Shown here: in pieces, positions 1 through 35,217 of the stretch
Position numbering within the stretch: position 1 is the stretch's first letter
How the letters are laid out: each line of letters begins with the position of its first letter
Assembly: GCA_017473745.1 (NCBI GenBank)
Contig: JAFUJP010000065.1
Location: forward strand, 1 to 35,217
DNA length: 35,217 nt
Direction: 5' to 3'
DNA from: Oscillospiraceae bacterium
GTDB taxonomy: Bacteria > Bacillota > Clostridia > Oscillospirales > Ruminococcaceae
Made by a program: the position numbers and the translations under genes
The notes under the pieces: model-generated
The model's input: only the letters and a program-made list of their open reading frames with translations
The model's database searches: none
Told to the model about the DNA's origin: nothing

Positions 1-1
1 A

Positions 2-79
2 AGTTTGCCTGCAAACGCTGTTTACGAAAGCTGGGGAGTAACCTTGTCCGGCGATGAAATAATGGAGGTTCCGGAATAA
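2..79 (+). CDS. C-terminal end of an unidentified protein (partial)
   Basis: An open frame enters from the left edge and ends at a TAA at 77-79. Only 25 codons are visible, ending in GDEIMEVPE. No family can be assigned. The stop is followed within 10 nt by a strong intrinsic terminator, which supports this being the real end of a plus-strand gene. It does not end in a sortase sorting signal. Confidence 0.6.
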   Translation, partial: SLPANAVYESWGVTLSGDEIMEVPE

Positions 80-85
80 AAACAA

Positions 86-117
86 AAAACGGCGGCGGAA
101 AATTCCGCCGCCGTTTT
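86..117 (+). terminator. Intrinsic terminator after the partial gene
   Basis: Perfect 15-bp inverted repeat (AAAACGGCGGCGGAA at 86-100, its complement at 103-117) with a 2-nt centre. The T tract forms the end of the right arm and an A tract leads the left arm, so it could work in both directions. It separates the partial gene from the sortase. Confidence 0.9.
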
Positions 118-139
118 CAAAAAGAGAGATGAAAATTAG

Positions 140-889
140 ATGTCCAAAAAAATTGTCATAGCAATATTGCTTCTTTTGGCTGCGGTTCTGGCTTTTTCCT
201 GTTTTATGATAGTTAAAGAGGTTTCTCGGGGTGAGAAGGAAAAAGACGATTTTGAAAAGCTTGAAAACGTTATCTATGAGGAAATTATTTCAGATACCGG
301 ACAATCAGAAGAAGCGGAAACAGAGAAAAATCCACCATCAAAAAGAAATCTTGAACCGCTTTTTGAGCAGAATCCGGATTGTATCGGCTGGATATTTATT
401 GAAGGCACAAGGGTGGATTATCCCGTTATGTACACCCCAAATGAGCTGCACAAATACCTCAGAAAGAATTTTGAGGGTGAATATGCAATGTCCGGAGTTC
501 CGTTTCTTGAAGAAACCAGAAACCTCGCGGACGATAATATTGTGATTTACGGTCATAATATGAAAAACGGAACAATGTTTTCCGACCTGACGGAATACGT
601 TGACAAAGAATTTTTTGAACAGCACCGCACAATCGAATTTGAAACCGCCGAAGGCCTTAAAATTTATGACGTCTTTGCGGTTGTCTGCCTCAAAGAAAAT
701 GATGTGTGGTATTATTTTGATTCCGCAATGAACGAAGAACATTTCAGCGAGCTTGTTGATGAAATAAAAAGCCGTGCGCTTTATGAAACGGAAGTTTATC
801 CCGAATACGGAAAACAGCTTCTGACTCTTTCGACCTGCTATGGAAAAAATGATGACGACAGGCTAATAGTAATAGGAACAGAACAGTAA
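140..889 (+). CDS. srtB: Class B sortase
   Basis: 249-residue membrane-anchored transpeptidase that would join sorting-signal proteins to the cell wall. The N-terminal signal anchor spans roughly residues 4-25. An acidic linker follows, then the sortase barrel from about residue 70. The catalytic triad is visible: His139 in IYGHNM, Cys233 in LSTCYG and Arg241 in DRLIVIG. The NMKNGTMFSDL segment after the His and the overall length fit the SrtB family rather than class A or D. The gene is monocistronic, flanked by terminators at 86-117 and 893-931. No protein with an NPxTx/LPxTG-type sorting signal is encoded in the window, so its substrate is elsewhere. The start has only a weak AGAGAG ribosome site. 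Confidence 0.93.
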   Translation: MSKKIVIAILLLLAAVLAFSCFMIVKEVSRGEKEKDDFEKLENVIYEEIISDTGQSEEAETEKNPPSKRNLEPLFEQNPDCIGWIFIEGTRVDYPVMYTPNELHKYLRKNFEGEYAMSGVPFLEETRNLADDNIVIYGHNMKNGTMFSDLTEYVDKEFFEQHRTIEFETAEGLKIYDVFAVVCLKENDVWYYFDSAMNEEHFSELVDEIKSRALYETEVYPEYGKQLLTLSTCYGKNDDDRLIVIGTEQ

Positions 890-892
890 TAT

Positions 893-931
893 TTTGAGCA
901 CGGGGTGAAATTATTCCGTGCTCAAATATTT
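893..931 (+). terminator. Intrinsic terminator of the sortase gene
   Basis: 11-bp perfect stem (TTTGAGCACGG at 893-903, complement at 916-926) with a 12-nt loop and a following TATTTTT. Both arms contain the octamer TTGAGCAC/GTGCTCAA that is iterated in the window. Confidence 0.85.
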
Positions 932-987
932 TTGTAATAATTGCCGCTTTTCTTGGAAAAATATCCGGGAAAGGCGGCGTTTTATAT

Positions 988-2376
988 ATGAATATATCAA
1001 CGGATATTGAAAAGAATAAACTGCATTTTGATGCGATTTTTTGTACCGAACGCAATTTTGACCTGAAGAAAAGGGAACTTTCTTTCGCGGGGAAATCCGC
1101 AGTTCTTTATATGATAGACGGCTTTTTGCGAAGCGACGTTCTTGAAAGGATACTTGCGGAATTCACTTTTCTGAAAGAGGGAGATGCCGATTCGGAAAAG
1201 GAATTTCTTGAGCACCATATTCCTTTCGGCGGGGTCGAAACCGAAAGCGACGACAACATGATAGTAACCGCCGTGCTCAGCGGAAGAACGGCGCTTATGG
1301 TCGATGGTTTTTCTTCCGCTTTTATTTTTGAACTGCGAAACTATCCCCAGCGGGATAATGCCGAGCCGGACCGCGATAAGGTCATGCGCGGTTCAAGGGA
1401 TGGATTTACGGAAACGATGCTTTTTAATGCGGCGCTTATACGCCGCAGGATCCGCGACAGGGATCTGAGTATTGAGTATCAGAATATCGGAACAGTTTCG
1501 CGAACGGATATAGCGCTTTGCTATTTGAGCACGAAGGTTGACGGGGCGATGCTCAAAGACGTCCGAGAAAAAATACGGTGCTCAAAAATCGAAGCCCTTA
1601 CCATGAATCAGGAGGATCTTGCCAACGTAATCAACGGAAAACAGCGCTGGAACCCGTTTCCCAAGTATAAATTCACCGAACGCCCGGACGTTGCCGCTGC
1701 GCAGATCATGAAGGGCGATCTTATCGTGCTCATAGATAACACCCCGACGGCAATGATAATGCCTTCGACCATTTTTGATATAGCCGAGGATGCGAACGAT
1801 TATTATTTTCCGCCGCTTACGGGGGCTTATCTTCGCATAACGCGGCTTCTTACAATGCTGGTCACTCTGTTTGTAACGCCTGTCTGGATGCTTGCGCTGG
1901 AATATCCGGAATACGTTCCGGAAGCATTCAGGTTTGTGCTTGTGACGGAAAATCAGAATATCCCGATAATATGGCAGCTTCTGATACTGGAATTTGTTAT
2001 AGACGGGCTCAAACTTTCATCACTTAACACGCCGGGAATGCTTTCTTCGACCTTCTCTATAATCGCAGGGATCATTGTCAGCGATTTTGCCGTTCAAAGC
2101 GGGTGGTTCGCTTCCGAAACGATGCTTTATATGGCTTTTGTGGCTATGGCGAATTATAGCCAGCCCGGTTATGAGCTTGGATACGCCATCAAATTTATGA
2201 GGATGTTTATGCTTATCGGAACGGCGATTTTTGGGATTTTTGGCTTTGCTGCGGGGATTTTGCTTACCCTTTATCTCATTCTTACAACAAAAATCCACGG
2301 CAAAAAGGGATATTTTTCTCCGATAATTCCTTTCTCACCCAAAGGAATCGTTCAGCTTCTTTTCAGACTTAAATAA
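988..2376 (+). CDS. spoVAF: SpoVAF/GerA-family spore germination protein
   Basis: 462-residue member of the GerA A-subunit family, which sits in the inner spore membrane and takes part in nutrient or Ca-DPA triggered germination. The N-terminal cytosolic half carries the family block with NYPQRDNAEPDRDKVMRGSR around residues 117-136 and FTERPDVAAAQIMKGDL near 230. The C-terminal half has about five membrane segments (roughly 285-445). The C-terminal IPFSPKGIVQLLFR block resembles the remembered B. subtilis SpoVAF end more than GerAA. The usual spoVAA-AE neighbours are absent; here the gene stands alone between a sortase and an O-acylation pair. Three copies of the iterated octamer lie at 1209, 1525 and 1578. 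The choice between SpoVAF and another GerA paralogue is not firm. Confidence 0.82.
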   Translation: MNISTDIEKNKLHFDAIFCTERNFDLKKRELSFAGKSAVLYMIDGFLRSDVLERILAEFTFLKEGDADSEKEFLEHHIPFGGVETESDDNMIVTAVLSGRTALMVDGFSSAFIFELRNYPQRDNAEPDRDKVMRGSRDGFTETMLFNAALIRRRIRDRDLSIEYQNIGTVSRTDIALCYLSTKVDGAMLKDVREKIRCSKIEALTMNQEDLANVINGKQRWNPFPKYKFTERPDVAAAQIMKGDLIVLIDNTPTAMIMPSTIFDIAEDANDYYFPPLTGAYLRITRLLTMLVTLFVTPVWMLALEYPEYVPEAFRFVLVTENQNIPIIWQLLILEFVIDGLKLSSLNTPGMLSSTFSIIAGIIVSDFAVQSGWFASETMLYMAFVAMANYSQPGYELGYAIKFMRMFMLIGTAIFGIFGFAAGILLTLYLILTTKIHGKKGYFSPIIPFSPKGIVQLLFRLK

Positions 2377-2429
2377 AATGCTTTTTCGGAATATTTTTAT
2401 TACGGAATTATTAAAAAGCAAGAATTATA

Positions 2430-2458
2430 TTGAAATAACATTAAAAATAAGGTATTAT
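2430..2458 (+). promoter_or_regulatory. Sigma-A-type promoter for the MBOAT operon
   Basis: TTGAAA at 2430-2435 and TATTAT at 2453-2458 with a 17-nt spacer, in an AT-rich gap and 79 nt before the MBOAT start. Confidence 0.65.
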
Positions 2459-2537
2459 TAAATTGCTGTGCGGTGCAGCATTTTTTTGCAAATTTCTGAC
2501 AATTTTTAAAATAACATAAGGACGGAAAAGAAACACT

Positions 2538-3938
2538 ATGGTATTCGCAAACTTGTTTTTTCTTTATGCATTTTTGCCGCTTAACCTGATACTCTATTTT
2601 TCGACTAAAAACAGGGCATTCAGAAATGCGGTGCTCATTTTCTTCTCGCTGTTTTTCTATGCGTGGGGCGAACCCGTTTGGGTCACTCTTCTTATTTTCA
2701 GCGCGACGATAGACTATTTCCACGGCTTGATAATTGAAAAATACCGCGGAAAAATCGGCGCAAAGCTTGCGCTTATATCTTCGCTTGTGCTGAACCTCGG
2801 GCTTCTCGGAATTTTCAAATACAGCGGATTCTTTGTGGAAAACATTAATTTGCTTACGGGGCTCGATCTTCCGGTTCCGGCGTTTTCACTTCCCATCGGT
2901 ATAAGCTTCTATACTTTCCAGACCCTCAGCTATACCATCGACGTTTACCGTGATGAAGTAAAACCGCAGCACAGCTATATGAAATTTTTCATGTATGTTT
3001 CGCTTTATTCCCAGCTTGTTGCCGGCCCGATAGTCCGTTATGCAGACGTGGCAATAGAAGTTGACGAAAGACACGAAAATCTCGAGGATATCTATTCCGG
3101 CACCGCAAGATTCCTCGTCGGCCTTACCAAAAAGGTTTTTATCGCAAACGTTGCGGGACAATTTGCCGAAACCTATCTTATGGGAGATTTGACAAAACAA
3201 AGCACTGCCGCCGTTTGGTTCGGCGTTCTTATGTTCTCGATACAGATTTACTACGACTTTTCCGGTTATTCCGATATGGCCATCGGCCTTGGAAAAATAT
3301 TCGGGTTCCACTTCCTCGAAAACTTCAACTATCCTTATATTGCCCGTTCCGCAACGGAATTCTGGCGCAGATGGCATATGTCATTGGGCGGGTTCTTCCG
3401 TGATTACGTCTATATTCCCCTCGGCGGCAACAGAAAACATCAGTATCTCAATCTTTTCATCGTCTGGTTCCTCACCGGTTTCTGGCACGGAGCAAGCTGG
3501 AACTTCATCATCTGGGGCCTTTGGTTCGGGGTTCTTATCATCATCGAAAAACTCTTCCTTCTCAAATGGCTTAAAAAGCTCCCGGTTATCTCGAACATCT
3601 ATCTTCTTTTTATCGCCGTTATGGGCTGGGTAATGTTCTATTTCGAGGATATGGGAAGAATGTTCGATTGCTTTGCGGTTATGTTCGGCGCAAAAGGCAC
3701 CGGATTCTGGGATATATCCCTCGAACTTACCCTTCTCAATAACATTTTCTGGATCATTCTTGCTGTGGCGTTCTGTATGCCAATTGTTCCTTCGGTCAAG
3801 AAATTCATTGAAAACCATCCGAAGGTACAGATGCCTGCAAAAATTCTTCAGATCCCGGCAAACGCAGTTATGCTTATAGTCAACACTTCTCTTCTTGTCG
3901 GCATGAGCTATAACCCGTTCCTTTATTACAAATTCTAA
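2538..3938 (+). CDS. MBOAT-family O-acyltransferase (AlgI/DltB-like)
   Basis: 466-residue polytopic membrane protein of the membrane-bound O-acyltransferase family, which moves acyl groups (usually acetyl) across the membrane to surface glycans. Family marks are FSLPIGISFYTFQTLSY near 116-132, the conserved EFWRRWHMSLG (His280) and FLTGFWHGASWNFIIWG with the putative catalytic His317. About ten or eleven hydrophobic segments are visible. Length and motif spacing match AlgI/PatA-type proteins. Eighteen nucleotides downstream is a DHHW protein, the usual extracytoplasmic partner that completes transfer, so the two likely act as a pair. No polysaccharide polymerase or glycosyltransferase lies nearby, so the acceptor is unknown. 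Confidence 0.92.
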   Translation: MVFANLFFLYAFLPLNLILYFSTKNRAFRNAVLIFFSLFFYAWGEPVWVTLLIFSATIDYFHGLIIEKYRGKIGAKLALISSLVLNLGLLGIFKYSGFFVENINLLTGLDLPVPAFSLPIGISFYTFQTLSYTIDVYRDEVKPQHSYMKFFMYVSLYSQLVAGPIVRYADVAIEVDERHENLEDIYSGTARFLVGLTKKVFIANVAGQFAETYLMGDLTKQSTAAVWFGVLMFSIQIYYDFSGYSDMAIGLGKIFGFHFLENFNYPYIARSATEFWRRWHMSLGGFFRDYVYIPLGGNRKHQYLNLFIVWFLTGFWHGASWNFIIWGLWFGVLIIIEKLFLLKWLKKLPVISNIYLLFIAVMGWVMFYFEDMGRMFDCFAVMFGAKGTGFWDISLELTLLNNIFWIILAVAFCMPIVPSVKKFIENHPKVQMPAKILQIPANAVMLIVNTSLLVGMSYNPFLYYKF

Positions 3939-3956
3939 AGAAGGAGGCGGCTTTTA

Positions 3957-5420
3957 ATGAAAATTGATAAACATGCTTACGGCGAAGATTACGGCAAAGA
4001 GCGCAGTGATAAAATAGTCAAAATTTTAAGCGTGGCCGTCTGCCTTGTGATTATTTTTGTAATCGGAATTCTTGCATGGGCGCTTCCCCAGCCGACTTAT
4101 TCCGAATATGAAAAACGCGACCTTAACCAGATGCCCGAATTCAGCATCGAATCCCTTTTCAAGGGCGAATATACCCTTGGGGTCGAGCTTGCCTATGCGG
4201 ATACCTTTGCATTCCGCGAAAATTTTGTAAAAATGCAGGCTATGATTGAAGAGGCAAGGGGAATCCGCATTGAAGGTGCGGCAATCTATGGCCCCGTTCC
4301 GGGCAATACCAATGACGAGGATGACAAGATCCCGCCCTCTTCTGAAGTTTCTTCTGAACAGAGCAGCGAAAGCAGTTCTTCGGATAATATCAGCCGGCCC
4401 GATAACACCTCTTCTTCCGAGATGAGTTCTTCCGAAAGTTCTTCTTCCGAACAGAGCAGCGAAAGCAGTTCTTCCGAAGCGCAGGACGACGGCGAACAGG
4501 GAGAAACCGTTGCCGGAATTTTCCTCTATAAAGGCGCCGCTTATGAACTTTTCGGCGGAAGCAAAAAAGCTGCCGAATATTATGCCGGCGTTGTGAATAA
4601 ATACGGCGACGCATTCGGAAGCGGAGTAAAGGTCTATAATATGGTTATCCCGAAACACGCGGAATTCGGACTTACCGGAAGATACGACAGCCTTTCCAAT
4701 TCCGAAAAGGACAGCATTGATTATATCTATTCCATGCTTGATTCAGACGTTATCAAGGTTGACGCATACAGCGTCCTCAAGGAACATTCTGACGAATATA
4801 TCTATTTCAACACCGACCACCACTGGACCGGCCTTGGAGCATATTATGCCTATACTGCATTTATGGATGCGGCGGGACTTTCCTACTACGATTACGAAAG
4901 CTATACCAAGCATATAATCGAGCCCTTCCTCGGAACTCTCTATGCCGGAACCGACAGGGCAAAAGCTCTCGAGGATAATCCGGACTACGTTGAATGGTGC
5001 GAATTCCCCGTTACAAACAAGACTTATCAGTATAACAAAAGCGATCTTGGCAATTATTTCGCATCTTCCGTTATGCACGGCTATGCCAAGGGCGCAAACT
5101 CCTACGGCGTATTCCTCGGCGGCGACTTCCCGCTGACAGTAATCAAAACCAACGTGAACAACGGCAGAAAACTTGTCATCATCAAGGAATCCTACGGCAA
5201 CGCACCTGCAACCTTTATTGCGGCGGGCTTTGAGGAAACCTACGTCGTTGACGAGCGTTATTACGACGGCAATCTTGTTGACCTTGTGAACAGCCGCGGC
5301 ATAACCGACGTGCTTATCATCAACAACTGCGCCGCAGCAAACACCAATTTCCACATTGCGAACATCGAAAGCCTTCTTACCCAGACCTATTCGGGCGCCA
5401 TCGCATATCCGGAGGGTTAA
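3957..5420 (+). CDS. DHHW/AlgJ-like extracytoplasmic acetylation protein with Ser/Glu linker
   Basis: 487-residue protein with one N-terminal membrane anchor (about 23-44) and an extracytoplasmic SGNH-like domain. The DHHW motif is at 287-290 in NTDHHWTGLGAY, and the likely nucleophile is Ser412 in IIKESYGNA, as in AlgJ/AlgX-type acetyltransferase partners. Residues 127-174 are a Ser/Glu-rich low-complexity linker that splits the N-terminal part of the domain. Two 26-bp direct DNA repeats lie in it, at 4356-4381 and 4449-4474. An AAGGAGG ribosome site precedes the ATG. It sits right behind the MBOAT gene. A similar Ser/Glu/Pro linker occurs in the VanY-type protein on the minus strand. Confidence 0.88.
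   Translation: MKIDKHAYGEDYGKERSDKIVKILSVAVCLVIIFVIGILAWALPQPTYSEYEKRDLNQMPEFSIESLFKGEYTLGVELAYADTFAFRENFVKMQAMIEEARGIRIEGAAIYGPVPGNTNDEDDKIPPSSEVSSEQSSESSSSDNISRPDNTSSSEMSSSESSSSEQSSESSSSEAQDDGEQGETVAGIFLYKGAAYELFGGSKKAAEYYAGVVNKYGDAFGSGVKVYNMVIPKHAEFGLTGRYDSLSNSEKDSIDYIYSMLDSDVIKVDAYSVLKEHSDEYIYFNTDHHWTGLGAYYAYTAFMDAAGLSYYDYESYTKHIIEPFLGTLYAGTDRAKALEDNPDYVEWCEFPVTNKTYQYNKSDLGNYFASSVMHGYAKGANSYGVFLGGDFPLTVIKTNVNNGRKLVIIKESYGNAPATFIAAGFEETYVVDERYYDGNLVDLVNSRGITDVLIINNCAAANTNFHIANIESLLTQTYSGAIAYPEG
4356..4474. repeat. 26-bp direct repeat in the Ser/Glu linker region
   Basis: The 26-bp unit starting GAACAGAGCAGCGAAAGCAG occurs at 4356-4381 and again at 4449-4474, 93 bp apart and in frame. It encodes EQSSESSSS twice. 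This suggests the linker grew by duplication and may vary in length between strains. Confidence 0.85.
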
Positions 5421-6791
5421 ATGGAAAAGAAGCTTTTGATAAAAGAAAACAGTTTTATCGAAACCGAAATAACCGCTGTCACAAACGAGGGCAGCGGTGT
5501 TTCGCGTTATGAAGGAATGGTGGTTTTCACTCCGTTTGCCGCCCCGGGCGACGGCGCAAGGGTGAAAATCGCAAAAGTAGGGAAGAATTGTATCTATGGC
5601 GAGCTTGACAAGGTGTTAAGACCTTCCGTTGACAGAATAGAGCCGGATTGCGAAGTTTTTGGTCAATGCGGGGGGTGTTCTCTCCGTCATATCAGATATG
5701 ATGCGGAGCTTTATGAAAAGACCCATTGGGTGAAAGATCATATTCAGCGCATAGGCGGATTCGACATCGAGCCTTTCCCGGCGATAGGTTCTCCGAAAAT
5801 CGAAGGATACCGCAACAAAGCCATTTATCAGGTTGGCAGGGGCGAAAAAGGCGAGCCGGTTTTCGGTTTTTACAGACATAAAAGCCACGAGGTCATCGAC
5901 TGTAAAAACTGCCGCCTTCAGCCGAAAGAATTTGCGGATATTCTTACGGCAATCGGCTTTTTTGTGAAGCAGAACAAAATTTCCATCTATGACGAAAAGA
6001 CCCACAGCGGGCTCCTTCGTGCAGTTTATATCAGAAAAGGTGAAATCACCGATGAGATCGGCGTTTGCCTTGTGCTCAACGGGGATAAACTTCCGGGAGA
6101 AAAACTCCTCGTTTCTCTGTTGAGCACGCAGTTCAAAAATATTGTGAGCATCGTGCTCAACACCAACAAAGAACGCACAAACGTGGTGCTCGGCAAAAAA
6201 AGCCGCACCGTTTTCGGCAAGGACGGAATCACCGACGTTCTTTGCGGGGTGACGGTTGATATCTCTCCGGCGGCATTTTATCAGGTGAACCACGGCGGCG
6301 CCGAAAAACTTTACGGCGTTGCGGCGGAATTTGCAGGGCTTTCCGGCGGGGAACTTATCCTTGACCTTTATTGCGGAGCCGGAACTATCGGCCTTTCCAT
6401 GGCGAAAAAGGCCGGAAGCCTCATAGGTGTTGAAATCGTTCCGGAAGCAATAGAAAATGCAAAGATAAACGCCGCACGAATGGGTGTGACCAATGCGGAA
6501 TTCATCTGCGGAGATGCCGGTACGGCCGCCGAGGAGCTTCAGGAACGCGGCCTTGCCCCGGATGTCATAATTCTTGATCCGCCGCGCAAAGGCTGTTCTG
6601 AGGACACTCTCGAAGCTGTTGCGGCAATGAAACCGAAGAGAGTTGTCTATGTTTCCTGCAACACCGCCACCATGGCGCGGGATTTCAAAATCCTTGATTC
6701 TCTTGGCTATAAGCCCGAAAAAGTTCAGTCGGTGGATATGTTCCCGAGAACCGCCCACGTTGAGGGAGTGGGGCTGCTTGTGAGAAAATAA
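5421..6791 (+). CDS. rlmD: 23S rRNA (uracil-5-)-methyltransferase, RlmD/RlmCD type, with TRAM domain
   Basis: 456-residue SAM-dependent RNA methyltransferase. The N-terminal TRAM domain covers about 10-66. The [4Fe-4S] ligands are Cys77, Cys83 and Cys86 (GQCGGC) plus Cys161 (or 164). SAM site: LDLYCGAGTIGLS (314-326). Catalytic DPPRKGC (386-392) and VSCNTATMARD with nucleophile Cys413. All hallmark residues are present, so it should make m5U in 23S rRNA. Its ATG abuts the stop of the DHHW gene, suggesting translational coupling inside the same operon. Three octamer copies lie at 6072, 6120 and 6153. A second paralogue is encoded at 31938-33209. Confidence 0.95.
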   Translation: MEKKLLIKENSFIETEITAVTNEGSGVSRYEGMVVFTPFAAPGDGARVKIAKVGKNCIYGELDKVLRPSVDRIEPDCEVFGQCGGCSLRHIRYDAELYEKTHWVKDHIQRIGGFDIEPFPAIGSPKIEGYRNKAIYQVGRGEKGEPVFGFYRHKSHEVIDCKNCRLQPKEFADILTAIGFFVKQNKISIYDEKTHSGLLRAVYIRKGEITDEIGVCLVLNGDKLPGEKLLVSLLSTQFKNIVSIVLNTNKERTNVVLGKKSRTVFGKDGITDVLCGVTVDISPAAFYQVNHGGAEKLYGVAAEFAGLSGGELILDLYCGAGTIGLSMAKKAGSLIGVEIVPEAIENAKINAARMGVTNAEFICGDAGTAAEELQERGLAPDVIILDPPRKGCSEDTLEAVAAMKPKRVVYVSCNTATMARDFKILDSLGYKPEKVQSVDMFPRTAHVEGVGLLVRK

Positions 6792-6810
6792 GAAAAACGG
6801 GGTGATTGGA

Positions 6811-8076
6811 ATGCTTAAAAAGAAAAATCTGATCCTGTTATTTGCGGCAATGCTTTTTCTCTTCGCTGCGTGCGCTGAAAACGAACAGCCTGCGGTAAGC
6901 GGCGGAGAAGTTGCTGCAGAGAACAAAACGGCGGAGGATATAACTCCGGGAATATATGTTTTTTATAACGAAGAAAAAAACGCATATCTTTCCGCCGAAG
7001 GCAGAAAACTCATATTAAGCGAAACCCCGCAAAACTGGGTGATAAAAGAAAATTGTAATAAAAAATTTCATATATATGCGGAAAACACGGAGTTGCTTCT
7101 TGATATAGACAACGCGTTCATAAACGAAGGAACTGAAATAAAAATCTGGGAATTTACCGGATACGACGTGCAGACATGGAATATTGAAGCAAACAATAAT
7201 TCAGCGTATTCCGTCCTTTGCGGAGCGGATAACAGCTTTTGCCTTGGTTTTGGCGAAGGCGCGCAGCTTCAGAAACGCGATAAGGGCAACCTTTCGCAGG
7301 AATGGAAGCTTATTAGAGTGGCTGATTTGGAGAAAAACTATTATTCCTGTTCAAGCAGCGGCGGGATAATAGAACTTCAGCTTCCGCTTGATATTACCGA
7401 AGTGATTTCAGAAGAAAGAATTGCCGATTGGGCGGAAAATCTTGAAAAGGCATATTATACTTTTTATGAACTTACAAACCATAAACCCTACGAAACCATA
7501 GTCGTTGAGGCATATAAGCCCGCACAGTATATAGGCTATGTCTATCCAAATTCAAATGTAATCCATATAGATTGCGATTTTATACGCGAGGATCTTGAAA
7601 AAATGACTCTTCGCGAAAGCGATTGGAATTTCTGCGCGCTTCACGAAATGGGGCATATGTTCGATTTTGATATGCCATGGAATTTTGAAGCGGAAGCTAT
7701 GACGGATCTTAAAGTTGCGTACGTTCTTGAAGTAAACGGAGTTTCCGCCGTGCCTTCGGAATTCGATGCCTCATATAATTTTTACGGAAAAAATATAATG
7801 GAAGCCTATGGAATGCTCGGTTCGGATTTTTCAAAGACTTATAACGTATATGCCTGTGTCCGCCGTTTTCTTGAGATAAAAGAGGAAATCGGATGGGAAC
7901 CCTTTGTGAAAACTTTCCATTATCTTAAAGAAAACGAAAGCGAATATTCAGACCTTTCGGGCTCACAGAAGTTTGAAAACTTTATTGATTTGCTTTCTCT
8001 TTACAGCGGCAGCTATATCAGAAACGAATTTTCTCAAAGCGAGTGGCAGTGTATAATCGATGCCGCGTTCAAATAA
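6811..8076 (+). CDS. Lipoprotein with ricin-type lectin domain and HEMGH zinc metallopeptidase domain
   Basis: 421 residues from the ATG at 6811, preceded by GGGGTGA; an upstream in-frame GTG at 6802 lies inside that ribosome site. The signal peptide ends in a lipobox (LFAAC), so the protein should be lipid-anchored outside the cell. Residues about 45-165 look like a ricin-B-type beta-trefoil, with repeated Q-x-W-like ends (DVQTWNIE, SQEWKLI). Further on, HEMGH at 278-282 followed by Glu293/Glu295 in WNFEAEAM resembles the gluzincin zinc site of M60-like peptidases, which often cleave glycoproteins such as mucins. The order lectin then protease suggests binding to and cutting of a glycosylated target. 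The family assignment by eye is moderate; the HExxH zinc site is clear. Confidence 0.78.
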   Translation: MLKKKNLILLFAAMLFLFAACAENEQPAVSGGEVAAENKTAEDITPGIYVFYNEEKNAYLSAEGRKLILSETPQNWVIKENCNKKFHIYAENTELLLDIDNAFINEGTEIKIWEFTGYDVQTWNIEANNNSAYSVLCGADNSFCLGFGEGAQLQKRDKGNLSQEWKLIRVADLEKNYYSCSSSGGIIELQLPLDITEVISEERIADWAENLEKAYYTFYELTNHKPYETIVVEAYKPAQYIGYVYPNSNVIHIDCDFIREDLEKMTLRESDWNFCALHEMGHMFDFDMPWNFEAEAMTDLKVAYVLEVNGVSAVPSEFDASYNFYGKNIMEAYGMLGSDFSKTYNVYACVRRFLEIKEEIGWEPFVKTFHYLKENESEYSDLSGSQKFENFIDLLSLYSGSYIRNEFSQSEWQCIIDAAFK

Positions 8077-8120
8077 AAAAAACAAGAAACGGAACGACCG
8101 ATAAACTTCGCTATCGTTAT

Positions 8121-8143
8121 CGCCTTTATCCGTAAGGCGTTTT
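8121..8143 (+). terminator. Weak intrinsic terminator after the lipoprotein gene
   Basis: CGCCTT at 8121-8126 pairs with AAGGCG at 8134-8139 and a TTTT follows. The 3' arm overlaps a second, longer hairpin (GCGTTTTCAAA at 8137-8147 with TTTGAAAACGC at 8158-8168), so only one of the two can form at a time. Confidence 0.45.
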
Positions 8144-8221
8144 CAAAAACGGTCAAATTTGAAAACGCAGGTTTTTCAGAGCGGGAAAAGTGATTTGATT
8201 TTTAATTAAGGAGTGCTTAAA

Positions 8222-8800
8222 ATGAAAAAACTTCTCTATATCGATGCCTGTATCCGTAACGAACTTTCAAGAACAAAGCGCATTGCTTCGCCCATTGTTG
8301 AAAGTCTTAAAAAGCGTTACGAGGTAGAAACCATCGTCATTAACGATCTTGCTCTTGCTCCGGTTCAGATTGAAGAAAACCGCCGCAGAGCAAACGGAAT
8401 CGTTTCCGAAGAGGCCCTTTGCTGGGCGAACAAAATAAAAGAGGCCGACCGCATTGTTATTGCGGCGCCTTTCTGGGATATGTCAATTCCCGCCGCGCTT
8501 AAAACCTTTTTCGAGCTTTGCTCGCTTTTCGGGGTGACATTTGACAGCGATGACAAAACCTGTTTCGGGCTTTGCAAAGCAGAAAATCTTCTCTTCATCA
8601 CCACCCGAGGGATGGCAATAAAAACCGGCGACCCGCTTGAACAGGCAACGCCATATATAAAGGCTCTTTCCTGGCTTTGGGGCATAAAGGGTTTTGAGGT
8701 TGTTGCAAGGGATAATTTCGATTATCTTCCGCAGGAAATTATAGAAAAAGAGATTGCCTCCGCAGTGGAGGAGGGACTTTTGATTGCAGAAACTTTTTAA
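8222..8800 (+). CDS. Flavodoxin-fold NAD(P)H-dependent reductase (azoreductase/AcpD-like)
   Basis: 192 residues from the ATG at 8222. An ideal AAGGAG at 8208-8213 sits 8 nt upstream, which rules out the GTG at 8213. The N-terminal beta strand and phosphate loop (LLYIDACIRNELSRTKRIA) and the IVIAAPFWDMSIPAALKTFFE segment are typical of FMN-dependent NADH-azoreductase or quinone reductase proteins of the Flavodoxin_2 family. It would be a soluble two-electron reductase for quinones or azo/nitro compounds. The start region of the next gene overlaps its 3' end by 17 nt. The physiological substrate cannot be told from sequence. Confidence 0.85.
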   Translation: MKKLLYIDACIRNELSRTKRIASPIVESLKKRYEVETIVINDLALAPVQIEENRRRANGIVSEEALCWANKIKEADRIVIAAPFWDMSIPAALKTFFELCSLFGVTFDSDDKTCFGLCKAENLLFITTRGMAIKTGDPLEQATPYIKALSWLWGIKGFEVVARDNFDYLPQEIIEKEIASAVEEGLLIAETF

Positions 8801-9473
8801 TAAAAAAACTGCCGCGTTTGGTTTTTATGCCGCCGCTGTGATTTTGATAGCGATATATATTACTGCGGATTTGCTGCCGAACTTTTTGCTTTCGACAGCG
8901 GCAAGGCTCGTTCTTCTTTGCGGCGGCTGTCTGCTTCTTTGGGCGGGCGGATTTTTGCTCGCAAAATCAAGCGGGAACAACCGCCCGATGAAAGTAAATC
9001 TTTGGATATTTCTGGTGCTTTATCTTGCGCTTTTTTTGACGCTGACCCTTTTTGACCCAATGTGGGGAAGAAACGGCGGGTTCGGCATTGTATGGACGGA
9101 AGAACTTTTTGATGCTTATATAAATAACTCGCTGAATCTTGTTCCGTTCAGAACCATTGCGGCATATCTTTCGTCGGCCGATTTTAAAACCGCGCTTATA
9201 AACCTGGGCGGAAATTTTGTCTGCCTTATGCCCCTTGGGGTTCTTCTTCCGCTCATATCCGAAAAACAAAACAGGGCGGGCGTTTTTCTGATTACCTGCG
9301 CGGCGGCCGTTGCCGCGGTTGAACTTTTGCAGTTCGCAACCCTTGCGGGAAGCTGTGATATCGACGACCTTATTCTTAACGTGGGCGGAGCGTTTGCGGT
9401 TTTCTGCATTGTGAAAATTAAGAAAGTCAATGAAATTTTAAGATATATCTTTTTGCTTGAGAAAGGGGTGTGA
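8784..9473 (+). CDS. VanZ-like membrane protein
   Basis: 229 residues with about six hydrophobic segments. The VanZ-family block is visible: NLVPFRTI, then NLGGNFVCLMPLGVLLP, then VELLQFATLAGSCDIDDLILNVGG. The TTG start at 8784 is supported by GGAGGAGGG at 8767-8775 with 8-nt spacing, both inside the upstream gene. VanZ itself gives low-level teicoplanin resistance in Tn1546, but most family members have no known role. It is probably co-transcribed with the reductase and with galE, which starts 3 nt after its stop. Confidence 0.85.
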   Translation: MQKLFNKKTAAFGFYAAAVILIAIYITADLLPNFLLSTAARLVLLCGGCLLLWAGGFLLAKSSGNNRPMKVNLWIFLVLYLALFLTLTLFDPMWGRNGGFGIVWTEELFDAYINNSLNLVPFRTIAAYLSSADFKTALINLGGNFVCLMPLGVLLPLISEKQNRAGVFLITCAAAVAAVELLQFATLAGSCDIDDLILNVGGAFAVFCIVKIKKVNEILRYIFLLEKGV

Positions 9474-9476
9474 AAC

Positions 9477-10493
9477 GTGAAAATCCTTCTCACCGGCGGT
9501 GCGGGATATATAGGTTCCCATACCGCTGTCGAGCTTGCCGCCGCGGGTTACGAGGTGGTTATTGCGGATAATTTCAGCAATTCAAGCCCGAAGGTGCTTG
9601 AAAGGCTCGAAATGATTACCGGCAAAAGGTTCGGGCTTTATGAAATCGACGTGGCGGATAAAACCGCGCTTAAAAAAGTGTTTGAAGAAAACAAAATTGA
9701 TGCGGTAATACATTTTGCCGGGTATAAATCCGTTCCGGAATCGGTGAAGGTGCCCCTTTCATATTACCGCAACAATATTGATACGACCCTTTCGCTTCTC
9801 GAGGTTATGGGGGAATATGGCTGTAATAACATCGTTTTCAGTTCTTCGGCAACGGTTTACGGAACGAAAGCGCCGTATCCATATAAAGAGGATATGGAAA
9901 CCGGCAACTGCTCGAACCCATACGGCTGGACAAAGCTTTTCATCGAAAGGATAATTACCGATTATGCCGCGGCAAAAGAAGGTTTTTCCGCCGTTCTTTT
10001 GCGTTATTTCAACCCTGTCGGGGCACATGAAAGCGGACTTATAGGCGAAGATCCGCGGGATATCCCCAATAACCTTATGCCGTATATTTCGCGCGTTGCG
10101 GTAGGAAAGTTACCTTATCTGAACGTTTACGGGAATGACTATCCGACGAAGGACGGCACCGGGGTAAGAGATTATATCCACGTCACAGACCTTGCGAAAG
10201 GTCATGCTGCGGCCCTTGATTTCGCTGAAAAACACAGCGGCGTTGAAATTTTTAACCTTGGCGCCGGGAAGGGAATAAGCGTTCTTGAAATGGTGAACGC
10301 TTATTCCAAAGCCTGCGGGCACGATATTCCATATAAAATTGCCCCGAGGCGCGACGGCGACCTTGCGGAATTTTATGCGGATGCTTCAAAAGCGAATGTA
10401 ATTCTTGGCTGGAAAGCGGAACATTCAGTTGATGATATGTGCCGTGATTCATGGAACTGGCAAAGTAAAAATCCGAAAGGATATAATGAATAA
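9477..10493 (+). CDS. galE: UDP-glucose 4-epimerase
   Basis: 338-residue short-chain dehydrogenase that interconverts UDP-glucose and UDP-galactose, supplying galactose for surface glycans or for galactose use. The NAD-binding GGAGYIGSH is at 7-15. Ser124 lies in FSSSATVYG, and the catalytic Tyr149 and Lys153 in NPYGWTK are at the same numbers as in E. coli GalE. The start is GTG with GAAAGGGGTG upstream. It is the last gene of the reductase-VanZ-galE run. No other Leloir genes are in the window. Confidence 0.96.
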   Translation: MKILLTGGAGYIGSHTAVELAAAGYEVVIADNFSNSSPKVLERLEMITGKRFGLYEIDVADKTALKKVFEENKIDAVIHFAGYKSVPESVKVPLSYYRNNIDTTLSLLEVMGEYGCNNIVFSSSATVYGTKAPYPYKEDMETGNCSNPYGWTKLFIERIITDYAAAKEGFSAVLLRYFNPVGAHESGLIGEDPRDIPNNLMPYISRVAVGKLPYLNVYGNDYPTKDGTGVRDYIHVTDLAKGHAAALDFAEKHSGVEIFNLGAGKGISVLEMVNAYSKACGHDIPYKIAPRRDGDLAEFYADASKANVILGWKAEHSVDDMCRDSWNWQSKNPKGYNE

Positions 10494-10511
10494 AAAAATC
10501 CGACATGATGA

Positions 10512-10540
10512 TTGACAGTAAAAAACAAGAATGTTATAAT
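10512..10540 (+). promoter_or_regulatory. Consensus sigma-A promoter for the small lipoprotein gene
   Basis: TTGACA at 10512-10517, 17-nt spacer, TATAAT at 10535-10540: a perfect consensus pair. The predicted transcript start falls at about 10547, immediately before a perfect GC hairpin (CCTGCC at 10548-10553, GGCAGG at 10557-10562). Confidence 0.9.
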
Positions 10541-10599
10541 GCAAATACCTGCCGAAGGCAGGATAAGCGATAATAAACAAGCGAAAAGGAGTGTTTCCA

Positions 10600-11043
10600 A
10601 TGAAAAAAATATTAGTTTTTTTGATGGCGGTTATGCTGTTATGTTCGTTTGCTGCCTGTGCTGCAGAAGAGGAACAGCCGGTTGATTATACAACTTTTTG
10701 CGGAAATTATTCCGATACCGAAACGGTTGAAGGACCGTGCTATACTGTAAGCATCGTAAGCGTTAATAACGAAACGAAAGAAATTGAACTTTCGGTATCC
10801 TACGTCGGCGTAAACTCTTCGCCTGTATATGCGACGGATCCTATTCACGCTTCCATCGCAGACGATAACACTGTGGATTTTGAATGGAAGGATTCCTGGA
10901 GCAACAAAGGCACCGGCACCCTTGTTCTGAATCCGGAAGATCCTTCGACAGTGGAAATTTTGATGACCGTGACCGAAGAAGCAGAAGTTAACCGTGCATC
11001 ACTTTCGACCGGAGACCAGTATGTGACACTTAATCGTCGCTAA
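10600..11043 (+). CDS. Small secreted lipoprotein of unknown function
   Basis: 147 residues from the ATG at 10600 with AAGGAG at 10586-10591 (8-nt spacing). The signal peptide ends in the lipobox SFAAC, so the mature protein starts at a lipidated Cys. The mature part is acidic and appears all-beta, beginning around TTFCGNYSDTETVEG. It contains a second and third Cys that may form a disulfide. I recognise no family. A perfect consensus promoter and a 5' hairpin suggest strong, stable expression. It is monocistronic, ending before the terminator at 11125-11156. Confidence 0.8.
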   Translation: MKKILVFLMAVMLLCSFAACAAEEEQPVDYTTFCGNYSDTETVEGPCYTVSIVSVNNETKEIELSVSYVGVNSSPVYATDPIHASIADDNTVDFEWKDSWSNKGTGTLVLNPEDPSTVEILMTVTEEAEVNRASLSTGDQYVTLNRR

Positions 11044-11073
11044 TAATCAAAAAAGAGAGCAAGATTAAAAGAT

Positions 11074-11112
11074 GCTTTTAATGCAAAGGCTGTTGCCGCT
11101 GCATTAAAAAGC
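11074..11112 (+). other. Long hairpin downstream of the small lipoprotein gene
   Basis: GCTTTTAATGCA at 11074-11085 pairs with TGCATTAAAAAGC at 11100-11112, with one extra base in the right arm. No T tract follows, so it is more likely a transcript 3'-end protector or processing site than a terminator. The true terminator lies 13 nt further on. Confidence 0.5.
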
Positions 11113-11124
11113 GGGCGGATTTTT

Positions 11125-11156
11125 AGGCGTACTTCGTAAGGAAGTAAGCCTTTTTA
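11125..11156 (+). terminator. Intrinsic terminator of the small lipoprotein gene
   Basis: AGGC-g-TACTTC at 11125-11135 pairs with GAAGTA-a-GCCT at 11141-11151 around a 5-nt loop, followed by TTTTT. Confidence 0.75.
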
Positions 11157-11270
11157 TATACTTTTTTTCAGACAGTGAAAAAACAGCCGGACCGAAAAAG
11201 CAAATTGAAAACCGTTTCCGCCCATTTTCAATGTGGGAGGGGCATTGGTTCAGCCGTTTTTAAGAGATAT
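11157..11270. other. Gap between converging transcripts
   Basis: No gene seen. It contains an 8-bp inverted repeat (ATTGAAAA at 11204-11211, TTTTCAAT at 11225-11232) that may act as a second minus-strand stop signal. Nothing else is recognisable. Confidence 0.4.
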
Positions 11271-11301
11271 AAAAAAGGTGTGCTTCTTTACGAAGCACAC
11301 C
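11271..11301 (-). terminator. Intrinsic terminator of the EamA gene (minus strand)
   Basis: A 10-bp perfect stem (GGTGTGCTTC at 11277-11286, GAAGCACACC at 11292-11301) with a 5-nt loop, followed on the minus strand by six T (11276-11271). Confidence 0.88.
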
Positions 11302-11324
11302 CAAAGGCAGGATTTTGTGATATA

Positions 11325-12194
11325 TCATTTTTTTTGTGACATTTCGTTCCAAAGCGTAAAACCGAGAATTAAAATTCCCCCCAGAAGCTGGATAAAAGTC
11401 ATTTCTTCGCCAAGAAGCGTTACGGAAATTACAACAGCAACAAGCGGGTCGATATAGCTTAAAATGGCCGCTTCCTGGCCGGGAAGCTCCTTCAGTGACG
11501 AAAAATAAAGGCAATAGGCAAAGCCTGTATGGAAAAGCCCCACGGTGAGAAGATTTGCCCAGCCGAATGGTTCGAGCGAGCCGAGGCTTGTTCCGCCGGC
11601 GGCGGCAACATAGGGGATAAGAACGGCAATGGCGGCAATAAACTGCAAAAGAGTGCGGTGGATGCCTTCAACCTTTTTGATGAATTTGTTCATAAGAATT
11701 ACCGAAGCATAAAAAACGGCAGCCCCAAGCCCTAAAAGGATACCTATAAAATCATTCCCGCCGGAAGAACCGCCTGTTCCGGTTATGAGCACGATGCCGA
11801 TCGTTGACATAACAAAACAGATTATCTGTTTTGCCGAAAGCCTTTCGTGGAACAGAAGAGGGCAAACCGCCGTTACGATAACGGGCGCAAAATAATAGCT
11901 CAATGTCGCGGCGGAAACGGTTGTATATTTATATGCTTCAAAAAGCAGTATCCAGTTTATGCCCATGGCTCCGCCGGAAAGAAGCAAAAGGGGTATATCT
12001 TTTTTTATTTCGCCGAAAGGTATTTTTTGTTTGGTCAAAAGCAGAAACAAAATTATAAGCGCCGCCGCCATTATCGCCCGATAAAGAGCGAGTTCACCGG
12101 AGGATACGGAGATATTTCTGACAAAGGGAGCAAGGGTCCCGAAAATCGCCATGGCGGAAATAAAAGAAAAACGTGCTTTTTTGGATGCTTTCAA
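11325..12194 (-). CDS. EamA/DMT-superfamily permease
   Basis: 289 residues from a TTG start at 12194, preceded by AAAGGGGGCG. A longer in-frame GTG start at 12236 is rejected because the -10 box (12233-12228) falls inside that extension. Ten hydrophobic helices form two EamA repeats of about 140 residues each. Repeat-end features such as AILSYIDPLVAVVISVTLLGE and STIGIVLITGTGG are typical of the RhaT/YdcZ-like drug/metabolite exporters. The substrate is unknown. It is a single-gene unit with its own promoter and terminator on the minus strand. Confidence 0.88.
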   Translation of the reverse strand: MKASKKARFSFISAMAIFGTLAPFVRNISVSSGELALYRAIMAAALIILFLLLTKQKIPFGEIKKDIPLLLLSGGAMGINWILLFEAYKYTTVSAATLSYYFAPVIVTAVCPLLFHERLSAKQIICFVMSTIGIVLITGTGGSSGGNDFIGILLGLGAAVFYASVILMNKFIKKVEGIHRTLLQFIAAIAVLIPYVAAAGGTSLGSLEPFGWANLLTVGLFHTGFAYCLYFSSLKELPGQEAAILSYIDPLVAVVISVTLLGEEMTFIQLLGGILILGFTLWNEMSQKK

Positions 12195-12227
12195 AAGTTT
12201 CGCCCCCTTTTTGAAAAATATAACAAA

Positions 12228-12256
12228 AATATACACCAGTCAGCGGGTGATGTCAA
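12228..12256 (-). promoter_or_regulatory. Sigma-A promoter of the EamA gene (minus strand)
   Basis: On the minus strand TTGACA (12256-12251), 17-nt spacer, TATATT (12233-12228). The -35 box directly abuts the T tract of the upstream ABC gene terminator, a very compact junction. Confidence 0.85.
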
Positions 12257-12257
12257 T

Positions 12258-12283
12258 AAAAAAGGCGCACATATAAGTGCGCC
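12258..12283 (-). terminator. Intrinsic terminator of the XRE-ABC operon (minus strand)
   Basis: GGCGCAC at 12264-12270 pairs with GTGCGCC at 12277-12283 around a 6-nt loop; on the minus strand six T follow (12263-12258). Confidence 0.85.
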
Positions 12284-12321
12284 CATATTGCAAATGCAGC
12301 AAACGGTGGTTCCACGAAAAA

Positions 12322-13926
12322 TTATGCTGCCGGTTCGAGTTCATAAACTTCGGTAAACTGCGCTTTCCTTTCGGGCGAAAGATGGTGACTTACGAGGATA
12401 AGAGTCAGTTCGGGGTTTTTGAGAAGGCTTTCTTCGACTATGTCGGCGTTTTTCTTATCCAAAGCGCTTGTGCCTTCGTCAACAAGAAGAATCGAGCGGC
12501 GGTGGATAAGCGCTCTTGCAATGGCAACACGCTGTTTCTGCCCGCCAGAAAGGGCGCTTCCGTCCTCGCCAACAGGGGTATCAAGCCCGAGAGGCATGGA
12601 TTCGAGATCGCCCGCAAGGGCGCTGTTTTTAACAGCTTTTTCGATTTCTTCATCACTGAAATCGCCGCCGAGTGTGATATTTTCACGGATGGTGGTGTTG
12701 AAAAGATAAACGTCCTGCTCAATATAGCTTATTTGGCTTTGAATTTCTTCGGGGGTAAGCCCCTTTGCGTTTCTGTCATCGAAAAGGATATTTCCGGAAT
12801 AATCCGGAAGCCAGCCGAGAAGAAGCTTGAGCAAAGTCGATTTTCCGCAGCCGGAAGGGCCGGTAAGGGCATATTTGCCGCCTTCTTCAAAGCGGATATT
12901 CATATTTTTGATAATGCATTTTTCGCCGTAGCTAAAGCAAAGATTTTCGGTGGAAAGGCTTTTGCAAACCGGAAAAAAATCAATTTTTTCCGGGAGGGAT
13001 TTTTCTCCGGAATGAACGGTGATTTTATCAAAATAGGGCTTGCTCGCCTGAATGGAAAGGCGAAGCTGACCGAACTGTGCAAGACCGCCGTAAATTGTTC
13101 CGCAAAGGTTGCCGCCGCCCATAAGCGCAGATTGGATGATAATGCCTTTTATCGAAAGAACGCCGATAAGAAGGTTTACGCCCATCTGGCAGAAAAGGTT
13201 CACAAGGTCGATGCCTTCGCCGATAAAATCCTGTTGATAGGTGAGTTTGTGGCGGGGTTGTTCAAGCTGTTGGCTGGCTTCGTGGTTGCCTTCAATAAAG
13301 CGGCCGCTTTTCCCGAAAAAGCGCAGAACGTCAAAGCCCGCAAGAAGATCTTTAAGCTTGCTCATGGCTTTTGCCTGCTCGGCGGCACATTCTTCGCCGA
13401 GCTTTTCAACACGCTTGCTGAAAAGCTTCGGAGCGTTTATCATAACAGCCGCAACAAGAACGGAAACTGCGAGAAGGGACCAGTGCATCTGCGCAAGGGC
13501 GGCAATGCTGAAAATGACCTGTGCACCGAGGGAGATTATGCCGTAAAAGGAATCCCATGCAAGGGAAGAAATCTGGTTAATGTCGTTGGTGTACCGGGAA
13601 AGATATTCGCCGCTTTGCTGTGAATGGAATTCGCTGTGGCTTTTTTTAAGCAGCGAAGCGGTTATATCCGCACGGAATTCGTTGTTCATAAGAAGCTTTG
13701 CCTTCGATTTTGCCCAGCTTCTTGCGCCGTCAAAAACGGTGTAAAGGATCCAAAGCCCGAGGTCAACGAACATCCAGAAAAGGAAAAGCCCGAGGTCAAG
13801 CCTGACAATGCCTTCGGTCATCTGTATCATAACCACGTTCGTAAGGACAGAAACGCCCGCAAATAAAATTTGAAGAAAAACAATAAGAAGGTTTATCTTC
13901 CAGTGCTTTTTGATATAGTAAAACAT
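12322..13926 (-). CDS. Half-size ABC exporter (fused membrane and ATPase domains)
   Basis: 534 residues. The membrane domain with about five or six helices covers 1-300, slightly short for an exporter. The ATPase domain follows: Walker A GPSGCGKS at 356-363, Q-loop Gln404, signature LSGGQ at 459-463, Walker B ILLVDE at 479-484 and switch His514. It would act as a homo- or heterodimer exporting a lipid, peptide or drug. The start lies 3 nt after the stop of the XRE regulator gene, and its GGAGGAAT ribosome site is in the end of that gene, so the two are coupled. No second half-transporter is in the window. Confidence 0.93.
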   Translation of the reverse strand: MFYYIKKHWKINLLIVFLQILFAGVSVLTNVVMIQMTEGIVRLDLGLFLFWMFVDLGLWILYTVFDGARSWAKSKAKLLMNNEFRADITASLLKKSHSEFHSQQSGEYLSRYTNDINQISSLAWDSFYGIISLGAQVIFSIAALAQMHWSLLAVSVLVAAVMINAPKLFSKRVEKLGEECAAEQAKAMSKLKDLLAGFDVLRFFGKSGRFIEGNHEASQQLEQPRHKLTYQQDFIGEGIDLVNLFCQMGVNLLIGVLSIKGIIIQSALMGGGNLCGTIYGGLAQFGQLRLSIQASKPYFDKITVHSGEKSLPEKIDFFPVCKSLSTENLCFSYGEKCIIKNMNIRFEEGGKYALTGPSGCGKSTLLKLLLGWLPDYSGNILFDDRNAKGLTPEEIQSQISYIEQDVYLFNTTIRENITLGGDFSDEEIEKAVKNSALAGDLESMPLGLDTPVGEDGSALSGGQKQRVAIARALIHRRSILLVDEGTSALDKKNADIVEESLLKNPELTLILVSHHLSPERKAQFTEVYELEPAA

Positions 13927-13929
13927 TAA

Positions 13930-14769
13930 TTATTCCTCCGGTCTATGGAAATATGGTTTTGTTCGGGTGTCGGAACCGAGAAAATTGATTTGGGTATCTT
14001 CAAGGATGCATCTTGCAAGGTAAAGGAAAGGGATATACGAACAGCCGATGCTGGGGCCGTATATTTTTGAAAGTCCGCCGATTGTGCCGAAATCCGTTGA
14101 ATAGACAAGATGACATTCCTGCATCTTTTCAAGGGTTTCTTCAATTTCCGCAGTATCGGCGGAAAGTTTTTGAGCAAGAAGTTCCGAAGTGAAAAGACGG
14201 GTGTTTTCGCTTAAAAGAAATTCAAGCATTTCGAGAACGTGCGGCATGGAAAGAACTCCGAAGAATTTTCGATAGGCTTCCTTATCCGCGAAATAAGCGT
14301 TATAGCCTTTTTCGGGCTTCGGGCAGATTGCGGAAAAAGACATATCCTCCGCATTTACACCGAAATAGTTTCCGCCGTCGGTGCTGTGGTATGAATTTAT
14401 AAGACAGCCGAAATCGTCTTCGCATTTTTCGACATATTCCATAGCGACAAAATTGTTTGCGCCGATGGCGGAAAAAACAAGGCGGTTGAGCTTTTCGTGG
14501 ATATGTTCTTTGGGAACGGTTGCCGCCCATTTTTTTATTTCTTCATTTATATCGGTGACTTCGCCGCCTTCGCGCCCGAAAAGCGCATCGACGGTAACGC
14601 CGAGCCTGTCTGCAATTGCGGGAAGAAGGGCGACATCCGGCGCGCCGCCGCATTCCCAGCGGGAAACAGCCTGGGTGCTTACTCCGACCGCTTTGCCAAG
14701 CTCTTCCTGGGTGAGGCCTGCGGCCTTGCGGAATTTGGTTATCTGATTGCCGATTATATTGTTATCCAT
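13930..14769 (-). CDS. XRE-type HTH regulator with C-terminal winged-helix-like segment
   Basis: 279 residues. An HTH_3 domain covers about 8-64, with the recognition core VGVSTQAVSRWECGG and VTVDALFG. Next comes an unassigned region (about 75-170), then a segment (LLSENTRLFTSELLAQKLSA...) resembling a small winged helix. The C-terminus is rich in aromatic residues and Cys. It leads the operon with the ABC exporter, the common arrangement in which a regulator senses a ligand and controls its own exporter. A CAAG/CTTG dyad overlaps its promoter and may be the autoregulatory operator. The ligand is unknown. Confidence 0.85.
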   Translation of the reverse strand: MDNNIIGNQITKFRKAAGLTQEELGKAVGVSTQAVSRWECGGAPDVALLPAIADRLGVTVDALFGREGGEVTDINEEIKKWAATVPKEHIHEKLNRLVFSAIGANNFVAMEYVEKCEDDFGCLINSYHSTDGGNYFGVNAEDMSFSAICPKPEKGYNAYFADKEAYRKFFGVLSMPHVLEMLEFLLSENTRLFTSELLAQKLSADTAEIEETLEKMQECHLVYSTDFGTIGGLSKIYGPSIGCSYIPFLYLARCILEDTQINFLGSDTRTKPYFHRPEE

Positions 14770-14814
14770 TTGAATACCTCCGTAAAGAATGAAATGACGT
14801 CGTTTTCAATCTAT

Positions 14815-14849
14815 ACTTGTATTTTATCACAAGGTAAACTTGAATTCAA
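14815..14849 (-). promoter_or_regulatory. Promoter and candidate operator of the XRE-ABC operon
   Basis: On the minus strand TTGAAT (14849-14844), 17-nt spacer, TAAAAT (14826-14821). A dyad CAAG-N5-CTTG lies at 14830-14842 between the boxes. A further ACTTGT at 14815-14820 faces ACAAGGT at 14829-14835. An HTH_3 dimer could bind here; this is inference from symmetry and position only. Confidence 0.55.
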
Positions 14850-14895
14850 CGCATAGAATTTTGATAAAAATCAAGTAATATTTGAATTTACCGAT

Positions 14896-14924
14896 AAAAA
14901 AAACAGCGGGAGCAATACTCCCGC
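14896..14924 (-). terminator. Intrinsic terminator of the VanY-type gene (minus strand)
   Basis: GCGGGAG at 14906-14912 pairs with CTCCCGC at 14918-14924 around a 5-nt loop; on the minus strand a run of eight T (14903-14896) follows two bases later. Confidence 0.9.
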
Positions 14925-14935
14925 CGAAAAATCAA

Positions 14936-15808
14936 TTATTCCGCAAGATATTCTTCGAGGCAAAGTCCGGATTCATATATGAGCTTTGCCTGTTCTTTTC
15001 CGACATAGCGGAAATGCCAGGGTTCATGCTCAAAGCCGGTAATATCGACTTTATCCGCAGGATAGCGGAGGATAAAACCATATTCGTGGGCATGAGAAAG
15101 AAGCCATTTTTCCTCGGCGGAACCCTCAAATTCGCCTTTTGCGCAGCCGATATCAACCGCAAGGCCGCTGTTGTGTTCGCTGGTGCCCGGGGCGGCATCG
15201 GTTGCGCCGGATTCATAAAGCTCTCTTTGGCGATTTACGGAACGGTAGGCAGTATAGAAAATAAAGTCAAGCCCTTCGTTTTCGCCGGCGGCAATCATCG
15301 CGGCAAGATCATCATAAATTCTTGCATCAACCGCATGGCCTTCGTTATCAATGGCGGCGGTTTCGACGGCAAAACCTTCGGGAAGGGGATTTTCGCGGTT
15401 GACAAGAAGCATATACCATTCGTCACGAGGAATCGGATCCTCCTCGACTATGGGTTCGGTAACTTCGGGGATTTCAGGTTCGGAAGAACTTTCGGGAAGA
15501 GAAGAACTTTCCGGTGCGGAAGAGGAAGAAACGGGTTCTTCCGGAATATCCGGTTCAGAAGATTCAGAAACCGAGGAAGAATCGTAAGATGGCTCGCTTT
15601 CGGAAGATTCCGATTCTGTTTCTGCTTTTGCAATCGATCCGAATTCCGGTCCGTATTCTATGAAAACGAAAATTCCGCCGCAAATGGCGATTAAGAGTAT
15701 GACGGAAAGAACCGCGAGTGCGATTTTTCTTCCGGTATGTTTCGGCTGGCGTATTTTTATGGCGCGGGGTTCGCGCTCTTCGGGATCTATTCTTGTTCCG
15801 TTGGACAT
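14936..15808 (-). CDS. VanY/DacB-family D-alanyl-D-alanine carboxypeptidase (M15B), membrane-anchored
   Basis: 290 residues from the ATG at 15808, with AAGGAG upstream; an earlier in-frame ATG lacks a ribosome site. One membrane anchor covers about 28-51. A Ser/Glu/Pro-rich extracytoplasmic linker follows (about 62-125), then the LAS-type zinc peptidase. The zinc ligands are visible: His212 and Asp219 in SEHNSGLAVD, and His265 in EPWHFRYVG with catalytic Glu262. It would trim the terminal D-Ala from peptidoglycan stems. No vanHAX-type resistance genes are nearby, so a housekeeping wall role is likely. Confidence 0.93.
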   Translation of the reverse strand: MSNGTRIDPEEREPRAIKIRQPKHTGRKIALAVLSVILLIAICGGIFVFIEYGPEFGSIAKAETESESSESEPSYDSSSVSESSEPDIPEEPVSSSSAPESSSLPESSSEPEIPEVTEPIVEEDPIPRDEWYMLLVNRENPLPEGFAVETAAIDNEGHAVDARIYDDLAAMIAAGENEGLDFIFYTAYRSVNRQRELYESGATDAAPGTSEHNSGLAVDIGCAKGEFEGSAEEKWLLSHAHEYGFILRYPADKVDITGFEHEPWHFRYVGKEQAKLIYESGLCLEEYLAE

Positions 15809-15867
15809 TTTATCTTTTCTCCTTTTCATATAAAGGGAATTTGATATGAACAAAATTCCACATATAA

Positions 15868-15895
15868 ATTATAATATAAAACGCAAATTTGTCAA
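15868..15895 (-). promoter_or_regulatory. Sigma-A promoter of the VanY-type gene (minus strand)
   Basis: On the minus strand TTGACA (15895-15890), 16-nt spacer, TATAAT (15873-15868). A dyad GTCAACA (15891-15897) / TGTTGAC (15910-15916) overlaps the -35 box and lies between this gene and the divergent redox operon. Confidence 0.85.
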
Positions 15896-16035
15896 CAGAG
15901 GCAAATTTTTGTTGACGGCACGAGGCACAGAACGTGGTGAAATAAACAACAATTTATCTTTTTATCCACATATTTAAAAACGTGATAAAATATGTTAAAA
16001 TGAAAATCTATAACAAAGCAAAGGAGGGCGGAACC

Positions 16036-16536
16036 TTGAACGAATGCAGAAAAAACATACCGCAAAGCAATCTTGAATCCCTTGAATCCGTTTTGGCGGA
16101 ATACGCCGCCATTCCCGGAAGCCTTATAACCATCCTTCAAAAAACGCAGGAAATTTACGGCTATCTTCCGAAGGACGCTGTTTATCATATAGCCGAAAGG
16201 GTGGGGGCTGCTCCGGCGGAAGTAATGGGCGTTGCAACTTTTTATTCCCAGTTCCGCCTTGTTCCAATAGGCAGATATCTGATACAAATTTGCAGGGGAA
16301 CGGCCTGTCACGTCAACGGGAGCGAAAGGGTTGCGGCCGCGGTTTCGGAATATCTCGGAATTAAAAGCGGCGAAACCACGGATGACGGGTTATTTACACT
16401 CGAAAACGTCGCCTGCCTTGGGTGCTGTTCTCTCGCGCCGGTAATTATGATCAACGGCGAAGCTTATGGGAATCTTACGCCCGAAAAAGCCGTTTCTGTT
16501 CTTGAAAACCTTCGTGAAAAGGAGGGTGCTTTATGA
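16036..16536 (+). CDS. NuoE-like [2Fe-2S] subunit (HndA/StnC-type) of a soluble bifurcating complex
   Basis: 166 residues from a TTG start at 16036, supported by AAGGAGGG at 16021-16028. It is the thioredoxin-like ferredoxin subunit of NuoE/HndA type, with [2Fe-2S] ligands Cys86, Cys91, Cys127 and Cys131 in the usual C-x4-C...C-x3-C pattern. The VMGVATFYSQFRLVPIGRY block is a family hallmark. It overlaps the next gene by four bases (ATGA), so the subunits should be made together. In hydrogenases this subunit pairs with NuoF-like and H-cluster subunits; here the third gene is a flavoprotein, not a hydrogenase. No clear promoter was found; the AT-rich region 15970-16001 is the likely place. Confidence 0.93.
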   Translation: MNECRKNIPQSNLESLESVLAEYAAIPGSLITILQKTQEIYGYLPKDAVYHIAERVGAAPAEVMGVATFYSQFRLVPIGRYLIQICRGTACHVNGSERVAAAVSEYLGIKSGETTDDGLFTLENVACLGCCSLAPVIMINGEAYGNLTPEKAVSVLENLREKEGAL

Positions 16537-18287
16537 GAATAGTCATAGGCGAAGGTTCCTGTGGGATTGCCGCCGGAGCCTCAAAAATCCGCAGCGCAAT
16601 CGAGAACCTTTTGTGTAAAGGCGAAAACCTTTCCATCGGTACGACCGGTTGCATAGGTATGTGTTTTCTTGAACCCATCGTGGATATCTATGAAGGCAAA
16701 AAGCTTTTAAAAAGGCTTGTAAAAGTCGGTGAGAAGGATGCAAAAGCCATTGTTGATGCGGTTCGAACGGGGGATTTTTCGGGCGTTGATTACATAACGA
16801 TTTCGGCCGAGGATGAACAATTTCTTGAAAAACAGACAAGGATAGCCCTTCGCCATTGCGGAATAATCGATCCTACTTCGATAGAGGATTATTGTGCTTT
16901 TGGCGGATACGGCGCTTTTGAAAAAACGATCAAAACAATGACCCCGGAAGAGGTAATTGAAGAAATAAAAATTTCGGGTCTTGCGGGCAGAGGGGGCGCG
17001 GGATTCCCCACATGGTTCAAATGGAACGCCGCAAAAAACAGCAGGACCGAAGGGAAAAAGTATCTTATATGCAATGCGGACGAAGGCGACCCGGGTGCTT
17101 TTATGGACAGAGCGGTTATTGAATCCGACCCGCACGGGCTTATTGAAGGTATGCTCATCGGCGCATACGCCATCGGTGCGGCGGAAATGACGGTATATGT
17201 TCGGGCGGAATACCCCCTTGCCATAAAGCACCTTGAAGAAGCCATAAAGCAGGCGAAAAATCATAATCTGCTCGGCGAAAATATACTCGGAACGGATTTT
17301 TCCTGCGAAATGAGCATAAAGGCCGGCGCAGGGGCGTTTGTCTGCGGAGAAGAAACCGCCCTTATAGAATCTCTTGAGGGGCGGCGGGGAATGCCGCGGC
17401 TCAAGCCGCCGTTCCCGGCGCAAAGCGGATATATGGGCGAACCTTCGAACATAAACAACGTCGAAACCTTTGCCAATGTTCCGTGGATAATAGAAAAAGG
17501 CGGCGCCGCTTTTGCCGCCATGGGAACGGAAAACAGCAAAGGCACGAAAGTTTTTGCCCTTACGGGGAAAATAAAAAAAGGCGGCCTTGTCGAAATACCG
17601 ATGGGCAAAACTCTTCGTGAAGTTATTTTTGAAATAGGCGGCGGCATCCGCGAGGGTAAAAAGATAAAGGCCGTTCAGCTTGGCGGGCCTTCCGGCGGGT
17701 GTATTCCGGCGGAGCTTCTTGATACTGTGATAGATTACAATGCTCTTGCACAAACAGGGGCGATTATGGGTTCCGGCGGAATGGTTGTTATGGATGAAAG
17801 CACCTGTATGGTGGGTATGGCAAAATTTTTTCTTGATTTCACAGCAAATGAATCCTGCGGAAAATGCGTTCATTGCCGCATAGGTACAAAACGCATGCAG
17901 GAAATACTTACCCGTATTGTTAAAGGCGAAGGAAGAAAAGGCGACGTTGAACTTCTTGAAGAGCTTTGCGAAGCCGTGAAAGAGGGTTCACTTTGCGGAT
18001 TGGGACAGACAGCACCAAACCCGGTGCTCACGACTATCCGCTATTTCAGAAACGAATATGATGCTCATATAAATGAAAAACGATGCCCTGCAAAAGAATG
18101 TTCGGCATTGCTTACATATTCGGTCGATGCGAAAAAATGTGTTGGATGCACCCTTTGCGCAAGAAAATGCCCCGCAAAGGCCATAAGCGGTGAAATTAAA
18201 AAGCCGCATTTTATAAACCAAGCGATTTGCATAAAATGCGGACAATGCGAAAAATCCTGCCGCTTTGGGGCAATTTCTGTAAGATAA
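16533..18287 (+). CDS. NuoF-like NADH/FMN subunit (HndC/StnB-type) with extra Fe-S domains
   Basis: 584 residues. An N-terminal thioredoxin-like Fe-S domain (Cys10, Cys28, Cys40, Cys44) comes first. The NuoF core has the NADH/FMN loop GRGGAGFPTW at 152-161, CNADEGDPGAFMDR at 180-193 and the [4Fe-4S] ligands Cys442, 445, 448 and 488. A C-terminal two-cluster ferredoxin domain has ligands 536/539/542/546 and 566/569/572/576. In bifurcating enzymes this subunit oxidises or reduces NAD(H) at an FMN. No [FeFe] hydrogenase partner is present, so a label of NADP-reducing hydrogenase subunit would mislead. Context favours the Stn transhydrogenase. Confidence 0.94.
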   Translation: MRIVIGEGSCGIAAGASKIRSAIENLLCKGENLSIGTTGCIGMCFLEPIVDIYEGKKLLKRLVKVGEKDAKAIVDAVRTGDFSGVDYITISAEDEQFLEKQTRIALRHCGIIDPTSIEDYCAFGGYGAFEKTIKTMTPEEVIEEIKISGLAGRGGAGFPTWFKWNAAKNSRTEGKKYLICNADEGDPGAFMDRAVIESDPHGLIEGMLIGAYAIGAAEMTVYVRAEYPLAIKHLEEAIKQAKNHNLLGENILGTDFSCEMSIKAGAGAFVCGEETALIESLEGRRGMPRLKPPFPAQSGYMGEPSNINNVETFANVPWIIEKGGAAFAAMGTENSKGTKVFALTGKIKKGGLVEIPMGKTLREVIFEIGGGIREGKKIKAVQLGGPSGGCIPAELLDTVIDYNALAQTGAIMGSGGMVVMDESTCMVGMAKFFLDFTANESCGKCVHCRIGTKRMQEILTRIVKGEGRKGDVELLEELCEAVKEGSLCGLGQTAPNPVLTTIRYFRNEYDAHINEKRCPAKECSALLTYSVDAKKCVGCTLCARKCPAKAISGEIKKPHFINQAICIKCGQCEKSCRFGAISVR

Positions 18288-18299
18288 GGAGGCGACGGT

Positions 18300-20330
18300 A
18301 TGGGTGAAATAAAAATCACCGTAAACGGCAAAGAGATGATCGGAAAAAGCGGCGATACTATACTCAATATCGCCGCAGAAAACGGTATTGAAATTCCGAA
18401 TCTTTGCTATAACAAAAATCTTAAAATATACGGTGCCTGCGGCCTTTGCCTTGTGGAAATCGAAGGTGCGGCAAAACTTTTCCGCGCCTGTGCAACGGCC
18501 GCCGAAAACGGGATGGTTATAAAAACCGATACCGAAAGGGTTCGGCGTGCAAGAAAGGTTGCCCTTGAACTTATTATGAGCGATCATTTCGGCGACTGTA
18601 AGGCGCCTTGTCATCTGAACTGCCCGGCGCATACGGATATACAGGGATACCTTAAACAAATCGCTCTCGGCAACGACAAAGAGGCCGTGAGAATAATCAA
18701 AGAAAAGATCCCCATTCCGGCCTCCATCGGAAGAATATGTCCACACCCATGCGAAAGCCATTGCAGAAGAAGGCTTGTTGAAGAACCGCTTTCAATAGCT
18801 TATCTTAAAGCCTTTGCGGCGGATAATGATCTTGCTTCGGAAGATCCCTATAAACCCGCAAAAGCGAAGCCGACCGGAAAGAAAATCTCAATAATCGGCG
18901 GCGGCCCTGCGGGGCTTTCGGCAGCATACTATCTCTGTCTTGGGGGACATTCTGTCACAGTTTATGACGCAATGCCCGAAATGGGAGGAATGCTTCGCTA
19001 CGGTATTCCGGAATACCGCCTTCCGAAGGCGGTGCTCAGAAAAGAGATTTCTGCCATCGAAGAACTCGGCGTTGTTATGAAAAACGGTATAAAAATCGGC
19101 AAAGATATAGGATTCGATGAAATCAGGGCGGATTTTGATGCGGTTCTTATTGCAGCGGGAGCATGGAGCAGCAGTAAAATTGGCTGTAAAGGCGAAGAGC
19201 TTAACGGAGTTATCGGAGGCATAGACTTCCTCAGAAAGGTCAATTTGGGGGAAATTCCGGATATCGGTAAAAGCGTTGCGGTTATCGGCGGGGGGAATAC
19301 CGCCATGGATGCCTGCCGCACGGCAATAAGATGCGGCGCAGAAAAGGTTTATGTTATCTATCGCCGCACAAGGGCGGAAGCCCCCGCGGAGGATATCGAA
19401 ATTGAAGAAGCCATCGAAGAGGGTGTCGAGTTCAGATTCCTCACAAATCCGGCGGAAATCATCGGCGAAAACGGAAAAGTAAAGGCCCTGAAACTGCAGG
19501 TAATGGAACTCGGCGAACCGGATGCTTCCGGAAGAAGAAAGCCGGTTCCTGTTGAAGGAAAGTTTGAAATCCTCGAAGCGGATACGGTTATCTCCGCCAT
19601 CGGCCAGAAATACGATGGCACAGGATTCGATTCGGTTGCGCTTACAGACCGGGGAACGATTTTTGCGGATGAAAATAGCTGTATGACGAATCTTGAAGGC
19701 GTTTTTGCTGCAGGCGACGCAACAAACGGCGGAGCATCCATCGCCATAAAAGCCATTGCGGAAGCAAATCTTGCCGCAAAGGCGATGGAAGCTTATCTTG
19801 ACGGTCTGCCTGTGGATTTCAAAAAACCCTATTATTCCGAAAAAAAGATGACCGAAAAGGATTTTGCGGATAAAGAAAAAATCCCGCGGGCAAAAATGCC
19901 GGTGAAATCCCCCGAAGCAAGAAAGCGTAATTTTGATTCCGTCATAGATGGATTTACTGATGAGCAGGCAAGGGCAGAGGCAAAACGATGCCTTGAATGC
20001 GGCTGCCATGATTATCCGGATTGCAGGCTTATCCGTTATGCAAACGAGCGGCCCATTGAACCACAAAGGTTTGCGGGTGAGATTCACGAAAGTTTTGTTG
20101 AAAGAAAGCTTGTTTCCATCGAAAGGGATCAGGGCAAGTGCATACTTTGCAATCTTTGCGTAAGAACCTGCTCCGAAGAAGCGAAAAAAGGCATACTCGG
20201 CCTTGTGGGGCGCGGTTTCAAAACCGTTATAAAGCCGGAATTTGACGATTCTAATACAACGGAATTCTGTAAAACCTGCCGCAGATGCGCTGATATATGC
20301 CCGACCGGTGCGCTTGAAATAATTGAATAA
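18300..20330 (+). CDS. NfnB/GltD-like FAD oxidoreductase fused to NuoG-type and ferredoxin Fe-S domains (candidate StnA)
   Basis: 676 residues. A NuoG/HydA-type [2Fe-2S] domain is at 1-78 (Cys36, 47, 50, 64). A GltD/NfnB N-terminal cysteine region follows (Cys100, 104, 108, 147, 151, 155). The FAD site GGGPAGL is at 200-206, and the second dinucleotide site IGGGNTAMDA at 329-338 probably holds NADP(H). A linker carries four Cys (564-575). A C-terminal 2[4Fe-4S] ferredoxin domain (614-624 and 657-667) ends the protein. The fusion replaces the H-cluster domain of soluble bifurcating hydrogenases with an NfnB module. That matches the Sporomusa-type Nfn (Stn) described from Sporomusa ovata, which couples NADH, NADPH and ferredoxin. 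A GGAGGCGA ribosome site precedes the ATG. Confidence 0.9.
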   Translation: MGEIKITVNGKEMIGKSGDTILNIAAENGIEIPNLCYNKNLKIYGACGLCLVEIEGAAKLFRACATAAENGMVIKTDTERVRRARKVALELIMSDHFGDCKAPCHLNCPAHTDIQGYLKQIALGNDKEAVRIIKEKIPIPASIGRICPHPCESHCRRRLVEEPLSIAYLKAFAADNDLASEDPYKPAKAKPTGKKISIIGGGPAGLSAAYYLCLGGHSVTVYDAMPEMGGMLRYGIPEYRLPKAVLRKEISAIEELGVVMKNGIKIGKDIGFDEIRADFDAVLIAAGAWSSSKIGCKGEELNGVIGGIDFLRKVNLGEIPDIGKSVAVIGGGNTAMDACRTAIRCGAEKVYVIYRRTRAEAPAEDIEIEEAIEEGVEFRFLTNPAEIIGENGKVKALKLQVMELGEPDASGRRKPVPVEGKFEILEADTVISAIGQKYDGTGFDSVALTDRGTIFADENSCMTNLEGVFAAGDATNGGASIAIKAIAEANLAAKAMEAYLDGLPVDFKKPYYSEKKMTEKDFADKEKIPRAKMPVKSPEARKRNFDSVIDGFTDEQARAEAKRCLECGCHDYPDCRLIRYANERPIEPQRFAGEIHESFVERKLVSIERDQGKCILCNLCVRTCSEEAKKGILGLVGRGFKTVIKPEFDDSNTTEFCKTCRRCADICPTGALEIIE

Positions 20331-20333
20331 AAA

Positions 20334-20368
20334 ACAGCCGGCGCTTTTTATCTGCGTCGGTTGTTTTT
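20334..20368 (+). terminator. Intrinsic terminator of the redox operon
   Basis: An 11-bp stem (20334-20344 with 20354-20364) containing two G-U pairs, a 9-nt loop and a following TTTT. Confidence 0.75.
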
Positions 20369-20399
20369 ATGATAAATTGACCACAGCTTTTATTTTTAC

Positions 20400-20428
20400 T
20401 TGATTTTAAATATGAAAAAGCATATTAT
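20400..20428 (+). promoter_or_regulatory. Sigma-A promoter of the acetyltransferase-trk-mscL operon
   Basis: TTGATT at 20400-20405, 17-nt spacer, TATTAT at 20423-20428, 35 nt before the first start codon. No other promoter or terminator was seen until 24407, so one transcript of about 4 kb is likely. Confidence 0.7.
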
Positions 20429-20462
20429 ATTTCTATATTATAATTGACATAAGAGGTGCAAA

Positions 20463-21068
20463 ATGACAGAGATTGAAAAACGCGATGCAGGAATGATGTT
20501 CCAGGCAACAACTTTTATTAAAGAAATGTTTGAAACAAGGGATAAATGCACCGAATACAACAATATCCCTTATTCGGAATTTAATAAAAGAGTTGAATTT
20601 ATAAAAAATCTTTTTGGAAAAGCGGGAAAAAATTGTTTTGTTGAAAACGGTTTCAAATGCAACCAGGGTTCCAATATTTCCGTCGGGGATAATTTTTACT
20701 GCAATTTCAACTGCACCATTTATGATTCCTGTGCAGTAAATATCGGCAACAACGTAATGATAGGCCCATGCGTAACAATATGCACTGCAACACACCCGAT
20801 AAAAGCCTGCGAACGTATAAACGATGACAGCAGTGAGTTTGCTTTCCCGATCAATATCGGAGATAACGTCTGGATCGGCGGGGGCGCATTTATCAACCCG
20901 GGCGTCACTATCGGAAAAGGCGCCGTTGTCGCATCCGGTGCGGTTGTTACAAAGGATGTTCCCGAAAACGCACTTGTGGCGGGTGTTCCTGCAGTCGTCA
21001 AAAAATATATCGACAATGGCGAGGAAGCTTCGCCGGAGTATAAACCGTTTGATTTTGAAAAAATGTAA
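20463..21068 (+). CDS. Maltose/galactoside O-acetyltransferase-like hexapeptide protein
   Basis: 201 residues with an N-terminal Mac-type helical domain and a left-handed beta-helix of hexapeptide repeats (about 70-180; for example [13 protein letters not shown] and [15 protein letters not shown]). The putative catalytic His111 lies in TATHPIKA, as in LacA/Maa/NodL. It would use acetyl-CoA to acetylate a hydroxyl group on a small sugar or similar acceptor. It is the first gene of an operon whose other three products handle potassium and osmotic shock, 24 nt before trkA. Whether acetylation has an osmotic role here is not known. Confidence 0.9.
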
Positions 21069-21092
21069 TTTTTATCCGAAAGGAAACAACTG

Positions 21093-22454
21093 ATGAAAAT
21101 CGTTATTATCGGCGCAGGAAAAGTCGGCAGCACCCTTGCTTCACAGCTTGTTAAAGAGGGGCACGAGGTTATTGTTATTGATACTGATGAAGAGCGTCTT
21201 AATTCGCTTCAGAATATGATAGATATTATGACCCTTTGCGGAAACGGCGCTTCGGCAGAAATCCTCGGCGAAGCGGAAGTCAGCAACTGTGACCTTGTAA
21301 TCGCCGCAACCTCTGCGGATGAAGTCAATATTCTTGCCTGTTTTATTGCACGCCAGAAAGGTGCGCCTAAAACCATAGCAAGGGTAAGAAATCCGGAATA
21401 CAGAAACCAGCTTGAGTTGATGAAAGAAGAACTTGGCCTTTCGATGATAGTCAACCCGGAACTTTCTGCCGCGAATGAAATTTCAAGGATTCTTCGCTTT
21501 CCTTCCGCAAACGATGTCGAGCTTTTCTGCCGCGGTCATGTGGAGCTTGTTGATTACACCATCGGAAAAGCTTCACCCCTTTGCGACCTTGCGTTAAAAG
21601 ATATTTACGGAAAATATAAAATCAAGGTTCTTATCTGTGCCGTTCGCCGCGGCGATGATATAACAATTCCGAAAGGCGACTTTGTCCTTCGGGAAGGGGA
21701 TAAGATAAATATCACCGCTTCGCCGAAGAATATCCACGATTTTTTCGAGGCCATAGGAAGTTTTAAAAAACCGGTAAAAAGCGTTATGATAGTTGGGGGT
21801 TCCATGATCGCTTACTATCTTGCGAACCAGCTTATTGATATGCGAATTGACGTAAAAATCGTTGAGCGGGATGCAAAACGCTGCGAAGAACTTTCCGAAA
21901 TGCTGCCGAAAGCTTCGATAGTCTGTGCCAACGCAACGGAAAAGGATATCCTTCTCGAAGAGGGAATTATGGATTTTGACGGATTTATCGCGCTTACCGG
22001 TCTTGATGAAATGAATATCATTTACGGTATGTATGCCAAAGCTAAAAACGTCGAAAAGGTCATCACCAAAATACACCATCTTTCGTTCCCCGAAGTTATA
22101 GAAAACAGCGGGATAGAAAGCGTTGTATCCCCGAAGCTTATTACAGCCGAACGCATCAGCTCCTACGTTCGCGCTATCCAGAACTCTTACAGCAAGAATA
22201 AGGTCGAGTCCCTCCGCAGAATAGTCGATAACCGTATCGAGGCTCTCGAATTCATTGTAAGGGAAGATGCGGATTATATCGGCGTTCCGCTTAAAGATTT
22301 GCCCATCCGCGAAAATATGCTTGTGGCCGCCATAGTAAGAAAAGGACATGCAATTATTCCCGGCGGTTTTGATGTTATTAAAAAAGGCGATTCCGTTGTT
22401 GTCATCACAGAAGGCGTTTCCACCGTCGATGAGCTCAATGATATCATGAGGTAA
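21093..22454 (+). CDS. trkA: Trk potassium uptake regulatory subunit TrkA
   Basis: 453-residue cytosolic gating ring subunit of the Trk/Ktr potassium system. It is a tandem repeat of RCK_N and RCK_C domains. The first nucleotide-binding site is intact (IIGAGKVGS at 5-13, with an acidic residue after the second strand in IDTDEERL). The second (VMIVGGSMIAYYLA) has lost the third Gly of GxGxxG, as often seen in double TrkA proteins. It lies 2 nt upstream of trkH. Confidence 0.96.
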   Translation: MKIVIIGAGKVGSTLASQLVKEGHEVIVIDTDEERLNSLQNMIDIMTLCGNGASAEILGEAEVSNCDLVIAATSADEVNILACFIARQKGAPKTIARVRNPEYRNQLELMKEELGLSMIVNPELSAANEISRILRFPSANDVELFCRGHVELVDYTIGKASPLCDLALKDIYGKYKIKVLICAVRRGDDITIPKGDFVLREGDKINITASPKNIHDFFEAIGSFKKPVKSVMIVGGSMIAYYLANQLIDMRIDVKIVERDAKRCEELSEMLPKASIVCANATEKDILLEEGIMDFDGFIALTGLDEMNIIYGMYAKAKNVEKVITKIHHLSFPEVIENSGIESVVSPKLITAERISSYVRAIQNSYSKNKVESLRRIVDNRIEALEFIVREDADYIGVPLKDLPIRENMLVAAIVRKGHAIIPGGFDVIKKGDSVVVITEGVSTVDELNDIMR

Positions 22455-22456
22455 AT

Positions 22457-23902
22457 ATGAACTATAAAATGATTCGCTATATCATCGGCATGATTCTTAT
22501 GGCGGAAGCCGCTTTTATGATTCTGCCGATGCTCGTTTCGCTTCTTTACGGCGAATATGAGATCATAATGCCGTTTGTTTACAGCATTTTGCTCGCTTTC
22601 GGAACGGCATGGCTTTTCGGCATAAAAAAACCGAAAAACGACCTTGTTTTCGCAAGAGAAAGCTATATTTCCGTTGCGGCGGGCTGGATTCTTGTTTCGG
22701 TTTTCGGGGCGATGCCGTTTTATTTAAGCGGCGCGATACCTTCTTTTATCGACTGTATTTTTGAAACGGTTTCGGGCTTTACCACTACCGGCGCCACAAT
22801 TCTTGATACGGTTGAAAATCTTCCGAAGGGTATTCTCTTCTGGCGAGCTTTTACCCATTGGATAGGCGGTATGGGTATCATCATGTTTCTTATGATGCTG
22901 ACCCAGTTTTCCGAAGGACATTCCCTTTATATTATGCGTGCCGAGGTTCCGGGGCCTTCTGTAGGCAAGATAGCGCCGAAATCGACCTCGAATGCCCTTA
23001 TCCTTTATGGGATATATTCGGTGCTGACCGTTGCCGAAGCGGTTTTGCTTCTTTTTGGGGGAATGCCGCTTTTCGATGCGGTAACAACTGCCATGGCGAC
23101 CGCAGGTACGGGCGGGTTCACGGTTCGGGATGCGGGCATCGCCGCTTATAACAGCGCTTATGTGGAATGGATAGTCGCGATATTCATGGTGATATTTGCG
23201 GTTAACTTCAACCTTTATTATCTTATGATTCTTAAAAGATTCCGGCTTGCCTTCAAAAGTGAGGAGCTTCGGGTTTTCCTTGCGATAGTTGCTGTTTCCA
23301 CGGTGGTCATGGGCATCAGCAGTGCAAATTATTACGGCGGATTCGACGTTTCGGTGAGAAAAGCGTTCTTTCAGACGGCTTCGATTATTTCGACCACCGG
23401 TTTCGGCGGTGTTGAATATATGAACTGGGACTCAATATGCCATGCGGTCATACTGCTTCTGATGTTCACCGGAGCCTGCGCAGGTTCCACTGCAGGCGGA
23501 ATTAAGCTGAGCAGGGTCATTATGACGCTGAAAATGTTCCGCAAAGAGGCGAACCGTCTTGCACATCCCCATGAAATAACAACGATAAAATTTGAAGGCA
23601 AATTTGTTGACAAAGAAACCAGAAGTTTTATAATGGTATATATGAGCGCGTTCTTTGTGATTCTTGCAGTTTCGAGTATTTTCGTGATGCTTATGGGCCA
23701 TGATTACGAAACCGCATTCAGCGCATCGCTTTCCGCTTTCAACAACGTCGGCCAAGCGCTTGGCGAAGTGGGGCATTCCGGAAATTTCAATGTCTTTAAT
23801 GGTGCAACGAAGCTTTTTATGTCGCTTCTTATGCTTACCGGAAGGCTCGAGATCTTCCCGATGCTGATACTCTTTATGCCTTCAACATGGAGAAAACATT
23901 AA
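22457..23902 (+). CDS. trkH: Trk potassium uptake transmembrane subunit TrkH
   Basis: 481-residue potassium channel-like transporter with four M1-P-M2 repeats. The selectivity-filter loops are visible as SGFTTTGAT, TAGTGGFT, STTGFGG and FNNVGQALG. The gate region FTGACAGSTAGGIKLSR is conserved. It partners with the preceding TrkA, to whose gene it is almost fused by spacing. Confidence 0.96.
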   Translation: MNYKMIRYIIGMILMAEAAFMILPMLVSLLYGEYEIIMPFVYSILLAFGTAWLFGIKKPKNDLVFARESYISVAAGWILVSVFGAMPFYLSGAIPSFIDCIFETVSGFTTTGATILDTVENLPKGILFWRAFTHWIGGMGIIMFLMMLTQFSEGHSLYIMRAEVPGPSVGKIAPKSTSNALILYGIYSVLTVAEAVLLLFGGMPLFDAVTTAMATAGTGGFTVRDAGIAAYNSAYVEWIVAIFMVIFAVNFNLYYLMILKRFRLAFKSEELRVFLAIVAVSTVVMGISSANYYGGFDVSVRKAFFQTASIISTTGFGGVEYMNWDSICHAVILLLMFTGACAGSTAGGIKLSRVIMTLKMFRKEANRLAHPHEITTIKFEGKFVDKETRSFIMVYMSAFFVILAVSSIFVMLMGHDYETAFSASLSAFNNVGQALGEVGHSGNFNVFNGATKLFMSLLMLTGRLEIFPMLILFMPSTWRKH

Positions 23903-23923
23903 TAAAAGAAAGGATAAATAACG

Positions 23924-24388
23924 ATGAAAAAATTTATCGAAGAATTCAAAACCTTTATCGCCAAGGGCAACGTCCTTGATATGGCGGTCGGCGTTATCAT
24001 TGCCACCGCTTTCGGAAAAATAACCACTTCCCTTGTAAATGACGTGTTCATGCCATTCATAGGCTGGCTTATCGGGGATATCGACCTTACCGAACTCAAT
24101 ATCGTTCTTTCTCCGGAAGTACTTAATGAAGCAGGAGAAGTTATGACTCCCGCAGTTGTAGTGGCAATCGGAACTTTCCTTTCCACCGTTATCGACTTTA
24201 TCCTTATCGCATTCGTTGTTTTCCTTATCGTAAAAGCTTTCAACACCGCAAAAGAAAAAGCCGAAGCCAAGAAAAAGGCAGAAGAAGCCGCAGCAGCGGC
24301 CGCGGCTGCAGCGGAACCCCAGCCCGAGCCGGAACCTTCCGACGAAGTAAAACTTCTTATGGAAATCAGAGATCTTCTCAAAAAATAA
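23924..24388 (+). CDS. mscL: Large-conductance mechanosensitive channel MscL
   Basis: 154-residue channel that opens under membrane tension to release solutes on hypo-osmotic shock. The N-terminal amphipathic helix and first pore helix (FKTFIAKGNVLDMAVGVIIA) are highly typical, the second helix is at about 85-105, and a charged C-terminal bundle ends the protein. A run of nine Ala and a Pro/Glu stretch before the final helix make it slightly longer than E. coli MscL (136 residues). Its place behind trkAH links potassium uptake and emergency release in one operon. Confidence 0.95.
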   Translation: MKKFIEEFKTFIAKGNVLDMAVGVIIATAFGKITTSLVNDVFMPFIGWLIGDIDLTELNIVLSPEVLNEAGEVMTPAVVVAIGTFLSTVIDFILIAFVVFLIVKAFNTAKEKAEAKKKAEEAAAAAAAAAEPQPEPEPSDEVKLLMEIRDLLKK

Positions 24389-24406
24389 AGCGTATATTTA
24401 TTGCAG

Positions 24407-24435
24407 GGCGGGGGCTTGCCCCCGCCGTATTTTTT
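24407..24435 (+). terminator. Intrinsic terminator of the trk-mscL operon
   Basis: GGCGGGGG at 24407-24414 pairs with CCCCCGCC at 24419-24426 around CTTG; TATTTTTT follows. Confidence 0.92.
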
Positions 24436-24453
24436 GAAAGGAGCATCAAAAAA

Positions 24454-25323
24454 ATGCGTGAACTTGTTTTCAATATAGCCGATGAGCACGACGGAAAACA
24501 GGCGTATCATTATCTTCGATATTGCGAGCATTTTTCCTATGCTCTTATCGTGAAAATGCGCCATACGGAAAATTCGCTTTTGCTCGATGGGGTGCCCATA
24601 CGCACCATCGACAGGATAAAAGCCGGTTCGGTGCTCAAAGCCTATATACCGGATTCGGAAAGCTTCTTTACGCCGAATCCGGAACTCGAAATAACGGTGC
24701 TTTACGAGGATGAGGATATCGTCGTTTTTGATAAGCCGGTGCATATGCCGGTGCATCCTTCAAAAAATCACCAGACGGATACCGTTGCAAATTACTGTGC
24801 CGCACGTTACGGGAATGCGAAATTCCACGTTGTTGGGCGCCTTGATATGGATACTTCGGGCATAATCGTTGTGGGAAGACATTCCCATTCCGCGGCGGTG
24901 CTCACAAAAAACGGCGGTGAAAAAGAATATATCGCCATAGTGGAAGGCGTGCCGGAAGAACCTTGCGGGATCATTGATGCGCCTATTGACGACAGCGATC
25001 CGCTGGTGCATAAAAGCTTCATTGCACCCACAGGGCAGCCCTCCGTGACCGAGTACGAAACCATTGCATCAAACGGCGTGCTCACGGCGGTGCGGGTGCG
25101 CCCGAAAACCGGAAGGACCCACCAGATAAGGGTGCATTTCGCACATATTGGGCATCCTCTTTGCGGCGATGAGCTTTACGGCGGAAGCCCTGAGCACATA
25201 GACCGCCAGGCTTTGCACAGGAACAAAATGAAATTTGAGCACCCAATAACCGGCACCGTGCTCGAATTTGAAAGCCCGTTTCCGAAGGATATGCAGAAGC
25301 TTTTTGACGAAATAACAAAATAA
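24454..25323 (+). CDS. RluA-family pseudouridine synthase
   Basis: 289 residues. The catalytic motif VGRLDMDTSG (Asp131) and the downstream RPKTGRTHQIRVHFAHIGHPLCGDELYG identify the RluA family, which isomerises uridine in rRNA or tRNA. The region before the catalytic domain is too degenerate to call an S4 domain with confidence. The exact target (RluC/RluD/TruC type) cannot be set by eye. Two octamer copies (24631, 25235) and several 7-mer variants fall in the gene. It stands alone between two strong terminators. Confidence 0.92.
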   Translation: MRELVFNIADEHDGKQAYHYLRYCEHFSYALIVKMRHTENSLLLDGVPIRTIDRIKAGSVLKAYIPDSESFFTPNPELEITVLYEDEDIVVFDKPVHMPVHPSKNHQTDTVANYCAARYGNAKFHVVGRLDMDTSGIIVVGRHSHSAAVLTKNGGEKEYIAIVEGVPEEPCGIIDAPIDDSDPLVHKSFIAPTGQPSVTEYETIASNGVLTAVRVRPKTGRTHQIRVHFAHIGHPLCGDELYGGSPEHIDRQALHRNKMKFEHPITGTVLEFESPFPKDMQKLFDEITK

Positions 25324-25360
25324 AGCTGTTTTTGCTTTTTCGGCAAAAACAGCTTTATTT
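25322..25360 (+). terminator. Intrinsic terminator of the pseudouridine synthase gene
   Basis: A 14-bp perfect stem (AAAGCTGTTTTTGC at 25322-25335, complement at 25343-25356) with a 7-nt loop. Its left arm begins in the stop codon. Confidence 0.92.
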
Positions 25361-25413
25361 ATTCATAAATTTGCGCTACAATATAATAAGACAAAGGAAG
25401 TGATTTTTACAGC

Positions 25414-26106
25414 ATGGATATTAAAAATTTTCATAACGGGCTTGACGTTGACGGCGCTGCCGATGAAATCAAAGCGACAAACGATGCTTCGCTTGTAAAA
25501 GGTTTTTTTGAAAAGGCGCAAAATTCGGATTTTCTTGTTCCATACAGGGATAATCTCAACACCTTTCCGCTTCTTGAAGTTAAAGAGAAGGGAAAGATGC
25601 TCCCGGCTTTCGCAAGTTATGAAGCTTTCGAAAAAAGCCCCCTTCCAAAAGACAGAGCAAGGGTCATGCCTTTTGCGGAAATAGATAAAATAGTTAAAAG
25701 CAGCGGGGGCCGAATCGCCGGAATTATCATCAACCCCCACGGAAAATCAATGATATTCCAGCATAACGGGGCAAATCCGGGCGGCAATAGTAACGGCAAA
25801 GATGTGAAGCTTATGAAGCCGGCTTCTGTTCCGGAATCCATTGCGGCGGCGCTTCACGGATTTTTTACCGCGGCCGGGAACGTTTATTCCGCATATATCC
25901 TTTGGGCGCAGAAAGAGGGCGACCTTGTGCCGCATCTTTTTCTTGTTATAGATTTCGACGGAACGCGGGAAGAATTCTTCCCCAAGGCGGCGGAAGCCAT
26001 ACGCCCAAGCCTTAAAGCGGGCGATAACGTCGAAATGGCAAAGGCGGATTTCAAACTTTTGACCGCCGCCGAAAAACTTGTAAAACCCTTTTATAAAAAA
26101 TCTTGA
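25414..26106 (+). CDS. SseB-family protein
   Basis: 230 residues with an N-terminal SseB-like domain (about 20-130; LPAFASYEAFEKSP and IAGIIINPHGKSMIF) and a C-terminal SseB_C-like domain (about 140-228; ILWAQKEGDLVPHLFLVIDFDG). The family is widespread in Firmicutes and its biochemical role is poorly defined (E. coli SseB enhances serine sensitivity). A TATAAT at 25382-25387 lies upstream without a good -35 box. The spacing from the AAAGGAAGTG ribosome site to the ATG is longer than usual. Confidence 0.85.
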   Translation: MDIKNFHNGLDVDGAADEIKATNDASLVKGFFEKAQNSDFLVPYRDNLNTFPLLEVKEKGKMLPAFASYEAFEKSPLPKDRARVMPFAEIDKIVKSSGGRIAGIIINPHGKSMIFQHNGANPGGNSNGKDVKLMKPASVPESIAAALHGFFTAAGNVYSAYILWAQKEGDLVPHLFLVIDFDGTREEFFPKAAEAIRPSLKAGDNVEMAKADFKLLTAAEKLVKPFYKKS

Positions 26107-26131
26107 TATCTTCGCCGTTTTGGTGTATAGT
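26103..26131 (+). promoter_or_regulatory. Sigma-A promoter of the cobalamin adenosyltransferase gene
   Basis: TTGATA at 26103-26108, overlapping the SseB stop codon, a 17-nt spacer and TATAGT at 26126-26131. Confidence 0.7.
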
Positions 26132-26166
26132 TATGTTGTAGCAGTTCGCAAAGGGGGTGCGTCTTT

Positions 26167-26670
26167 TTGAATAAGGGTATCGTAAGGCTTTATACCGGCG
26201 ACGGAAAAGGCAAAACGACCATGGCTCTCGGGCTTGCTCTTCGTGTAGCCGGGGAAGGAAGGCGCGTCTTTGTGGGTCAGTTCATAAAAGATGACCCGAA
26301 GGGTGATATTATGGCTCTTCGTAAGGCTATTCCCGGGATCGTCACTGCCCAGTTCGGCTGTGGAACCGGCTGTATCGCCGGAAGAGAAGCGGACGCAAAA
26401 GATTTGGATTGCGCCAAAAAAGGCCTTGCAAGAGCAAAACAGGCCCTTGCAAGCGCGAACTTCGGGCTTGTTGTTCTTGATGAAATAACGATTCCGATGT
26501 ATTTCGGTCTTATAACCGCAGATGAGGTAAAAGAGCTTATTGCCCTGAAATCACCGGGCACCGAGCTTGTTTTTACCGGGCGCTATGCTTCTGATGAACT
26601 GAAGGCGCTTTGCGATATGGTAACGGTTGTTGAAAGCGAGAAAATGCCGAAAAAAGTTCCGGAACTTTAA
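26167..26670 (+). CDS. cobO: Cob(I)yrinic acid a,c-diamide adenosyltransferase (CobA/CobO/BtuR)
   Basis: 167 residues. The P-loop YTGDGKGKTT (9-18) at the extreme N-terminus, ALGLALRVAGEGRRVFVGQFIK and VVLDEITIPMYFGLI are hallmarks of the CobA/BtuR family, which transfers adenosyl from ATP to the cobalt of corrinoids. TTG start at 26167 with AAAGGGGGTG upstream. It is slightly short (E. coli BtuR has about 196 residues), lacking the N-terminal extension, as in many Clostridia. It has no riboswitch in front; instead a cobalamin riboswitch lies behind it on the same strand. Confidence 0.94.
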   Translation: MNKGIVRLYTGDGKGKTTMALGLALRVAGEGRRVFVGQFIKDDPKGDIMALRKAIPGIVTAQFGCGTGCIAGREADAKDLDCAKKGLARAKQALASANFGLVVLDEITIPMYFGLITADEVKELIALKSPGTELVFTGRYASDELKALCDMVTVVESEKMPKKVPEL

Positions 26671-26686
26671 GATAGCAAAAACGGAC

Positions 26687-26715
26687 TTGAATATATCGGT
26701 GTGCAATGATAAAAT
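26687..26715 (+). promoter_or_regulatory. Promoter of the cobalamin riboswitch transcript
   Basis: TTGAAT at 26687-26692, 17-nt spacer, TAAAAT at 26710-26715, about 30 nt before the aptamer. It gives the riboswitch its own transcript independent of cobO. Confidence 0.65.
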
Positions 26716-26745
26716 GAAATTGCAGTTTGAAAAGTAAATAATGTG

Positions 26746-26916
26746 GGTCTTATGGTTGCCTTAATGGCTTTCGCTTTTGCGAAAGGGAAAACGGTGTGAA
26801 TCCGTTACTGTTACCTCAACTGTATTTGCCGACGAAGAAGGCAGAATGCCACTGTCGAAAGATGGGAAGGCGCCTTCGGAGGATGAAGCATAAGTCAGGA
26901 TAATTTCCGTAAGATC
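26746..26916 (+). ncRNA. Cobalamin riboswitch aptamer
   Basis: The conserved cobalamin aptamer blocks appear in order: AAGGGAA at 26783-26789, GGTGTGAATCC at 26793-26803, ATGCCACTG at 26846-26854, TGGGAAGGCGCC at 26863-26874, and the B12 box AAGTCAGGA at 26892-26900. A closing P1 helix can form between GGTCTTA (26746-26752) and TAAGATC (26910-26916). The downstream AAGGGG at 26930-26935 can pair with CCCCTT at 26995-27000 and so compete with the terminator stem. No B12 gene lies in front of it; see the findings. Confidence 0.95.
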
Positions 26917-26971
26917 ATTTTCTCGGGTTAAGGGGAGTCCACAGGTAATTTATATACGCAATAATTTTAAA

Positions 26972-27003
26972 GGGCTTGTCATTTAACTGGCAAGCCCCTT
27001 TTA
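26972..27003 (+). terminator. Terminator of the cobalamin riboswitch
   Basis: GGGCTTGTC at 26972-26980 pairs with GGCAAGCCC at 26989-26997 (one G-U) around an 8-nt loop, followed by CTTTTA. It is probably the expression platform. Confidence 0.85.
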
Positions 27004-27019
27004 TTGTTTGCAGAAAAAT

Positions 27020-27060
27020 ACGGGCGCTTCGGGAAAACCGGGACGTCCGTTTTTGCTTTT
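27020..27060 (+). terminator. Second terminator behind the riboswitch
   Basis: A 13-position stem (27020-27032 with 27038-27050), 12 pairs including three G-U, loop GAAAA, followed by TTTTGCTTTTTT. It would stop any transcript that reads through the first terminator. Confidence 0.7.
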
Positions 27061-27097
27061 TTATAACGATAACTGAACTGTCAACAGAATGCCGTTT

Positions 27098-27146
27098 GCC
27101 GGTGCGGAAGAAAAGTTTATCACTCCTTTCTTTTCTCCGCACCGGC
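27098..27146 (+). other. Long hairpin in the leader of the AraC-type gene
   Basis: A 17-bp stem with a single bulged A (27098-27115 with 27130-27146), loop 14 nt, without a T tract. Just after it CCTC (27146-27149) or CTC (27161-27163) can pair with the GAGG ribosome site at 27168-27171. It may control translation or mark another transcript end. Confidence 0.6.
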
Positions 27147-27180
27147 CTCCCGCAAATTCACTCGCAAGAGGTAAATATAA

Positions 27181-27498
27181 ATGGATTATACCGAAAACAT
27201 CAGAAGAACGAAAGAATATATTGCAAAGCACCTTTTAGAGGATCTTACGGCGGAGGAAATCGCCGCCCACGCTGGATATTCGACCTATCACTATTGCAGA
27301 ATATTTAAGGAAAATACGGGCAAAAGCCTTATGCGGTACGTTCGGGAAAAACGCCTCGAAGCTGCCGAAAAGGATATCAAAAGCGGCGAATCCACTGCAG
27401 ACGTTGCACAAAAATGCGGATTTGAAACCACAAGCGGCTTTTCAAGGGCGTATAAAAGAAAATTCGGGAAGCGCCCGACCAAAAAGAAAAACGCTTAA
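27181..27498 (+). CDS. AraC-type DNA-binding domain protein (HTH only)
   Basis: 105 residues made of just the two helix-turn-helix motifs of AraC/XylS proteins (ILEDLTAEEIAAHAGYSTYHYCRIF-like region at about 18-45, and STADVAQKCGFETTSGFSRAYKRKFGKRP at about 70-98). No ligand-binding domain is present, as in MarA/SoxS-type activators, which are controlled by amount rather than ligand. AAGAGG at 27166-27171 supports the ATG. It is the first gene downstream of the cobalamin riboswitch but lies behind two terminators. No clear promoter of its own was found. Confidence 0.92.
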   Translation: MDYTENIRRTKEYIAKHLLEDLTAEEIAAHAGYSTYHYCRIFKENTGKSLMRYVREKRLEAAEKDIKSGESTADVAQKCGFETTSGFSRAYKRKFGKRPTKKKNA

Positions 27499-27526
27499 AA
27501 TTTTCCAAAAAACCTAAGGCTATGTC

Positions 27527-27555
27527 TTGACAAAAGGGCTTCTTTTGAGTATAAT
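27527..27555 (+). promoter_or_regulatory. Consensus promoter of the tRNA gene
   Basis: TTGACA at 27527-27532, 17-nt spacer, TATAAT at 27550-27555: a perfect consensus pair 11 nt before the tRNA. Confidence 0.92.
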
Positions 27556-27566
27556 AAGAAAGCTAT

Positions 27567-27642
27567 CGAGGTGTAGCGCAGGTGGTAGCGCGCCAGTTTC
27601 GGGTACTGGAAGCCGTGAGTTCGAGTCTCGCCACTTCGACCA
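27567..27642 (+). tRNA. tRNA-Pro (anticodon CGG)
   Basis: 76 nt including an encoded CCA (27640-27642). Acceptor stem CGAGGTG/CACTTCG (one G-U), D stem GCGC/GCGC, anticodon stem CCAGT/ACTGG with loop TTCGGGT giving anticodon CGG, T stem GTGAG/CTCGC with loop TTCGAGT. It reads the CCG proline codon. Its own consensus promoter and terminator make it a single-tRNA unit. Confidence 0.96.
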
Positions 27643-27644
27643 GT

Positions 27645-27679
27645 AAAAAATCGGAAGACTTCAGTCTTCCGATTTTTTT
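27645..27679 (+). terminator. Intrinsic terminator of the tRNA gene
   Basis: A 16-bp perfect inverted repeat (AAAAAATCGGAAGACT at 27645-27660, complement at 27663-27678), ending in seven T, directly behind the CCA end. Confidence 0.93.
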
Positions 27680-27689
27680 GTTTAAAAAG

Positions 27690-27718
27690 TTGAATATTGC
27701 GAAAAATAGTGATATACT
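27690..27718 (+). promoter_or_regulatory. Promoter of the structured RNA
   Basis: TTGAAT at 27690-27695, 17-nt spacer, TATACT at 27713-27718. The predicted start is at about 27725, the first base of the long closing stem of the RNA element. Confidence 0.7.
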
Positions 27719-27724
27719 GAAGAT

Positions 27725-27903
27725 GCCAAACAAAATCCGAATATTTTACCCGTAAAAGTATGTGTATTTTTATCTATATTTTGGTAAAAATACAGATGCT
27801 CTATTTTGCATACACGTGCTTTGCGGGTTATGTAGGATTTTGTTTGGCGACAGTTGGAGCTATGTGTTTTTCGGTGCGTAGCTTCGGCTGCGCATTTTTT
27901 ATT
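27725..27903 (+). ncRNA. Unassigned ~175-nt structured RNA with antiterminator/terminator switch
   Basis: The outer stem is 14 bp and perfect (GCCAAACAAAATCC at 27725-27738, complement at 27835-27848). Inside, after an internal loop, ACCCG (27748-27752) pairs with CGGGT (27824-27828). Then AAAG through GTGTAT (27755-27767) pairs with ATACAC through CTTT (27810-27822), including G-U pairs. The apex holds TTTTTA (27767-27772; its first T can pair in either helix) facing TAAAAA (27785-27790). Downstream, GGAGCTATG (27856-27864) can pair with CGTAGCTTC (27877-27885), which excludes the terminator TGCGTAGC-TTCG-GCTGCGCA (27875-27894) with its T tract. This looks like a leader switch or a small RNA. 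It does not show the conserved sequences of T-box, cobalamin or other riboswitches I know. Confidence 0.65.
27875..27903 (+). terminator. Intrinsic terminator with UUCG loop
   Basis: TGCGTAGC at 27875-27882 and GCTGCGCA at 27887-27894 (one G-U) close a TTCG tetraloop; TTTTTTATTTT follows. Confidence 0.88.
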
Positions 27904-27922
27904 TTGTGGAGGTGAAACAGGG

Positions 27923-27943
27923 ATGTCGCTGTCGCGACAGTAA
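27923..27943 (+). CDS. Possible six-residue leader peptide (MSLSRQ)
   Basis: GGAGGTGA at 27908-27915 is followed about 7 nt later by ATG TCG CTG TCG CGA CAG TAA. The codons from CTG to CAG are a perfect 12-bp palindrome (27929-27940). CTGTCG at 27929-27934 can also pair with CGACAG at 27848-27853, behind the structured RNA. It may be a translated leader that affects the switch, or chance. Confidence 0.35.
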   Translation: MSLSRQ

Positions 27944-28002
27944 AAACATATAAACTAAACCGTTTTTTTGATTAGAAAATTAAAGGAAAAGAGGGTGTCT
28001 TT

Positions 28003-28824
28003 ATGGCATTGATTCAATGTAAAAATTGCGGGAATGAAATTAGCGATAAAGCTTTGGTTTGCCCTAATTGCGGCGAGAAACTTATTGAAGAAGTTAAAGA
28101 AGTCGTTCTTTGTGAAGAATGTGGAACAGAAATTCCCGAAGATGCAGAAAGCTGTCCGAAATGTGGCTGTCCAATTGCAAAGAAAACCAATGATTCTCAA
28201 AAAGTAGAAATAACCGGAGTGAAAATTCAAAATTCTCCGAAAACAAAAAAATATGTCATAACGGCTGTAATTGCTGTTATTGTTATTGCTTTAATTGCGT
28301 TTTTAGGTTCGAGTATTTCAAAAAATAATGCCGAAAAAGAAGCTGAAAGAATCAGACAAGAATATGCGGAAACCCTTGAAGAAGCTGTCTATACAATGTT
28401 ATCGGGTGCCGCGGGTGCAGAAGAAGCAGGAAACCTTATCAAACAGGTATGGTATAATGCGATACATGAAGAAAATGATTCCAGAACAGATAAATACACT
28501 ACTGAAAACGGTTGGGGATATACGTTTGTTGATTTTAATACGGCCTTGTCAAATTTGATGTATGATTCCGAATTTATGGTGAAACTGGCGAATATAGAAA
28601 ACAATCAAGCAACGGTAAAAACTTTAATGAAACAACTCACCAACCCACCGGAAGAATATGAAGAAGCTTATGATGCGTTGAAAGATTTTTACGATGCTTA
28701 TCTTCAGCTTACAAATCTTGCGTTAGACCCTACGGGAAGCTATAATACTTATTCGGAAAGTTTTAATGAAGCGGACACGGAAGCACTTAAATGCTACGAA
28801 GCAATGGGAATTTATGTGGAATAA
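28003..28824 (+). CDS. Double zinc-ribbon membrane protein of unknown function
   Basis: 273 residues. Two zinc ribbons lie at about 6-24 (CKNCG...CPNCG) and 37-55 (CEECG...CPKCG). A polar linker and one membrane helix (about 84-104) follow, then a mostly helical C-terminal domain of about 165 residues rich in Glu, Asn and Thr that I do not recognise. The zinc ribbons would face the cytosol. The gene is clearly more AT-rich and less CTT/GAA-biased than its neighbours (for example TTA, AAA, AAT and ACA codons are frequent), hinting at a different origin. It is the first long gene behind the structured RNA. Start supported by GAGGGTG. Confidence 0.85.
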   Translation: MALIQCKNCGNEISDKALVCPNCGEKLIEEVKEVVLCEECGTEIPEDAESCPKCGCPIAKKTNDSQKVEITGVKIQNSPKTKKYVITAVIAVIVIALIAFLGSSISKNNAEKEAERIRQEYAETLEEAVYTMLSGAAGAEEAGNLIKQVWYNAIHEENDSRTDKYTTENGWGYTFVDFNTALSNLMYDSEFMVKLANIENNQATVKTLMKQLTNPPEEYEEAYDALKDFYDAYLQLTNLALDPTGSYNTYSESFNEADTEALKCYEAMGIYVE

Positions 28825-28864
28825 GGATACGGAAATTTGTTCAAGCGCTTCCAACATTTATTCA

Positions 28865-28893
28865 TTGAAAACCGAACAGAAATCCTGTAAAAT
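28865..28893 (+). promoter_or_regulatory. Promoter of the Cys-rich peptide gene
   Basis: TTGAAA at 28865-28870, 17-nt spacer, TAAAAT at 28888-28893. The transcript would start at about 28900, at the foot of a small stem (TTGTC 28899-28903 with GACAA 28911-28915). Confidence 0.75.
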
Positions 28894-28941
28894 TGATATT
28901 GTCCTCGAGCGACAAATAAATTACCAGGAGGTTAAGCAAAG

Positions 28942-29031
28942 ATGATTTTCTTTACTTGCAACACCGGTTGCGATTCTGATTGCAGCTCTATTTGGCAGCT
29001 TCTCAGCCGGCTCTGCGGTTTTGGCTGCTGA
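28942..29031 (+). CDS. 29-residue cysteine-rich peptide
   Basis: A short gene with ATG at 28942, stop TGA at 29029 and an ideal AGGAGG ribosome site at 28926-28931. The product starts MIFFTCNTGC and ends RLCGFGC. It has Cys at 6, 10, 14, 25 and 29 (spacing C-x3-C-x3-C-x10-C-x3-C), one Trp (18) and two negative charges in the first half. No signal peptide or membrane helix is evident. Its own promoter and strong terminator show it is a dedicated unit of about 190 nt. It could be a modified-peptide precursor, a metal- or thiol-binding peptide, a small toxin or a regulatory leader. No radical-SAM or other modifying enzyme is nearby. I recognise no family. Confidence 0.7.
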   Translation: MIFFTCNTGCDSDCSSIWQLLSRLCGFGC

Positions 29032-29055
29032 TAGTTAGATACCGAACGTAAAAAG

Positions 29056-29089
29056 CGCGGCGGAAAATTTTCCGCCGCGTTTTTTATTT
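29056..29089 (+). terminator. Intrinsic terminator of the Cys-rich peptide gene
   Basis: A perfect 24-bp palindrome (CGCGGCGGAAAA at 29056-29067 and its complement at 29068-29079), followed by TTTTTTATTT. Confidence 0.92.
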
Positions 29090-29118
29090 AAACTTTTGTT
29101 GAAAAATCCTTTGGCCTG

Positions 29119-29148
29119 TTGCGCAGAAAATATGTTTTATAGTAAAAT
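29119..29148 (+). promoter_or_regulatory. Probable promoter of the patatin gene
   Basis: TTGCGC at 29119-29124, 18-nt spacer, TAAAAT at 29143-29148, 36 nt before the start codon. Confidence 0.5.
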
Positions 29149-29184
29149 AGATAAAGTATTTATGCGAAAAAGAAGGCGAGATTT

Positions 29185-30033
29185 TTGAAAAAGACCGGGT
29201 TGGTTCTCGAAGGCGGGGGAATGCGAGGAATATATACCGCCGGGGTTCTTGATGTTTTTATGGAACACGGGCTTCACTTTGACGGAGTCATCGGCGTTTC
29301 CGCGGGGGCTATTCACGGTTGTTCGTTCCTTTCAAATCAAAAGGGGAGAAGTATCCGTTATTATAAGAAATACTGTTCGGACTGGCGTTTTATGAGCATG
29401 AAAAGCTGGCTTCTCACCGGCGACGTGGTGGGCGAAAAATTCTGTTATCACGATATCCCCGAAACGCTTGATCCCTATGACCATGAAGCTTTTGAAAAAT
29501 GTGAAACGCCTTTTTATGCGGTTTGCACCGATGTTGAAACCGGCAGGGCGGAATATTTTCATCTTGAGCACATGGATGAACAGATAGACAGCCTTCGGGC
29601 TTCGGCTTCACTGCCTTATTTTTCCCGCATGGTTGAAATCGGAGGAAGAAAATATCTCGACGGCGGATGTTCCGACAGTATTCCGGTGGAAGCATTTATG
29701 CGAATGGGTTTTGAACGCAATGTCGTCGTGCTCACCCAGGCGGCGGGTTACCGCAAAAAGCCGCAGTCTCCGGCGCTTGCAAAGCTGGTTTACAGAAAGT
29801 ATCCGAAATTTGCCGAAACACTTATAAACCGTCACGTTATGTATAACGCCACCCTTGAAAAAATAGAGGAACTTGAAAAAGAGGGTAAAATTTTCGTGAT
29901 TCGGCCCGAATCGCCGCCGGAAATCGGAAGGCTTGAAAACGATCCCGAAAAGATAGAGCGGGTCTATAATATGGGCAGAAAAAACGCCGAAGAATGTATC
30001 GAAAATCTGAAAAAGTGGCTTTCGGAAAAATAA
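29185..30033 (+). CDS. Patatin-like phospholipase
   Basis: 282 residues. The oxyanion loop EGGGMRGIYTAG (9-20), the nucleophile elbow GVSAG with Ser39, and Asp159 in YLDGG complete the Ser-Asp dyad of patatin-type lipid acyl hydrolases. TTG start at 29185 behind GAAGGCGAG. No signal peptide, so probably cytosolic or membrane-peripheral. It matches the YjjU-like group of bacterial patatins. One octamer copy lies at 29564. Single-gene unit with its own terminator. Confidence 0.94.
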   Translation: MKKTGLVLEGGGMRGIYTAGVLDVFMEHGLHFDGVIGVSAGAIHGCSFLSNQKGRSIRYYKKYCSDWRFMSMKSWLLTGDVVGEKFCYHDIPETLDPYDHEAFEKCETPFYAVCTDVETGRAEYFHLEHMDEQIDSLRASASLPYFSRMVEIGGRKYLDGGCSDSIPVEAFMRMGFERNVVVLTQAAGYRKKPQSPALAKLVYRKYPKFAETLINRHVMYNATLEKIEELEKEGKIFVIRPESPPEIGRLENDPEKIERVYNMGRKNAEECIENLKKWLSEK

Positions 30034-30055
30034 AAACATCGTTTTAAAACATTGT

Positions 30056-30083
30056 GCGGGAGCTTTTGCTCCCGCTGTTTTTG
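30056..30083 (+). terminator. Intrinsic terminator of the patatin gene
   Basis: GCGGGAGC at 30056-30063 pairs with GCTCCCGC at 30068-30075 around TTTT, followed by TGTTTTTG. The stem is nearly the same as that of the minus-strand VanY terminator at 14906-14924. Confidence 0.92.
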
Positions 30084-30106
30084 TTTCATTATTATCTTTC
30101 TTTTCA

Positions 30107-30135
30107 TTGACTTATTGGCCGAAAAGTGTTATCCT
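30107..30135 (+). promoter_or_regulatory. Promoter of the GNAT gene pair
   Basis: TTGACT at 30107-30112, 17-nt spacer, TATCCT at 30130-30135. Confidence 0.65.
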
Positions 30136-30172
30136 ATATGTGTGTAATTATGTCTTTTTGGAGGTGGACCTT

Positions 30173-30658
30173 TTGGCAGTTCACGAAGTACATATCGTAA
30201 AAGCCGAAAAGTCGAAAGTTGAAGAATACAGAAAGATTTTCGACGGTTCAAAACTTTATAAGCATTACGGAAGCAACGTTTATGACTGGATGGACAGCGC
30301 TCTTGCAAACGATGAAGTTTGGATAGCCGAGGACGGCAGGGGCGAAGCGGTCGGTTTTATGTGGATGCAGATCGAAAGCGTATATGCAAATATGCCGTAT
30401 CTTGCGCTTTTGGGCGTTCGCAGCGATTACCGTTCCCACGGGGTCGGCCAGATGCTTATAAAATATTTTATCGAAACCTATGAATCCAAAGGTTATGACC
30501 GCGGATTTATTGCGGTAAATGATTTCAACCCCCTTGCAAGAAGACTTTACGAGGATATGGGTTTCCACAAACTTATGCAGATGCCCGAAAGCCTAGACCC
30601 GAGCCACAATCTCTATCTTCTTATGAGAAAATCCCGCAAACACAACAGCAACGTGTAA
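30173..30658 (+). CDS. GNAT-family N-acetyltransferase (first of a tandem pair)
   Basis: 161 residues from a TTG start at 30173, with GGAGGTGG at 30160-30167; longer in-frame starts overlap the promoter. The acetyl-CoA motif is degenerate (VRSDYRSHGVGQMLIKYFIE, with HGVGQ in place of the common R-G-x-G). The family motif near the end, FNPLARRLYEDMGFHK, is clear. It shares EEYRKIF, LYKHYG and GRGEAVGF-type segments with the next gene, so the two are tandem paralogues. Acceptor unknown. Confidence 0.88.
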   Translation: MAVHEVHIVKAEKSKVEEYRKIFDGSKLYKHYGSNVYDWMDSALANDEVWIAEDGRGEAVGFMWMQIESVYANMPYLALLGVRSDYRSHGVGQMLIKYFIETYESKGYDRGFIAVNDFNPLARRLYEDMGFHKLMQMPESLDPSHNLYLLMRKSRKHNSNV

Positions 30659-30691
30659 GAACAGTTTTATTATCTGAACGGAGGAAAAATT

Positions 30692-31192
30692 ATGAGTTAT
30701 CATCGCGAAGCACAGTATATGGCAAATATGATTGAAATCGAAAAAGCGGATCCCGCAAAAAAAGAGGAATACAAACGCATTTTCGAAAACAGCCAGCTTT
30801 ATAACCATTATTTCAAAAAGACCGATTTTCTTGATCAGTGGCTTACCAACAGCCTTAAAAAGGGCGAAGGTTATGTTGCTGTAAACCGCAGCGGCGAAGC
30901 AGTCGGCTGGATAACCATCAAAGTTTCTGACCCGATGGTTGACGGTCTTCCGCATGCACAGCTTCTTGCAGTAAAAGATACCCAGCGCGGCAGAGGTATC
31001 GGCCAGATGCTTCTTGCGTTCTATACCGGTGTTATGAGCCAGCTTGGTTTCAAAGAATGTGCAATCGTTGTAAGCGATTGGAACCCCAGAGCAAGAAAAC
31101 TCTATGATTCCCTCGGATTCAAACTTCGCAAAAGCTTTGATGACCCCGCGGTGGGCGGATTTATGGACCACATGCTTGTAAAAAAACTCTGA
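30692..31192 (+). CDS. GNAT-family N-acetyltransferase (second of a tandem pair)
   Basis: 166 residues. The acetyl-CoA-binding QRGRGIGQMLLAFY is intact (R/Q-x-x-G-x-G/A) and NPRARKLYDSLGFK closes the fold. Shared segments with the upstream gene include EEYKRIFENSQLYNHY and RSGEAVGW. GGAGG precedes the ATG. There is no terminator between the two genes, so they are likely co-transcribed. Substrate unknown. Confidence 0.9.
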   Translation: MSYHREAQYMANMIEIEKADPAKKEEYKRIFENSQLYNHYFKKTDFLDQWLTNSLKKGEGYVAVNRSGEAVGWITIKVSDPMVDGLPHAQLLAVKDTQRGRGIGQMLLAFYTGVMSQLGFKECAIVVSDWNPRARKLYDSLGFKLRKSFDDPAVGGFMDHMLVKKL

Positions 31193-31221
31193 TATAAAAC
31201 TGTTTGCTGAATGTTTTTATG

Positions 31222-31250
31222 CCGGCGCCGCTTTGCGGCGCCGGTTTTTT
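31222..31250 (+). terminator. Intrinsic terminator of the GNAT pair
   Basis: CCGGCGCCGC at 31222-31231 pairs with GCGGCGCCGG at 31235-31244 around TTT; six T follow. Confidence 0.93.
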
Positions 31251-31370
31251 CTTTGCCGCGAAAATTTAAACTATATTAACATATTTTTGAAGAAGATTTC
31301 ACCAAAGATATACAAAGGCATGTTATAATAAAATCATAGAAAATACGCTTGAATACCAAGGAGACTGAAA

Positions 31371-31778
31371 ATGAATATCGCGAAGATAATGATTCCCAAA
31401 ATATCCACAGCTTTTTTATACGAAAACAACACGGTGCGCCAAGGGCTTGAAAAATTTACCCGATATGGCTATACCGCTGTTCCTGTTCTGAGCGAAAACG
31501 GAATCTATGCCGGAACCATTACCGAAGGGGATTTTCTTCGGCACATAATGCGCCTTGGTTCGGCAGAAATGAAGGATCACGAAAGCTATCTTATAAAAGA
31601 TATCATACGAAAGGATTTTTGCCCTTCGCTGATGATAGAAGCGGAGCAGAAAGAGGTTATCGCCGCTGTTATGAACCAGAACTTTGTTCCGATAGTTGAC
31701 GGGCGCGGAGTTTTTTGCGGAATCATAACCCGAAAAGGCGTTATCGGTACCCTTGAACAAAAGCTTGAAGAAAAATAG
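31371..31778 (+). CDS. Stand-alone CBS-domain pair protein
   Basis: 135 residues composed of two CBS motifs (about 8-60 with FTRYGYTAVPVLSENGIYAGTITEGD-like content, and 70-130 with NFVPIVDGRGVFCGIITRKG). Such pairs usually bind adenine nucleotides (AMP, ATP, or cyclic di-AMP in some Firmicutes) and regulate a partner; no partner is adjacent. AAGGAG precedes the ATG. A TATAAT at 31324-31329 is seen without a good -35 box. Confidence 0.9.
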   Translation: MNIAKIMIPKISTAFLYENNTVRQGLEKFTRYGYTAVPVLSENGIYAGTITEGDFLRHIMRLGSAEMKDHESYLIKDIIRKDFCPSLMIEAEQKEVIAAVMNQNFVPIVDGRGVFCGIITRKGVIGTLEQKLEEK

Positions 31779-31788
31779 ATAATTCGGA

Positions 31789-31824
31789 ATCGGCAGGAAC
31801 GGCGAAAAGTTCCTGCCGATTTTT
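31789..31824 (+). terminator. Intrinsic terminator of the CBS protein gene
   Basis: A 12-bp perfect stem (ATCGGCAGGAAC at 31789-31800, complement at 31809-31820), 8-nt loop, followed by TTTT. Confidence 0.9.
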
Positions 31825-31871
31825 ATGTTGTCGGCTTATCCATTGCCGGGAAGGCTTTAAAAGGTTTTTTG

Positions 31872-31900
31872 TTGTAAAAACGCTGTTTGCATGATATAAT
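31872..31900 (+). promoter_or_regulatory. Promoter of the second RlmD-like gene
   Basis: TTGTAA at 31872-31877, 17-nt spacer, TATAAT at 31895-31900. The -10 box lies inside the longest possible reading frame, which fixes the real start at the ATG at 31938. Confidence 0.75.
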
Positions 31901-31937
31901 TATTTATTCAATAAATCAAAAAGGATGTGCTTTTATT

Positions 31938-33209
31938 ATGCCGAATGTCTGCGTCGTTTCAAAAAAATGCGGCGGCTGTCAATATACAGGAATTCCTTAT
32001 CCCGAACAGCTTGCCGAAAAGCAGAAAAGGGAAGAGATCCTTCTCGGAAGATTCGGAAAAGTCGAAAGAATAATCGGCATGAAATACCCCTGTTTTTACC
32101 GCAACAAGGTAAACAGCGCTTTTGGCAAAGATAAAAAAGGCAGCATAATCTGCGGCACATATCAGATGGGAACCCATTATATAGTTCAGGTGGATAAATG
32201 CCTTATCGAGGACGAAAAATGCCAGCAGATAATCAGAAGCATAAAATCCTTGCTTAAAGGCTTCAAGATGGAACCTTTCAACGAGGATACAGGCAAGGGC
32301 CTTCTTCGCTACGTTCTTGTAAGAAGAGGAATCAAAACCGGCGAAATAATGGTCGTTCTCGTGCTCGGAACGCATATTTTTCCTTCGGGGAACAACTTTG
32401 TGAAAGAGCTTCTGAAGCTCCACCCCGAAATCACCACCGTCGTGGTGAATATAAACGATAAGAAAACAAGCATGGTCCTTGGCGAAAAAGAAAAAATATC
32501 CTATGGAAAAGGTTATATATATGATGAACTTTGCGGCTGCAGATTCCGCATTTCGCCAAGTTCTTTTTATCAGATAAACCCCGTTCAGACGGAGGTTCTT
32601 TATAACAAGGCCATCGAGTTCGCGGGTCTTTCGGGCAAAGAAAAGGTTATAGATGCCTATTGCGGCATCGGCACCATAGGAATGGTCGCGGCCAAAAAAG
32701 CGAAGACCGTTATCGGAATCGAGCTTAACGGCGATGCGGTACGCGATGCACGAATCAACGCAAAAGAGAATAAAATCGAAAATATTGAGTTCTTCAGGGG
32801 CGATGCGGGCGATTTTATGGTGAAAATGGCGGCGGAACACGCAAAAGCAGACGTTGTTTTCATGGATCCGCCGAGAGCGGGCAGCGATGAAGCGTTTCTT
32901 TCTTCCGTTGCGACCCTTGCGCCGGAAAAGGTGGTCTATGTTTCCTGCAATCCGGCAACCCTTGCGCGGGATCTTGAGTATATCACCGAAAACGGATATG
33001 AGGTCAAAAAAATCCAACCAGTTGATATGTTCCCTTTTACCGAGCATTGCGAGACAGTCGTTCTGCTTGTGAAAAAAGGCAAAAAGGGATTCGATAAAAA
33101 ACCGTTTGATAAAAATCAAAATGTGAAAAAAGGCAGAAAAAATGGGGATTATCGCTTTGATGATCGCCGCGGTGTTAACGCTTACCGCCTGCGCCGCGAA
33201 AAGAAATGA
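31938..33209 (+). CDS. RlmD-like 23S rRNA (uracil-5-)-methyltransferase lacking TRAM domain
   Basis: 423 residues from the ATG at 31938. There is no TRAM domain: the protein begins almost at the [4Fe-4S] ligands Cys5, Cys11, Cys14 (KKCGGC) and Cys88. The methyltransferase core is complete, with DAYCGIGTIGM, MDPPRAGSDE and the nucleophile in VSCNPATLARD. The C-terminus carries a basic tail of about 45 residues rich in Lys and Arg, perhaps standing in for the missing RNA-binding domain. It is a distant paralogue of the 5421-6791 gene, so one may act on m5U747 and the other on m5U1939, or one on another RNA. Confidence 0.92.
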   Translation: MPNVCVVSKKCGGCQYTGIPYPEQLAEKQKREEILLGRFGKVERIIGMKYPCFYRNKVNSAFGKDKKGSIICGTYQMGTHYIVQVDKCLIEDEKCQQIIRSIKSLLKGFKMEPFNEDTGKGLLRYVLVRRGIKTGEIMVVLVLGTHIFPSGNNFVKELLKLHPEITTVVVNINDKKTSMVLGEKEKISYGKGYIYDELCGCRFRISPSSFYQINPVQTEVLYNKAIEFAGLSGKEKVIDAYCGIGTIGMVAAKKAKTVIGIELNGDAVRDARINAKENKIENIEFFRGDAGDFMVKMAAEHAKADVVFMDPPRAGSDEAFLSSVATLAPEKVVYVSCNPATLARDLEYITENGYEVKKIQPVDMFPFTEHCETVVLLVKKGKKGFDKKPFDKNQNVKKGRKNGDYRFDDRRGVNAYRLRREKK

Positions 33210-33276
33210 AAAGTCTGTGTGACTTCAGATAAATTTCGGTTACACCTTTTTGCTGCGGCGGCGGATAAACGAAGAT

Positions 33277-33302
33277 AAAACCGCTCGTAAGGGGCGTTTT
33301 TA
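33277..33302 (+). terminator. Probable intrinsic terminator of the second RlmD-like gene
   Basis: AAAAC-c-GCTC (33277-33286) pairs with GGGCGTTTT (33292-33300) with one bulged C and one G-U pair; the T tract is part of the right arm. Confidence 0.45.
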
Positions 33303-33352
33303 TTCCGTTTTGGAATTTTTTTGATTTGCTGAAAAAATTTTTTATAAAACAG

Positions 33353-33381
33353 TTGATTTTACGTTCGTAAAATGTTAGAAT
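33353..33381 (+). promoter_or_regulatory. Promoter of vanW-dltA with an embedded dyad operator
   Basis: TTGATT at 33353-33358, 17-nt spacer, TAGAAT at 33376-33381. The spacer is filled by ATTTTACG-TT-CGTAAAAT (33356-33373), an 18-bp inverted repeat with a 2-nt centre. A dimeric regulator bound there would block the polymerase. Confidence 0.75.
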
Positions 33382-33420
33382 GTTGTCGAAAACAAATCAA
33401 CCTGTAAAGGGGTGGCAAAA

Positions 33421-34251
33421 TTGGGAAGAAAGCTTTTTTGTGACATAAACCCAACCTGCTATAAAATATCGGTGGCAAAAGAAACCGCCCTGCGCAATAT
33501 AAAGGATTTTTTAAGCGCCGAAAAAATCGCGAAGGAGAAGAAGGCGGAGCTTCTTCCGAATATAGTTAAAAGCCACAGCTCGATACTTATAAGGCATCTT
33601 GAAGGCGTTGATATGCGCCTTCAGCAAAACAAGGTGACTAACATTCGTCTTGCCGCGGAAAAAATAAACGGAAGCATAATAAAACCCGGCGAAATTTTTT
33701 CTTTTTGGCATACCGTTGGAAAAACGACCGAAAAAGAAGGTTATAAAGAAGGCCTTGTGATACACAGGGGCGGTAAGCTTGGCGCCGATATCGCCGGCGG
33801 CCTTTGCCAGATGGCAAATATGGTGCATTGGCTCGTGCTCAACAGCCCGCTTACGGTTACGGAACTTCATCATCATTCCGATGCGCTTTTTCCGGATGAC
33901 AGAAGAAGAGTGCCTTTCGGAACGGGCACTTCGGTCGTCAACAATTATGTCGATTACCGCTTTAAAAATAACACCGATTTTGCCGTGCAGATATGTGCAT
34001 GGATAGAGGACGGCGAGCTTTGCGGAGAGCTTCGCAGTGAAAGACCTTTCCCTTGCCGCTATCGCCTTATTGAAGAAAACCATCACTATCGAAAAGAGGG
34101 AGAGCGATATTACCGCATTTCTCAGGTTTATCGCCTTGTTATTGAAAAAGAAAGCGGCGCCCAGATTCGCAAGGAGCTTATCCTCGATAACCATTCCCTT
34201 GTTATGTATGACCATGGCCTTATTCCCCCGGAACAGATTAGAGATGATTGA
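33421..34251 (+). CDS. vanW: VanW-family protein
   Basis: 276 residues from a TTG at 33421, placed 8 nt after AAGGGG (33407-33412); the GTG at 33412 has no ribosome site of its own. The core has the VanW signature IIKPGEIFSFWHTVGKTTEKEGYKEG-like region, GADIAGGLCQMANMVHWL and VTELHHHSDALFPD. VanW accompanies some vanB clusters but its function is unknown, and chromosomal copies are common in Clostridia. Here the next gene, a DltA-like ligase, begins directly after its stop codon, suggesting a cell-envelope role. Confidence 0.9.
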   Translation: MGRKLFCDINPTCYKISVAKETALRNIKDFLSAEKIAKEKKAELLPNIVKSHSSILIRHLEGVDMRLQQNKVTNIRLAAEKINGSIIKPGEIFSFWHTVGKTTEKEGYKEGLVIHRGGKLGADIAGGLCQMANMVHWLVLNSPLTVTELHHHSDALFPDDRRRVPFGTGTSVVNNYVDYRFKNNTDFAVQICAWIEDGELCGELRSERPFPCRYRLIEENHHYRKEGERYYRISQVYRLVIEKESGAQIRKELILDNHSLVMYDHGLIPPEQIRDD

Positions 34252-35217
34252 ATGATTTTTGAAATTGAAAAGCTTGCCGAAAAATTCGGCGAAAGAACGG
34301 CATATATTTCGGACGGCGAGCACGCGGATTTTGCGGAGCTTTTTGACCGTGCTCAAAAAACAGCAGCAAAAATCAGCGGCGGGGATAATTCACCGGTTGT
34401 TGTTTTGGGGAGCAGAAGCACCGAAATGATGGCGGCGATCCTCGGCTGCATTATTGCCAAAAGAGCTTACGTTCCGATAGATTCCTCCATGCCGGAAGAA
34501 CGGAAGGATAAAATAATCGCCGCTTCGGGTGCGGGGATAATCATTGACTGCGGCGGAAAGAACGCAGTGATCCGCAGAACGGAAAACAGTGCTCAAAACT
34601 CGGGCGAAAACGATACCGCATATATAATTTTTACATCCGGAAGCACGGGCGAGCCGAAAGGCGTGCCGATTTCGTATGAAAATCTTGATAATTTTATCGG
34701 ATGGATAACCTCACTTGAACCGCTGAACGAATTTGAGCACGCAAGGGTGCTCAATCATGCAGCGTTCAGCTTTGATTTGAGCACCGCCGCGATATTTCTT
34801 GCGATTTTTGGCGGCCATGCCATTGTTCAGCTTGAAGGTACCGAGAATCTTGAAAGCGTTTTTAATACCATAAGCGAAAATAAAACGGAAATAATTGTTG
34901 CAACGCCGACTTTTTTGCGGCTTTGCCTTATTGATAAGGAATTCTGCGGAACAAAATTCCCCTTTATTAAATGCGTTTATTTTTGCGGAGAGCCGCTTCA
35001 AAAATCCCTTTGCAAAGGGATTTTTGAAAGGTTCCCCGATATCAGAATAATTAACGCCTATGGCCCGACGGAGGCGACAAGCGCCGTTTGCGCCATCGAA
35101 ATAACGAAAGAAAGCCTTGAGCACGAAGAAATTTTGCCTTGCGGCAAAATTTCTTCCGCCGCGGCGGAAATCGTCATCGAAGCTGACGAGATCGTGCTCA
35201 AAGGGAAGAGCGTTTTC
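34252..35217 (+). CDS. dltA: DltA-like D-alanine-activating adenylation enzyme (3' end beyond the window)
   Basis: The ATG at 34252 follows the vanW stop directly; 322 codons are open to the window edge of an expected total of about 500. The AMP-binding P-loop IIFTSGSTGEPKGV (about residues 125-138) and NAYGPTEAT (about 267-275) mark the ANL superfamily. ENLDNFIGWI and FCGEPL resemble DltA, which loads D-Ala onto a carrier protein for teichoic acid esterification. A DltB/MBOAT-like protein is encoded at 2538 but pairs with a DHHW protein instead. The gene holds seven octamer copies and several perfect palindromes (34276-34290, 34997-35028, 35125-35156, 35154-35169). It could instead be another amino acid adenylation enzyme. 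Confidence 0.82.
   Translation, partial: MIFEIEKLAEKFGERTAYISDGEHADFAELFDRAQKTAAKISGGDNSPVVVLGSRSTEMMAAILGCIIAKRAYVPIDSSMPEERKDKIIAASGAGIIIDCGGKNAVIRRTENSAQNSGENDTAYIIFTSGSTGEPKGVPISYENLDNFIGWITSLEPLNEFEHARVLNHAAFSFDLSTAAIFLAIFGGHAIVQLEGTENLESVFNTISENKTEIIVATPTFLRLCLIDKEFCGTKFPFIKCVYFCGEPLQKSLCKGIFERFPDIRIINAYGPTEATSAVCAIEITKESLEHEEILPCGKISSAAAEIVIEADEIVLKGKSVF
34349..35201. repeat. Dense cluster of the octamer TTGAGCAC/GTGCTCAA
   Basis: Seven exact copies in 853 bp at 34349, 34589, 34733, 34747, 34777, 35117 and 35194, in both orientations and in all reading frames of the DltA-like gene. About twelve more copies lie elsewhere in the window (894, 918, 1209, 1525, 1578, 6072, 6120, 6153, 24631, 25235, 29564, 33835). 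Confidence 0.85.
34997..35028. repeat. 32-bp perfect palindrome inside the DltA-like gene
   Basis: TTCAAAAATCCCTTTG at 34997-35012 is followed directly by its exact reverse complement (35013-35028). The encoded segment aligns to the remembered DltA sequence without a gap, so it is not an insertion into the protein. Confidence 0.9.

Follow-up and report, generated by a model that had tools for sequence, protein, structure and literature searches.

What is the short word that recurs through this 35,217-nt stretch of an Oscillospiraceae genome (the window), and why would a bacterium carry it in such numbers? An earlier note had listed 19 copies of an octamer in the window, balanced between the strands, and had likened them to DNA uptake sequences or to HIP1. 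All 19 copies are present (one start was corrected, to 1208 instead of 1209), nine on the plus and ten on the minus strand; 100 dinucleotide shuffles gave an expectation of 0.78 and at most 4 copies. The observation is real and bigger than first claimed: in the whole genome (2,245,667 bases), far from the near-expected count that the note had named as evidence to the contrary, 549 octamers (255 + 294) were found, compared with 11 (5 + 6) for the reversed word. The strand split was counted over unoriented contigs when replication orientation of the Chi type was examined, and the strands were balanced over 208 unordered contigs when polarity of the KOPS/SRS type was examined.

The heptamer TGAGCAC proved to be a better unit than the octamer, with CGAGCAC and TGAGCAT as weak forms. 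It occurs 30 times in the window (Table 1) and 142 times in 295.6 kb of the source genome (window included), where it ranks first among the 7-mers; it is the top 7-mer in the source genome and in the genomes G154 and G198, at 9-12 times the third-order Markov expectation. Strong sites have a density of about 0.5 per kb. The gap at 6.2-24.6 kb described earlier stands for the octamer, but three heptamers lie within it, at 11786, 18024 and 19032. The gene names proposed in the note fit the Pfam matches: spoVAF is a GerA-type spore germination protein, rlmD a TrmA-type RNA methyltransferase, rluA a pseudouridine synthase and dltA an AMP-binding enzyme.

Table 1. Sites of the word in the window, with strand, conservation in aligned relatives and phase
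Feature	Positions	Sites	Kept in relatives	Context and phase
Inverted pair	895..924	895+, 918-	895 in 6/12, 918 in 5/12	directly 3' of sortase gene; terminator-like hairpin; 23 bp between centres; in phase
Array, GerA-type (spoVAF-like) gene	1209..1732	strong 1209+, 1273-, 1526+, 1578-, 1726-; weak 1549-	1273 in 11/12, 1209 in 5/12; 1526, 1578, 1726 in 0/12
Single strong site	2631..2637	-	0/12
Array, rlmD	6072..6192	strong 6072-, 6121+, 6153-; weak 6145+, 6186-	all three strong sites in 12/12	9 pairs, mixed phasing, 2 clearly out of phase
Single strong site	11786..11792	+	no aligned counterpart among fetched relatives (0/0)
Three sites	18024..19038	strong 18024-, 19032-; weak 18061-	0/0 aligned	18024/18061 pair out of phase (cos -1.0)
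Array, rluA	24483..25264	strong 24483+, 24631-, 24898-, 25078-, 25191+, 25236+; weak 25258-	strong sites, in order, in 5/7, 7/7, 6/7, 5/7, 2/7, 4/7
Patatin-like gene	29393..29734	weak 29393+; strong 29565+, 29728-	0/0 aligned	two pairs out of phase (cos -0.37, -0.45)
Array, VanW-like and dltA-like genes	33835..35200	strong 33835-, 34349-, 34589-, 34734+, 34747-, 34778+, 35118+, 35194-; weak 34317+	34778 in 3/3; other sites in 0-2 of 3

The view that protein sequence does not explain the word was borne out by synonymous shuffling, in which 117 words were seen and 16.9 remained after the shuffle; codon usage and protein sequence were rejected as the cause on these counts and because the phasing described below also appears at spacings not divisible by 3. 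The enrichment is thus not matched in an equal codon context, which had been the second contrary outcome proposed; the reversed word served here in place of the shuffled words suggested at that time, together with Markov expectations and synonymous shuffling. The sites are conserved, being kept in 101 of 186 comparisons against 110 of 531 for control words, 5 of whose 19 members had no aligned copy at all. Site density is 1.93 per kb in convergent (tail-to-tail) gaps and 0.45 per kb in genes (299 coding sites), whereas divergent gaps hold only 4 sites (0.18 per kb). A promoter-based transcription factor regulon was rejected on this depletion and because the sites are not concentrated upstream of genes. 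Inverted pairs of the word are present, a trait of the uptake sequences DUS and USS; those at gene ends look as if they had been re-used as terminators, and several relatives with the 895 or the 918 site have no hairpin at all.

Phasing to the DNA helix is a feature absent from the earlier note. The sites group into arrays, with 8-18-fold clustering at distances below 60 bp, and up to about 260 bp their spacings track the turn of B-DNA, whichever of the three relative orientations the paired sites have. A first set of 233 pairs gave a fitted repeat of 10.545 ± 0.013 bp (sd 0.013), with an offset of 0.73 bp bringing the three orientations into agreement. The phasing is significant separately in the source genome, G154 and G198, by pair p-values that assume independent pairs. 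Adjacent pairs have a mean cosine of 0.59, against a maximum of 0.22 in 2000 jittered controls, and TGAGCAC has the highest phasing score among 7-mers with 150-700 copies and likewise among those with 100-700. A second set, counted after three hits from other phyla (L207, L228 and L275) and pairs within the anchor hairpin had been excluded, gave a repeat of 10.542 ± 0.024 bp, with a mean phase of 0.42, weaker than the 0.57 of the first. Three other phased words (AGGGGAG, CCTTCCC and CCGTTCC) were set aside, since the related longer words examined fall in interspersed repeats. The fitted repeat was not retained as proof that the DNA is relaxed or extracellular, since writhe absorbs much of the strain in plectonemic DNA.

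The octamer occurs 202-549 times per genome in all 15 searched genomes of the genus, whose members are gut bacteria, compared with 0-12 for the control. A divergent member with 61% GC (G061) carries the word with mild clustering (25 pairs against 8.8 expected) and a trace of phase only, its strong sites having no phasing up to 110 bp. In samples of 45-100 kb from each of four other genera (G025, G053, G095 and G032), the word reached 1.4-2.5 times expectation without ranking first, and no other strongly phased word was found at this small sample size; a related dialect in those genera thus found no support in these samples, although one may exist. Within the samples made, the word is restricted to the genus.

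The arrays extend to phages. Phage regions hold 35 pairs with a mean cosine of 0.65, and the virus record G210 has a mean cosine of 0.33 (p 0.009, independence of pairs assumed); among viral loci of host-like GC, L346 and L348 (records G210 and G209) were examined and L404 was left out. One array-bearing prophage has an exonuclease gene that occurs in only 1 of the 15 genomes, and 16 distant relatives of this exonuclease hold 7 sites altogether, compared with 5 for the reversed word. No portal relatives were found among the viral contigs, and hairpin scans of these contigs gave 78 loci, mostly at chance-like density.

As an explanation for these patterns, we propose that the arrays are held from one face by a putative protein, cooperative or scaffold-held, and that they mark or anchor resident DNA, a proposal that we regard as evenly poised between right and wrong. 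YGAGCAY (7 bp; strong form TGAGCAC) would be the recognition unit of a putative sequence-specific binder of double-strand DNA, which would grip several units at once, all from the same side of a straight B-DNA helix. The putative subunits may be fixed to a shared scaffold (oligomer, filament or membrane), so that with one-sided binding the helical face would matter and the orientation of the units would not. The resident DNA would comprise the chromosome and host-adapted phages. The anchoring or identity role is a guess, as nearly the same pattern would be expected from a tag for uptake or packaging. G061, a member of the same genus, counts against this explanation, as do the weaker phase of the second set and the imperfect phasing of individual arrays such as those of rlmD and the patatin gene.

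The main rival is a self-DNA tag, for uptake without a pilus or for gene transfer agents (GTAs): a putative membrane-held receptor would catch linear DNA, for example from GTA-like particles, at phased arrays and pass it to ComEC, and molecular drive would spread the arrays. We consider it rather unlikely, but it has several points in its favour. ComEC matches that pass the Pfam and N-domain cut-offs occur in 15/15 genomes and a ComEA-like short HhH protein in 12/15, mostly without pilus ATPases, although both kinds of match fall below the NCBIfam full-protein cut-offs and the receptor is hypothetical. The packaging of fragments of 4.6-8.9 kb in the manner of GTAs is reported to be prominent among Oscillospiraceae and Ruminococcaceae of the gut (PMC12946183), RcGTA recipients are reported to make use of ComEC (PMC10883770), and clustering is said to be favoured when several uptake sequences are bound at once (PMC1939737). 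The mean array spacing of about 5.7 kb would suit such fragments, but even spacing is not claimed: the pair correlation looked quasi-regular, yet the regularity was non-significant in simulation (P = 0.095; CV 0.64 vs 0.74, 83 spacings). A conserved terminase/capsid cluster was sought with phrog_2, which matches in 15/15 genomes yet also in 11/14 controls, and one copy in the source genome lies next to a gene for a repressor-like protein, the arrangement of a prophage; PF04860 and PF03354 matched in none of the 15 genomes. G061 has ComEC and ComEA yet no clear arrays, and a large virus carries arrays that the import of host DNA would not need.

Alternatively, a hypothetical host nuclease or silencing system may spare array-bearing DNA, with phages copying the mark. 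The arrays in phage regions, including the prophage with the rare exonuclease gene, agree with such a self/non-self mark, but single-strand reading of the Chi type would need no common helical face, and we judge it distinctly unlikely.

Still less credence is due to a HIP1-like or methylase-linked word, a Chi-type site or a codon or mutational by-product, which as sole cause is already hard to hold. HIP1 of cyanobacteria is likewise a short, highly iterated word restricted to a genus or phylum, but it is a palindrome, TGAGCAC is not self-complementary, and we know of no phased arrays of HIP1; the likeness to HIP1 drawn in the note is thus not supported. Chi is also short, genome-wide and carried by phages, but RecBCD or AddAB read it in one direction and on single strands, whereas the word here is balanced between the strands (over unoriented contigs) and phased on duplex DNA. 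A by-product might account for the modest excess in other genera, but not for the synonymous-shuffle result. None of these predicts phasing, which also holds at spacings not divisible by 3. A methyltransferase association has been reported for HIP1 (PMC4390886).

The likeness to uptake sequences holds in part: like DUS and USS of Neisseriaceae and Pasteurellaceae, the word is a DNA-level one in hundreds or more copies on both strands, many of them in genes, with a tail-to-tail excess and inverted pairs in putative terminators. It differs in its 7-bp unit, its helix-phased arrays (phasing may be hidden in DUS/USS) and its presence in phages, and neither this analogy nor HIP1 predicts phasing to 260 bp or phage arrays. 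Classical uptake sequences require a type IV pilus, but in 12 of the 15 genomes, the source genome among them, no match to the pilus-type ATPase PF00437 exceeded 33 bits; the two weak ones in the source genome fall on a SpoIIIAA-like protein and on a RecD2 helicase. A classical pilus-dependent uptake sequence is thus scarcely credible, despite copy density, strand balance and inverted gene-end pairs resembling DUS/USS (PMC1852404). G061, the richest in pilus genes (PF00437 matches up to 425 bits), lacks phased arrays; G204 has a PilT-type protein and G201 an 81-bit PF00437 match. Sequence-specific uptake is itself described as an outlier, for Neisseria and Haemophilus (PMC12040237).

The proposed one-faced binding of resident DNA has partial precedents. 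Cooperative regulators and nucleoid proteins also use several sites on one helical face, but the phased arrays known to us lie at few promoters or loci, unlike the hundreds of arrays here, mostly within genes. Noc- and SlmA-type anchors have far fewer sites, and we know of no phased arrays among them. Their sequence-specific sites, longer than the present unit (16-bp NBS), are described as scattered over the chromosome and as tying DNA to the membrane (PMC4331003, PMC8429893, PMC7468209).

A literature search at the level of abstracts, with few subscription papers covered, gave no account of the word or of genome-wide phased arrays. To our knowledge, no other iterated genome word has helical phasing. 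New in this analysis are arrays with B-DNA-phased spacings, in three orientations, that also occur in phages. A broader and more doubtful possibility is that they represent a new class of DNA identity array, in which a genus and its phages share a short word in helix-phased arrays genome-wide, read by a putative surface-held multivalent receptor that would hold resident DNA or allow pilus-independent entry of linear self DNA. The helical repeat of DNA was obtained here from sequence alone, with a bootstrap error near 0.1%, and is a physical imprint of the way in which the DNA is held. The putative binder, once found, would define either a new system of chromosome organisation or identity that bacteria have in common with their phages, or an exchange of DNA in Firmicutes that is sequence-specific.

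Arrays of the word, in which several sites lie clustered, are a real and conserved DNA feature of one genus. The octamer TTGAGCAC occurs in the window in 19 copies, 9 on the plus and 10 on the minus strand, against 0.78 expected, which bears out the count and strand balance described in an earlier note. The excess holds well above expectation in this genome (255 + 294 copies versus 5 + 6 for the reversed word, used as control) and across the genus, where each of the 15 genomes searched has 202-549 octamers versus 0-12 controls. Although the octamer was present in every one of 197 genomes sampled across the family, three of them from the genus, an equal density together with an equally low control was found in no other genus among them. 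Under a third-order Markov model of 295.6 kb of this genome, the top 7-mer was TGAGCAC (142 seen versus 15 expected; hereafter the strong site) and the top 8-mer was TGAGCACG (74 versus 2.7), with T or A preferred before the word and G or C after it. A hairpin built of the word matched at least 80 loci in named genomes; among the matches listed, 77 came from metagenome-assembled genomes titled Oscillospiraceae or Clostridia, mostly from ruminant gut samples, and 3 were single matches in other phyla.

The word is not explained by protein sequence, as the earlier note had argued: 20 within-gene synonymous codon shuffles of this genome left a mean of 16.9 copies (maximum 23) versus 117 seen, and the corresponding values were 6.0 versus 57 in the relative G154 and 17.2 versus 41 in G061. 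The window locus is 78-81% identical to 12 relatives over the main match, and three sites in rlmD are kept in all 13 sequences despite variable neighbouring third positions. Over the whole window, sites were retained in 101 of 186 site-by-species cases. Control words, of which 19 were chosen and 14 had aligned copies, were retained in 110 of 531, unevenly from word to word, e.g. 41/158 for one and 0/24 for another. At sites 1526 and 1578 in the spoVAF-like gene, found in this genome only, several bases differ from the relatives, with residue changes.

Strong sites are clustered and follow the turn of the helix. Depending on the orientation class, pairs less than 60 bp apart exceed the random expectation 8- to 18-fold, and 244 of 363 strong sites have a second strong site no more than 260 bp away. 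Spacings on the same strand cluster near 21, 31-33, 42 and 52-53 bp, and phasing extends to spacings not divisible by three (R 0.70, n = 28). Around strong sites, out to 100 bp, the weak forms CGAGCAC and TGAGCAT are enriched 9.2-fold and 5.7-fold, and they have the phase of the strong sites (R 0.52-0.65); among the 7-mers tested, TGAGCAC had the highest phasing score. When 233 pairs spaced at up to 300 bp were fitted jointly, the repeat came out at 10.545 (bootstrap sd 0.013), and the three orientations agreed once an offset of 0.73 bp was applied. Treating pairs as independent, the phasing to 260 bp was significant in this genome (p 2e-15), G154 (3e-11) and G198 (3e-7) alone; for adjacent pairs only, the mean cosine was 0.59 (157 pairs) versus a maximum of 0.22 over 2000 site-level jitters. 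The strength of phasing is R 0.67 at 110-160 bp (n = 30), 0.52 at 160-260 bp (n = 64) and a weak 0.26 at 260-400 bp. A second set of 155 pairs, from 77 loci of named genomes among the matches listed, picked by the hairpin and possibly overlapping the genomes already sampled, gave a repeat of 10.542 (sd 0.024) and a mean cosine of 0.42. Single arrays deviate, with out-of-phase pairs in those of rlmD and the patatin-like gene of the window.

A single repeat with a single offset implies that, over stretches of up to about 260 bp, the sites in an array tend to turn the same face in the same direction irrespective of their orientation; this face lies close to the G4-C5 step of TGAGCAC. B-DNA in solution has a helical repeat near 10.5, and the fitted value is not used here to decide between supercoiled and relaxed DNA. 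This geometry is most simply read as multivalent binding from one side. The putative binder might be an oligomer, a filament or a receptor that is held in the membrane and has heads free to turn.

G061, a genome placed in the genus (loci L156, L171 and L314; 61% GC), carries 217 strong sites in 590.9 kb with mild clustering (25 pairs to 110 bp versus 8.8 expected). Its strong sites showed no phase (R 0.07 to 110 bp; R 0.20, p 0.18, for 43 pairs to 260 bp), and a trace appeared when weak forms were included (mean cosine 0.16, 187 pairs, p 0.0008). In samples of four other genera, the word occurred at 1.4-2.5 times expectation with 7 strong pairs to 110 bp, and no significant phase was found with weak forms included (40 pairs, mean cosine 0.12, p 0.14).

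Phage DNA carries arrays as well. Contig C100 of this genome (L045 and L371) contains a prophage-like region with a tyrosine-recombinase-like gene (below the curated cut-off), a terminase match and a RecE-like exonuclease whose gene turned up in 1 of the 15 genomes; an open frame of 3397 residues is also present. C100 (from 2.2 kb) and C110 (L046), a phage contig with a portal match, together hold 18 strong sites forming 35 pairs with a mean cosine of 0.65, and in two further terminase-bearing contigs of this genome with arrays 8 of 9 pairs had a cosine of at least 0.78. In the virus record G210 (127.7 kb) there are 44 strong sites versus 10 controls and 27 pairs within 300 bp versus about 4 expected (mean cosine 0.33, p 0.009). 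The 53-kb record G209 has 23 sites, spaced relative to one another as they are at one end of G210, and the two were therefore counted as one virus, with terminase, portal, integrase, primase-helicase and DNA polymerase matches between them; from the arrays, we infer that it is tied to this genus. Both IMG/VR records (L391-L395) represent a large phage with word clusters, its own DNA polymerase and primase-helicase, and a ribonucleotide reductase.

Gene context of strong sites and location of other features. Site counts refer to 363 strong sites in 782.6 kb from this genome, G154 and G198, under a second, still crude gene call.
Feature	Location	Sites	Sites per kb	Remark
Strong sites	Coding	299	0.45
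Strong sites	Convergent gaps	32	1.93
Strong sites	Tandem gaps	25	0.42
Strong sites	Divergent gaps	4	0.18
Strong sites	At edges	3
Interspersed palindromic repeats	L033, L034, L036, L038, L040, L042, L047			Intergenic-looking
Two neighbouring pilus ATPase matches	G061			425 and 160 bits; lacking in most other genus members

Two segments of the window, 10500-14900 and 15900-20400, had no aligned counterpart at the corresponding position (blastn pieces >250 bp) in the eight relatives with fetched stretches reaching past 10500-20400 (G208, G198, G206, G205, G204, G154, G197 and G203). Three single strong sites lie inside them, and the second carries genes that, judged from translations, resemble NADH dehydrogenase/hydrogenase subunits. 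Several of this genome's contigs carry the interspersed palindromic repeats, which contain GTAGGGGCG...CGCCC and CGGAACGGTCA...CCGTTCCCTAC forms.

An uptake or packaging tag is the second reading of the arrays. The likeness to uptake sequences or HIP1 suggested in the earlier note stands in part. As the divergent and convergent densities show, few strong sites lie at divergent promoters and many where two genes end, and inverted pairs of the word occur at such gene ends and in other places too. Inverted pairs at gene ends are reported for DUS and USS in the excerpt of the source cited (PMC1852404). However, the word is not a palindrome, as HIP1 is, and the pilus that defines DUS systems found no support in most genomes of the genus, this one included. 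PF00437 matched in 15/15 genomes, over its cut-off in 9, but exceeded 33 bits only in G061 (425), G204 (149; a PilT-family protein) and G201 (81), and the two matches of this genome are a SpoIIIAA-like protein and RecD2. ComEC (PF03772) matched over the cut-off in 15/15 genomes and a short ComEA-like HhH protein was present in 12/15; in this genome the latter has 129 aa, and both proteins fall below the NCBIfam full-protein cut-off. A pilus-less route is conceivable, since the excerpts cited report prominent GTA-like packaging of 4.6-8.9 kb fragments in gut Oscillospiraceae and Ruminococcaceae (PMC12946183) and the use of ComEC by RcGTA recipients (PMC10883770).

Terminase matches (phrog_2) were found in 15/15 genus genomes and also in 11/14 control genomes; the best match reached at least 120 bits in 13 of the 14 genomes besides G061, and G154 had two 60-bit pieces. 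This genome has two related pairs of terminase small and large subunits, L462 (C192) and L463 (C180). One terminase with its small subunit adjoins an XRE/S24-type repressor-like gene, so that a domesticated agent is no more likely there than a common prophage. In G198 (C23) and G199 (C47), a protein of radical-SAM size with an HhH match is found some 3 kb away from a terminase match; in other genomes the two are on separate contigs.

A promoter regulon is rejected, given 0.18 strong sites per kb in divergent gaps versus 0.45 in coding sequence. In our judgement the arrays fit no known family, because a trait that defines each candidate is lacking: the pilus for DUS, the palindrome for HIP1 and the upstream position of sites for a promoter regulon. 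We know of no iterated word of any kind in helix-phased arrays, DUS and USS being compared by description only, and for this reason we regard the arrays as a candidate new kind. Most weight is given to multivalent binding on one face by a putative binder that would hold or mark resident DNA. In function the arrays may still resemble an uptake tag or a nucleoid anchor.
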